Assembly (NCBI GenBank): GCA_030278955.1 | Contig: JAOANR010000003.1 | Span: 62,572,195-62,636,194, forward strand | Source: Hygrophila difformis | Lineage: Eukaryota; Streptophyta; Magnoliopsida; Lamiales; Acanthaceae | Length of the DNA stretch: 64,000 bases | Reading direction: 5' to 3' | In this document: positions 1 to 64,000 of the stretch, piece by piece | Layout of the letters: each line of letters starts with the position of its first letter | Numbering within the stretch: the stretch's first letter is position 1 | Program-made: the position numbers and the translations under genes | Notes under the pieces: model-generated | Told to the model about the DNA's origin: nothing | Seen by the model: only the letters and a program-made list of their open reading frames with translations | Database searches by the model: none

Positions 1-2
1 TT

Positions 3-1022
3 TTTGACCATCATTTGGCGGTAATACCATGGTCGCGTGATTTCTTGAATCCAACGATGGAGGTGACACGGACGTCGGTATGGGTTAGGTTTCCAGGGTT
101 AAACGCTATATTCTATGATGAAGAAATTCTTATGGAGATTGCAGCATTAGTGGGCAAACCCATAAAGGTCGACATGAACACGAAAGATTTGCAGCGTGGG
201 CGCTTTGCCAGGGTCTGCGTCGAAGTCGATCTTACTCGGCCAGTAATCGGTAAGATATTGCTATATGGATATTGGCAGAATGTTGCTTATGAAGGTTTAC
301 ACCACATTTGTACTCGTTGTGGACGGTTCAAATTTGGCCTTGGAGAATGTATGCATCACAAGGAGACCCCAGTGCCGGACACAAGCGCTGGCGTCACTCC
401 GGCGAATACTACTGGCGTTACTCCGGCGAATTCTGCCTCCTCATCTAAATTTGGAATAAACCAGGATATGGCTACAAATCCGCAGGGAAATCTGAAAGAT
501 AATTTAGCTAAGGCAGCAAATCAACCAAAATCAAAGGATGATTCCTTAAGCTCGCCTAATATGGAAACTTCTATCAAGGGTGTCACTGGCACTAACTCTG
601 GCGTAACCCATGCTGAAACTCCCGTTGCTACTCATGGCGAATGGATCATGGTGACGCGGCCTACTCGAAAAAATAGGTGGGCGGGAAAATCATTGGATAA
701 AGAGAAACGATCGGTAAGTGTGAAGTCTACTCCGCAAGAGCCTCCAGATAAAGAGAATAAACAACAGGTGGTGTTAGGAAACCCTCGTGAGGTAGAGCCC
801 AGGCGTCTGTCCTCCAATCCACTTTTTGAACCTAATGTTGATCCTGCTCCTCAGCGTAAGCATAAAGGGAAACGCATGCGCACGGCGGCGACCAAGACAC
901 AACATGAACACCCTTCTACCAGTAACTCTTTTTTGGCACTGGGTTGGACGGACCAGGATTCGGGATTGGCAATGAATGACGATGGGGATGAGGCTACGGA
1001 TGATCCCATGCCTGATTATTGA
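3..1022 (+). CDS. LINE ORF1 protein, nucleic-acid binding (5' partial)
   Basis: Gag-like ORF1 product of a plant L1 LINE. The frame is open back to the window edge, so the true start lies upstream. The first third resembles the C-terminal half of the DUF4283 domain (for example the stretch VWVRFPGL near residue 26). A zinc-knuckle-like segment follows at 310-360: Cys-x2-Cys and a third Cys nine residues later are present, but the usual His position is Phe. The rest is a polar tail rich in Thr, Ser, Lys and Asn. It presumably binds element RNA and packages it with ORF2 protein. The stop TGA (1020-1022) overlaps the ORF2 ATG by one base. Confidence 0.85.
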   Translation, partial: FDHHLAVIPWSRDFLNPTMEVTRTSVWVRFPGLNAIFYDEEILMEIAALVGKPIKVDMNTKDLQRGRFARVCVEVDLTRPVIGKILLYGYWQNVAYEGLHHICTRCGRFKFGLGECMHHKETPVPDTSAGVTPANTTGVTPANSASSSKFGINQDMATNPQGNLKDNLAKAANQPKSKDDSLSSPNMETSIKGVTGTNSGVTHAETPVATHGEWIMVTRPTRKNRWAGKSLDKEKRSVSVKSTPQEPPDKENKQQVVLGNPREVEPRRLSSNPLFEPNVDPAPQRKHKGKRMRTAATKTQHEHPSTSNSFLALGWTDQDSGLAMNDDGDEATDDPMPDY

Positions 1023-4000
1023 TGATTGAGTTCCAAAGATTTTCATGCCTCTCATGGAATGTACGTGGTGCCATGAGTAGGAATACTAAACGCCACATTG
1101 CAGATGTTCTTAGGATGATGCGTCCTTCGGTTATTTTTATTATGGAACCTCAAGGCCCGTTTGAGAGGTTAAAGGTCTTTTTCTATCGCCTAGGCTATGA
1201 TGCTCTACACATTACTGAGTGCGTGGGTCGTGCTGGAGGGCTTTGGCTTCTCTCTCGCATGGGCCTCCCGTATACTTATAGCATTCAGTGCATTTTCCCA
1301 CGCTTGATCACCCTGAAGGTCATGTGTGGACTGTCATACTGGACGTTGACGGCGGTCTATGCCAACCCTTGTGCCCGGGGGCGGGAGGCTGACTGGAATG
1401 ATATGCGTGCAACCCGAGCCATGGTTCATGGTCCTTGGCTTGCCATTGGTGACTGGAATGACATTGCCCATGCTGATGAATCTGTTGGCATGTCCCCTAT
1501 AAGCCGCCAATGTGATTTATTTCGGTCTATGCTGGAAGACTGTGAGCTTCATTCAATCCACACAATGGGTGATCCTTTCACCTGGACTAAGAATACATCG
1601 GGAGGTCCTTTGGCGCGAAAAAGACTTGATAGAGCGGTTGCCAATATTGAATGGGTGACAGGCTTTCCTGAAGGATTTGTGGAAGTTCTCCAACGCCGGT
1701 CATCGGATCACAATGGTCTAATGTTGAGGTGTGCTCGCAGCAATGTTGATCATGGGTGTCGGCCATTTAGATGGGAGCTTGCATGGTCCTCTCACCCGTT
1801 ATATCCTCATGTCCTTGACTCGGCTTGGCAGCTTGGGGGTACCTCATTCCTTCACCGGCTTTCCCAGGCTCGTGAATCTTCTGTCCATTTCAACAAACAC
1901 ACATTTGGACATATTACTAGACGCAAAAAACGCCTTCTCAAAAGGCTGGCTGGAGTGCGTCGGATTCTAGTGACTATCGATTCCGCCCGAATGCAATTAT
2001 TGGAGCAACATTTGATGGCAGCCCTTGATGAGGTACTTAAGCAAGAAGAAATGCTTTGGTACCAAAAATCTAGGGACAAGAGATTACGACTTGGGGATCT
2101 AAATAATAGATATTTCCATACTCAAACTCTACTCCATAGACAACGTGGGAAGATTTTGGGGCTTGAGATCGATGGGGACTGGGTTACTGATGAAGCCTCT
2201 CTAAAAATGCATGTCTGCTCCCATTTCAGCTGGTTGTTTGGACAGTCTATTCATACCCCACAAGAAGCTGCAGCACTTGTTAGTCTACCTCCACTTGATA
2301 GAGTTGATGGGTTGGATGACAATGTTACTTTTAAGGAGGTTCAGGATGTAGTTATGAGCATGAAGGGGCTTGCGGCACCAGGTCCTGATGGCTTCCCGGC
2401 ATTCTTCTACAAAAATTATTGGGAGCTTGTCGGACATGATGTTTGGGATTTTGTTCGAGAGGCTTTTGCGACAGGTCGTTTTGAAGAGGAGATTTCCTTG
2501 ACGTATCTCTGCCTTATCCCTAAGGTTGAGGTTCCCAAGGAAATTCGTAATTATCGACCTATAAGCCTTTGTAATGTATCTTATAAAATACTTACAAAGG
2601 TTATTGTGAGCCGTCTTCGCCCTCTTTTGCGAAGTTATATTGGGCCTTATCAATCGGCTTTTCTACCCGGAAGGGGTACGGCAAGTAACGCTATTATTTT
2701 GCAAGAGGTGATTACGGCATTTGGTAATCGTCGCCGAAGTGCTAAAGAATTTCTTCTCAAGGTGGACCTTGAGAAGGCTTATGACAATATTAATTGGACC
2801 TTTCTTGAAGGATGTTTACATGAGATGCATATTCCGGACCAATTGATCTCACTCATTATGTATTGTGTTAAATCACCTATGTACTCTATTATGTGGAATG
2901 GTTCGGCTCTCCCTCCCTTTTCGCCTACTAAAGGAATCAGACAAGGGGACCCCTTATCGCCTTATCTATTTATCATTGTCATGGAGAAACTATCGCGCTC
3001 TATCCTTGCTAAGGTTGATTGCGGTTCTTGGCAGCCTATTACGATCTGTCCTGGGGCAGCCCCTCTCTCCCACCTCATGTTTGCGGATGATCTTCTGCTG
3101 TTCTCAAAGGCCTCGTCTGAAAGTGCCCATTGCTTGGATGAAGTTCTTTCGAGTTTTGCTTTTCAGGCTGGTTTGCGCATTAATGCTGGGAAATCCCAGG
3201 CCTTTGCGTCTGCTGCTATGGATGACAATCAACTTCAAGAGCTCTCTTCAATCCTCAATATCCAATTCACCTCTAACTTGGACAGGTATTTGGGATTTCC
3301 GTTGTTTCATGGGCGTGTCCGCAGGGAACACTTTGATCAACTGGTAACTAGACTTCAGTCCAGACTAAACACTTGGAAGCGAGCCCTTCTTAATAAGGCG
3401 GGACGTATCACTCTTGCTAGATCAGTGCTCTCAACTATGTCTACGTATATGATGCAAATTCTGTGGTTACCCTCTTCCACATGTGAGCTTGTTGATCGAT
3501 TCATTAATAATTTCATTTGGAAAGATGCGTCCAACCATGGCCTCCACCTTATTAGTTGGAAGAAAGTATCAGTCCCTAAGGCTATGGGTGGCGCTGGAAT
3601 TAGAGCCTGCAGGGACATGAATGTCTCGATGCTGGGCAAACTTCTTGCTGATATTATTTGCCGGGTACCTAAGCCATGGGTTGATCTTGTTATTGCGAAA
3701 TATGGCTGCTCGGGGGGTCGTTTCCTCTCTCGACCTGGGTCCTCGCCACTGTACCGTGCTCTTTGCCATGTTGCTCCTTTGTTGATTAATGGGTTCCATT
3801 TGAGAATTGGATCGGGCAATTGCAGCTTCTGGTATGACTCTTGGCTCCCTGGAGGTCCCCTTGGCCCACGCCTACCTTTTGTCCATATTGCAGATACTAA
3901 TCTCAGGATCAAGGATGTGTTCACCGAGGGCACCTGGCAATGGCAAAGTCTCTACACTTTGCTCCCGCAGAATATTAAAGATGAAATCAAGATGCTCGGC

Positions 4001-5086
4001 CCGCCTGTTTTCCACCCAATGGCTAAGGATTCTTGGGGTTGGAAAGGATCCTCCAAAGGCAATTATACAGTTCGTTCGGGTTATACTTGGCTATTAATGC
4101 AACGTGGTCTTCAAAAAGATAAAGCTAAGGCATGGGTTTGGAATGTCCCGGTTCCTGAAAAAATAAGGATTCTGCTCTGGCTTGTTGTTCATAATGCTTT
4201 GCCGACGAATTTACTCCGGAGTCGGCGTGGTATCTCTTCGTCTAACCTGTGCCCAGTGTGTGGCCATGAACCAGAATCGATCTTACATTTATTTTTCCTA
4301 TGTCCTCCGGCTAAAGCTGCATGGGGACTGATGGGAGGGATGCCATTGAGTATTGAAGAAGACCTCATGCAAGACATGGCTCTATGGCTTTACAATGTTA
4401 GCAGGAGGTGGAAGGGGGCTCAATGGGCGCTGCTTTGGTGTCTATGGAGAACTCGTAATGAGGCTTGCTTCAGGATGGCGGTGACTACGACTCAGGCTAC
4501 TGTTAGGGCTGCTCGAAATCTTGGCGCTGCGATTGAACGTGCATGGATGAGACAGCCGAGCAGTAGGGTTCCTCGATTTGTCAATTGGCACCCTAGACAG
4601 TTTAACGGTGTAGTTTTGCATGTAGATGGGAGCTCCTTAGGGAACCCTGGCTCTGCTGGATTTGGAGGTGTGATTCGGCACAACAATGGCCAATGGATTG
4701 AAGGTTTTTGTGGTTCTGTGGGGGTTACTACCATTCTTGTAGCTGAACTACATGGTATATGGCATGGCTTGAAGAGACTTCATCTGTTAGGGGTTGAGGA
4801 AGCTTGTTGCTATTCGGATTCTTTAGAGGCTTTGCGTACTATGCGCCAAGATCTGGATAGTGATCACTCTCTCTTCCCTTTGGTTAAAAGTATTGCTGAT
4901 CTTTTGGATAGTCATCCCGGGTTTCATTGGTATCACCTTCTTCGGGAAGGCAATTCAGTTGCGGATGCTATGGCCAAACGTGGCGCGAGGTCAGAGGAGT
5001 TCTTTACGACGTGGGCCTTTCCACCGGATGGAGTTTCTTCTCTTGTTAATTTGGACTTGACTGGGGTTTGGTTCGCTAGACTCTAG
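1022..5086 (+). CDS. LINE ORF2: endonuclease, reverse transcriptase, RNase H
   Basis: Full-length ORF2 polyprotein, 1354 aa from the ATG at 1022, with no internal stop. Domains in order: APE-type endonuclease (residues ~8-235, with LSWNVRG, the GDWND block and the terminal SDH motif); reverse transcriptase (~470-790, with RPISLCN, a KVDLEKAYD block, GIRQGDPLSPYLF and the catalytic FADD); zf-RVT zinc finger near residue 1075 (CPVC followed by H..F..C); C-terminal RNase H (~1190-1320) with all four acidic residues visible in VDGSS, AELHG, YSDS and VADAMAK. This order is typical of plant L1 elements with an acquired RNase H. The protein nicks target DNA and copies LINE RNA in place. All catalytic motifs are present, so it may be functional. 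Confidence 0.95.
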   Translation: MIEFQRFSCLSWNVRGAMSRNTKRHIADVLRMMRPSVIFIMEPQGPFERLKVFFYRLGYDALHITECVGRAGGLWLLSRMGLPYTYSIQCIFPRLITLKVMCGLSYWTLTAVYANPCARGREADWNDMRATRAMVHGPWLAIGDWNDIAHADESVGMSPISRQCDLFRSMLEDCELHSIHTMGDPFTWTKNTSGGPLARKRLDRAVANIEWVTGFPEGFVEVLQRRSSDHNGLMLRCARSNVDHGCRPFRWELAWSSHPLYPHVLDSAWQLGGTSFLHRLSQARESSVHFNKHTFGHITRRKKRLLKRLAGVRRILVTIDSARMQLLEQHLMAALDEVLKQEEMLWYQKSRDKRLRLGDLNNRYFHTQTLLHRQRGKILGLEIDGDWVTDEASLKMHVCSHFSWLFGQSIHTPQEAAALVSLPPLDRVDGLDDNVTFKEVQDVVMSMKGLAAPGPDGFPAFFYKNYWELVGHDVWDFVREAFATGRFEEEISLTYLCLIPKVEVPKEIRNYRPISLCNVSYKILTKVIVSRLRPLLRSYIGPYQSAFLPGRGTASNAIILQEVITAFGNRRRSAKEFLLKVDLEKAYDNINWTFLEGCLHEMHIPDQLISLIMYCVKSPMYSIMWNGSALPPFSPTKGIRQGDPLSPYLFIIVMEKLSRSILAKVDCGSWQPITICPGAAPLSHLMFADDLLLFSKASSESAHCLDEVLSSFAFQAGLRINAGKSQAFASAAMDDNQLQELSSILNIQFTSNLDRYLGFPLFHGRVRREHFDQLVTRLQSRLNTWKRALLNKAGRITLARSVLSTMSTYMMQILWLPSSTCELVDRFINNFIWKDASNHGLHLISWKKVSVPKAMGGAGIRACRDMNVSMLGKLLADIICRVPKPWVDLVIAKYGCSGGRFLSRPGSSPLYRALCHVAPLLINGFHLRIGSGNCSFWYDSWLPGGPLGPRLPFVHIADTNLRIKDVFTEGTWQWQSLYTLLPQNIKDEIKMLGPPVFHPMAKDSWGWKGSSKGNYTVRSGYTWLLMQRGLQKDKAKAWVWNVPVPEKIRILLWLVVHNALPTNLLRSRRGISSSNLCPVCGHEPESILHLFFLCPPAKAAWGLMGGMPLSIEEDLMQDMALWLYNVSRRWKGAQWALLWCLWRTRNEACFRMAVTTTQATVRAARNLGAAIERAWMRQPSSRVPRFVNWHPRQFNGVVLHVDGSSLGNPGSAGFGGVIRHNNGQWIEGFCGSVGVTTILVAELHGIWHGLKRLHLLGVEEACCYSDSLEALRTMRQDLDSDHSLFPLVKSIADLLDSHPGFHWYHLLREGNSVADAMAKRGARSEEFFTTWAFPPDGVSSLVNLDLTGVWFARL

Positions 5087-5155
5087 TGTGTGTTTTTACT
5101 TTCTTCTTCTCCTCCTCACCCTTTTCTGTAGATTTTTTAGCTTTCCCCTTTCGCC

Positions 5156-5169
5156 GACGCCTGTGCGTC
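5156..5169 (+). other. 3' UTR hairpin of LINE-A
   Basis: GACGC, loop CTGT, then GCGTC gives a perfect 5-bp stem ending 10 bases before the A tract. The second LINE (62167-62180) has GGCGT, loop CTTC, ACGCC at the same place, so two base pairs changed on both sides while pairing was kept. A 3'-terminal stem-loop recognised by the reverse transcriptase is known for several LINE groups; that role here is inferred. Confidence 0.6.
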
Positions 5170-5241
5170 ACTTGTCACCAAAAAAAAACATTAAAAAAAA
5201 TTAAAAATATAAGAATGCTTAAAGAAATAATAATAATTTTT

Positions 5242-7113
5242 TTAAAAAAATAGTACCGGACATCTCACGCGAGCAAATCGTTCTTCACCAACTGAAATCT
5301 TTAGGTGTCGAGCTGTTGCTGCACAGTATCCTTCCAGATCTGCCATTATTTTGTTGTAATCAACTTCACTGTAGGATCTCGCAGCACGATTAAACAGTTC
5401 AACCACATGTGTCCCATACTTCGCAAGGTTTTTCTGAATATGATAAACGCACAGGGCATGATGCGCGTCCGGGAATACCTTTACAACAGCTCCACGAATG
5501 GATGCTGATCCATCTGATACTATCAACATCCCTCTGCGGCTGGGCAGTGCTTGCTTCAAATGTTGCATAAACCATGTCCACGAATCTAGATCCTCCACAT
5601 CCCCAATACCGAATGCAAGTGGAAATATTTGGTTATTAGCATCCTTAGTCACGGCAACAAATAATACTCCTCGATACTTTGACTTCAAGTGAGTTGCGTC
5701 TACTGCGATGTATGGTCTTGCACTGGAAAACCCATCAATGGACCCCCCCAACGCCATAAATGCGTACTTAAACTGATTGGTTATTTCGTCGACCATTAGA
5801 TCCACAATTGTACCGGGATTAGCTTGCTGCAGCACATAAAGATACTTAGGCAAATCCTCAAAAGACTGGTCCTCGGAACCATATGTGGCTTCAATTCCGT
5901 AGTCTCTAATTCTGCGGCACATTGCATAACTAACCTGTAATAAACAAATTCGCAAATATTTAATTACTTTTAAATAACAGAACAAAATAAAAAATATATT
6001 TTAAAATTAAGTATATATGATGGTATTTCTAACCCGTAATCCGTATGTATCCAGGAGTTCCTTTCGCACTGCTTCCGGTATCATAAATTGCCCTTTCGTC
6101 ACTATCTTATTTGCAATGATCTCACCTACCTGCCGGGCCGGTAATGTGTGTGATGCTCCCATCGTCGGGTTGAACTCACACGTATGCTCCACGAACTGAT
6201 ACACTCTCCAAGTAGAAGATGATCCGGCTGCTCGTAATTTAAAAGCACAATCGCCGTGTCGACACTTCAGCCAATACCGAGACGGTTCAGATTTCTCAGT
6301 CCGGAACCCAAGATTGTTTCCAAGTAGATATTGCACCACTGCTTTCTTCAGTTTATCCTTCGTCGGAAAGAGTGATCCGATGCCCAAAACTTGTCGCCCA
6401 TACGGATCAAAGCGTTCATCGGTAAAATCCACCGGAGGTACAAAATCAAGCTGCTCGGGCAATATCCACCTACCATGCTGGGAGCCAACTGCTGCGTTCC
6501 CATCTCCTCCATCATAGTATCTGCATGGTTCTACTTCGGGAATTCGTGACGTGTGTTCCGATTTTATTAACGGATCATTTAGTCCTCTAGATCGACATAC
6601 GAATGGACACGAATCATAGAAATCTTGGATCTCCTCCCACATTTTTTCCTCATCTTTCGAATCCTCTACTTCCTCATCCACATCTTCCCCATTGTCATCT
6701 TCTCTACCATTATCATCATCATCAAAAATTTCTTCACCTACACCTCTACCATCGTCAACAACTACATCATTCTTAAACATATCATCACTATCATCAGCAA
6801 CAATTTCATCATGCATAAACATAACATCCCTGCCATCATCAACTACTACATCGTTCATGAACATACAATCATTGTACTCCCTACGAACATTATTGCCACC
6901 AAATACTTTTTCTTCCTTATCTTCAACAAAGGATATATTTTTTCCCATTCCACAATTTTCTCCATTCTCATAAACTCCATCGACATTAATAAAAGGTGTT
7001 CCAAAAATACTATCGTAAAGAGTGGACGATGAAGATACCTCTGCTCCACGATAGGGGGGCATTGGTGATGACGATGATGCAAACTCTTCCTTCCAATTGA
7101 ACATTTTCTCCAT
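5242..7113 (-). pseudogene. MULE transposase (MuDR type), C-terminally truncated
   Basis: Minus-strand two-exon transposase. Exon 1 runs 7113 to 6034 and starts with an ATG at 7113. It contains a very acidic low-complexity region and then a MuDR DNA-binding domain (GFRTEKSEPSRYWLKCRHGDC region, with C..H at HTCEF). A 99-bp intron (6033-5935, GT..CAG) joins in phase 0 so that YGLR runs into VSYAMC. Exon 2 carries the MULE transposase core: first Asp in AVDATHLK, second Asp in VSDGSAS, and a Cys/His motif in HALCVYHIQKNL. The protein then stops at about 5250 within RVRCPV. The downstream NxxESxNS region and the SWIM zinc finger are missing, so it is inactive. It is a different family from the three MULEs E1-E3. 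Confidence 0.88.
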
Positions 7114-7140
7114 ATCTTTTTAGTGGTTTAACATTTTTTT

Positions 7141-7200
7141 TTGAACACAAGCTGTATGCATGAACTTTTTTTGAACACAAGCATTATGCATGAACTTTTT
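7141..7200. repeat. 30-bp direct repeat, two copies
   Basis: Two adjacent 30-bp copies starting TTGAACACAAGC and ending in a T run, differing at two or three bases. They lie just upstream of the minus-strand MULE transposase start. Confidence 0.8.
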
Positions 7201-7319
7201 TTTTTTAACCCCAAAACCCCACAGTTCGTCGAATTATAATTCAAATTTTGACATTAAATGTTCAACAACATTTCACCAACCTTAAATTCTTAATTTAATG
7301 CTCAACCACCTTAATCAAC

Positions 7320-7718
7320 TCGAAACACAGAGTGACACTCGGGTATAGGCGAGACTAAATCGGCTATAGGCGAGGCAAACTCGGCTATTTTCGAGTCTCG
7401 CAGCCATTGGCGAGTCTTGCACAAAGAGACATGTCCAGTTGGTGAGACTCTCTCGGTTCGTAAAGAGACTAAATCAGCCGAACCGAGTCTCGGTTCGTAC
7501 CGAGTCACGCCGAGTCTCTCTCGGCCCTCGCCGAGTATCTCTCGGCTCGACTGAGACTCTCTCGGCTATCGCCGAGTCTTGGTGACACTTGCATTGTGTC
7601 TCGGTTTGTACCTGTCTCGAGACTCACTCGGTTAGGGCCGAGTCTATCTCGCCTCGAGGTGAGCCTCTCTCGGCTATCGCCGAGTCGTGGAATTGGTGAG
7701 TCTCGCTTGCTTCTCTCG
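7320..7718. repeat. CCGAG/CTCGG palindrome-rich array
   Basis: About 400 bp saturated with CTCGG, CCGAG and CGAGTC words that pair with each other over short distances. CTCGGCTATCGCCGAGTC occurs twice, 107 bp apart (near 7571 and 7678), and shorter versions such as CTCGGTTCGTACCGAGTC lie between them. The segment can fold into a chain of small hairpins. No protein signature was found in any frame. It could be a diverged satellite or the subterminal region of an unrecognised DNA transposon. Confidence 0.7.
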
Positions 7719-8346
7719 GCAAAATACATAGGGGGCAAAAAAAGAGTTTTTATTATAGTACGGATAAAAAAGCTTTTTACTATTTAAAAGGGACAAAATT
7801 AGTTCCACCACGCAAAACAATGCCAGTGTTTGGGCGAACACAATAATTCTTGGGATTGGTTGTTTTGACCTGCATGCATGAAACCCATTGAAAACAAACA
7901 ATTGATCAACAAAAAGCTGATATGTACTACCTAGCTAGCTAGTAATGAATAACATGATGTTCATCATTATACTATATAATTAAGGGGATTTTATCCATGT
8001 GCGAGTGAGGACTGATGTCATGTTGAACATTGAGCATTAATTCGAAATACTAATAAATAAAACTGAACATACAATGTCCGATCCGTTCTAAAAAATTTCA
8101 AACAACTCCTGTTGTCAGAAAAAAAAAGATAAAAAATAAAATAAAAATTCAAACACTTTTTCAAACATCATCCTATTGTTGATATGTATTTTGAACACGC
8201 ATGTTGTAGACAAAATACAATGAATTACAGTTTGGCTCGGCCAAGAGGTATGTTTTCGCAATTTTTTATTTGCTCGATCGGTGGTGTTTGTTGCTACCAA
8301 TTTCATGGTTTTGGGTTGGGGAAAGCAAGCCGGATGAAGAGAATAG
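7719..8346. other. intergenic, nothing recognised
   Basis: A/T-rich sequence with no convincing coding frame or repeat structure visible to me. Confidence 0.5.
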
Positions 8347-8436
8347 GGCCATTATTCGCTGAAATTGAAATTGATAGGTATTTTCGATTGTTGTTGACTG
8401 AAAATCCCTATCGATCAATTTCAGCCAATAATGGCC
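8347..8436. other. 90-nt imperfect hairpin
   Basis: A foldback with arms of 39 and 37 nt and a 14-nt loop. The outer 10 bp (GGCCATTATT) pair perfectly. After one mismatch another ~11 pairs follow, then a short internal bulge, then GATAGG and ATTTTC pair again with one mismatch. Size and pairing resemble a plant miRNA precursor or a tiny MITE. No target-site duplication was seen. Confidence 0.6.
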
Positions 8437-8643
8437 GAAATCCCATACTACACACGGCGGCCGCAACTAGCCGAGTTTCCATCCATGCATATAACGTGAA
8501 CTACAGTAGAAAATTTCATTTAGTTGCGCGTAATCTACGTACGTAATTAATAAAAGAGTGTTACCTTTTTCCCACAACCATTGCTTCTGAATCATCTCCT
8601 CCGGCCATCCCATGTTCTTCTCAGGTAGAGTGCTAGCTAGAAC

Positions 8644-8646
<3 letters not shown>

Positions 8647-8686
<40 letters not shown>
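8647..8686. repeat. (TC)20 microsatellite
   Basis: Uninterrupted TC dinucleotide run of about 40 bp. Confidence 0.97.
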
Positions 8687-8689
<3 letters not shown>

Positions 8690-9644
8690 TTGCTTCTTTG
8701 TGCTATCCTTCTTGATCTAATGCAGTCATTAGGGTTTGGGGGAAGAAATGGTGTTTACTCCCTTCAACATTTCAATTGACTCTCCGACAGGTGTCAACAA
8801 CATAATTTAATGTATACTCCTATGTGGTAAATAATTTGTGATTAGTAATTTGAGCCGCGGGATCCATTTTTTGACCAAACACAACAATTCTCCTAACTCA
8901 CATTACTCACCCCAACTGGAAATAAGTTTCATTTCATCTTTTTCTTTTCAAATTGGTCCTAACCTTTTATTTTCTCTCTTTTGGTCCTCTACTTTTATTA
9001 AATTTTGCCGAATCAGTCCCTGAGCCACCCTAATCCAATAAATTAACATAATTTTTATCCTAATCTAATATATTAGCATAAATTAACAAAATTATGAGAT
9101 TATCCGATCCAGATCTTATTTAACCCGACCCATCTAAAAAAGATTCACCCCTTTTCTTCCTCACTCTTCCCCAAATTTCGAACTCTCTAAGCCACTGTAT
9201 TTGCTTCATCTTCTTCGCTGGAATCCTTACCTTCTGTATTATACCAAGGATCGTGGAGAATATCAATGTCGTGTTTGTGCACAATACATGGCCTAGGAAT
9301 CTCCATCGACGCCGCCTATACTCACAGAGACTGGCTGGAGCAGATCGTGTGACCCTCCATGTTCCGAGAAATCAGCACACTCTGTCAATAGTGTGCCTCG
9401 TATTTATAAGTGCAGACACAGTCAAAAGCAGGAAATGGGCAGAGAGAAGAGAATGTGGAGATATGAAATTTTGAATGGCGAATCGGAGATTGTGAAGTAC
9501 TGAAGTGTACCCGATTCGACGCAGGAGGTCAGTGAAGGTGTAGTAATTGTCGTTTTGATGTTTTCCTCAGGTTTTGATGTTTTCCTCGGATTTGTATTTT
9601 CTTGTTGGCTAGGTCAATCTACCGATGAACAAGGCAGGTATCAA

Positions 9645-9947
9645 TGGAGTTATAAAGTTCTAAAAATTGAAACGGACCCACAATGCACGCAGTCCAATGC
9701 ATTAATAACTCAAGTTCGGTACAAGTAAAAATTTTAAAAGTTCGATATTTAAAAACTACTCGACGTGACAAATCTAACAAGATCTCATTTGACTATGTTT
9801 TAACTTGTATAACTATGAGAAAACTTTAATTCAAAGTTCGTGTGTGAACAGTATCCAATTTTCAAACGTTTTAACATTTCAAAAACGGAGGTGTGTGAAC
9901 AATATCCAATTTTCAAACGTTTTAACATTTCAAAAACGGAGGGAGTA
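9645..9947 (+). mobile_element. Stowaway-like MITE with duplicated 3' end
   Basis: The internal sequence (CACGCAGTCC, AATCTAACAAGATCTCA and similar) matches the other Stowaway copies in this window. The 3' end ACGGAGGGAG followed by TA is typical. The last ~51 bp (9840-9890 and 9891-9939) are tandemly duplicated. The 5' terminal repeat is degenerate, so the left boundary is approximate. Confidence 0.65.
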
Positions 9948-10173
9948 TAAACAATGGTGCTTTTACACGGTCTTTCTATATGAATCTTTTAACTAAAGTG
10001 TTTTTCTGCTTGAATTTTGACTATTTGATTCCACACCATCCACAGAAAAAGGGCAGGGTTTCAATAGGATTCGAGAAGAAGATGAAGTACAGAGGCTTCG
10101 GAGAGTTTGAAATCGAGGTGAAGTGAGGAAGAAAATGGGTGGGTCTTTTTTGACGGGTAGGGTTATAAAAAGA

Positions 10174-10437
10174 TACTTCCTCTGTTCTCATATAAATGCA
10201 CCATACCTGCATTTCACGCAGTCCAAGATACATTTTTAATTATTTATAACTCAAATTGTATATAAGTAAAAATTATAAAAATTTGATATTCTAAAACTAC
10301 GTGATTAGACGAATCTAACAAGATCTCACATGACTATGTTTTTTCTTATATAACTATGTCTAAAAAATTAGTCAAAGTTACCGAATGAATAGTTACTACT
10401 ATTCAAATGGTTCACTTATATGAGAACGGAGGTAGTA
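10174..10437 (+). mobile_element. Stowaway (Tc1/mariner) MITE
   Basis: 264 bp flanked by TA. The terminal inverted repeats TACTTCCTCTGTTCTCATAT and ATATGAGAACGGAGGTAGTA pair over about 22 bp with two mismatches. The interior shares words such as GATTAGACGAATCTAACAAG with the copies at 29.4, 51.1 and 53.1 kb. Confidence 0.9.
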
Positions 10438-10547
10438 TGGGTCAGATATAATAAACTTAAAGCACTGATTGGGGAAGATTTAATAAACTTAAAGGACCCG
10501 ATTTAATAAACTTAAAAAGAATCGAATGAGGCAAAATAAAAATTTAG

Positions 10548-10625
10548 GACAATTTTTTTTTAAAAAAATAAAAAAAAAAAAAAAAAATAAAAAAAAAAAA
10601 AAAAGAAAGAAAGAAAAGAAAAAGA
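10548..10625. repeat. A-rich low-complexity tract
   Basis: Poly-A interrupted by single T and G bases, about 75 bp, upstream of NPG1. Confidence 0.9.
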
Positions 10626-10865
10626 CTAAGACAAATGGAACTTATTTCCCACCCAACTGGTATTTTAACTCGTCTCTTGGGGCGAATGTGCGATGGATCA
10701 TTTGGATTATTTTCAATTCAAATAGTAGTAGAGTAAGTACTCTCCAGTCTCCAGTCTTCCCTTCACTGGGCGGCCGGCGGCCGGCGGGCGGCGGCACTGC
10801 ATTTTCCTCTTCCTACCTGCTCACCTACACTTTTGTCGCTCCCCCAATTTCTGTCATTTTTCTTC

Positions 10866-10873
10866 TTTATATA
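10866..10873 (+). promoter_or_regulatory. candidate TATA box of NPG1
   Basis: TTTATATA lies ~140 bp upstream of the NPG1 ATG, just after a GC-rich GGCGGCCGGCGG stretch. Position and sequence fit a plant TATA box; no transcript evidence is available. Confidence 0.4.
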
Positions 10874-10971
10874 CTACTACGAGTAACCATCTCTATCTGC
10901 AACTACAGACACCGAACCCTGCCTCTTACCACAAGGAATTACACTTCAGATCCAATAGCGCAACGCTGCTG

Positions 10972-10995
10972 CCCCTGCCCCTGCCCCTGCCCCTG
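10972..10995 (+). repeat. (CCCCTG)4 in the NPG1 leader
   Basis: Four perfect hexamers 18 bp upstream of the NPG1 start codon, inside the probable 5' UTR. Confidence 0.9.
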
Positions 10996-11013
10996 CTGCT
11001 TCTGGGATTTGAC

Positions 11014-12357
11014 ATGTCTGCAGGTGAAGCTCGTTCTTCATCCCTCTTTTCCCCTCCTTCTGAAATCGAACCATCCCTTCACCAACTTATTCGCAATGGG
11101 CTTTCCATCCAAACCAATCATGAAGTAATTGAAGCTAGGCTCGATGAGGGCAATATTCTAGAGGCTGAATCCGCATTGCGAGACGGCTTCTCTCTCAATT
11201 TCGAGGTTCTACTTTTTCCATTCCCGGGATAATTCAATTTCACTTGCTTTAACTTCTAAATTCTACTGGTAAATTCTTATCAGAACCATTATTTCTTTTC
11301 CAAGTTTCATCCTTGGCTATTTCGTTACTTCTGTTTATTAATTGCCATTATCTCGGCCCGCTCTAACTCACTCAAGCTTCGCATTCATCTTTACTTTTAT
11401 TCAATTTCGAAGTAGTATTTGATTTTTTCTCAAGTTAGTATTCTTTTTTGCTCAGACATGTTAAATATTGTGTGATGGAAGTGAGATAATAAGATTGATT
11501 AGTTCTTGGTTCGGTTTATGCAGTATACATGTCTATGATTCATTTTTAAGGGCTGTTAAATCTTTATTCTTCTTAGGATTTGAGTGATTGCTTACTACAA
11601 TTCAAATCTTCAACTGATACTTATCATTAATTCATTCCTTTTCACTCTTTGAAGATTTATCTATGACCAAAGAAAACAGAAAAGGTCTTACCTGTGCATT
11701 TGATCTATTCTCATATCTCAAATCGTTAAGAATCGGAACAGTTCGGCCACTTTCCTCATTCTTCTGTAGTTGCATAAGTTATGTTCATTTAAGACTTTTA
11801 AATTTCTGAGCTTCTGAATGTAAGTCACTTTGGCATGGGGAGTAGCTTTTTATTTTTCATTAATCATTATTAATTACTTTTATTCCTTTGTGTTTTCGTA
11901 CTGCAACTTTACCATCTATACAATGATTAAATTCAAGATATTGATTAGATGTCACGTATGACAGTTAGATAAATTATTTTCAGGAAGCGAGAGCTCTTCT
12001 TGGGAAGTTGGAATACCAGCAAGGAAATTTGGAAAGTGCCTTACGAGTTTTTGATGGCATTGATCTTCAAGCAGCCGTACAGCGGATGCAGATTTCATTA
12101 GTTGAAAGACAGTCTTCCAAAAAGGGTCGCCCTAGAAGTGAATCAGCCTCTTCTGTTTCACAGAATGCTACAAGCCTTGTGCTTGAGGCTGTATATTTAA
12201 AAGCCAAATCTCTACAGAAGCTGGGAAAATTAACTGGTAATATTCTATTCAAAGAAGTACAAATATTTTTTATGTTAATAACAATTTGCAATTTAGATTT
12301 CAATTTCACTCTATCTTAGCAAAAATAAAAAGAGAGAAAGAAAAGAAAAGAAAAAAA

Positions 12358-12395
<38 letters not shown>

Positions 12396-15152
12396 TTCAC
12401 ATAATCTTATTCAATACATATTTTATCTCATTGCACACACATTTTGCCTTGATATTTCTAGAGGCTGCTCTGGAGTGCAAAAGTGTGCTGGATGCAGTGG
12501 AAACGATATTCTGTGATGGCATACCTGATGTTTTGGTAGAACATAAGCTTCAAGCAACTGTAAGCCATGCTGTCGAGCTTCTCCCAGAGTTGTGGATGCA
12601 ATCTGGGCACTTTACAGATGCACTATCTGCATATCGACGGGCGCTACTGAGTCAATGGAACCTTGAGAATGGCTGCTGTGCAAGAATTCAAAAAGCATTT
12701 GCAATTTTCTTGTTGTATAGTGGGGTTGAGTTTAACCCTCCCAGTTTAGCTGCCCAAACTAATGATTCATATGTACCTAAGAGCAGTCTGGAAGAGGCCA
12801 TTTTAATCCTGATGATGCTTATGAGAAAGTTTTACCTTGGAACAGTTGAATGGGATCCATCAGTGCTGGAGCACATTACTTTTGCAATGTCTCTATGCAG
12901 CCAAACTTCAGTTTTAGTGAAGCTACTTGAAGAGTTCATGCCTGGAGTGATAAGTCGTATAGACCGATGGAGAGAAATGGCACTATCCTTTTGTGGTGCT
13001 GGAGAGAATAATTCTGCTATAGATCTGCTGAGGAAGTCTCTACACTGGCATGAAGAGCCTAATGATATCATTTCCTTACTGCTGGCAGCAAAAATATGCA
13101 GTGAGAATGTGTTTCTTGCTGCAGAGGGCGTGAAATATGCACAGAGAGCAATTGATAATTCGCATGGGTCAAATGCACATTTAAAAGGTGTTGGACTCCG
13201 TATGTTGGGCCTTTGCTTCGGGAAGCAAGCCAAAATTTCTTCTTCAGACCTTGAGAGATCTCATCTTCAGTCAGAGGCTCTGAAATCATTGGAGCGTGCA
13301 TTAATCTTAGAGCCTGCAACTTTAGAAGTGATATATGAGTTAGCCATTCAGTATGCTGAGGACCGAAATTTAGGCACTGCTTTTAATTATGCAAAGCAGT
13401 ATTTAAATGCAACAGGAGGATGCACTATTAGAGGCTGGAGATTACTTGCTTTGGTTTTGTCTGCCCAGCAGCGGTATTTGGAGGCTGATGTGGTTACTGA
13501 TGCTGCTTTAGATGAAACTTCAGAATGGGATCAAGGACCACTCCTCATGATGAAGGCGCAGCTAAAAATTTCTCAGTCATTACCCAAGGATGCTATTGAG
13601 ACTTTTCGTTATCTTCTTGCATTGGTACAAGCCCAAAGAAAATTTAATGGACCTCATGCAAGCGGACACCAGGTTGAATTTTCTGGACCCACTTTGAAGT
13701 ACTCTATGGTCTTTCCTTTTTTAGTCATTATGAACTTTCAGTCTCACTGGCATCCGTGCTCCTTTGTCATTGGCTGTCAATCCTTGATTGGGAGTCATTT
13801 GGTCCCTGCTGCATTGTATTTGAATAGTTTTACCTTTGTTAATGATTTCTCTAATCAGTTCTGTGTTGCAGGTTGAGGATGAGAAAATAAATGAATATGA
13901 AGTGTGGAATGGATTAGCAAAGTTATACTCAAGCCTTTGTCATTGGAAGGATGCAGAGATATGTTTGAAAAAAGCTAGATCTCTAAAAACGTATTCAGCT
14001 GATACTCTGCTCATAGAAGGTAAGAAGAGCTCAAGCATTTTCCTTTTAGTAGACAAAAGTTCATATCCCCTTCTATTTTATTTTTTTTCTCACTAGTGTT
14101 GCATTCTATTACAAAAGTTGTCTTAAAGATCCCTGCGTTTGTTGCTCAGTTACTATTGTACCTTATCTCAGTGGGAAGGTGAGAATTGTTGGAAAGACAC
14201 TACAATTAGAAATATAGGTTGTGGACTGCCCTTTCGCATGTGTCAAAATGCGTTCCAGTAATTCACTTCCACAGTGGTTGAGTTCTATGAAGCTTACGGG
14301 TTGGGCCATACTTTCTATTAGCACGCAGAAATCCTATGAGATCATAGATTGTAGCACATCTAATTTTTATTTGTTTGGTGCTTTGCTGAAAGGGGAGGAT
14401 GGAAATTCATTCCATTAGCGCCCAGAAATCATTTGTGATTATAGGTATTGACACCTACTCTTTATTTGTTTGGAGCTCTGTTGGAAGATAGTGGAAGATG
14501 GAAAGTCATTCCATGGAATATGATTGGTGACTGTGTCAATTTTGTCGTTTGAAATAAATACTGTAAAATAAGGCCATAATATGTCGTGGGGTTGTTAGGT
14601 TTCTGGATTTAGGATGCAGTTTAAGTCTTCCAAAAAAGAAGTTTGGGAGCTATCAATTCCCTTTACTTTCCTTTCCTTTACTGTATAACATTAATAAAGT
14701 TAATTTGTTATGAGTTAAGATAATTGGCAATTGTGCAATTTGTATGTAAACAATATGGTCAGAGAAAAGATATAGCATTTGAAAATGTGTTTTGCAGTTT
14801 TGTCTTATGTTGGTAATGTTCTGTATCAGGCGCCATGCTTGAAAATCGAGGGGACATTGGCAAAGCTTTGGCTGCTTATATCAATGCCCTTATGTTGGAT
14901 CCGAACTATGTGCCTTGCAAAGTTTTGATTAGTGGTGCGTGGGGTAAGATGGGACCGAAGATGCTGCCATTGGCAAGAAGTCTTGTGTCAGAGGCGTTGA
15001 AGGTCGAGCCCACGAATTATACGGCGTGGCACCAATTAGCGTTGGTTCACAAGGCGGCCGGACGGATAGGCGATGCAGCAGATTGTTTCCAGGCAGCTTG
15101 TATGCTTAAAGAAAGCGAACCAGTAGAGAGTGTGAGCAGCAGCATCGGCTGA
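11014..15152 (+). CDS. NPG1: NPG1-like TPR protein (No Pollen Germination 1)
   Basis: Five exons: 11014-11205, 11984-12236, 12462-13672, 13872-14019, 14830-15152, all with GT..AG introns in compatible phase. Together they give 708 aa, close to the ~700 aa of Arabidopsis NPG1. Family landmarks include AEARLDEGN-like IEARLDEGNILEAES near residue 40, EARALLGKLEYQQGNLESA, LQAAVQRMQ, AYRRALLSQWNL, LKGVGLRMLGLC and VVTDAALDE. The protein is a chain of TPR helices. NPG1 is a calmodulin-binding protein needed for pollen germination; its family works at the plasma membrane with PI4K complexes. The exon 3/4 joint was chosen because CAG|GTTGAGGAT restores the family VEDEKINEYEVW segment; reading through after 13672 gives unrelated residues. 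NPGR paralogues are the main alternative, but the N-terminus and the LQAA segment fit NPG1 better. Confidence 0.92.
12360..12391. repeat. (GA)n microsatellite in NPG1 intron 2
   Basis: About 31 bp of AG dinucleotides in the 225-bp second intron. Confidence 0.95.
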
Positions 15153-15207
15153 GTGCTGATCATCATTTAAAACTAGTGGGAATTTCATTCTTTGATTCTT
15201 TGTTGTG

Positions 15208-15385
15208 AGTTGTGACCAATCAGTGCCGGCCCGCCCCGCAATGTAAAAAATGCGGGGCAGGCTCAACTTTTAAAGGCCCGTTTAGATGCGGGCCTCAATG
15301 GGCCCAACCCACAGCGGGGTGGGCTTTTGCGGGTTTGGCCCGCGGCGGGGCGAGCCTACCCGCGGGCTTTATGTTTTTTTCTTTT
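15208..15385. repeat. GC-rich hAT-like terminal segment, left
   Basis: Dense GGGCC/GCGGG words ending in an A/T-rich interior. The complementary arrangement occurs at 29140-29318. Removing E1 would bring the two within about 0.9 kb, as expected for a non-autonomous hAT-like element split by E1. Its own target duplication was not found. Confidence 0.45.
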
Positions 15386-15404
15386 TTTAAATGTTGTGCA
15401 TCGA

Positions 15405-15413
15405 TTAAATTTA
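15405..15413. repeat. 9-bp target duplication of E1, left copy
   Basis: TTAAATTTA, identical to 28470-28478 at the other end of E1. Confidence 0.92.
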
Positions 15414-16036
15414 GGGCTTCTTACACTTGGGACCCTATCAAAAACTAAAGTTAGAGTCAAGGACCCCCTCTACAAACATATCACAACAAAGGACCCCTAT
15501 TAACATTAGTTAAGCAAATATCATTTAACTAATCTAATCACAAGTGAGAAAATCCTAAAATACCCTCTTGAAATGGAAAATACTAATTCACCCTCGTATG
15601 CCCTACTCCAAGTCTCCAACGTTCAATCGATCGACTCCATCGCGATTTTGTATTCTGATCTTCCCGCGATTTCACTGTAGAAGGGCGGTGGCGACTGTTT
15701 CACGCCGGACGACGGGAAGGAGGACGCGCACGACGGAAAGAGCAGGTGGATGCGGACGACGCTCCATCGGGATTTTGTAATCTGCTCTTCCACCTAGGGC
15801 TTATTGGAGTAAGGAGTTCAATCTTTGTTTATTAGGTTTTTTTGTTAGTATTGTGTTCATTGCTTGTGTAGAGTGGAAACATGTCTTTATTTGTTTGCTT
15901 GTTTGTTTGTGACAGTTTATCTACATTAGAATGTGAATGTGATAATTTTACTGATCGGGTTATTTGATATATTTGATAGGTAATGTGAAATCATTGAATG
16001 GTAATATTGTTTTGTTTGCATTTTGTAGAAAAGAGA

Positions 16037-18420
16037 ATGAGCAATAGTAGTAGTAGCTTTACCGTTCTCGGGATTTTTCAGTATAACGATGAGAAGTGCC
16101 CAATCTCTATAAACAATGAAACTACGGTGAATGATGTGCATATGGAGATGATAGAACGATGGCCAGATTTTGATCCTCTGTTATACAATCTCAAATATGA
16201 AGGCCCCGGTGATAAGTTGCTTGTAACAATAAGAACGGACAATGACATTAAATTGATGATTCAATATCACATGCTAACAAATGTACATTTGTGCAATGTG
16301 ATGGCCATGTCCAAGGGGTCGCCGGAGAAGATGAGAAGGTATGATTTGTTTTATGCTTATTTTATATCATTCATTTTGGCACATCAACAATGGGTAGAAT
16401 GACAAAGGGATCTTTTACGTAGGGTTGAAGATGCATGTGATTTTGAAAACCCGGATGAAATGGCTTTGGTGAGTAGAGAGGCTTTGGGTGGACGCTCGGG
16501 AGGCATTGAGCGCATTCAAGGAAAAGGGCAAATATTCGAAAATGTTGAGCATTTTCGTCGGGTTCTTAGGACATATTGCGTTGCCACAAACAAAGGGTTT
16601 AGATACGTGAAGAATGGGAAGAACAAGGTTATCGCGAGATGTACGGTGGAAGAATGTGGGTGGCGTGTGTATGCATCGTATCACACGTCGGATGAGACAT
16701 TCGGCATTCGGACTTGTACCCTACAACATACTTGCGGAGTTAACCGTATAATGGATACAAATCATCCACAAGCCACATCTAACTGGGTCGCTAGTATGAT
16801 TATGGATGAGGTGAGAACTGATCCGGTATATAGGGCAAGACAAGCTATTGATGATATAAAGATTGGTTATGGCATACATATACCCTACCATAAAGCTTGG
16901 ATGGGGAAAGAAATAGCATTGAGAGAAATACATGGGAAAGACAAGGATTCATTCAATAGATTAAAGGGTATGTGCCAAGCCTTCAAGGATTCGAATCCCG
17001 GTACTATTGCCGATTTTGAGATATTCCCCGACACAAACAAGTTCCACCGGACCTTTATTTGCTTGGGCGCATGCATGCGGGGATTCTTGGTTGGATGCCG
17101 TCCAATTTTGTTTCTTGATGGCACATACATAAAGTCAAAGTGGAAAGGGCATGTGCTTGCGGCCATAGGGAAAGACGGGAACAATGGCATATTCACCTAG
17201 CATTTGCAAGTGCGCATTTTGTTTATGCATAAATATTTTGTTACTTTATGCATACATAAGTTTATATGGTATTTAATTTTCTATGTTTTGTAGTGGTTGA
17301 TGGTGAGACCAACGAGAGTTGGGGATGGTTTTGTCAGAAATTGCGTGGAGCCATTGAAGCACAAAGAGAGGACTTCGATTTTGAGAAGCTTGTTTTATTC
17401 ATGGATAGGCACCCGGGGCTTATGAACGCAAAAAGAGATGTATTCCCACAAAGTTTGCATGCAATATGTCTACGTCATTTAATAGAGAATTTTAAAACTG
17501 ATGTACGTATCCCATTTTAAAATATCATAGTAACTCGGGATTCTTATTGAATTGAATGGTTTGTTTGATGCATTACCTGTACTTGATTGTAACAGGTGTT
17601 GTCTTCATTTCCTGTACACAACAAAAATAAATGGGCTAACATTTTCCAGTTGGCTGCAAAATCCGTCCATGCATCCGACTATGAAAAATACATGAAGAAG
17701 ATATTTGATACATTTAAGGAACCTACCAAGATTTTCGTTGCACGTTCCCGTCCGGAACGGTGGGCCAATGCGTTCTTCCCGGGAATGAGATGGGGTGTTT
17801 TAAACAATAATGTGGTTGAGAGTTGGAACTCATGGATAAAGATTGCTAGAGGTCTACCACCAGCTGCCATGGTGGATTTGATAAGATTGAAAGTTATGAC
17901 AATGATGTGTGATAGAAGGCAGGAGTCGGCGGGATGGTTCAAAGATATGTGTCCTAGAATAGAAAGAAAACTACAAGCTAATTTGGACAAGTCGAGGTCA
18001 TTGATATGTGTTAGGTCGAATGCCGGATTGTACGAGGTGCGGGATGAGTTGTCGAGGATGGTAGTTGATCTTAACAAACGGGAGTGCTCGTGTAAACAAT
18101 GGCAAATCCGTGGTTATCCCTATGCCCACGCCATGATTTGCATTTCGGACATGCACGTCTCTGCGTACGATTACGTGGATCCTTACTACAATGTTGAAAT
18201 GTTTCGTAAGGCGTACGAAAGTGCTATCTACCCCATATCTATGATACACGAGGAAGAAGCAACGGTAGAGGCGACCGACACAGTTCAACCCCCCGACGTG
18301 CATTCGCAGCCGGGGCGACCGAAAACAAAACGCATCCCCTCCCAAACCAGTGGGGGTCGTGGGACCGGCCACAACATACGTACGTGCAAGAACCCGCGAG
18401 TTTCTAGAGTTTCTAAGTAG
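16037..18420 (+). pseudogene. E1 gene A: MuDR-type transposase, single frameshift
   Basis: Exons 16037-16338, 16423-17209, 17294-17502 and 17596-18420, preceded by a leader intron ending at TTTTGTAG (16028). Exon 1 is a PB1-like N-terminal domain. Exon 2 holds the MuDR DNA-binding domain (CTVEECGWRVYAS, then HTCG) and the first catalytic Asp (FLDGTYIKSKWKG). Exon 3 has the second Asp (FMDRHPG) and the C/H motif (HAICLRHLI). Exon 4 has the Glu (VVESWNSWI), a SWIM finger in which the third Cys is Tyr (GYPYAHA), and a remnant zinc knuckle (GHNIRTCKN). Compared with E2 one G is missing at ~17197 (ACC-TAG for ACCGTAG), which creates a stop. The exon 2 acceptor at 16422 was chosen because it keeps the frame in all three copies. 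Otherwise it is the best-preserved copy in the window. Confidence 0.88.
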
Positions 18421-18639
18421 GTTATGTGGACATGTCCATTTTTGTTGGTTAATTGAAGCACAAACACTTGATTGCCATATATTTTTTATGGTTTATTTTT
18501 GCAAGTGCAATGTGGACATATTGGAAGTTGAAGTTCTTGATGTTGGATTATATTTTTTATGTTTGCTTATGGTTCTATGTGATGATGAATGTTGGTATGT
18601 TGCTTTGGTTTGATAATGAAATTGTGGTGGCATTAATCA

Positions 18640-20570
18640 AAGAACCTGGTAAAGTGTCTATTCCTAACGTGGTAAAGTGGTATGTGAAAATCTGGTAAAT
18701 CTATAGAACATATATGGTAAAGCATTATTGACTGCGAAGGGACGACCGTCCGATCACCCCCAGGCCCGTGTGAGCCATTCACTGAGAGGGGACGGTCCCT
18801 ACGGACCGTCCTGTGACTGTCCCGAACGTTCTGAGTCAAAACAGGAAATTGAGGACGGTCCTGATGGTAACGGGACGGCCGTCCCATTGGCGTCCCAAGG
18901 TTCTTTGTCAAACAGGAGAATTGGGACGGTCCTGGGGTGAGAGGGGACGGTCGTCCCTTGGGCCGTGCGTAGCTTTTTGGAAAACAGAGTGTGAGAGACG
19001 GTTGTTTGAAGGACGGTGCTTCTCCCGTGCAAAAAGTACTTATATTTTCTTTGGTAAATCGTACACAGTAATGTGGTAATATATCTACATTATATGGTAA
19101 ATTATATACAATAGGCATTGTAAATCAACAACACTAGATGTTGTAAATCACATTAAGTATTGTGGTAAAACTCTTATCCATTATGTGGTAAATATGAACT
19201 ATAAATTTCATCCACCAATACCGTGTCTAGTAATTCATCAACTATATGTGGTAAATCTTTACCATATCTGTGGTAAATTATCTGCATTATGTATTGTAAA
19301 TCTACTATATGTAGTTGGTCACACTGTATGTGGTAATTCATATACACTCTATGTGGTAAATCATTTAAACTATCTCTGGTAAACGTATCCCATATAAATG
19401 GTAAATCAGAAGAATGAGTGTGGTAAACCAGAAGAATGAGTGTGGTAACCGCTTCGTTCGAGTGTTTACGTTGAAAACCAAAGTCATTATTATGTTTAAA
19501 TGAATAATGTATTCTTTTATTATTTTGATTCATTACAATTATGGTAATTCATCCGATATGTGTGTATGAAAACCAAGAATCATGTATGTATATTGTTGAA
19601 AGAAGATTTTTACTTCATATCTCACATTCAAATTATTACTATTTACTACATATGTAAGGATTAATCATGTATGTTTAATGTTTAATGTTTAATATGTATG
19701 TAAGATTAATCATGTATGTATGTAAGATAATCATGTAAGAATCTTGTATGTTTAATGTTTAATGTTTTCTACTACCTTTATTTCTCACATACAAATAATT
19801 ATATTTAATGATACTAGTATATGTTCCGCTACATATTTATATGGAGAGTCAAGATATGTAAGTTTAATATAAAAATATTATATATTAAAAATATTATATA
19901 TGGCCAAAAAGCGCATATAAAAATATATTAATCGCCAGATTACCTAATATAAAGCCAGATTACCTAATATAAAAATATTATATATTGCCACAACGGGGTA
20001 AATTAATTTTAATGAATGTGGTAATTGCGCATTGTTGATTTGGTAATGATTTCAAGGAACATAGTAACATATAAAGACTGTGTTTCGTAAACATTTAATT
20101 AAAATGTTGTGGGAGTAGAGGACGGTCATGTAAATGTCCCCCATTAGCCGTCCGGTGTTGTGTTGTTTTAATGTGGTAAAATGTTTTGCTATATGTGGTA
20201 AAGTATGCTATATACGATCTGGTAAAAAGTTATTGTACATTACGGTAAAGAGTTCTATAGAATACATGGTAAAGATGTAGCATATATATGTCATATGTTA
20301 ATAATTTAAACTAGTGTTTTAAAAAATATGTTATTTACTTTATTTAAATTTTATATTATGTTATATTTATGTATTCAATATTAATTTATTTTATGTAATT
20401 TTTAATTAATTTAAATTATATATTATTATTTTATGACACTTAAATGTGGTAAAATGTATTGCCATATATGGTATGATATTATTTCAATGATTTGGTAAAT
20501 GTTTATTAGAATTTGTGGTAAAGAGTTATATCCAAGACATGGTAAACACATAGCATATATATGGTAAAGC
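18640..20570 (+). repeat. TGGTAAA motif array, E1, plus orientation
   Basis: More than 25 copies of TGGTAAA or one-base variants on the plus strand, spaced irregularly at about 20-60 bp in two blocks (18.64-19.55 kb and 20.0-20.57 kb). A GGACGG cluster interrupts the first block. The array lies between genes A and B. No coding frame is credible here. Confidence 0.85.
18736..19020. repeat. GGACGGTCC near-palindrome cluster, E1-1
   Basis: About ten GGACGG/CCGTCC words, several forming GGACGGTCC or the perfect 12-bp palindrome GGACGGCCGTCC (near 18873). It is flanked on both sides by TGGTAAA motifs. Confidence 0.85.
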
Positions 20571-21156
20571 TTATGTTTAAAATTTAAATTGAGACCACTT
20601 ACCACCACCACCCTATATTCTTCCCAAAGCTTGCACCCGTTCGAATTTACTCCATATAACCACCACAGGCTTCCTAATTATCTCTCTCCACACCACCGAA
20701 ACCGCATCTCCTCCTCTTCCAAACTGAACGAAATCCTCCAGGCAACTGTAGGAAGATACAAGGTCGAAGAAGAAGTAGAAGGTACGTACTTGGTCTCCTC
20801 TAATCTTAATCTTGCTGGGTCTTCTCGAAATAGGGCTAGGGTTCCTTTGGGTATTCACGCGGTTTTTAGGAATTTGGCAAGACTCTATTGTTCTCAAAAT
20901 CTAATGGGTTGTTATGAAATCGTTGGAATTGTGCTATAGAGGTAAATGAATATGTGATTTGTCTTTATCACCGTGTTTGGAATTGAGCACTATAGGAATA
21001 CCGTATGTGTTTGAAATCTTTATGAAACTTGCTAGTGTGGACCTCTTTCTCATTGTGCACATGTGGTGTTCGAATAAATGTCTAGAAGAGTTATTTATTT
21101 CTAAAAGATAAATTACTTCATGTTTGAGTTATTTTTCTTTTATACATGCAGTTGCA

Positions 21157-22457
21157 ATGGGTCTCCTCCAGTGTTTGTTGTGTCTTGCTTGGTTGATGGC
21201 CCCAAAGCGTGTTCAACGCGATGATGATGACGGCGAGGGACCATCTATGACTAGAATGGGATGTCGTCCACAAAAGGTTGTATCTAAACTGAACAAGAAA
21301 AAATTTGAGACTCCGGGTGCGCAAGAAAGGTACTACACGATGCACGGACAACGAGCATATGTCGGTGAGCGGGCATTCAGGGCGGATGAGTTGTTGGATG
21401 ATAGGGTGGCACCCCTTGTCGATAGGTGGGGATGGGATAGGCTTGCACTTCACCCGGAATGACTTGCCCCAATTGATCTTGCATTGGAGGTGTATGCCAA
21501 TATACCAGATGCGGACGAGGCCATGGAGGAAGTATACGTTCGTGGCAAATATGTTGATTTCTCCTCGGCTACCATTAATGCACACCTCGGCCTACGGAAC
21601 GAAGGGCTATTCCGGCTACCCCCGGATGAGGTGCCTGTGGTTCCAAATTGGGCTCCACTTTGTTCTTCTGGGGAAGTCCAGTTGAACCCTAAAGACAACA
21701 AAGAAATCCGGACAAAATTGTTGGACCCTCAATGGAAGTTCGTGGCGTGTGTGTGGAACGGGCGTATCAGACCAACAGTCCGTGAGAATTACGTCACTCG
21801 AGATGCATTTGACTTGATACATCACTTGGCATTTGGAGGTACCATTAACGTAGGGTCGTTGATCAGGAGGCACATGGTTGAAATTGCAAATAATTCATCT
21901 CTATCCATCACGCATGTTCATTTGATATGGAGCATGTGCACGGAAGCCGATGTGGATATTCAACGAACGGAGGAGCGAAAGGAGCCTATGGGGCATTTTA
22001 AAATTTCCAAGTTTGCATAACGTCGTCATTTAATTCGAAGTGGTAGAGCTGCGCCAGCTAGAATAAATGAGGAAGAAGACGGGGGTTTAATTCTGATTGT
22101 CCCAGAAGAACGGGCACCAACACCACCACCACCGGCCTCGCAAGCACAAGAGGCCATGGAAACGGATCAACCTGCCCTCATGCCCCCCCCCCCCTCCCTC
22201 CCCCAATGCCGCATGTGCACGAAGGAGGGTTTGATTACTCCGAGCTTGGGAGGATGTTCCAGGATTTGCGTGTTCATATGGATGGTCGCTTCACGAGCAT
22301 GCAGGATCACTTTGACGCGCGCTTGACTGAGATGCAAGCGCACTGGGATGACCAGATCACCGAGGTGCATAGAGATATCCGGGACATAGGCCGTTCAATG
22401 TGGCGTCTGGACCCAGATGCTCCCGATCTTGCCCGATTCCGCTATGACCATGAGTAG
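21157..22457 (+). pseudogene. E1 gene B: plant-transposon-domain protein, broken
   Basis: A leader exon with donor AGAAG|GTACGT (~20780) is spliced to an acceptor at 21151; the ATG at 21157 follows within six bases. The product starts with a hydrophobic leader (MGLLQCLLCLAWLMAPKR), then a basic/acidic stretch. Next comes a domain resembling the 'putative plant transposon protein' family (VYVRGKYVDFSS, INAHLGL, DPQWKFVACVWNGRIRPT, GGTINVGSLI), then a Pro-rich linker and a C-terminal coiled-coil-like part. E1 has stops at 21460-21462 (GGT in E2) and 22018-22020 (GAA in E2) and a frameshift in a C-run at ~22185. Third-position differences against E2, including in the hydrophobic leader, show that it was once a selected coding sequence. 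Function unknown. Confidence 0.75.
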
Positions 22458-22678
22458 TATTTGTCGTACAAAGAATTTGTAATGGGTAAACTTGATTTGT
22501 GTTGCTATTTCTGCTTTCGAATGTTTAGGATTGAATTAACCTGTTGCTATGTCCTTACGATGTGGACATACTACTATTGCTATGCTTGCAACTGTTTGGA
22601 CAGACCATGATATATCTAATTGCTTTGTGGTTCGTATTATACGTGCATGTGGTAATATTATGGATGAATTTGCTTCAG

Positions 22679-22892
22679 AGGGGCGAACGGACGGGCACTA
22701 AACCGTTCCGGAACCGTCCACACAGCAAAAAAACACCCAGTGGTGTCCGGACGGTAAGCGGACGGTCGTCCAGGTTCTTCCCAGGACCGTCCGTGTGTAC
22801 ACGTCCTATGCTGTGCACGGAGACGGTCACCGGACGACCGTCCATGTTCTCCCAGGACCGTCCGCACTTAGACGGTCAACCCTAGACCCTTG
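22679..22892. repeat. GGACGGTCC near-palindrome cluster, E1-2
   Basis: About a dozen GGACGG/CCGTCC words downstream of gene B, including repeated CCCAGGACCGTCCG and GGACGACCGTCC. Confidence 0.85.
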
Positions 22893-22924
22893 TTGACCAC
22901 ACACACTTTTAGGTTTTTACATAT

Positions 22925-23530
22925 TTCACCATATTGATATACCAAAGCACTAAACAAGGTTTACCAAGTCAATGGGATATTGATTTACCAAATACTCACT
23001 GTGGTTTACCAAGCGAATAGAATATTGATTTACCAAACCACTCAACAAGGTTTACCAAGCGAATGGAATATTGATTTACCAAACCACTCAACAAGGTTTA
23101 CCAAGAGAATAGAATATTGATATACCAAACCACTCAACAAGGTTTACCAAGCCCATTGGATATTGATTTACCAAATACTCACCGCGGTTTACCAAGCGAA
23201 TGGAATGTTGATTTACCAAACCACTCAACAAGGTTTACCAAGCGAATGGAATATTGATTTACCAAACCACTCAACTAGGTTTACCAAGAGAATTGAATAT
23301 TGATATACCAAACCACTCAACAAGGTTTACCAAGCCCATGGGATATTGATTTACCAAATACTCACCGTGGTTTACCAAGCGAATGGAATATTGATTTATC
23401 AAACCACTCAACAAGGTTTACCAAGCGAATGGAATATTGATATACCAAACCACTCAACAAGGTTTACCAATCCAATGGGATAAATATTTACCAAATAACT
23501 CACCAAGGTTTACCAAATACTCACAAAGGT
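22925..23530 (-). repeat. 46-bp minisatellite with two TTTACCA per unit
   Basis: Thirteen units of 45-46 bp (consensus begins TTGATTTACCAAACCACTCA), each with two TTTACCA(A) words, so TGGTAAA lies on the minus strand. Variant units recur in the order 'ATACTCACC' type, 'GCGAATGG' type, 'GAGAAT' type, 'GATATACC..CCCAT' type, giving a four-unit higher-order repeat of about 183 bp (units 2-5, 6-9 and, shortened, 10-12). Confidence 0.92.
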
Positions 23531-23550
23531 TAGATGTTCCAAGTTGGCTT

Positions 23551-23797
23551 CGGACGGACGAGGGACGACCGTCCACAACACTACCAGGACCGTCCAACAT
23601 CACCCTTGGTGTCCTGTGTCTCGGGACGGGCGTGGGACGACCGTCCTCTACCCTACCAGGACCGTCCACCAGTAATGTTGGCGTCCTGTCGTCCGGGACG
23701 GATGTGGGACGACCGTTCTTGGCACTGCCAGGACCGTCTGTTATGAAATTAGGAGCCTGTGATGCGGGACGGGGAGGGGACGGCCGTCCGACTTCAT
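23551..23797. repeat. ~72-bp tandem GGACGACCGTCC repeat, E1-3
   Basis: Three to four copies of a unit holding GGGACGG..GGGACGACCGTCC and then ACCAGGACCGTCC about 12 bp later. Further single TTTACCA words follow to 23905. Confidence 0.88.
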
Positions 23798-24139
23798 AAA
23801 ATTTCTCACACTCCTTGTATCATTATGTGCTTTACCACAAGCACCAAATAGAGTTTACCCCACTATTTGGATGCTTTACCATTTATCCTATATGTTTTTT
23901 ACCAAAATATTTTTGTAGTGTCTTTGCCACAAATACCATATCATGTGCTTTCGTGAACACATCAACAACCAAATACACATAATGGATCAACAATCATAAT
24001 CCACCAACATCCAAACTTAAATTCCATAATTCGATGGACTTGGTTCACATACACCATATCATCCACATGCCATAGTCAAAATGAATTTCCTCCAAAAACA
24101 TCTAAATGTACTACACAAATTACTCAATAGACAAACAAT

Positions 24140-27100
24140 TCAAGTCTTTAAAAATAACTTCCCATCCAAATCCATAATAAGTGCATATGCATAATATGCT
24201 CTCATAAATCCCATGGACTTGGTTTTGGCTTCATTCCAGAATTCCGGGCTATCTCGTGCATATGCCTCGCTCCATAGACATACGTGCACACCACAATCCA
24301 TCGAACCTTCACTTTGTTCCCTACAAACTTTGTCCACGACCTCAGGCGACATTCTTATGCCCCACATATTGCAGCACGCTGACAGGAAATTTACCTACCA
24401 CAAATGGCACAACACAATATAATTAAATCAACTTGCAAACGAATTAATCCATACACGTTTTTTATATTATAAGGAAACTTACTATCTTCTTTCTCCTTGT
24501 CTTCGTCCGAGGATCCGTCCAATTTAGGGAATTCAGACCATACACCATGCCAACCTCAATATCGAGAACCACCAAGTACCAATGAAAAAGTGCATCATCG
24601 TTTATCGGGCAGACGATGTACTTTATAGTACTTTCCTTGATGCCATTAATTTTCCTTAACTGCGACCCACAAAACCCCACCATATGATTTAAGAATTCTT
24701 CACACTCAAGCTGGGTCCGATCCATCTTGTCCGTTGGGTAATGTGTGCGCATCACACTCTCAATGTTTTGCTGAAAATGAATTAAGAGACCAAATTAAAC
24801 ATATAATCTCTTTGTAGACGATCAACAACATTATATAATAAATATCCTCACCGTGGTCAGCGTGCTCAAGCAGACCGCACGAGAAGAGAAACCATACAAT
24901 TCTTGGTATTGAACCGACACAGTGAGTTGTAGGACGGCATCGATGATAGTTCCGGATAGGGGCTCATTCATCAACAAATTGATCACATCAGATACATGCA
25001 CCGAAACACCCTCCCCCTCCCACACAATCTTTCTACAAATTCAAAATGCATAACACAATCAACACCACAAAAGTACGATGCATTATCATTATAACTAATA
25101 AGCATGTATATTATTATTTACCCATGCATGTCGCCGTCTATGAACCTGTCCAGTAACCCCCTTTTCGCTGCATCTATTTCGTCCCGCCCGGACCAATCAC
25201 GTCTCCCCTTGTGTGCCTCAACAAAGGCGTCATCCCCAATGGATGCTATATCCAAGTCATCGACATCAAACTACGAAATTCAATAGTACCATATTAGCTT
25301 ATTTAATTAATAACTATTTCGAATAAATAGTTATAACATAGTAGACAACTTACCGGTTCTTCCAATGTCCCTCCTACCGGTTCCTGTAATGTTCGTGGTC
25401 GCCTTTTCTTTTTCTCCGGTCTTGGGGACGTCTTCGGATCAGTGTAATCAGGGTCCATCTTCTTCGGTTTCCGATCCCTCCTACTTTGGACATTCTTCAC
25501 CAAGGACGAGGGACTCTTCTTGTCCGCCTTTGGCACGACCTCCTCTTGCCTTTCATCCCTCGCCTCGTCCTCCTTCTTCCCCTCATCTATATTTTCCTCG
25601 GATCCCTTCACACTCTGTCCTTCTTTCTCAGTCCCCATTCCGGCCTTCATTTCCACATTATCTATCATCACCGGCAAATCTTCTTTAATAGCCTCATCCA
25701 CAACCATCAACGACACATCTTCCAATCCATGGCCATCCCCCAATACTCCGAACTCCCCCTGAATTGCACATTGCTCTTCTTCCCCCCTTCTTCCTCCTCC
25801 TCATTCTCCATTCCGAAATCCCCCTGATTTGCACTTTGCTCTTCTTCCCCCCCCCCCCTCTTCCTCCTCCTCATCCTCCGATACCTTCATGTAGACAACC
25901 AAGATGTTTTCAATACGAACAACAACATTGTAAGAGCATCTAGGAAAAAAACAAAAATTTAAATCCACAATTCAACATACCACCGCTAACACCCTAGCGG
26001 GCTCACACAACATCTTCTCCTTTGCCAATGGCATAAGCCTCACCACATCATTGCGAATCACCTCCCGTAATTCTTGCCGACATACTTCAATCTTCCCGCT
26101 TCTGTCAACCCATCTCGTAATCCTTGGAAATTTTACGACATTGATTGGCTTGCCAAACTTTGGCACCCTCTCATAAAACCATGCCTACAATTACATAAAC
26201 TCTAGGTTAGTTCCACATTATATAATACATAAGCACCAATATTAGTTTTAACAAACTTACCAAAAGCCCCACAGTGCAACCGCTCACATATGAGGATCTA
26301 CCCTCCACAAATCCTGTCATGGACTCGAGCAAATATGAGTATACAGCCGGTCCCCAAGCATACTCCCCCAGAATAGTTGTATCCTCAACGTAGTGCCATA
26401 AGTACTTAGGCGTTGTGTACCCGGTGGTGGGAAATAATAGACAGTTAAACACGAGCAATGCATACAAGCTTGCATACTCCTCAGGACTGCACCTCTCATT
26501 GCCCTCCACTACTCCGGCCCAATCCCGTAGAGCCTTCGCAATTTCATTCCTTTTAACATCCACACACCTGCCCTCGAAGAACTTCTTCGATATAGTCGGA
26601 TCGTGCTCCAACCTCTTGTCCACATGATGTCCTGAGTGCCTCAAACCAAGCACCAAGGAAAACTCACGAGCACTAAACTTTACTCTAATGCCATTGCCCA
26701 CTACAAAGCTCTGCGTCGCCGGATTAAATATTTCTAGGAGGGCTTGAAAGCGTGGGAGGAATGTACTCTCTTTGCTCACCTTTGTAAAATGGCCAAATCC
26801 GGTCGCCTCTATCGCCTCTCTTTGTCGTACCGACCACCGGACCTCCACATCTTCCACAATTTCCCGTAAATATTTCGCAGAACACCGAGGAGCTTGCATT
26901 TTTTTGTCATTCAAACCACCTAGTCATAAATACATGAAACCATCATTTAACAATAAATCAATTAAGCTCTTCCATTTGAATATTTGATGAAAAAAATAAT
27001 CAAATAACTCATGATAGCAATATAATGCAAAAGTGTCTCACCGAAATATCCACTATATAGCATGTACAATACCTCTTCACAATCTATTTAGGATGGGGAT

Positions 27101-28038
27101 ATCATATTCAAAAAAATTTGTCTGTAAATTTTGTTTCTTCATTCTATACAGTCTGCAATTTATTTATGCTCAAATTTTCATACTCAAGCGGACAATAGTG
27201 TTTGTATAAGCTCATACCAGGTAAATATATATAGTAAACAGACCAATAGCTTGAGAAGTGCCTAGATTGCAGTTGTTATCCATCAAATTGGAGCATAGAT
27301 CACTAATAATTCAATTTGATACATCGATGTGCATGCTTTGAGGTTAAGAGCTGTAGCATTAATAACACCGGCATTAGAAATAAAACTCTTTGAAGCCTGT
27401 AAACTCTTTCCAACATAAATATTTCTCCTTTTCCCAATATTTGATTATCTACTTGCTAGTTTCTTATTTTCATATAGAGAATGGAGTTTGTCTGAGCTCA
27501 ACTCAAGTCACCTATCAAGGCAGGCCCACAATGCATCCAAAGCAAGCTAACAGTAGTCAAGAAGATAGTACAGACCATTGAATCATGAATCATTGACACA
27601 ACAATGTCTTCCACAATATGCAAAACACTATATTGATTAATTAACACTACAATTACTTCCAAATTTGAGGCTTTTAAACCAATATAACTATTATATCATT
27701 TCGTCGAACACATTAAGTGCGAACTACGTTCACATACCTAATTACAACATTCAAAATCACTTCCCCTTCCCCAAATTCTACATATCAACACAAACTTCCC
27801 CTTCCCCTTCCCCAAATTCCAACACAAATCACATTAACTTGTACTTCAATTGAAATTGCAATATTAAAAATCACACAAATACCTCACTAATAGAATAACC
27901 TAACTCAATATTCAACCAACGATCCATGAACAAACCAAATAAACAAGATGTTAAAAACTGTGCAATGTTAAAAACTGTACCCGCACTACCACCTTCGTCG
28001 GCCTCTTCGGTTTGAGCCCTCCTCCTCTTCGGTGCCAT
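24140..28038 (-). CDS. E1 gene C: DUF1985 + Ulp1/C48 cysteine protease
   Basis: Minus-strand exons read as 28038-27981 (ATG, MAPKRRRAQTEEADEGG), 26919-26261, 26184-25981, ~25939-25354, 25270-25122, 25032-24852, 24770-24483 and 24394-24140 (stop). Exon 2 is a DUF1985 domain (FVVGNGIRVKFSAREFSLVLGL). The middle exon is acidic, then Lys-rich and charged. The last exons form a Ulp1-like peptidase: His in FHWYLVVLD, Asn at the usual Asp position (GLNSLNW, as in E2), Gln in REQSEG and Cys in MDCGVHVCLW. C48 enzymes cleave SUMO-type conjugates; the substrate of transposon versions is unknown. A duplicated 62-bp segment with a C-run at ~25760-25860 shifts the frame in the acidic exon, and the joint at 25981/25939 is unsure, so the full protein may not be made. 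The Ulp1 exons are open. Confidence 0.8.
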
Positions 28039-28478
28039 TTGGGTTTTCAATCGGCCAAAATTGCTACCTAGGTCTTCTAGTGCTCTACCGTTTCTCCCTT
28101 CTCTAGACACGGCCAAAATCCCTCTCTCGACCTAGGTTTGAGCTCTCCCTCTTCTCCGGTCAAAATCGCGTGTTGGAGCTCTCTCCGGTCTTCAAAATGT
28201 TGTTGCTTCCTTGCTCGCTCGGTGTATCTCCAACTCAACTTCGTCCTCCTCTGTTGTTTCTCTTGCTCGCGCGCGGGGTTCGTTTCTTTTGTGTTGTGCG
28301 TTTTTTTTTAATTAATGAGGTTGGTTTAATTTGTAATCTGTTTAGGGGAATAAGAGGGGGAGTGATGTATGAGTCAAAGTTGGAAAGGGGTCCCTATGTG
28401 TAAGAAATTGGGAATGGGTCTTTTATAAATTCAAACATAAATAAGGGGGGCCTTGACTCTAATTTGCCCTTAAATTTA
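28034..28478. other. E1 right end and target duplication
   Basis: Upstream region of gene C and the right terminus. The complement of 28388-28407 carries TTCTTACACATAGGGACCCC; the complement of 28451-28462 carries TTAGAGTCAAGG; the end GCCC (28466-28469) is followed by TTAAATTTA (28470-28478). Confidence 0.75.
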
Positions 28479-29139
28479 TTATTCTTTAGTATGAATGTTT
28501 AGCATAATGTCATCAAACATCTAAATTATTAAATTGATTGCATATTGAATTATCTTAATACAAATTATCCGTCTCTTCTAATATTTTCATGTTCATTAAT
28601 TTTATGGGTATTAAGTTTTTAAGTTTAAAACTCATTATTATATATTTATTAAAAATTATGAGTGCAAATAAATATTTATTTTTTAAATACAAATTAATGA
28701 ATTATGCCCCTACAATCTTACCTAATAAAATATAAAATTTAGTAAATTATGTCCAGACAGTCTTACATAATAAAATATATAATTAATGAATTATGTTCAG
28801 ACAGTCTTACCTAATAGTACAACTCTAGCAAAAACTTCATCTGTGAGACCTAAAATTTTAATCAGTTCAATCATTAATTATAAAATTTTTGTCACACATA
28901 TTATATTTTGCAAAATATAATATAGTCCTTTAGTATTAAAAATGAAATAATCATAAATTCTTTTAAATAATTATTCAACAAACCCACATTAAAGTAAATA
29001 ATTGTGTCAATAAATATACACTTACTTATTTATAATCATAAATACCAATTATAAATCTCTTTATTTCATTTTTAATATATACATTAAAAAATATATCCGA
29101 ATTTTATTTTTTTAAATAAAAAATAATACTATTATTTAA

Positions 29140-29318
29140 ATAAAAAGCTCGCGGGCCGGACCGCATAACCTGCGGCCCGCGTGTGGGGCAGGTCGGGCCC
29201 AGACATTTTGAGCCCGCCCCATTTAGGCCCGCCCCGTTCAAGCCCGCAAAAACGCGAGGGCCCGCGCGGGCCGGCCCGTTTCGCCCCGCGGGCCTGTTTC
29301 GACACCTCTATAGTGCAG
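29140..29318. repeat. GC-rich hAT-like terminal segment, right
   Basis: Partner of 15208-15385 in inverted order. The outer end read on the minus strand is TAGAGGTGTCGAAACAGG, which resembles common plant hAT termini. Confidence 0.5.
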
Positions 29319-29397
29319 TAGACTGTACAATTAATTAATCAATTGAAGTAATATTACTATTCTAGTGTTTACTTTTGAAAACATAAATACTTCCTAT

Positions 29398-29668
29398 GTA
29401 TTTAAATAATATTTAAATAATACTAACATTTCATGTTTTCACGTAATTCAATATACATTTTTAAAGAGTAATATTTTAAATTTTATAAAATAAAAATTAT
29501 AAAAATTTAATATTATAAAACTATGTGATTAGACGAATTTAACAAGATCTCACTAGTGACTAGACTATGTTTTATCTTATGTAATTTGTGTTAAAAAATC
29601 GAATCAAAATTACTTAATGAAGAGTGAATACTATTGCAATGTTAACTATTTTCAAATACGAGGGAGCA
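29398..29668. mobile_element. Stowaway MITE, diverged
   Basis: Starts TACTTCCTATGTATTTAAA and ends near TACGAGGGAG. The interior GATTAGACGAATTTAACAAG matches the other copies. It sits in the short gap between E1 and E2. Confidence 0.75.
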
Positions 29669-30415
29669 CTAGCTAGTACAACAGTATGATTATAGATAGT
29701 ACTTCATTAATGAGTAACATTGGGTGAACCAACCTTGGGCCTTGCAGATTGCAGCTAATGTGGGCCAAATTCAGCGAATTGTTTAAGGGCTTCTTACATA
29801 TAGGGACCTATCACAAACATACATTATGGTCAGAGACCCCAATTGGAAAACATCACATTTAAGGACCTCAATCTTTCAAAACCAAACCAACACACTAATC
29901 TAATACTATAATTTACTTAAACTAATCTAACTATCTTGCAAAAATACTTAAATGCCCTTGGGTGAAAAATACCAAATTACCCCCAATTCAAATAAAAAAG
30001 CCCTAAACGTAGTAGCAACGACTCAATCGGATGCTCTCCATATTCCTGCGACCAAAGCTCTCTTGGACGCATGGCGGCGGACGGTGGAGTGCGGCGGAAG
30101 ACGGCGGTGCACAGTGGACAATGGAGGCAAAGCTCAGGTGGAAGAGTAAGTGACTATGTGTTATTTTTTGTTTATTTAAATGAGTGGATGTTTTGAAAGA
30201 AATAGGGTGAAAATTATGAGTATTATATTGTGGTAAAGATCTTAAGAAGTTTGGGATAGAATGAGATACATTTGATGTTAAAAAAAAAAAAAATAGTTGG
30301 ATTCATCGGTAAGATGAAATATTTGAAAGATGGTGTTTGCATGGGCTTTGTGATAGGTTGATGTTGGGGGTTATTGAATGGTGATATTGTTTTGTTTGCA
30401 TTTGTAGAAAAGATA

Positions 30416-32327
30416 ATGATCATTAGTGGGGATCACTGCGAAAGTAGTAGCTTTACCCTACTCGTTATTTGCCAATATAATGATGAGAAGCACCCAACAT
30501 CTATAAAGAATGAGACGACGATGAATGATGTGCATATGGAGATGATAGAATGATGGCCAGATTTTGATCCTCTATTATACACTCTGAAATATGAAGCCCC
30601 CGGTGATAAGTTGCTTGTAAGAATGGAAAACGATACGGACATAAAATTGATGATTCAATATCACATGCTATCAAATGTACATTTGTGCAATGTGATAGCT
30701 AGGTCGAACGGGACTCCGGAGAAGAGGAGAATGTATGATTTGTTGTATGCTTAATATGTATCATTGATTTCGGCATGTTAACAATTGGTAGAATGACAAA
30801 GGAATCATCTTGTAGGGTAGAGAATGCGTGCGATTTCGAAAGCCACGATGAAATGGCTTTGGTGAGGATCGAAGCAGAGCATTTGGGTGGACGGTCGGGG
30901 GGCATTGAGCGCATTGAAGGAGAAGGTCAAACGTTCGAAAATGTTGAGCATTTTCGTCGCGTTCTGAGGACATTTTGCATTGCCACAAAGAAAGGATTCA
31001 AATACGTGAAGAATGGGAAGCACAAGGTTATCGCAAGATGTACAGTGGATGGATGTGGGTGGCGGGTATATGCATCATATCATAAGTCGGACGAGACATT
31101 TGGCATTCGGACTTGTACCCTACATCATGCTTGTGGTGTTAACCGTATAATGGATACAAGTCATCCACAAGCAACATCTAATTGGGTTGCTAGTTGGATT
31201 ACGGATACAATGAGAACCGCGCCGACATATAGGGCAAGACAAGCAATGAATGATATGAAGATTCTGTTTGCCATAGATATACCCTATCACAAAGCTTGGA
31301 TGGGGAAAGAAATAGCATTGAGAGAGATACATGGGAAAGACAATGATCCATTCAATAAATTAAGGGGTTTATGCCAATCCTTAAAAGATTCGAACCCCGG
31401 TACTATTGTTGACTTTGAGATATTCCCCGACATGAAGAAGTTCCACTGGGTCTTTATTAGCTTAGGCGCGTGCGTGTGGGGATTCCTGAGTGGATGTCGT
31501 CCAATGTTGTATCTCGATGGAACACACATAAAGACAAAGTGGAAATGACATGTGCTTGGGGCCATCGGCCAGGACGAGAACAATGGAATTTTTACCGTAG
31601 CATTTGCAAGTGCGTGTTTAGTTGATGTTAATGTTTTGTACCTTTATGCATACGCAAGTTTATTTGTATTTAATTTTCAATGTTTTGTAGTTGTTGATGG
31701 TGAGACCAACGAGAGTTGAGGATGGTTTTGTCAAAAGTTACGTGGAGCCATTGAAGCGCAAAGAGAGGACTACGATTTTGAGAAGCTCGTTTTGTTCATG
31801 GATAGGCACCCGGGGCTTATGAACGCAAAACGTGATATATTCCCACAAAGTTTGCATGCAATATGTCTACGTCATATGATAGAAAATTTTAAAACTGATG
31901 TACGTATCCCACTTTAAAATATCATAGTAACTCGTGATTTTTATTGAATTGAATGGATTATTTGATGGATGATGTGTACTTGATGTAACAGGTGATGTCA
32001 TCAAATCCTATGCACAAAAGGGGGAAATGGGGTAAAATTTTCCATAAGGCAGCAAAAGCAGCCACTGCAACTGAGTATGAGAAATATATGAAGAAGATCT
32101 TGGATACATTCTAGGAGCCTGCCAAAGAATTCATTGCACATTCTCGTCCGGAACGGTGGGCCAATGCATTCTTCCCCGGGATGAGATGGGGAATGTTACA
32201 CATAATCCAGTCGAGAGTTGGAACTCATGGATAAAGGCTACTAGAGGTCTGCCACCTGCTGCCATGGTGGATATGATAATATTGAAAGTTATGACAATGA
32301 TGTGTGAGAGAAGGCAAGAGTCAGCAG
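30416..32327 (+). pseudogene. E2 gene A: transposase with stops and SWIM deletion
   Basis: Exons by homology with E1: 30416-30732, 30816-31609, 31691-31899 and 31992-32327. Exon 1 has a TGA for Arg (GAATGATGG). Exon 2 has TGA for Gly after KTKWK (31546), exon 3 TGA for Trp after NES, exon 4 TAG after DTF, and there is an indel before VESWNSW. About 0.5 kb encoding the SWIM finger and C-terminus is deleted; the sequence jumps from the RRQESAG codons to the 3' non-coding GGTTATGTGG. Exon 2 itself is long and open (MuDR DNA-binding domain plus YLDGTHIK). The TGA codons after KWK and NES are shared with E3. Confidence 0.88.
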
Positions 32328-32559
32328 GTTATGTGGGCATTTCCATTTTTATTGGTTAATTGAAGCACAAACACTTGATTGTCATATATTGCATCCCATA
32401 AAATTTGGTTGTGCAATGAGGACTTAATTGGAAGTTGAAGTTGTGGATGTTGATTATGTTTGGGTGTATGTTGATATTTTTGTTGTGTTATTGTTCATGA
32501 TGGACATATCTGTGTAGTGATGCATGTATTGATGTTGTGGTTTGACAATGGATATGTGG

Positions 32560-34560
32560 TAAAAGATTATACATTGGTTTGGCAACTGGAAAGGGATGAG
32601 CAGTAAAATGGCATATTCTAACGTGGTAAAGACTTCAGTGGAAACATGGCAAATTCTGAACTTGTACTAAAAAAAAAGTGGGGACGGTGGGGTGGACGGT
32701 TTCGAGTACCGTCTGTATGACCGTCCCTTCAACCTAACGAATTGCACGAGTCATGGACGGTGTAGTGGACGTCCCGTCGAGAACGTCCGACAACGGTCCC
32801 ATTTAAACTGGAAGTGCATCGCATCACGGACGGTCATGGGACGCCTAAAATAAACCGTCCCTCAACCGTGCGTGTAGTTCTGGGTTCAACAAAGTGGCGG
32901 GACGGTCCTGGTGATATGAGGACGCACCGTCCTTCTGACCGTCCATATGTTTTTTGAAAATAGAGCTTGTGGCACGATTGGGGTACGGACGGTGATCCTC
33001 CTCCATGAAAAAATGTTGTATCCTTACACTGTGGTAAATCGCATGTTTTTATGTGGTAAGAATGACATGGTTTGTGGTAAACCAATATCATTACACGTGG
33101 TAAAGAACACATGGTTACACGTGGTAAAGATAACACGGTATATGGTAATTTATATATTACCATAGCTTTGTAAACAATAATTTTTTCTTTTTATCCGTAT
33201 ATATTTATTTATCAATTAATTAATTAATTAATTACTTTTTTATTTATTTGATAATTTATGTATTTATTTATCGTAATTCTAGGGATTAGGGTTAGGGTTT
33301 ACAGTTAGTGGTTTTTAAGGGTTATGGAGCTTGTTGGTAATTTAGAATATGTTTAGGGGTTTTAGGAATGTTGTGGTAAGTAGTGGAGCAAGATTGTAGT
33401 AATCTATCATATAATAATGGTATACCATGTAGTATAGATGTGGTAAACCAAATTATTGAACGTGGTAAATTTAATCATTCGCGGGTTTTGGGCTCTTTAA
33501 TGGAAGTCATTGTTTTGTCTAGATTAATTATTCGATATTCTTTATCTCAAATAATTAAAATTCTGTCCATAAGTATACTTATCATAAACCAAAACGAATG
33601 TATACACATGATTGAAGCTTCCACATTAACATGTCCCATTGTATATTCTATGATAATCTTATATAGGATGTCATACTAAAGTTCCAAATGTGTGTTTAAA
33701 TATTAATATGTTTGTGAAATCATATCAAGATATCGTAATGGTGAGGCGCGGCTCCTAAATGATATATTCTATCTTAGGTGCAAGATGAATAATGTTCAAA
33801 TCATGTTGTATTTCCGAATGTCGTTACATGTTTCACTAAATTGGCTAGAGGATACCAACATAATTTGCTTTGATATTTTTACCAAGATATCTTGACTCGT
33901 GGTCGCATTTGAATGAGTTATTGGATGTGGTTTTATTGATTTTCATATAATATAATGGAAAAAAATATATATTCTGAATGTGGTAAACGAATCTTCATCC
34001 ATGTGGTAAATGAATAGAAGACGAGGATGGTAAAGATTTGATGAAAAGTGGTAATGCATAAAGGATATAATTGGTAACTCCAGAATTAAGTAAGTTTGAG
34101 GTTGTGGTAAAACGGAGGACGGTGAATGTGACGGTGATTCCGGAAAGTCCCAAATGCGTCCAGACCAAAACGAAAAAAAAAATTTAAATAAAAATTTTGA
34201 AAACTAAAAACTTAATTAAAACTATTTTTTTAAAAAAATAAAAATTTAATTAAATACTATTTTTTAAAAAATGAAAAATTTAAGTAAAACTTTGGAAATC
34301 TTGTGGTAAACGTGCATTTGTTTATATGTAAACAATTGTATAAAAGTGGTAAATGTATAGGCAGAAAAGGTAAATAATTAAATTCCAATTTGGTAAATGG
34401 GACGATGTAATTTACATGGTAAATATTTATACTCATACGTGGTAAGTGAGTCTTGATATATGGTAAGAAGTATGTCAAATATGGTAATTGTGTATTAAGA
34501 ATTATGCCAAATAATTTAGATGTAGGGATAAAACGGTTTCTCTCCATTCTCATGCCCTAG
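32560..34560 (+). repeat. TGGTAAA array with GGACGG clusters, E2, left of gene B
   Basis: Numerous TGGTAAA words on the plus strand (for example around 33050-33150, 33430-33470 and 33980-34500). GGACGG/CCGTCC clusters lie at 32681-32995 and ~34113-34135. Position and orientation match E1 although the intervening sequence is not closely alignable. Confidence 0.83.
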
Positions 34561-35056
34561 CCCAGAATTCTGTTCAAAACTTCGTCCCCACATCACGGAA
34601 TCTTCCCTCTACTCTACTCCGCTACTCTCTCAAAAATCTCCGTGAGATCGTTGCCTATATTCTCCATCGAGCAATCTTCGGTGCCTACAGTTCGAACCAG
34701 GTATTTTCTTCTCCCCTCTACTCATTCCCATTGTCGTGCATTAGAACACATATTTATGGGGTTTCCTGTTGGGCAATACTCCATTTTTTGCAAAAAAATA
34801 ATGGGATTTTACCAAATCGTTTGGATTGTGATATAGAAGACATAAGTTTTGTATGCTTTTGTGTAATTATCTTAACCCATGAAAAACAATTAGATGTGGA
34901 AACAATTTTTGGTAATGGAGCGGTGAGTAATATCGACTATTATATATCTAAGCATTTGTACATTGTGCACATGTGGTATTTGATTAAATGTCTATGTATC
35001 TATCGGCTCATAGAATGTTATTTATATCTCCTAATACAAGTTTGTATTGCAGTGAA

Positions 35057-37590
35057 ATGGGGCTCCTTCAGACATTATTGTGTCTCGCTTGGTTGATGGC
35101 TCCCAAGCGCACTCGGCGCGGAGATGAGGGTGATGAACCGACTGTAACAACTAGAATGGGATTGAAACCACAAAGGCCCGTTTCTAAACTTAACTAGAAA
35201 AGATTCGCGATGGATGGTGCGCAAGAAAGGTACTACACCATGCATGGGCAGCGAGCATATGCGGGTGAACGGGCATTTAGAGACGAGCATTTGGAGGATG
35301 ATAGGATGGCACCACTTGTGGATCTATGAGGTTGGGGAAAAAATGATAAATAGGTCCTTTTTCTTTTCAAAAAATTCAAATCAGTCCTTTTTCTATTTTA
35401 TTACCAAAACAGTCCTCTACAAATGATAATTATGTTCAAATCAGTCCTTTTTTTACTAATTATATTCTAATTGCTGACGTGGCAAGGGTTTTAATTTAAG
35501 CCTGACACGTGTGCATAATATTAGTCCTTTTTCTTTTATCTTTTGTCAATTCAGTCCTAAACTTTTATTTTGTTCTATTTAGTCCTCTACCCCAATCACT
35601 CATTTTTATATTAATTGGCCTCAAACCTTTCAAATTTTTTCATTTTAGGCCCAGAACCTTAAATTTTTAATTATTACCAATCCATTTATCAAATAAATGC
35701 ACAACATACTTCCATAAATAAAATTAAACACCAAACCTCATATATTGAGTTCGACTGCTTTGTTATCGGGTCTTTCAAGTACCGGAATTTTACTGACTCT
35801 CTCTAATAACCACTCGACCGCAACCGATTGTTCATTGGTTTTGGTTTCCTTCAGTAACAATCAACAGAATCTTACTTTGCGTCCTACCTTAGGATGTAGC
35901 AATATTTGAGTAAATGATTTAACTTGAATTTTTGGAAGGTTATGGATACAGGAAGCCTTGGTTTTATTGAAAAATATTAATATTATTAAAAATATTAAAA
36001 AAATAGCCTGAATTTTATTGTCCACAAAGTATGATTGTGCTGATTGTTGCTGAAGGAAACCAGAACCAATGAACCATCGTTACGGTCGGGTGGTTAGAGA
36101 GAGTCCGTAAAATTCGGAACTTCGAAGACCCGGTAACAAGGCGGTCAAACCCAATGTATGAGGTTTGGTATTTAATTTTATTTACGGAAGTATGTTGGGC
36201 ATTTATTTGATAAATGTATTAGTAATAATAAAAAAAATTAAGGTTTTGGGCCTAAAATGAAATAATTTGAAAGGTTTGAGGCCAATTAATATAAAAATGA
36301 GTGATTGGGGTAGAGGACTAAATAGAACAAAATAAAAGTTTAGGACTGAATTGGCAAAAGATAAAAGAAAAAGGACTAATATTATGCACACGTATCAGGT
36401 TTAAATTAAAACCCTTGCCACGTCAGCAATTAGAATATAATTAGTGAAAAAAGGACTGATTTGAACATAATTAGCATTTGTAGAGGACTGTTTTGGTAAT
36501 AAAATAGAAAAATGACTGATTTGAATTTTTTGAAAAGAAAAAAGACCTATTTATCATTTTTCCCTATGGGGTTGGGGTAATCTTGCAGTCCAACCGGAAG
36601 GTACTGCACCAGTGGACCTAGCGTTGGAAGTTTATGTCAATATACCAGATGCTCCTAGCATGTCAGCAGTCTTTGTTCGTGGAAAAATAGTCGATTTCTC
36701 ATCAGCAGCCATCAACGAGCATCTCGGCCTACCAAACCAAGGGATAATCCGGATCCCCCCAGACGAGGTGCCAGTCGTACCAAACTGGGCAGTACTTTGT
36801 ACAGAATGGGAAGTTCTACTAAACCCTAAAAATAACAAAGAACTCCGGACGAAGTGCTTGGATCCTCAGTGGAAGTTCGTAGCATGTGTTTGGAACGGAC
36901 GTATTAGACTTACTGTCCGCGAGATTTTTGTCACCCGCGATGCTTTCGATATGATTCATCACTTGTCATTTGGTGGTACGATTAATGTGGGGGTCTTTGA
37001 TGAAGAAGCACATGAAAGAAATAACAAATGATTCCTCTCTCGCCATCACGCATATACATTTGATTTGGAGGATGTGTGTTGAAGCCGGTGTGGAAGTCGT
37101 CAGAACCGAGGATAGGTTGCCCTCTTTGGGTGCATTCAAAATGCACAGGTTTTCTGAACGGCGGGCCGATATTCGGAGTGGAAGGGCTACTCCCTCTACA
37201 ATAAATGAGAACGATGACAGGGGATTAATTCTAAATGTCCCACAACCAAGAGACCCAACACCACCACCACCGGCTGCAGAAGCACAGAATGAACAACCAG
37301 CTGACATGGACACGGATCAACCCGCCCTCATGCCCCCTCCGATGTCGCACGGACAACAAGGAGGGTTTGATTACTCCAAGCTAGGTAGGATGTTCGAGGA
37401 TCTACGTGTACATATGGATGGACACTTCACCAGCATGCAGGATCACTTTGACAGTCGCTTGAATGAGATACATTCACAATGGGGCGACTAGATCAATGAA
37501 GTACATAGAGATGTCCGAGACATAGGTCATGCGATGTATCGTTTGGACCCAACTGCTCCTGATCTTCCCCGATTCCGTCCAGAGGAATAG
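35057..37590 (+). pseudogene. E2 gene B: plant-transposon-domain protein, interrupted
   Basis: A leader exon with donor CCAG|GTATTT (~34703) is spliced to an acceptor at 35052, with the ATG at 35057. The product begins MGLLQTLLCLAWLMAPKR, as in E1 but with mostly synonymous base differences. Stops: TAG in SKLN*KRF (~35197), TGA at the MITE junction and TAG in GD*INEVH (~37490). The MITE 35335-36564 splits the frame between the VDL and WGWGNLAV codons. The central domain (FVRGKIVDFSS, INEHLGLPNQG, DPQWKFVACVWNGRIRLT, GGTINVG) and the DLRVHMDGHFTSMQDHFDSR tail are clear. Function unknown. Confidence 0.75.
35335..36564. mobile_element. 1.23-kb long-TIR foldback element (Mutator-type MITE)
   Basis: Ends GGGAAAAAATGATAAATAGG and its complement, with inverted arms of roughly 540 bp each (35335-~35880 and ~36030-36564) around a ~150-bp centre. 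Flanks TATGAGGTTG (35325-35334) and TATGGGGTTG (36565-36574) are a 10-bp duplication with one difference. Removing the element and one flank copy restores the gene B frame (WGWG as in E1). No coding capacity. Confidence 0.9.
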
Positions 37591-37872
37591 GCTGTGGCGT
37601 ATCTGAATTTATAGTGGATGATGTCCTGAACTTGTTTGTCTTTTCATTTTGCAATATTTGGATTGTTTGATGTTATCTTTATGAACCTAATTTGTCTTTT
37701 GACGTTAATGTGGTAATATTATGACTGAACCAATGTATCTGGTATTGTTCTAACTGCTTTTGTGGTTTGATTTAGCCGTGCATGTGGTAATATCATGGAT
37801 GACAACGTATGCATGTGCTTATATCATGGACCAAAATGACTGAAATAATTTTTTTCTGAAGGTCTGTATTGA

Positions 37873-38870
37873 GGACGGTCAGCGGACAGCCCTACATCCT
37901 GTCCGTTCAACCGTCCCCTTAACATTCGACATATGTTAACACCGGACCGTTCGAGGACGGTCCTAGCCGTCTAGTTCTCTCTTTGCAAATCAGGGCTAAA
38001 CGGACGGTTATCGGACGGTCCGTCCTATATACTCCAGGACCGTCCCTTCACATGTCTCGGTTCTAGGACGGACCGTCCGATTAACTCCAGGACTGTTCCT
38101 TCACAAGTCTCCCTTCGGACGAGTTAGGGTTTAGGGTGTATTTTACAACAAAAAAAACATATATGACACGGTTTACCACACACCATTTGGTTGCTTTACC
38201 AAAGTTGACCATATTTTTACCAATGTATACGAATGTATTTTATTACGATTGATTATATTTTTACCACACATAGCAAAATCTTATTACCACTACTCACTAC
38301 ATTTTTACTAGATTGTTTTTCGTGGTATACCATATTTCATATCCTGTGTGCTTTACCACAGATATCATCCGGTTTTACCATTACCTACTTGTATGGTTTT
38401 CGAATATTGTAAATATTGTTACCATAGAAAACAAAACATTCTTACCACTCTCCACATATTTACTAAAATATTTATTTTGGGTTTACCACATTTAACAAAT
38501 CCTTTACCATCTTAAGTGCATGATTTTACCATACATGTTTATGATAGGTTGGCATGGACGGTCTGTAGACGGACTTTGGACCGTCCACAAGACCGTCCAT
38601 TTTAAAATTTTGCAAAGGGACGCTACTGGAAGTAGACGGACGGTTCTTCTAGACCATCCGTACACCGTTCTGACTTCCTTGAAGTAGGCAGTTCATATTA
38701 CACGGTTCGAGGACGTTTTTGCAAGCGTCCATGTAACCGTCCTTGATTTTTTTTCTCAAACGGTGTTTGGACGGTCGTATGGACCGTCCATTTAACCGTC
38801 CTTTCTTTTTTTTTTTTTCCACTGACAGTGTTTGGACGGTCCCTAGGACCGGACCGTCCACCTAATCGTG
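37873..38870 (-). repeat. TTTACCA array with GGACGG clusters, E2, right of gene B
   Basis: GGACGG/CCGTCC clusters at 37873-38115 and 38555-38870 flank about a dozen TTTACCA words (38165-38530), the opposite orientation to the array left of gene B. In E1 the same side carries the 46-bp minisatellite. Confidence 0.83.
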
Positions 38871-39128
38871 CATTAAGCATCTGCCAGCAAAGTTGTTTCA
38901 TACCATATCTGCTACCATGTGTTACAACCAAAATACAATAATACTTTACTCATATGAAAAGTTCAATTTACCACCCTCTGTGAGCACATTCATAAATACC
39001 ATAATTGAGGTCATAGCTACACATAAACAGAAACGCCACCACAAGTCCATTATCCAAATGAAATTCATCCAAGATGACCAAATCTACCATACAAATAGGT
39101 AAATACACGAATCACTCATGTTATGAAA

Positions 39129-42100
39129 TTAACCTAGACATATAAGTGCATGTACATAATATGCTCTCAATCTTTGCATGGACATGGTTTTAGCTTCGTT
39201 CCAAAATTTGGGGTTGTCTCGTGTATAGGCTTCGCTCCATAGAACAACGTGCACACCGCAATCCATGGAACCCTCACTTTGTTCCCGACAAACTTTATCC
39301 ACGATATCCGGGGACATTCTTATGCCCCATATATTGCAACACGATGTTAAGAAATTTACCTACCACAAATAGCACAACACAATACAATTAATTCAACGTC
39401 ACAACATATGCCTTCGTCCATACACTATTTTATTATTGAAGGGAACTTACAATCTTATTTCTCCTCGTCTTCATGCGGGCATCCGTCCAATTTAATGAGT
39501 TCAAGCCATAGACCACACCAACTTCTACATCTAGAACCACCATGTACCAATGAAAAAGTTGTGCGTCGTTTATCGGGCACGCGATGTACTTTATTTGGCT
39601 TGACCCTTCAACCCTTCAATCTTGCGGATCTGCTCACCACAAAAGCCCACCATACGCTTTATGAATTCTTCACACTCCGCATCGGTGCAATCCATCTTGT
39701 CCATTGGATAGTTTGCGTGCATCACATTCTCAATATTTTTCTGAAACAAATTAAGTGACAAAATTAATTATAAAGAATTAGTAAACAACCAACTACAATA
39801 TATAATAAATAGACTCACCGTGGTCAACGTGCTCAAGAATACCGCACGACATGGGAACTCATACAACTTTTGGTAATAGTCCGACTGATTGACTTGTAGG
39901 CAGCCATCGATGATAGTCCCAGATAGGGGCTTGTTCGTCAACAACATAATCACCCTGATACATGCACCGCAACGCCCTCCCCCTCGCACACAATCTTCCT
40001 ACATATTCAAAATAGAACACAATGAACACCATAGAAAGGTAATGAATTGTATTGGTAACTAATAGTATGACATGGTTTATTATTTACCCGTTCAACTCGC
40101 CGTCAATGAACCTGTCGAGTATTTCCCTCCTCGCTTCATCAACTTCATCCCGCCCGCACCAATCCCGTCTTCCTTTGTGAGGCGCAAAGGCCTCATCCCC
40201 ACTGGATGTTGTGTCCAAGTCCTCCACATGTAACTGTAAAATTCAATAATACCATATTAGCCCATTCAATAAATTAGTTACATCTTGAATAATTAATCAT
40301 AACGAACTAAACGTCATACCGGTTCTTGTGATGTCCCTCTTCCTGATTTTTGTAATTTCTCGCCCTGCTTTCTTTTTCTCTCCGGCCTCGGGTCAGTGAA
40401 ATCCGGGTCCATCTTCTTCGGCCTCCGATCCTTCCTATTTTGGACATTCTTCACCAACAATGAGACAATCTTCTTGTCGGTCTGTGGAACGACCTCCTCC
40501 TGTCTTTCATCCTTGGCCTCGTCCTCCTCCTGCCTTTCATCCATCGTCTCGTCCTCCTGCTTCATATCCTCTACATCTTCATCAAATCCCTCTTCACTCA
40601 GTCCTTGATTCTCGTCCACAATTTCATCATTCATTTCCACATTCGCTAGCAAAACCGGCACTTTCTCATTAATTACCGCATCCACACCCGTCACAGCCAC
40701 CTCTTTCAATCAATGGTCAACCCCCATCACTCCAATATCCGTCTCAACTGTAACCTGCTCTTCGTCCCCCTCCTCATCCACATTTCATTCCAACTCACCC
40801 AGCTCCGGTTCCTTTATGTAGGCAACCAATATTTTTTCAATACTAACTATAACATTATAACAAAATCTATAAAATAAAACTAAATTAAATCTTGAATTCA
40901 ACATACCTACACCTCTGGGGGCTCACACAACATCTTCTCCTCTTCCAATGGGATAAGCCTCACCATATCATCGGGCATCACCTCCCGTAACTCTTGCTGA
41001 CATCCTTCAATCTTCCCGCTTCTGTCAACCCATTTCGTAATCCTTGGAAATCTCACAACATCGATTGGCTTGCCAAAATTTGGCATCCTCTCATAAAACC
41101 ATGCCTGCAATTAATCAACAATTCTAGGTTAGCTCCACATCATTGAATACATAAACACCAATATTAGTTCTATAACTAACAAACTTACCAATAGACCCAC
41201 AGTAAACCGCTCACATATGAGGATCTACCCTCCACAAATCCTATCATGGACTCGACCAAATATGAGTACACAGCCGGTCCCCAAGCATACTCCCCCAAAA
41301 TAGTTGTATCCTCAACGTAGTGCCATAGGTACTTAGGCGTCGTGTACCCGGTGGTGGGAAACAATAGACAATTAAACACGAGCAATGTATACAAGCTTGC
41401 ATACTCCCCAGGACTGCACCTATCATTGCTCTCCGCTTCACCGGCCCAATCCCGTAGAGCCTTCGCAAATTCAGTTCTTTTAACATCCACCCACCTGCCG
41501 TTGAAGAACTTATTCGATATATTCTTCGGATTGTGCTCCAGCCTCTTGTCAACATGATGTCCTGCGTGCCTCAAGCCAAGCACCAGTGAAAACTCACGAG
41601 CACAAAACTCTATACTAATGTCATTGCCCACTACAAAGCTTCGCGTAGCCGGACTAAACATTTCTAGGAACGCTTGGAGGCGTGGGAGAAAGGCACTCTC
41701 TTTGCTCACCTTTGTCAGATGGCCAAATCCGGTGGCCTCTATTGTCTCTCTTTGCTGTACCGACCACCCGATCTCCACCTCTTCCACAACTTCTCGTAGA
41801 TATTTAGCAGAGCAACGAGGAGCTTGTATTTTTCTTTCATTCGAACCACCTATTCATAAATACATGAAACCATCATTCAACAATGATTCTACACCACATA
41901 CTAAAGTAAACCACACAAAATTTTCAAACTTTTCACAACACCCCTATTTCAAACACTACTTCTAAAAGTGGAAGCATTCCACAAGCAAAATATGCAAAAC
42001 ACTTATGTGTGAAATGTCTTTCAAACACCTTACATAACCATTCTAAGCCAATATTCTAAACACCTTACATAACCTTCCTTAACACAACAATATCTTCCAA

Positions 42101-42417
42101 ACTAGATGCTTCTAAACCAACATAACCATTCAATCATTTCATCGAACACATTATGTACGGGATACATTCACAAACCTAATCACAAGATTCAAATTTCACT
42201 TTCCCCCAATTCTTCAAATAAACAGAAACTAAACAATTCTAGGTAACTTCAATTGAAATTGCTATCTTAGATATCACACAAACACCTTACATATAACATA
42301 ACTAAGTCAATATTCAACCAACTTTCACACAAAACCAAATAAAAGGAAGATCAACACCGTACCTGGACCACCTCCGTCGGCCTCTTCGGTGGGAGCGGTC
42401 TTCCTCTTCGGTGGCAT
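39129..42417 (-). pseudogene. E2 gene C: DUF1985 + Ulp1 protease, broken
   Basis: Same exon plan as E1: first exon 42417-42363 (MPPKRKTAPTEEADGGG), DUF1985 exon from 41849 (FVVGNDISIEFCAREFSLVLGL), then charged and Ulp1 exons to the stop at 39129. A missing base at ~41205 shifts the end of exon 2, a TAG ends the next exon, and an indel at ~39605 breaks the Ulp1 His exon. The catalytic His region (FHWYMVVLD), GLNSLNW and MDCGVHVVLW can still be recognised. Confidence 0.8.
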
Positions 42418-42887
42418 TGATGATTGAAAATGTAATGTTTTGAGTGTTGCAGCCTCTTTGGTGACTTCGTTATTCTTCTCCCTCCCTTTCCCGTTCGGCC
42501 TCCTCTCTTTCTCCCTCTATCGTTGTTCTTCTTCTCCCTCCCTTTCTCCCGATTCGGCTTGCGGTCTTTTTCTTCCTCTCTCGTTAGGTCACCAAGTGTT
42601 ACGCCTTCTTCTTTCTCCTTTTTCGGTTTCTCTCTATGGTTTCTCTCAAGCTCTCTCTTGCGCTCGTTATGCTACGGTTTCTTCTTCTCCCTCCCTTTCT
42701 CCCTTGCTCTTGAGTTTTCGAATTTTAATCCGTTTGTGTTTAAAGTTTAATTTGATTAGGGAAATAGGGGGTGTGAAGAGGGAGTCAAACTTGTGTTGGG
42801 GTCCTAAAGTCTATTTTTTTAAGGGGTCTTTTATAATTGTAAACATGGGAAAAGAGTTCATTGACTCTAATTTCCCCATTGTTTTAA

Positions 42888-44346
42888 GTAGAGACGAGAC
42901 TATTGAATACTTGATTGATTGTAGTCAGAGAAGCTCAAGAAGAGTCAAGATTAAGAAGAATCAAGACTGACTGGGTGGTGTGGATGTGAAATTGTGAATT
43001 GTAATTTGTGAATTGATTGATTTAATAATTTATTGATTCTGCTGAGATTGATACTATCAGTCCTGCTATGTTTGGGAGCATCTAGATCCACTAGATAGCA
43101 TATTGGGGAAAAAAAAAAAAAAAAGCATCTCATATTGGTGTCACTAAAAAAAACAAATGAAGAAATTTAGCCATGTTTGGTTTGATGTATTAGGCAGCAT
43201 TGTATTAATTTTATACATATAAATAATACATACCCATGTTTGGCGGTTTTTGGGATATGTACATGTATTATTTTAATACAACAAATGCCGTATAATTTAA
43301 TACCAGGGTTAGGGTTGAACGCGGGATTAGACCGTATTCCTTTTCTTCTCATTATAACTTCTGCGCATCCCTTCTCCTTAGTCCTCCCACTCGAACAATA
43401 CCCCAAATCAGACTCATCCCTTTCCCAAATCCCATCGACACAGACAGGTGGTGGCGACGGCGAAGGGAAAGAGGCAGGCGGCAGTGGAGGCGGGCAGCGG
43501 CACAGGTTTGTTTTGACTGCCTGAATTTCGTCTTTCTTCCTTTTTGATTTTTTCTTCTTGGAATTGATTTTGATGATAGTCACATATCACCAATCAATAA
43601 GATGATGTAAAGTGGACTGCTGCTTATGTGCTATTCTACAGAAGAATCAACAGTGACAGATCTTCTGCAAGTAATGGAATCTACTCTGCTGTAGGCAGCC
43701 ACAGTAGCTAGAAAAAATGCTATGAATACAATTCAAACTGGTGGTGAAATAATATCAGATCAAAAATGCTATCAACAACATACTCGGCCCCATCAAGCAT
43801 TTTTATAATCACCAGATTTAAACTAGTCATTCTTGACCAATTAAATTTATGCTGCAGCAGCAAAGTCTGCATCACATTTAAAGGGAATGGAGTGAAGTCC
43901 ACTTGGCTTGCATATTGCATCAACTTACACTTTGGCCTGAAATAATGAAGTGATCAAGTGAAGCCCCCCAAACTGCTGAGACTTAAAACCACTACAAGCA
44001 TAATGGCAACCATGGTTATGCACCCATCATAGTATAACACATTTTGCATTCAACCATGCACCATGGTTATGTACCTTAACACATAACTACATAACACATG
44101 ATCCTCTAAGTTAGGGATTTACTCAGAGTCAGAGGGGTCCCAATCATCAAATACCATAACTCCATAAGCATTATGGAACACAAAAAATCATATGCTATGT
44201 ATACAGACAGTACAGTATAGAATCATAGTGGTGAGAGGCTACCAACGACACAAACCGAGGACTTTTATTCAAACTTCATGTTGTATCATTGGCTGTTAAC
44301 AAAACTAAACTAAACAGTATGGCGGTATATACTACTATGTAGAAAG
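42888..44346. other. intergenic between E2 and COQ6
   Basis: No gene recognised. It contains a short A run near 43113 and, at ~43185-43310, A/T-rich sequence with CATGTTTGG on both sides of a fragment like that at 62.9-63.1 kb, possibly a small MITE. Confidence 0.45.
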
Positions 44347-47300
44347 TCATGAAAAAAGAGGTAATTTCTGCTCACCAGAGGCGAATGAAATGATGTATTT
44401 CTTCAACGGTGAGATATAATGGGCTCCTTGGAATGCAGCAGCACGCAGTACATTTAATGGTCCAAAATCAACGGAATATGCCTTCTGAAAGCCCTCCAGG
44501 ACTGCCATCATCGCCAAGTTTGCAGGCTTTCTTTCGGCTTCATATCTTCTAAGCAATGAAACCTGGGTGACAGCATAAACAGCACTTGAGTTGGACAACT
44601 CAGTGGGGAACGATAAAAAAGAAAGAACTAATATCATGTAGAATATCCAGCAAAGGACCTTCTAGAGGCCAATGTTCGTGTACTGTGTGTGCCCCAGACA
44701 TCAAAGTAGGCATGTGCGTCGAGATGTGTTCTAAGTTGTATTTTATTTTTAACAAACTAAAATCACAACATCAATGGTTATCCACGCAAGAGGACAGTCT
44801 GCCCACTACGTACTGTACATATTCCTTCATTGGGTCTGAAACTGAAATAAATGAAATAACACGTAGAACATATACAATGGACAAAACATGACGTGTGTCG
44901 TGAGTTGAGAATACAAAGAGTAGCTTGGACGCATACCTCCCCAATATCGGATCCGACTGCAATGCCATCAGCAATGACCTTTGAGAGGGAAAGTGCATCC
45001 CCAAATCCTAGATTAACCCCTTGACCGGCCAAAGGATGAACAGTGTGTGCAGCATCACCAATAAGAACAACACGTCTAGACACATATGTGTTAGCATGGT
45101 TTAGAGAAAGCGGGAACACCATTCTCTCAGTGGCTACTTTAGTGATTTTTTGAGGAACTTCAAAGTACTCATCAGCTGATGGAGTTCTATCTAAAGGTAG
45201 CCAAGGGAATGCAGTGGTGCTCCCTAGAGGCTGTGATTTTGGACGTGGACCATAACCAGAGTCCATTGCACGATTCACTTCATTCACAAAATCATCATCA
45301 GACAGTGACTTGCGTCTAGAGGATTCCTCAGGGCTCATTGTCCATACAATATTGCTGAAATTGTCACCTATGGGCAGCAGAGCAATGGGACCATTCGGAA
45401 GAAACCGCTGCCAGGCACAGTGGCTTTCTTCCTTATGTTCTACAGTACATATAATAGCATTCTGAGAATACTTCCATCCAGTTGAACTTATTCCTGCTAT
45501 CTCCTTAACACGTGACTTGGACCCATCTGATCCAACCTATATATAGCAAGTACCATGAAGAAAAGAATATAGGAATTGTATAAAAGAAATCTATTTATAC
45601 AGCTTTCTGAATGGAAAATAGACCAAAAAAAAAAAATCTCTGTCAACAATGCAAAGCAGCTGGGAAGCCTAGGTGTTTTGAAGCTTACCACTAATTTGGA
45701 ATATAAGCTACTCCCATCACTCAGTTCCAGTTTTGCTAATGATCTATGAGGACTAGATGAAGAGCCTGGTTGCAAGATCATCGAGCTTAATCTGGACGAG
45801 TATATAGTTTTCTGCATAGCTGCATCCTGTTGCAAAAGCATAATGAACCCAAAGTGGATGACAAGAAATAAATGAAATCAATGAATAAAATTATAATACT
45901 AAATGAACCATATTGAATATCATGAATAACTTGCAAGGCTTTCAAAAAGAACATGAAGCCTACAAAAGAATATCATAGTAACCTTTCAGCAATACAACTC
46001 CAAACAATGCCAAGCAAAACCAAATCAGAACATATCATTCAAATAATTGAGAAATAAAACCACATACACCAAAGAACACGTAAAACTGCCAAAAGAAAAA
46101 CCCATTAAGATCATGCTACTCAGAACCAGAACCAAGAAAATTGTCCAATTTCACATGAAAAATCTTCAAATATAGTACACCAAATGAATAGTACATGCTA
46201 ATCAATTCATTTGTTAGTTCACAGAAAGAAAAAAAAAAAAGAAAGCAAGAGGTCCTTTTTCAAGAAAGTCACTGTGATGCAACAAAAAATGATCTCTAAA
46301 ATGTATCTATTCTAATCCTTTCTTATCAATATTTTTCTATCAAGATTGCATGGATCCTGTTTATGAATTGAATTTAACAAAGATAAGTAAAGCACCACTT
46401 GCAAATGCCATTTCAACTATGCTCAAATTTTTGCATGGCCCTGCCACTCCCTCAGGCAGCAGAACTATTTTGAAATACACTACGTCAAGTATAGAAAAGG
46501 ACAGATAAAAAAAAAAGGATCACAAGACGAGAGCTTTCTTAAAATAAAAATCATATTTCAGCATGAAAATGAGAAAAGTATAATCCACCAATAAAAGGAT
46601 CTCTTTAAACGTTCGGCAATACTGCCTTCAGTACTTCACTTATTCTAATCCAAAGAGGTTCTATATTTCCAAAGATACCACCAGCAAAAAGAAACAAAAT
46701 TCAGCAAATTTTAGTAGTCATTAATTAGAGAATTGTAAAAATATCACATAATGTGGATCTCAACTAAAGTCAGAAGTGTGAGTATACTATTGAGGATGAA
46801 CAAAGTTAAGCGGCTTAGGTGCTAATGTGCATTGTGTCAATTCATCAATATCTCATTATCACTTAGCGATGAAGTAATAAATTTGGCAATGGGTGTAATA
46901 CACTACAGCAAAGATATAAGATGTTATGTATTGCTAACTATATTCACCATGTAGCCTAATAATCCAAGTTACATAGCTCAGTATTGAAAGAAAGATGTAT
47001 TTTCATTGTTTATGATTTCGCTTACACGAGGACCCTCCCACATCTTTTACTCATGGAACAATATTTTAAAGACTTAATCACTGAATGGTATATACCACAT
47101 ATCTCATGCAAACCATAGACTTCTCATTCTAGAATTTCACACATCGTATATCAATATTGACTGATGAAGGGATGTTCAACATCCTAACTGAACCAATCAA
47201 GTGCCAAGTAAAAGAAAGATGCATTTTCATTGTTTATGATTTCGCTTATACGAGGACCCTCCCACATCTTTTGCTCCCTGTATTGTTCTTTATTCTCTTA

Positions 47301-50300
47301 GATTACTCTTTGTTATAAAAGGGAGATGTATTAGTATTATTCTTATATATGATTTTAAAATGGTCAATAATAAAGGCACAAATAACTGCTCAGACGTCAC
47401 AATTAACTTTCTCTAAGCACGAAACAAATTTCTCAAGCTCAAGGATTTAAGTACCTGTAGGCATGACAACAGAGATCTTTGAAGCACTTTATTTTCCACC
47501 ACACACCTAAATCAAAACTCCAAACAAGGAACTATTATCTGCACATAAATACCACATGATTATGGAACAACTTACATCTGCATCATTTGTTCTTACCCTA
47601 GTACTTCTTTGTTGATGTCTCTTGCATTATACCTTGTATATCCAAAACCAGTGTAATCCCATACCTGGCAGAAAATATAAAATGTATTCATGCAACTTCA
47701 CCTGACAATCATAACGATCCTCTCTAATCTAATAACCAATAAGGAGGAATCTTACAGAATAATAAAGGAATAAACAGATACCGGGATCATCCAAGCAAGA
47801 TAAAATTAAAGGACAAACAAAGAGGTCAAAACATAGCCATGTACGATGGACAAGGAACACAATTAATTTAAGGCTACCAAATATATGTATTTCAAAAATA
47901 TGTCAGTAGCAAAACAATTGGGCAGGCCATCAAGTTAGGTCAAATGGCCTCGTTTTTATATATTTTCGATTTTAGTTAATACACGCGCCATATTCCGGTC
48001 AATCGCTAGTTGGGCACCAAAATATATATTTATTTATATAAAAAAATTTACAAATAACATATATATAAAATAATAAAATAAATAAATAATAAATATATAT
48101 ATACATACATTACATATCATCATCGACATCTCTCCACCACCCACCACCGCTGCCAGCCTCCCCCACCCCACTCCCCCAGCTATAAATTATAACCCGGTGG
48201 CGGAGGGATGGGGCGAGGGAGGGTTTGGGGAGGCTGGAAGCAGCAGCAAGCAAGGTATTAAATTTTGGTATTGGTGTCAATTTTAGACATGTAAATTTGC
48301 GAAAATTTCGGTTTCGATTTCAAAAAAACTATGGAAATTATAGAAACTATTTGAAATTTTGGACATTTCTTTCTAATATTATTTTACATATTTTAAATTT
48401 AAAAAAAAAATGATATGTAATAAACAAAAGTGAATAAATTATACTAAGTGGGGTGCATTCAATCAAGACTCTATAGGAGTTTTTTGGATTTTCTAAGTTG
48501 TGGTGTATTCAATCAAGATTTGAAAGTCTTTAAAAATTTTGAGGTATTCAATACCTATTTTAAAAAGTCTTTAAAAATCTAGAGGTATTCAATACAGATT
48601 TATAAAAATCTTTAAAAATTTAGAGGTATTCACTGGTCCATGGATTTTAATTCTTTATAGATTTTAATGGATTCTTTCAAAAAATATAACTAAATGAAAT
48701 TTGTCTGAAATCAACCAAACTTTCATGGATTCTTTATAAAATCAGCCAACTCTATGTGGATTCTATGGACGTTTTAAATCCACCGACTTTTTCTAGTACA
48801 TAAAAGTCTAATAAACTCTCAATCGAATACGCCCACAAGTATACAAAAAGTCCGTTAACAGACAGTATGATAGAAATTCAAAAAGAAAAAACTATAAATT
48901 TAAAAAAATAATTTCACTTCACTAATAATATTACAATAAATTTCACAAATTTTTATTAAATTAAATAAAATGTTTATAACTATATAAAGTTTATGATAGG
49001 ATCAACGTTCACATCTTCCCGATCTTCACATCCTCTTGAATAAAAATTAGCAATATTCATCCCATAACATAATACCTCGATTCATAACCGATTAAAACAA
49101 GTCAATGGGCATGAAATAATCAAATTTCAGTAATTTTGGTCAAATTTCGAGTTTCGGGGGAATTTTTAGTGGAAATTCCGCAAAAAGATATCGTATATGA
49201 AATTTTGCTTCGGGGTCCAAATCCTGAAATGTAGGTTGGATTTTTGGTGTTTTGATGGCTATTTAGTACCATGGAAGCATGAAGGGTGCTGAAGATAAAG
49301 ATGTACATATTTATTGTATTTATACTTATATATAAAGTTGTATTTTGGCAGGCCAACAGCAAGTGACTAGGAATCTGGCGCATGGCCGCATGCACTACAT
49401 GCGTTTAGAAAATGGGTGTCGGATTCGGCCACTTGGCCTAACTTGAATATTTATTCTTATATATAGAGTTATATTCTGGTGGGCCCAACAGCAAGTGACT
49501 TGGAATCCAGCGCATGCACTACATGCGTCTAGAAAAAGGTGTCGGACTCAGCCAATTGGCCTAATTTGACAACCCAGTGGGTTTCTACTGGCAAATTTTC
49601 CAAATATGTAAATCTAATTAAATGCTAACAACTATTGCCATCCTTAGAGAATTATCTGACAGCTTGAGACATATTTCTATTATTATTTGTGGTTGTGCAT
49701 GTGTGGCAGTGGAATATGCTAATGAGTACTGAGTTAGTGTGTGATGCTACTGTGTTAGTTTGTAAGCTGTCACATACTATAAAAAGAAGCAAATATGAAG
49801 TAGAACATAATTACAGAACTATACATCTTTAAGTGGATCAAATGAATCATAATACAAAGGAACAAGATTTGCATATAATTTACCTGCATCTTATCAAAAT
49901 AAGCATGTCGTTGCTGTTCAACGTATTTCCAGGCTCCCATCTCTGAAAAAGAAAAATAATAGACTGTCATACTTTCATAATTGACACTTGCAAAAGGCTC
50001 TTTATTATTCAGCTGAAAAATAGCAAAGCGATGCACCATGGCCATAGGACATTGATCCTTGAAGTACAAATACAGTAACCAAAAGGAATAACAACTAAGA
50101 AAACATAATGCGGGGAGTCCACTAACCCCTTCTATTATTCTCTTATACAACAACTTAGTCCAGAAATATCAAGTGTGAATAGTGCTCAGCTTCCATCATA
50201 AGAGACAGAAAGCATTAAAACTATTGCAGCACTTATCTGTTTATGATCTTGTCCATATATTTCGTTTCATGTTTCTTTGGTATTAAACGAGAGATGACAT

Positions 50301-53300
50301 GTGAATAACTCTACAACTAAAAAAAATTATTCTTCAGATTCAATGGATTGAATTGAGTTCTGTACACCCTTGGCGGATCTTCATAGAGTTATGTGGTGGC
50401 TCTGGACACCACTTAAATTGATGAAATTGATTTTTTAAGCTAAATAAGTACTAGGTTTTGCTTGGTACCCACTCAATTTTGTGGTGACACCACCATCCTT
50501 ACTTCCAACCTATATTCCGCGATTTTTTTTTTCGTTGCAAGCACTATCCCCTATTCCAACCCAGCTTCTCTTAATTTTGGGACACCACTAACAGTGTTTT
50601 TAGGATCCGCCACTGCCATACACTACCAGATCGTGCTAATTGTCAGCAGTTTGGTTTAACCTTTTCTTGGCATCCTTTAAATATAGTCACTACTTTATTC
50701 TTTGTAGGAACCATTGAATGTGGAGGTGTAATAGAGTGTCGATACATGGATGAAGCAGTGTTGTTCCCACCTTTCACGTTGCAATGGTGTTCTATATTCT
50801 CAAATCTCAATGTCATGTTGCCTCTTATAAAAAATGAGCTCTAAGTTCAAAAATCCTAGTCAAATGAGTTAGTCCCAAGGTCAGCTTGTTAAACCCAACA
50901 AGCTGAGCCTGAGGTCGAGCTTGAAATTTTCAAATTAAGCCGAGCTGACCACTATTCTAAACTCGTACAAAAACTTGAACAACCTGAGCTTAGCTCATTT
51001 AATAGCCAAGCCGAGTTTGAATGTCAACTACTCAAGTTCACCCAGTTCAATTAACAACACTAAGTAGGACCCTTTCCCCAGCAGGCATGATACAAGAGAT
51101 GAAAATGTGTGTGTCATCTTATCTCAATGTCTTTTTTAATACTTCCTCCGTTCCTAAATAAATGCCACGGACCCACATTTCACGCAATTCAATACACATT
51201 GTTAATCCGTAATAACTCAAATTCCATACAAGTAAAAATTATGAAAATTTTATATTCTAAATCTATGCGATTAGACGAATCCAAAAAGATCTCACTTGAC
51301 TATATTTTATCTTATATAATTGTATTAAAAAGTCGAGTCAAAGTTACTAAATGAACAGTGACAAAAGTCAAAACGTTACATTTAAAAAGGAACGGAGGTA
51401 GTATATTAGAGTACATGCAATGACAACATATGCAATACAGACAACCCCACATATGGGATAAAGGCTGAGACTGGAAAATGGAGTGATGATGATATTTGAG
51501 ATTGCATGCAGCAACACCATATATTTACCTAGTTATGTACATATGATTTCACATGGTTGTGTACAAATTATAATTCATCTAGATCTCAAATTCTAGACCC
51601 TTATGCATAGCTATAAAATCTATTAAGTTAGTTACTTTCTGTAGCACGTCTTTCTCTATGTTCTGGTTAAATGCATATTTACTTCAATCAGCAAGGTATT
51701 TTTGCATGATCCAAAAGACAATGAAAAATGGAAATGGTCATATCCAAAATAAGCATTTGCTAATGTAAAAGGTAATACCTTTGAAAAAAGCCATAGTGGC
51801 TGGCGTGACAGTACTGACTCTTGGATCTGGGCAATCCTCTTTCTTAATGGCATCAGTTCTGAGCAATGCGGGGTTGCTATCAATAATGGCAACATTCAGT
51901 TGGTTTGTCAATGGCATGCTTGCTGCAAGCATAATGCATATAACTTTGTATTAGTTGATCCACATAAGCAAAAGAGTTTACTTTTATCATGTCAAAGCCA
52001 GGCATGAAGGGAGAACCAATTTTCACTTTTGACTAAATTCCAGCACAAACTTTACATGCCGCATGCTAAACATCATCTGGTTTAAGTCAAAATAAAGCAA
52101 AATTAATCAAGGAAATTATTTGATGGCCAAGCACGTATTCGTAGTCACAGAGTAAAGATCATTTATAGGAACAAATGCTTCAAAGATAGTTATGTATGCA
52201 AATACCCTAATATTGTAGAGCCCCATTTCAAATGCATGTGGGTTTGCTTCTACAGTTATAATGTGTGTGTGTGCGCGCATATTTATATACACACTTCAAC
52301 TAAAATAACATTTCTATGCCAAGAAAAGTTGAGTAAAATAAGCAGCATTGAGTTCAACTCAGTGGACTAAAACAAAATTAATGCTTAATTAGGTTAAAAC
52401 ATGGAAACCGCATACATTAACTATAATATGACTCCTGAATGCCACATATAAATCTCATAGTAATTAAAGATCAGTATTCTTACAAACAAATAAAGATTGA
52501 AAAGAACTATTAAGAAAATAGCAATTACCTAGAGAGCAAGCTAGAGCCATGCCAACCATCCCACCTCCAACAATTGCAACATCATGCACAGGAGCGTCAC
52601 TATCTTCATCCCCATGCCTGTTTCCAAGCTGCTAGTTGTAACAATAACTATAGGAATCAGTTTCGTTAGAACTCTTAGAATAATGGTAGGATAGAAATTA
52701 GGTCAGCCAAAATTAGGTTTCGCCCTACAATTATCTAAAGCACATTTTTGTTCTCAAAAGACAAATTAACCAACCCCTTATTATTGCTGCACTACAGATA
52801 GGCTTTTCGTGATCTGTTCAACCGGCCATATATTTCATATCTTTACCTTACTTTGCATTTTCAAATGAACTACAGAATTATGAATTATCAAAGCTATGTT
52901 AATTTACAAGCACATTTTACCGATCCTTATGTCTGGTTAACATATTAATTCTAGAGCATATTACTACTACTACAGTAAATAAAGCACCATATTTCAAGCT
53001 AGCATCCTTCATAAACATCAGAGACAAGGGTATTTCGTTGTACTTTTCTATTACTTAAAATAGTTGGCTGGTATCCTTTTGCATGTCACCCAGTAACACA
53101 TAAGTGGTATCGTAACTTAGTTTCCTTGTATAATACTCCCTCCGTATTCAAAAAATGTTAACGTTTGCATAGTAAACACTATTCATTGAGTAACTTTCTT
53201 TCGACTGTTTAACATAGTTCCATAAGATAAAATATAGTCAAGTGAGATCTTGTTAGATTCGTTTAATCACATAGTTTTATAATATTAAATTTTTATAATT

Positions 53301-53851
53301 TTTATTTTATAAAATTTAAGATATTACTCTTTAAAATATGTATTTTGGATTGCGTGAAAACATGGAATATTAAATTTTTTTTTTTTTGGTGACGGAGGGA
53401 TTATAAAAGAAATCCATATGATCAGCAATTAATCAAGCACAACACATCTCCTGGAAACAAATAAAAATGCAATTTACAAGGTTACAACTTACAATGAAAA
53501 CGATGAACCACCACATCAGTTCATGATATGCCATATGATATGGACAAAACTTGCACAAAATATTCTAAGGCTGAGTTCTCTATTCTGTTCAATAATGGGA
53601 CAAAAAATAAACAGTGCATAAAGGTTAAATTAGTTAGCGCAACTAACTTGATTGTTTGCACCAGATGACACTGAACCAGCATCATTACAAAATGACCTCT
53701 GTGCCAATTTCAAGGAATGGATCTTGAAAGCCACTCTTCTTGAAGTTATCCTATTAAAAAAAAAAAGCAGCTTCAACACAACAATTAACATAGGTATACT
53801 CTAAAAATTAGTATGGAGACAGACAACTAAGAATAAGTTCAATACTTACAT
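44347..53851 (-). CDS. COQ6: COQ6 ubiquinone biosynthesis monooxygenase
   Basis: Minus-strand exons 53851-53850, 53750-53648, 52628-52529, 51922-51779, 49942-49884, 47664-47597, 47506-47455, 45826-45689, 45536-44937 and 44562-44347, 1482 nt, 493 aa (Arabidopsis COQ6 is about 500). All introns are GT..AG and phases agree. Flavin-monooxygenase (UbiH/COQ6) motifs: the FAD dinucleotide fold VAIVGGGMVGMALACSLA, the DG motif VGSDGSKSRV and the second FAD motif VVLIGDAAHTVHPLAGQGVN. The N-terminus MITSRRVAFKIHSLKLAQRS is basic and lacks acids, fitting a mitochondrial presequence. COQ6 hydroxylates the ubiquinone ring in the mitochondrial inner membrane complex. The start codon appears split by the first intron (AT|G), because the exon at 53875-53850 has an in-frame stop further up. 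Introns carry two Stowaway MITEs and one other MITE. Confidence 0.93.
46987..47282. repeat. ~70-bp direct repeat in a COQ6 intron
   Basis: Two copies (46987-47056 and 47212-47280) sharing TTTTCATTGTTTATGATTTC and CGAGGACCCTCCCACATCTT with few differences, separated by ~155 bp. Confidence 0.85.
48451..48834. mobile_element. 384-bp MITE in a COQ6 intron
   Basis: Ends GGGTGCATTCAATCAAGACT and the complement of GGGCGTATTCGATTGAGAGT. Inside, a ~45-bp motif (AGGTATTCAATAC..TCTTTAAAAAT) recurs three times. The superfamily is not assigned because no clear target duplication was found. Confidence 0.7.
49310..49567. repeat. ~130-bp tandem duplication in a COQ6 intron
   Basis: Two adjacent copies, each with a TTATATATA..GTTATATT-type start, CCAACAGCAAGTGACT, GCATGCACTACATGCG and a GTGTCGGA..GGCCTAA end. 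About 85-90% alike by eye. Confidence 0.85.
51140..51403 (+). mobile_element. Stowaway MITE in a COQ6 intron
   Basis: 264 bp, TACTTCCTCCGTTCCTAAAT at one end and the complement AGGAACGGAGGTAGTA at the other, flanked by TA. Confidence 0.92.
53134..53403 (-). mobile_element. Stowaway MITE in a COQ6 intron, inverted
   Basis: TACTCCCTCCGTATTCAAAA at the left and GACGGAGGGATTA at the right. The interior is the complement of the other copies (CTTGTTAGATTCGTTTAATC). Confidence 0.9.
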
Positions 53852-54114
53852 GGAAGCCTACATAGGGCATTTATTCTAAAAAAAAAATCATCAATGTAGT
53901 AAACAAACAGTAAAATTAGGAGATAGTTTCTCGTTATTGATCATATCATGAAAAGAAAAACTTAAGACTGTTAGCGCAGGAAAAATTAACATTTTGGTCA
54001 GTTAAGTTCGAAAATTTCACCAAAACAATCCTTTTCTTTTCAGTTAGAAAATTGATCCTCTAGGTTTGATAATTTATCCAATTTGATCCCTGGGGTACAA
54101 CAAACATAATTGAC

Positions 54115-55487
54115 AGCTAAATGACATCTACAATGGCAAGGATTAAGCTTCTAACTCACACAATGTGGGTCCTCCAATCCTAAACTAAATGGGCCAAATG
54201 TACAACCCAAACAACAACCCATTTTTCTTCAAAAAAGCCATTTTCTACGTATACCCGTTTCTTCCCAATCAGCTAGGCTACGAGTGAAACAATTTCAATA
54301 TTCTACCAATATATGTTTCTTTCCCGGTTTCTACCAAAAACATTAAGATTTCCCAAACGTACGCATTTCACCTAAATACATCACGCATCTCAGATGGCAA
54401 GCAAACCGCAGAAAACACAAATTTCAATCCAAAACTTAAAACAGTCGATCATGAAAATTGAAGTCACTGGACCATTGAATATAACGATTGCCCATCAAAT
54501 TCGGTCGATAAATATTGCTTCATACTAACAAATTGAAGGATGGGCAATATTTCGCAGTATCATTCCTGACTCGATTTAGTTGTGTACTCCCAAATTGACC
54601 ACAAAGATGTCGCAAGAAATATTAAAACTTGTGTGTCTACTTGACCACAAAGATGTCTACTCCTAAACCCTCAGCTCAAAGTAGCTCGGTCAACGCTCGG
54701 CTCGGCTCGAATTCTTGAATTCTTATGAGTTCAAAGCCAAGCTTACCGTCGAGCTCGGCTCGGCTGGTGTCGCTACTTGACCATCACATAGAGTCCAAAC
54801 TTAGTGTTCTCGTCGCCCTTCCAACAAGGAGCGCCACGCACTACTGACTTCCTTCGCTTCCATCCATTTTGCCCCAATCCGCTCCTAGATCATTACATTC
54901 AACACAAATGTTGCTTGGGTAATTATCACTTTTTGTTTCCTCTTTCTATGGCTGAAAGGATAGACTCTACAAGTTTTAATATTTCTTGCGACGTCTTTGT
55001 GGTCAATTTGGGAGTAGACAACCAAATCGAGTCAGGAATGATACTGCGAAATATTGCCCATCCTTCAATTTGTTAGGATGAAGCAATATTTATCGACCGA
55101 ATTTGATGGGCAATCGTTATATTCAATGGTTCGGTGACTTCAATTCTCATGATCGATTGTTTTAAGTTTTGGATTGAAATTTGTGTTTTCTGCGCTTTGC
55201 TTGCCATCTTAGATGCGTGATGTGTTTAGGTGAAATGCGTACGTTTGGGAAATCTTAATGTTTTTGGTAGAAACCGGGGAAGAAACAGATATTGGTAGAA
55301 TATTGAAATTGTTTCACTCGTAGCCTAGCTGATTGGGAAGAAACGGGTATACGTAGAAAATTGGTTTTTGGAAGAAAAATGGGTTGTTGTTTGGGTTGTA
55401 CATTTGGCCCATTTAGTTTAGGATTGGAGGACCCACATTGTGTGAGTTAGAAGCTTAATCCTTGCCATTGTAGATGTCAATTATGTC
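54115..55487. repeat. 1.4-kb inverted repeat next to the COQ6 5' end
   Basis: The left arm (~54115-54640) and right arm (~54963-55487) are inverted copies of about 525 bp with a low mismatch rate, around a ~320-bp spacer. For example AAGAAATATTAAAACTTGTG at left matches CAAGTTTTAATATTTCTTGC at right. Left of it (54000-54100) are GATCCT/TTTGATCC-type words like those at the ends of the other long-inverted-repeat elements here, so it is probably a foldback DNA transposon with a truncated right end. It begins less than 300 bp upstream of the first COQ6 exon. Confidence 0.85.
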
Positions 55488-56036
55488 ATTTATCCTCAAC
55501 TAGAAATTAAACAATTAAATAAATAATTAGCAATTAAATAGGAGAATCGGAGTATCACATAAGCACAAATCATGCAACAGGAAAGGTGATCTCTCAGAAC
55601 CCAACCTCCCAATCATGCTCCTCCAGTGGAATCTATAAAACAGACAAAACAAAGGCAGTCAGTACAACGTACTGTGCAAGAGAAATATGTGCAGGGGAGA
55701 ATAAGGAGAAACAATTAAATAATATATCATGCAAATAGAGCATATAAATAAATCACCACACCGGCCCATACCGATGCTTCAGCCACAACATACATAGACA
55801 TCAAGCAAATAAATAAATCATCACACTGTCCCATACCGGTGCTTCAACCACAACATACAAGAAATAAATAAATAAAATGATGCATATGATGCATGGTCTA
55901 ACATATACCTATCTAACTTATATGTCAATGCAGACGAATATGCCTAGCCGGCAACCTAAGAACCCGGGCGGTATGAACCTACGGGTGAGGATATCTTCAA
56001 CTCCAACCCGTTACAGGGTAACATACACCATCCCCA

Positions 56037-56190
56037 GGCATCACAGCCCAAATCATACACCCCGAAGGGCCAACAGGCATCACAGCCAATAATCACACCC
56101 CGAAGGGCCAACAGGCATCACAACCAATAATCACACCCCGAAGGGCCAACAAGCATCACAGTCAATAAACACCCCGAAAGATCATCAGGA
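56037..56190. repeat. 37-39-bp tandem repeat, about 4 copies
   Basis: Core CACCCCGAAGGGCCAACAGG followed by CATCACAGCCAATAAT, decaying in the last copy. Confidence 0.88.
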
Positions 56191-56569
56191 CTCAACAACA
56201 CCTGTGGAGGCTACCCGATCAATCATAAACATTATATCACCCAATTGGGTTGCATATCCGTCAATTCCATAATCTACAAAAGCATATGTCATCCATCATG
56301 GAATCCAAACACCTAGCCACTAGGTACACATGCTTGTCAATATCATATATTTATCACACAACAATCAACATAGGCATGCTTCTCAAATATCAATTCGTAT
56401 ATTCACAATAAGAATATATCATGTCTCGTTAATTAATCATAGTCCGCAGTCAAAGAGATACCTCACACGAATCACATATAATATTAAATTCAACAATTCA
56501 ACAAAGGGCTTATGTAACTCAACGTCACGCCCAGGGATCCAACTACTCATGGTAATATAGATATAGACC

Positions 56570-56571
<2 letters not shown>

Positions 56572-56609
<38 letters not shown>
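56572..56609. repeat. (AT)n microsatellite
   Basis: About 36 bp of AT dinucleotides. Confidence 0.95.
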
Positions 56610-56610
<1 letters not shown>

Positions 56611-57244
56611 CACCTATCATTGTTATTGGTTATATATATAATAACAAACCCATGTTAGATAATACATTTATCTAGAAATAATTTAACATGCTCCAGATCC
56701 ATAAGGATATTATATTAAATAATCCCCAATGGATTAATCCAGTTACCAACTTAGTATATAACTCATTCTAGAAAACCCAATATCTAAAAGACATTCGCAT
56801 TCAACACCCAACTTACACGAACCCATGACTTTTGTCATAATTAAAGGATACACATTATTAGCTAATAACAAAATTAGATCATATATATGTGTGTATATAA
56901 AAATATCAAAACACCAAAATCATAAGTTGCATATATACATATATAAAAATTATTTACACGAGACCATTCACAAATATTAATTCTTATAAAAACATTTTTA
57001 CAATATATATATATATATGTACATAATATACTGTTTTCACAAATACTAATAAAGCATATTTATATAAAATCATACACACATATAATACTTCATATCAATA
57101 GATTGTATCTTCCCAAAATCACCCACTACTCCAATAATCATATGAACCCGATAAGCTTCAGATTGCTATAATACACACTAATAAGCTTATAATTAAAACC
57201 ATACCAATTTAATAAGCTTGTAATACAAACACTTCAAACTCGCA

Positions 57245-57250
<6 letters not shown>

Positions 57251-57298
<48 letters not shown>
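57251..57298. repeat. (GT)24 microsatellite
   Basis: Uninterrupted TG/GT run of about 48 bp. Confidence 0.95.
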
Positions 57299-57300
<2 letters not shown>

Positions 57301-57460
57301 AATTGAATAACTAATCATCAACTTAAACACTTAGCAAATCCAACCTATTCAATATCAAGCTCTAAGACCTTAAAATTCTAAAGTACTCCATGATTGCCAA
57401 ATTGTAACCCTTTCACATTTAATAGGCTAACAACTCATCGAATAGCTCAATTGACACCTA

Positions 57461-57645
57461 TGTTGCTCGGACTCGGGTACGGGTGTCCGACACGGGTGCG
57501 GGGATATGTGGCGGACACTTGCCATTTTGGATTGTGCTCCAAAAGGACTAGCTAATTGTGCCGTGTCCCAGGATCATACCAGTGTCGGTGTCGTGTCCGG
57601 AGGACCCGGGTACTCCACCCTTTTTGAAGAGTCCGAGCTACACAG
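57461..57645. mobile_element. 185-bp MITE with 11-bp target duplication
   Basis: Ends TGTTGCTCGGACTC and GAGTCCGAGCTACACAG, which are imperfect inverted repeats. The flanks ATTGACACCTA (57450-57460 and 57646-57656) are identical. The ends look like a TTGCTCGGACTC repeat common in asterid genomes (from memory). The target size favours Mutator-type. Confidence 0.85.
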
Positions 57646-57656
57646 ATTGACACCTA

Positions 57657-58358
57657 AATCATTCAAGAATTATCAACACCCATTTTACTCAAATATTTAA
57701 GCATTTATCCAAATAGTTCAAAACTTGTAACTCTCCAAAATTCACAACACAAGTGCTCAACAATATCACGCAATAAGCTAACATGTCCGGATTCACCATA
57801 CCCATTCAAGACCCCTCCAGTTTATCAGTTACAAATAACATCCAACACTTTCCCCGTTTTCATTATCAATTCACATCTCTCAATATAAAGAGACAATTCT
57901 CATCTCCAATCATCTTGTAAACTCCAACAATATGTTAACTAGTGATTTTTATTCTTTATTCAAAAATCACTTGGCTTATGTTCAAACATCCACAACCAAT
58001 CAAATATCCCCAAAAACTCTAATACTCAACAATAAACCACAATGATCAACATCTCATCTCCATTATTTGATAAAATTCAACAATCAAATATCCATTTAAT
58101 TAAACTCAACAATTTCATTTAACCCAATAATTCGGAAATCACCCAATTCATTGAAGACCCAATCCGTTCCACAATTCCTAAACTTAAACATATAATACCC
58201 AACAACCACAACTCAAATATTCAAATCAAATTCATCAAGGATTAACAATATAACCAAACTAATATTTCCGAATCACAGTCCAATCCTTAATCTAAATTGC
58301 AAGATACCAAACATCATATGAATTCATCAAATAACCACTTCCAATTTCAAACCTCAAA
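57657..58358. other. intergenic, A/T-rich
   Basis: No gene or repeat structure recognised. Confidence 0.5.
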
Positions 58359-58465
58359 GTAAAAGCAAAATAGCAGATACGAGAACTAGAAGAAGAGGTG
58401 ATGAGAAGGGGGGGAGGTAAAAGCAAAATAGCAGATACGAGAACTAGAAGAAGAGGTGATGAGAA

Positions 58466-58496
<31 letters not shown>
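58359..58496. repeat. 58-bp tandem duplication ending in a 31-G run
   Basis: Two copies starting GTAAAAGCAAAATAGCAGAT, at 58359 and 58417, each ending in a G run. The second run (58466-58496) is 31 G long, so its length in the assembly is doubtful. Confidence 0.93.
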
Positions 58497-58498
<2 letters not shown>

Positions 58499-59052
58499 GC
58501 CACTGCCGCCGCCGAACATCATCATCCTCAAAGCCAAAACTCCGCCGCCACCGCCTCGCATCAGGCGCCGGCCAGCAGCCCCGCTGCCACAGCGACGCAC
58601 TACCGTGCCTTGCACAATCCTCACCACGACACTGTGGTGTCTCTTCCTGTTGGACACGGCCTCTGGCCCCTCCCACTTCTCCCTCCGCCGCCGCGACGAC
58701 GGCGTCGCTACCCCGGCAGATTCGAAGCCGGACAAAGAAAGGGGAAGAAGAATCGGGAATGAAGGATGAAAGGGAAGAAGAAATAAGAAACCCCACGCAA
58801 TAATATACACATAAATCCCTTGCCTGATTAAATCGAATGGCTTCCGAGCTTCCAATAATCTTCTTCTTCTCTTCCTCAAGTTGCCGCTCCTCCAACCCCT
58901 ATTCTGCGTTTTCTTTTTTGCCCTCAATCCCAAAAACACGTTCAACAAGAAAGAATAGGGGGATAGGCTTGGGTTGGGCCCTACTGTTAAAGAATCTTGG
59001 GCTCCAGTTAAAATGGGTAATTGGACTATTGAAATTTGGGGCTTTAAACATT
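58497..59052. other. GC-rich then ordinary sequence, no gene assigned
   Basis: 58497-58740 is GC-rich with CCGCCGCC words and long open frames on both strands, as expected from composition alone. No family was recognised, and I do not call a gene. Confidence 0.5.
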
Positions 59053-61244
59053 GGGCTTCATACATGGGACCTATCACATACATTATGACATTATGGTGAA
59101 AGACCCAATTGGAAAATATTACATTTAAGGACCCCAATCTTTCAAAACTAAAACAACACACTAAACTAATCTAACTATCTTGGGAAAATACTTAAATGCC
59201 TTTGGATGAAAAATACCAAATTACCCCCAATTCAAATAAAAAAGCCATAAACGTAGTAGCAACGACTCAATCGGATGCTCTCCATATTCCCGCGACCAAA
59301 GCTCTCTGTAGAAAGTGGACGCACGGCGGCGGAAGACGGCGGTGCACAGTGGACAGTGGACGGCAAAGCTCAGGTGGAAGAGTAAGTGACTGTGTGCTAT
59401 TTTTTGTTTATTTAAATGAGTGGATGTTCTGAAATAAACTTTTGAAAGAAATATGGTGAAAATTATGAGCATTGTATTGTGGTAAAGAGTGTAATATGTG
59501 GTAAAGATCTTATGAAATGGTTTGGGATAGAATAAGATACATTTGATGTTAAAAAAGTAAGTTGGATTCATCGGAAAGATGAAATATTTGAAAGATGGTG
59601 TTTGCATGGGCTTTGTGATAGGTTGATGTTGGGGGTTATTGAATGGTGCTATTGTTTTGTTTGCATTTGTAGAAAAGAGAATGAGCACTAGTGGGGATCA
59701 TGGCGAAAGTGGTAGCTTTACCCTACTCGTTATTTGTCAACATAATGATGAGAAGCACCCAATATCTATAAAGAATGAGACGACGATGAATGATGTGCAT
59801 ATGGAGATGATAGAACGATAGCCAGATTTTGATCCTCTACTATACGCTCTAAAATATGAATCCCCCGATGATAAGTTGCTTGTAAGAATGGAAAACGATA
59901 CGGACATAAAATTGATGATTCAATATCACATGCTATCAGATGTACATTTGTGCAATGCGATAGCTAGGTCGAACGGGACTCTGAAGAAGAGGATAGGGTA
60001 TGATTTGTTGTATGCTTAATTTGTATCGTTGATTTCGGCATGTTAACAATTGGTAGAATGACAAAGGAATCATCTTGTAGAGTAGAGTATGCGTGCGAGT
60101 TCGAAAGCCACGATGAAATGGCTTTGGTGAGGATCGAAGCAGAGCATTTTGGTGGACGGTCGGGGGGCATTGAGCGCATTGAAGGAGAAGGTCAAACGTT
60201 CGAAAATGTTGAGTATTTTCGTCGCGTTCTGAGGACATTTTGCATTGCCACAAAGAAAGGATTCAAATACGCGAAGAATGGGAAGCACAAGGTTATCGCA
60301 AGATGTACGGTGGATGGATGTGGGTGGCGGGTATATGTATCATATCATAAGTCGGATGAGACATTTGGCATTCGGACTTGTACCCTACATCATACTTGTG
60401 GTGTTAACCGTATAATGGATACAAGTCATCCACAAGCAACATCTAATTGGGTTGCTAGTTGGATTACGGATACAATGAGAACTGCGCCGATATATAGGAC
60501 AAGACAAGCAATGAATGATATGAAGATTTTGTTTGCCATAGATATACCCTATCACAATGCTTGGATGGGGAAAGAAATAGCATTGAGAGAGATACATGGG
60601 GAAAGACAATGTTCCATTCAATAAATTAAGGGGTTTATGCAAATCCTTAAAAGATTTGAACCCCGGTACTATTGCTGAATTCGAGATATTCCCCGACACG
60701 AAGAAGTTCCACCGGGTCTTTATTAGATTAGGCGCGTGCGTGCGGGGATTCCTGATTGGATGTCGTCCAATGTTGTATCTCGATGGAACACAAAGACACA
60801 GTGGAAATGACATGTGCTTGGGGCCATAGGCCAGGATGGGAACAATGGAATTTTTACCGTAGCATTTGCAAGTGCGTGTTTAGTTGATGTTAATGTTTTG
60901 TTCCTTTATGCATATACAAGTTTATTTGTATTTAATTTTCAATGTTTTGTAGTTGTTGATGGTGAGGCCAACGAGAGTTGAGGATGGTTTTGTCAAAAGT
61001 TACGTGGAGCCATTGAAGCGCAAAGAGAGGACTACGATTTTGAGAAGCTCGTTTTGATCATGGATAGGCACTCGGGGCTTATGAACGCAAAACGTGATAT
61101 ATTCCCACAAAGTTTGCATGCAATATGTCTACGTCATTTGATAGAAAATTTTAAAACTGATATACGTATCCCACTTTAAAATATCATAGTAACTCGTGAT
61201 TTTTATTGAATTTAATGGATTATTTGATGGATGATGTGTACTTG
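59053..61244 (+). mobile_element. E3: third MULE copy, 3' part lost
   Basis: Starts GGGCTTCATACATGGGACC and follows E2 closely through the leader and gene A exons 1-3, then ends at 61244 in the intron after exon 3, where LINE-B begins. The left flank differs from that of E2, so it is an independent insertion rather than a segmental duplication. Genes B and C and the right end are absent. Confidence 0.88.
59681..61161 (+). pseudogene. E3 gene A: broken transposase fragment
   Basis: Exons by homology: 59681-59997, 60081-60871 and 60953-61161. TAG replaces Trp in exon 1 (CGATAGCC). An extra G at ~60600 shifts exon 2, bases are lost near the LDGT motif (~60790), and the TGA codons after KW(K) and NES are the same as in E2. 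The exon 3 donor GT is mutated to AT. Exon 4 is missing. Confidence 0.88.
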
Positions 61245-62081
61245 TGTAGCATTTGTGGGGCGGCGGAGGAATCATCTTGGCATGTTTTCTTTCAATGTGA
61301 GTGGACGTGGCAGGTCTGGCATGGTGTGGAGATGGCCTTGCCGTTTCTCAATATGCCTGCTCCAGCGCTAGTTTCTCCTTTGATGAGGCATATTAACAAG
61401 CAGTGGAAAGGGTTGGGCTGGGCAATCCTTTGGAATATCTGGAAGACCAGAAATGCGTTCTGTCTGCGGGGGGAGCCGATCAACATCTCTTCAACCTGTC
61501 GACAAGCTCGGCTTATGGGCGCATCCTTGGATCGAGCCTATGGGCGGACTATGGTTCACCGGCCGCTTAAGCTTGTGAACTGGAACCCCACGAATTATGT
61601 TGGCATCTTATTGCATGTGGATGGTAGCTCACTAGGGAACCCGGGACCTGCAGGATTTGGTGGTGTCATTCGTCTTGGCGATGGGCAGTGGATTGCAGGG
61701 TTTTCGGGCTCTATTGGGACGGATACCAACTTGGCGGCTGAACTATATGGTGTGTGGAAGGGACTGTCGGCCCTCCATGACCGAGGCTTTGCTGCGGCAC
61801 TATGCTATTCCGACTCTCAAGAGGCGATTAGAATCGTCAAAGAGGGTGTTCCTCGGTCTCACCCCTTGGCTCCTCTAGTTCGACATATCAGAGATTTGCT
61901 TGATGTCCATCCGAATTATGTTTGGTCTCATATTCTTCGGGAGGGGAATACAGTGGCGGACATTTTGGCTAAACGCGGGGCTCACTCAGCTGACTTCTTC
62001 ACGACTTGGGCGTATCCTCCGGATGATGCTCGTCCGGCCCTAGCGGCTGATCTTGCGGGGGTCTGGTTCCCCCGGGTTTAG
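61245..62081 (+). pseudogene. LINE-B ORF2 fragment: zf-RVT and RNase H
   Basis: Retains CSIC..H..F..C of the zinc finger and a complete RNase H domain with VDGSS, AELYG, YSDS and VADILAK. The reading frame happens to continue upstream into E3 intron sequence to an ATG at 61206; this is an accident of the junction. Endonuclease and reverse transcriptase are missing. Confidence 0.9.
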
Positions 62082-62202
62082 GGCTTGTTGCTCTGTTGCT
62101 TTCCTGTTTTTCTTGCTTTCCCCCTCAACCCCCTGCTGTAGCTTTTTATTAGCTTTCTCTTTAGCCGGCGTCTTCACGCCTTCGTTTATCAAAAAAAAAA
62201 AA
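61245..62202 (+). mobile_element. LINE-B: 5'-truncated L1 LINE
   Basis: Begins within the zf-RVT finger of ORF2 and runs to a 12-A tail at 62191-62202. The 3' UTR resembles LINE-A (CTGTAG, TTAGCTTTC, then the GGCGT/ACGCC hairpin). 5' truncation is usual for LINEs. The base after the tail does not match E2 downstream of the junction, so the other flank of E3 was lost. Confidence 0.9.
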
Positions 62203-62880
62203 TGAGAGAGACAAAAAGCTATTGGAAAATAGATATCTCCAGATGTGTGGCTTGCTTCAGCTGTCAAATGAAATTTTATCTTTGGATTATATGATTCAGT
62301 GAATTGGTATTACAGGACATCTTGTAGATTAAAAAGGGTGCTTGAGGACCGCTGCGAGGATAGCTCGTAGATTAAAAAGGGTGCTTGAGGACTGTTGCGA
62401 GGCCCCATTTACACGACCACTCATAGAATATTAGGGGCTTTTAATGGGATAGTTGATAAATAGATATGAATAGAAGAAGAATTTTGTTTTTGGGTGAAAA
62501 AAAGAAGAATTTTGTTGATATTATGCATGTATTTCATCATGATTCAAATGTAAAAAATAATGAAGTTTTATGTTGATGATGTTGATGGCGTTATTGATGA
62601 TGTTGATGGCGTTATTCGAGATTATGTACGCTGATTTGTTATTTATTTTGTTAGAAAATTCATATTGTTTGGATTGTTCTTTTAGGTTTATAGATTATTT
62701 GAATAAATTAAATTATTTATTTTATTTAAATGATAAATATTTGATAATTACGAATTATAATACTCAAATACTACTATTTGTAATATAATATTTATATATT
62801 TATTAATATATATACTGTATATAACGACTACAAATTTTACGGAAACTATTTTTTATTCAATTATTTAAAAATTAGTAGTA
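62203..62880. other. intergenic, no gene
   Basis: Contains a 43-bp tandem duplication (62324-62402; unit starts GTAGATTAAAAAGGGTGCTT) and short GATGTTGATGGCGTTATT repeats near 62570-62610. Nothing else recognised. Confidence 0.55.
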
Positions 62881-62883
62881 CAT

Positions 62884-63091
62884 TAGTAGTATATTATAAT
62901 TATAATACAATACGAACCAAACATTGTATAATTATAATACATTAGTATATTATAATTATAATACTATACGAATCAAACATTGTATAATTATAATACATTG
63001 TACTACCAAACAATGTATAATATTAATTTAATACATTATTAATGCAATTAACCATAATACAATACAACTCATTAAATAATACAATACAGTA
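62884..63091. repeat. A/T-rich repeat with ~62-bp tandem units
   Basis: TATTATAATTATAATAC and CAAACATTGTATAATTATAA recur at about 62-bp spacing. Probably a MITE fragment interrupted by the hAT MITE. Confidence 0.55.
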
Positions 63092-63099
63092 TTCCAAAC

Positions 63100-63629
63100 C
63101 AAGGTTGTTAAGATCGGGATCCTATATGGGATCGTTTTTCTCTTTACAAGATCGAGATCGTAAGATCGAATCGGGATCCTAAGATCTTATGAAATTGCAA
63201 TAATGGATAAACTCAATTATGCATACTAATAAATAAAAGCATTATTTCGTGTGTTTATGAATTTTGCAAGTTAATTAATACAATATAGTACAAAAAACAT
63301 CACAATCAAACATAAAATATTTCCATATATATACATATTATGTTATTTTACACATCATACATAAGGAATACAAATTTTTAAGTTTAAAATTAAAGGAAAA
63401 AAGTTACTTTGATCACAAATCATAAAATACTACAAAAAATTTATGAGTTTAAGAAGGTATGATCGTAAGATCGTAGAAGCGTTTGAGGGAGTACGACCAT
63501 AAGATCGTAAGATTCCACTATCAGGATCGGGATCTTACTAATTTTAAGATCCTAAGAGGATCGGGATCGTTTTAGAGAGGTGTGATCGTCGTAAGATCCT
63601 AAGATCAGGATCGGGATCTTAACAACTAA
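63100..63629. mobile_element. 530-bp hAT-type MITE rich in GATC
   Basis: Flanked by identical 8-bp TTCCAAAC (63092-63099 and 63630-63637). The ends CAAGGTTGTTAAGATC and the complement CTTAGTTGTTAAGATC are inverted. Both subterminal zones are packed with AAGATC/GGATC words. Confidence 0.88.
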
Positions 63630-63732
63630 GTTCCAAACATGTCCATTGTGTTCTTAGGAGTATTAATTAGAGGTAAGTATTTTCCCAAAAAATGGTAATA
63701 AAGCCACTCACTCACTAAGCCGCCGTAAGCAG

Positions 63733-64000
63733 ATGTTTGCTCCTGTTCCTGTTCCTGTTTCCCTTAAACCCAAACCCTTAACCCCCCCGCCGCTCCTGCT
63801 GCTGATCTTCACATTCCCCCTCTTTCGCCGTCCCCGTCGCTCTTCCTCCGCCGCATTCAGAAGAAGCATGACCTTATCTTCCTCCTCCTCCTCTTCCCCC
63901 CGTATGTTCCAGCTTCAAGTCGACCCTCTTACTGGAAAATCTGAATGGCTTATCATCCACGACCAGGACCAGGATGAATATACTCACACCCATCCAATTT
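63733..64000 (+). CDS. PRMT7: probable PRMT7 protein arginine methyltransferase, N-terminus only
   Basis: Open from the ATG at 63733 to the right edge (89 codons). The first ~45 residues are hydrophobic and Arg/Ser-rich, like an organelle-targeting extension; a second Met (63868) follows. Then comes a Ser run and the segment FQLQVDPLTGKSEWLII, which matches my memory of the start of plant PRMT7 (FQLKLDPLTGNSEW). The SAM-binding domain would lie beyond the window. PRMT7 methylates arginine in proteins such as histones and splicing factors. Confidence 0.55.
   Translation, partial: MFAPVPVPVSLKPKPLTPPPLLLLIFTFPLFRRPRRSSSAAFRRSMTLSSSSSSSPRMFQLQVDPLTGKSEWLIIHDQDQDEYTHTHPI

Follow-up and report, generated by a model that had tools for sequence, protein, structure and literature searches.

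Transposons that free only themselves from host silencing are rare, and VANC anti-silencing is one such case. In Arabidopsis, VANC proteins carry DUF1985, bind arrays of motifs in the same orientation in non-coding VANDAL DNA, and remove methylation (PMC5735166). Arabidopsis VANCs also carry DUF287 (PMC5735166, Fig. 5 legend), and the target arrays of VANC21 evolve by tandem repeats (Hosaka et al. 2017, PMC5735166). KI-MULE/Kaonashi (KIU) and other Mutator-like elements (MULEs) bearing Ulp1 are described from Arabidopsis, melon, rice and grapevine (PMC2528002, PMC13317346). A review presents KIU genes as Ulp1-bearing VANC genes acting on motifs in related elements, with a citation of Sasaki et al. 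2022 (EMBO J), whose title names antisilencing systems of Mu-like transposons in eudicots (PMC13317346). The idea put forward in the earlier note on this DNA is therefore less new than it may seem, since Ulp1-bearing VANC (KIU) genes are already described (PMC13317346).

The window, the whole 64-kb stretch of DNA that was analysed, contains two elements of one family, E1 and E2, and a fragment, E3 (Table 1). A MuDR-type transposase (E1 gene A) and 9-bp target-site duplications, exact in E1 and differing at one base in E2, mark them as Mutator-like. Long TIRs are absent or degenerate in both, as in VANDAL-type non-TIR MULEs: comparison of the two end regions gave no long inverted match in either element, and the E1 ends have GGGC and a 22-bp subterminal match, with short inverted matches only. 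Neither element has an intact gene A or gene B. E1 gene A, which matches PF03108 with 54.2 bits (cut-off 25) and SWIM under the cut-off (E 0.005), has a frame break near 17.2 kb when read by eye against E2, and E1 gene B has an in-frame stop near 21460. E2 is interrupted by a nested foldback insertion (~35334–36564) that splits gene B, and the reading frame of this gene is disrupted.

The earlier note called gene C DUF1985-containing. A DUF1985-like match is present in both copies, with E 2.6e-6 over profile positions 14–140 of 141 in E1 and E 2.6e-4 over positions 17–140 in E2, but the scores of 27.9 and 21.4 bits lie below the Pfam curated cut-off of 35.1. The PMD match of E1 gene C (E 3.5e-5) is likewise under its curated cut-off, as are the Peptidase_C48 matches, obtained with exons scanned apart: E 0.003 (profile 164–206) and 0.017 (82–121) in E1, and 0.14 and 0.082 in E2, with a best score of 17.7 against a curated cut-off of 20.7. 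DUF287 gave no match in the gene C pieces, scanned piecewise at E up to 0.01 and then up to 5. Between E1 and E2, the 215 DUF1985-exon codons of gene C that align are 82% identical in amino acid sequence, and synonymous divergence in the gene B pieces is 0.72–1.48. Genes B and C are both largely constrained, because dN/dS is 0.09–0.38 in seven of their ten coding pieces; the other three, all from gene C, have values of 0.39, 0.47 and 1.08. No homologues at E ≤ 0.001 were found for gene B among 38 candidates or for the DUF1985 piece of gene C among 324, weak negatives that say little because, although plants are represented in the database, only proteins of 0.55–1.75 times the query length were candidates. 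Searches of solved structures gave no relevant match, and structures modelled with AlphaFold from alignments of two sequences (mean pLDDT 39.9 and 30.1) are too poor for use.

Table 1. Coordinates of the elements, genes, motif arrays and motif blocks in the window.
Feature	Position	Strand	Remarks
E1 left target-site duplication, 9 bp	15405..15413		TTAAATTTA, same 9 bp either side
E1 Mutator-like element, both ends present	15414..28469	+	13,056 bp, GGGC...GCCC, TIR almost absent
E1 gene A, MULE transposase	16037..18420	+	DBD_Tnp_Mut PF03108, E 1.1e-14
E1 A-B TGGTAAA array	18647..20568	+	23 copies, 4 clusters: 18647-18721, 19052-19427, 20174-20273, 20447-20568
E1 A-B GACGG/CCGTC block	18746..19016		10 copies, both orientations
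E1 gene B, span approximate	21158..22457	+	PF20167 'putative plant transposon protein', E 9e-20, above cut-off
E1 B-C GACGG/CCGTC block 1	22690..22875		9 copies
E1 B-C TGGTAAA array	22960..23904	-	24 copies, 2 clusters
E1 B-C GACGG/CCGTC block 2	23553..23788		11 copies
E1 gene C, span approximate	24180..26899	-	DUF1985/PMD-like N-terminal part, variable charged middle, Ulp1-like C-terminal part
E1 right target-site duplication	28470..28478		TTAAATTTA
E2, second family element	29787..42877	+	flanks ATTGTTTAA / ATTGTTTTAA
E2 A-B TGGTAAA array	32557..34423	+	16 copies, 5 clusters
E2 A-B GACGG/CCGTC block	32683..32992		12 copies
E2 gene B, span approximate	35057..37591	+	PF20167 on one part, E 4e-9, below cut-off
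E2 B-C GACGG/CCGTC block 1	37874..38077		10 copies
E2 B-C TGGTAAA array	38172..38973	-	9 copies in one cluster and one at 38967
E2 B-C GACGG/CCGTC block 2	38557..38858		12 copies
E2 gene C, span approximate	39150..41830	-	DUF1985/PMD-like and Ulp1-like
E3 fragment, two TGGTAAA copies 19 bp apart	59480..59505	+	E2 has a single copy (30231) there

TGGTAAA occurs 44 times on the plus strand and 38 times on the minus strand of the window, and it is the commonest 7-mer when the four regions between genes A and B and between B and C are pooled in the orientation of their arrays. The earlier note had described plus-strand arrays that give way to minus-strand arrays across gene B in both elements, and the counts bear this out. 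In E1 there are 23 plus and 1 minus copies in the A-B region (18421–20610) and 0 and 24 in the B-C region (22455–24100); the corresponding numbers in E2 are 16 and 1 (32329–34700) and 0 and 10 (37600–39060). The strand rule is thus obeyed by 73 of the 75 copies, the exceptions being at 19258 and 33878. In dinucleotide-preserving shuffles (500 per region) the mean is 0.12–0.86 copies per region and strand and the maximum is 4. The remaining 56,331 bases of the window hold five plus and two minus copies, among them a minus copy at 34808 near the 5′ side of E2 gene B and a plus copy at 30231 upstream of E2 gene A. E3 has two copies (59480 and 59499) at the position matching the latter. Upstream of gene C no exact TGGTAAA was found in E1 or E2. 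When clusters are defined by gaps of up to 130 bp, all A-B clusters are plus (four in E1, five in E2) and all B-C clusters are minus (two in each element, one of those in E2 being a single copy).

A second motif, GACGG/CCGTC, and a common block order are absent from the finding of the earlier note. Blocks of this motif, with limits set by eye, alternate with the TGGTAAA clusters in the same order in E1 and E2. With T for TGGTAAA and G for GACGG/CCGTC, the order is T-G-T-G-T, gene B, G-T-G-T, and it persists despite the synonymous divergence of gene B. The GACGG sites show no clear period in a test of helical phasing.

The TGGTAAA copies also follow a spacing rule. No same-strand neighbours in the four arrays are less than 21 bp apart, and 41 of the 60 within-cluster gaps measure 21–26 bp. 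We compared 58 of these gaps, from clusters of at least three copies in data and null alike, with random placement between fixed cluster ends. In 2000 trials, 21.9 gaps below 21 bp are expected (lowest 12, observed 0) and 6.9 gaps of 21–26 bp (highest 17, observed 40). Taken singly, the E2 A-B and E2 B-C arrays have five gaps of 21–26 bp each, a count equalled in 1 of 2000 trials in either case, and their null range for gaps below 21 bp includes 0. Where no long tandem repeat is present, as in three of the arrays, the 38 gaps between adjacent copies include 24 of 21–26 bp and 7 of 43–47 bp. The 24 short gaps have a mean of 22.75 bp, more than two turns of B-DNA (21 bp), and do not establish strict rotational phasing. 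The pair in E3, 19 bp apart, falls beneath the 21-bp floor.

The 15-bp spacers of neighbouring copies are 0.33, 0.24 and 0.30 identical in three arrays, compared to 0.29, 0.28 and 0.26 for random pairs. Since these values are near chance, the spacing rule there does not mostly reflect recent duplication, although part of the regular A-B spacing does, because short tandem stretches occur at 19052–19110, 19321–19408 and 19399–19448 in E1 and at 33074–33128 in E2. The E1 B-C array is different: positions 22931–23516 form a 46-bp tandem array of 12.8 units with two motif positions per unit, at which column conservation is 1.00 for motif versus 0.96 for spacer and 0.95 versus 0.89. This 46-bp repeat was not reported in E2 B-C; motif, strand and spacing are kept in both. 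At a larger scale the A-B region is 0.533 identical between E1 and E2 (mean of 12 shuffles 0.442), with local alignments at 58–64% identity under relaxed scoring, and the B-C region is 0.469 identical (shuffles 0.411). The A-B region as a whole decays no faster than the 5′ intron of gene B, which has no exact motif in E1 and is 0.562 identical (shuffles 0.460). The earlier claim that the surrounding sequence is not kept thus applies to the spacers of three arrays but not to the whole intergenic regions, where weak similarity remains. Its conclusion of selection on the sites is supported, because the spacing and strand rules are kept amid near-random spacers in three arrays. The arrayed copies studied are those of E1 and E2, which are of common descent.

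We favor, with moderate confidence, the explanation that the arrays serve in cis as docking sites for an anti-silencing protein of the VANC type that the element itself encodes, most likely the product of gene C. As a putative TGGTAAA binder that opposes methylation, the gene C protein would recognize the motif with its polarity and bind neighboring copies at 21–26-bp steps, about two turns of DNA, in both intergenic regions flanking gene B. The bound protein would remove or exclude silencing marks, allowing the element genes to be expressed and the element to move, and host DNA without dense arrays would stay unaffected. The GACGG blocks would belong to the same system.

CMT3-type CHG methylation acts preferentially on CAG/CTG. 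An unexpected observation is that this trinucleotide is depleted in most parts of E1 and E2. In a codon-boundary test, depletion is weak in E1 gene B (13 observed, 17.7 expected) and E1 gene C (21 and 27.2) and lacking in E2 gene B (22 and 19.4) and a LINE ORF (76 and 74.5). In a dinucleotide test, CAG/CTG is the lowest trinucleotide also in the LINE (0.79) and at 50.5–59 kb (0.74), so the contrast with the family is not clean; nor is that between arrays and element body, because the E1 B-C (0.65) and E2 A-B (0.64) arrays are themselves CAG/CTG-poor. The depletion may be a passive second defense. A two-layer, two-motif self-protection, in which arrays and blocks would be read by the gene C and gene B proteins and silencing actively removed there, while CAG/CTG would be passively avoided elsewhere, most clearly in the transposase gene, is an unlikely elaboration. 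If confirmed, CAG/CTG loss where gene-body CHG methylation would act would offer an inexpensive way to recognize, genome-wide, long-term escape from CMT3.

Host trihelix factors of the GT-2/GTL1 type, for which the arrays would serve to enhance or silence genes A and B, are a live but unlikely alternative. Poplar GTL1 binds the GT3 box GGTAAA and the GT2 box GGTAAT (PMC3292583), which match the motif core; the commonest one-mismatch variants are TGGTAAT in E1 A-B (5) and TGGTAAT and TGGTAAG in E2 A-B (4 each), and by eye the last A-B copies lie just upstream of the presumed 5′ end of gene B. However, strict strand use, a minimum spacing and as many as 24 copies would in our judgement be unusual for a host factor, the B-C array sits between convergent gene ends, and GT boxes leave the GACGG blocks unexplained. 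It is distinctly unlikely that the gene B protein (PF20167) binds instead of gene C, or that each of the two binds one motif. The alternation of two motif families around gene B in both elements would suit this arrangement, as would the constraint on both genes, but PF20167 is not known to bind DNA. Homology between gene B and the DUF1985 part of gene C is unsupported, with an hhalign probability of 0.6% and E 0.1 from profiles built from two sequences each, one alignment including a badly matched end.

The arrays lie 3′ of genes A and C on the sense strand of each (plus for A, minus for C), as would suit UGGUAAA repeats at 22–24-nt steps that affect transcript processing or small-RNA production. 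We consider such an RNA role very unlikely, as the arrays span about 1–2 kb, with GACGG blocks in between, and extend as far as the presumed promoter of gene B. Neutral minisatellites passed down from a shared ancestor would account for the E1 B-C tandem array, where the motif is barely better kept than the spacer, for the short tandem stretches within the A-B arrays and for the weak A-B similarity of two elements that share ancestry. They are nevertheless highly improbable: in three arrays the exact motifs are separated by near-random sequence, the spacing has a floor, a single strand is used throughout 13 clusters (per intergenic side), and the block order is common to E1 and E2 at such synonymous divergence. 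In CACTA and Ac/Ds elements, transposases bind to repeats arrayed near the termini, but it is extremely improbable that the present arrays are transposase-binding sites required for excision, since they are internal, 2.8–8.5 kb from either end, and the 400-bp termini of both elements lack an exact TGGTAAA.

An anti-silencing role for the arrays, with gene C as the probable source of the binding protein, can be set against three described groups. By table description alone, not by sequence, MULE-Solanaceae_1 (group 42 of a MULE phylogeny) resembles E1 and E2 in having no TIR, a 9-bp target-site duplication, a SWIM transposase, an ORF of unknown kind and an antisense PMD gene (PMC6446971). KI-MULE/Kaonashi are likewise non-TIR MULEs, and their Ulp1 domain, antisense to the transposase, has a below-cut-off counterpart in gene C; the available parts of their descriptions do not mention a TGGTAAA array (PMC2528002, PMC13317346). 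VANDAL21 is a MULE with VANA (transposase), VANB and VANC genes (PMC5735166, PMC10398659), and the likeness proposed in the earlier note extends to array geometry: as in the VANC21 targets, one short motif is repeated densely, in one orientation and in non-coding DNA (Hosaka et al. 2017, PMC5735166). Renewal by tandem repeats is shared as well, as seen in the 46-bp array of E1 B-C and in the two copies of E3 where E2 has one, and the DUF1985 of VANC has its counterpart in the DUF1985-like, below-cut-off sequence of gene C. The VANC21 motif is YAGTATTAY, in contrast to TGGTAAA in E1 and E2; YAGTATTAY and the VANC6 motif AGTTGT(C/A)C have 5 and 2 single matches on both strands of the 64 kb, none of them in E1 or E2. 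In contrast to VANDAL21, gene C combines Ulp1-like sequence with the lack of a DUF287 match in the pieces scanned, the arrays change strand from one side of gene B to the other, and a second motif alternates with the first. VANDAL21 belongs to Brassicaceae, whereas the host of E1 and E2 belongs to Lamiales, the eudicot order to which a neighboring gene also points. A family outside Brassicaceae that uses another motif together with a second one, under measurable rules of strand and spacing, would show how freely such systems can be re-targeted, and would offer a ready substrate for study of the recognition code.

The mirrored TGGTAAA arrays that the earlier note placed around gene B (a PF20167 gene) are real in both E1 and E2, the two Mutator-like elements (MULEs) of the window. 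TGGTAAA occurs 44 times on the plus strand of the window and 38 times on the minus strand. In the A-B regions, between the transposase gene A and gene B, the plus/minus counts are 23/1 in E1 and 16/1 in E2, and in the B-C regions, between gene B and the minus-strand, DUF1985- and Ulp1-like gene C, they are 0/24 and 0/10. The rest of the window (56,331 bases) holds 5 plus and 2 minus copies. TGGTAAA is the top 7-mer of the four intergenic regions, where 73 of 75 copies obey the strand rule; the two on the opposite strand lie apart from clusters. The 10-24 rule-abiding copies per region compare with a mean of 0.12-0.86 per strand and a maximum of 4 in 500 dinucleotide-preserving shuffles per region. 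Clusters, defined by gaps up to 130 bp, number four (E1) and five (E2) in A-B, all plus, and two in each B-C region, all minus, one of these being a single copy. The strand switch turns both arrays towards gene B; each can just as well be described as lying 3' of gene A or C on that gene's sense strand, and two elements cannot separate the descriptions.

Within clusters, none of the 60 gaps between copies is under 21 bp and 41 measure 21-26 bp. We compared the 58 gaps from clusters of at least three copies with 2000 random placements over the same spans with ends fixed. Gaps below 21 bp number 0 against a null mean of 21.9 (lowest trial 12), and gaps of 21-26 bp number 40 against 6.9 (highest trial 17). 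In E1 A-B, E1 B-C, E2 A-B and E2 B-C the latter count is 13, 17, 5 and 5 (null means 2.3, 2.8, 1.0 and 0.8), equalled in 0, 0, 1 and 1 of the trials; for the class below 21 bp, neither E2 region is decisive by itself, since 0 falls within its null. Where no long tandem repeat occurs, in three arrays, 24 of 38 adjacent gaps are 21-26 bp and 7 are 43-47 bp, with a best-fit period of about 21-22 bp and a vector strength of 0.84 (null maximum 0.54). The 24 short gaps average 22.75 bp, slightly above two helical turns, and we therefore speak of a step and not of strict rotational phasing. A TGGTAAA pair outside the arrays, in the related fragment E3, violates the 21-bp floor with a distance of 19 bp.

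A second motif, GACGG/CCGTC, occurs 110 times in the window, 63 of them within six dense blocks totalling 1,656 bp, with limits set by eye. These contain 9, 9, 11, 12, 10 and 12 sites, compared to maxima of 7, 6, 6, 7, 6 and 5 in 300 shuffles. With T for TGGTAAA and G for GACGG/CCGTC, both elements read T-G-T-G-T in A-B and G-T-G-T in B-C. Consecutive sites of one kind were merged for this scoring and the alternation follows from the merging, so that the elements truly agree in how many blocks there are and in which kind comes first. Three of the blocks hold few sites, 2 in the second G of A-B of either element and 1 in the last T of E2 B-C.

From this anatomy we infer that the arrays could be docking sites of the VANC type, named after the anti-silencing proteins of the Arabidopsis VANDAL MULEs. 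The literature on VANC21, VANC6 and KIU leads us to propose the gene C protein as the putative reader of TGGTAAA. The main rival is a host trihelix factor of the GTL1 type that would bind the arrays as an enhancer. GGTAAA is the GT3 box and GGTAAT the GT2 box of GTL1, according to PMC3292583; the TGGTAAA core fits the former, and among the variants in the A-B arrays TGGTAAT is frequent. A simple enhancer read by a host factor is still a candidate, but it is made less likely by the pairing with GACGG blocks and by how strictly strand and spacing are kept.

Coordinates of the elements and neighboring features in the window.
Feature	Position	Details
E1	15414-28469	exact 9-bp duplication TTAAATTTA on both sides
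E2	29787-42877	flanks ATTGTTTAA / ATTGTTTTAA
E3 fragment	59053-61251	matches gene A side only
Opposite-strand TGGTAAA	19258, 33878	
Dense GACGG/CCGTC blocks, E1	18746-19016, 22690-22875, 23553-23788	both orientations
Dense GACGG/CCGTC blocks, E2	32683-32992, 37874-38077, 38557-38858	both orientations
High-dS gene B and Ulp1 pieces, E1	21158-22457, 24143-24794	
High-dS gene B and Ulp1 pieces, E2	34988-37488, 39132-39767	
Ulp1-like part	24465-24794, 39436-39615	minus
Foldback element	35334-36564	flanks TATGAGGTT / TATGGGGTT
NPG1-like host gene	12431-15150	
Other MULE-transposase-like ORF pair	5242-7113	minus
LINE-like ORF	15-5086	
RNase H-like end fragment	61206-62081	

The two ends of each element have little in common beyond GGGC and a 22-bp subterminal match (E1). 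Gene A encodes a transposase of the MULE kind (PF03108, E 1.1e-14), and gene B matches PF20167 with E 9e-20 in E1 and, below the cut-off, 4e-9 in E2. In E1 the start of gene C matches DUF1985 (E 2.6e-6) and PMD (3.5e-5), and its end Peptidase_C48 (0.003 and 0.017); every gene C match, in either element, is below the Pfam curated cut-offs. Neither element has an undamaged gene A or B: the reading is disrupted by a frame break in A near 17.2 kb and a stop in B near 21.46 kb in E1, and by stops in A, loss of its 3' part and a nested insertion in B in E2. The foldback element nested in E2 gene B has 333-bp arms that are 97% complementary, and may itself be a further MULE, with a 9-bp duplication. 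In the Ulp1-like part the two copies show FHWYLVVLD/FHWYMVVLD...YGLNSLN, so that the position usually occupied by the catalytic Asp may be Asn, while both retain DCGVHV at the Cys.

Divergence between E1 and E2 is uneven. In short pieces that give rough values, with gene C compared piecewise, dS ranges from 0.24 to 0.40 over three exons of gene A and from 0.72 to 1.48 over four pieces of gene B; for gene C it is 0.22 in the exon with DUF1985, 0.11 in the exon after it, 0.53 in the variable middle of C and 0.59-0.89 in three Ulp1 pieces. The element middle appears more diverged than the flanks, perhaps through exchange between subfamilies. Against 12 shuffles of the partner per region, global alignment gives identities of 0.533 (shuffled 0.442) for A-B, 0.469 (0.411) for B-C and 0.562 (0.460) for the gene B 5' intron; the array regions have thus decayed about as the intron, and the exact word, strand and spacing persist. 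In the 15 bp after TGGTAAA, identity between neighboring spacers is 0.33, 0.24 and 0.30 in E1 A-B, E2 A-B and E2 B-C (random pairs 0.29, 0.28 and 0.26). The claim that surrounding sequence is not kept therefore holds for these near-chance spacers but not for whole regions, which retain intron-like similarity.

The E1 B-C array consists of 12.8 repeats of a 46-bp unit that has two TGGTAAA positions, and its spacers are 0.32 identical between neighbors and 0.44 over all pairs (random 0.26); the tandem-repeat scan reported no comparable array in E2 B-C. With a search pattern admitting only TGGTAAA and two variants, the exact word fills 10/10 of the 22-bp, 3/3 of the 21-bp and 8/12 of the 24-bp half-units, where motif versus spacer column conservation is 1.00 versus 0.96, 1.00 versus 0.95 and 0.95 versus 0.89. 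Conservation of the motif exceeds that of the spacer only slightly, so this young array says little on selection by itself. Short tandem stretches within E1 A-B and E2 A-B imply that duplication contributes there too. Upstream of gene A, E3 has two TGGTAAA and E2 one. This difference and E1 B-C resemble the tandem-repeat mode of array change described for VANC targets (PMC5735166). Selection, or continuous renewal under selection, best fits the persistence of word, strand and spacing. Shared ancestry alone explains the arrays less well, since a neutral array would have to keep exact words while its spacers turned random.

E1 starts about 260 bp beyond the apparent stop codon of an NPG1-like TPR gene. 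The best five of 120 listed relatives (of 1032) of this gene, from Handroanthus, Paulownia, Buddleja (these three Lamiales), Andrographis and Striga, are 72-74% identical over 89-91% of the query, which makes a host from the Lamiales probable. By eye, we recognized another MULE-transposase-like ORF pair, which lacks the CAG/CTG depletion described below, and a long LINE-like ORF with parts for reverse transcriptase and RNase H; the truncated E3 is adjoined by an end fragment that resembles RNase H and is related to this ORF.

CAG/CTG is the most depleted trinucleotide relative to dinucleotide-preserving shuffles in E1 (151 observed, 287 expected), in the left (53/102) and right (99/147) parts of E2 and in E3 (17/42). 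It is little or not depleted in the other MULE (44/41), the host gene (101/98) and at 7.2-12.4 kb (107/119), 28.5-29.8 kb (16/13), 43-50.5 kb (189/186) and 61.3-64 kb (54/52), and mildly depleted, still as the lowest trinucleotide, in the LINE (133/169) and at 50.5-59 kb (137/184). Ratios in E1 are 0.37 (A), 0.52 (B), 0.56 (C), 0.46 (right end), 0.86 (A-B) and 0.65 (B-C); in E2 they are 0.52 (A), 0.90 (B), 0.57 (C), 0.15 (right end), 0.64 (A-B) and 1.07 (B-C), and in E3 A 0.35. The parts that do not show the depletion are E1 A-B, E2 B-C and gene B of E2. A count across codon boundaries, in which protein and codon usage are fixed, shows the strongest CAG/CTG depletion in the transposase gene (10 versus 27.7 expected in E1, 4 versus 12.9 in E2, 4 versus 8.8 in E3); gene C has 12 versus 25.4 (E2) and 21 versus 27.2 (E1), and gene B has 13 versus 17.7 (E1) and 22 versus 19.4 (E2); controls give 41 versus 31.5 (host gene), 76 versus 74.5 (LINE) and 27 versus 26.0 (other MULE). 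CCG/CGG has no clear depletion in any element part (lowest 0.80, z -1.2). VANDAL21 genes are described as repressed by CMT2-/CMT3-dependent gene-body non-CG methylation (PMC10398659), which makes passive escape from silencing a plausible reason for CAG/CTG avoidance. Methylated CHG could alternatively have decayed by mutation, against which speaks the little-depleted CpG (observed/expected 0.61-1.06 in element parts versus 0.40 in the host gene, where the low value might reflect gene-body CG methylation). Literature titles and abstract openings yielded no earlier report of CAG/CTG depletion in VANDAL-type elements.

PMC5735166 describes VANC21 as binding YAGTATTAY, which is densely arrayed in one orientation in introns and in intergenic and terminal non-coding DNA, and as causing CG methylation to be lost locally and non-CG methylation more widely; it also describes VANC6 as having other motifs and VANC proteins as carrying DUF1985 and DUF287. 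According to PMC13317346, some VANC genes bear Ulp1 (KIU) and target motifs of related elements, and MULEs of this sort have conserved Ulp1 in the eudicot clade. The VANC-like binding sites suggested in the earlier note gain partial support: strand, density, non-coding location and tandem turnover are as in VANC targets, but the gene C matches are weak and the E1 B-C motif is conserved only slightly more than its spacer. We lean towards docking arrays of the VANC type, with confidence slightly lowered by this last point, the E3 pair and the intron-like similarity of the regions. Sasaki et al. 2022 (EMBO J) reportedly found that specificity is determined by the sequence, density and helical periodicity of the motif, with gains and losses of DUF1985, DUF287 and Ulp1. 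Compared to the known VANC systems, E1 and E2 have a different motif that keeps a spacing rule and changes strand around gene B, and GACGG/CCGTC as second motif; their host is probably one of the Lamiales.
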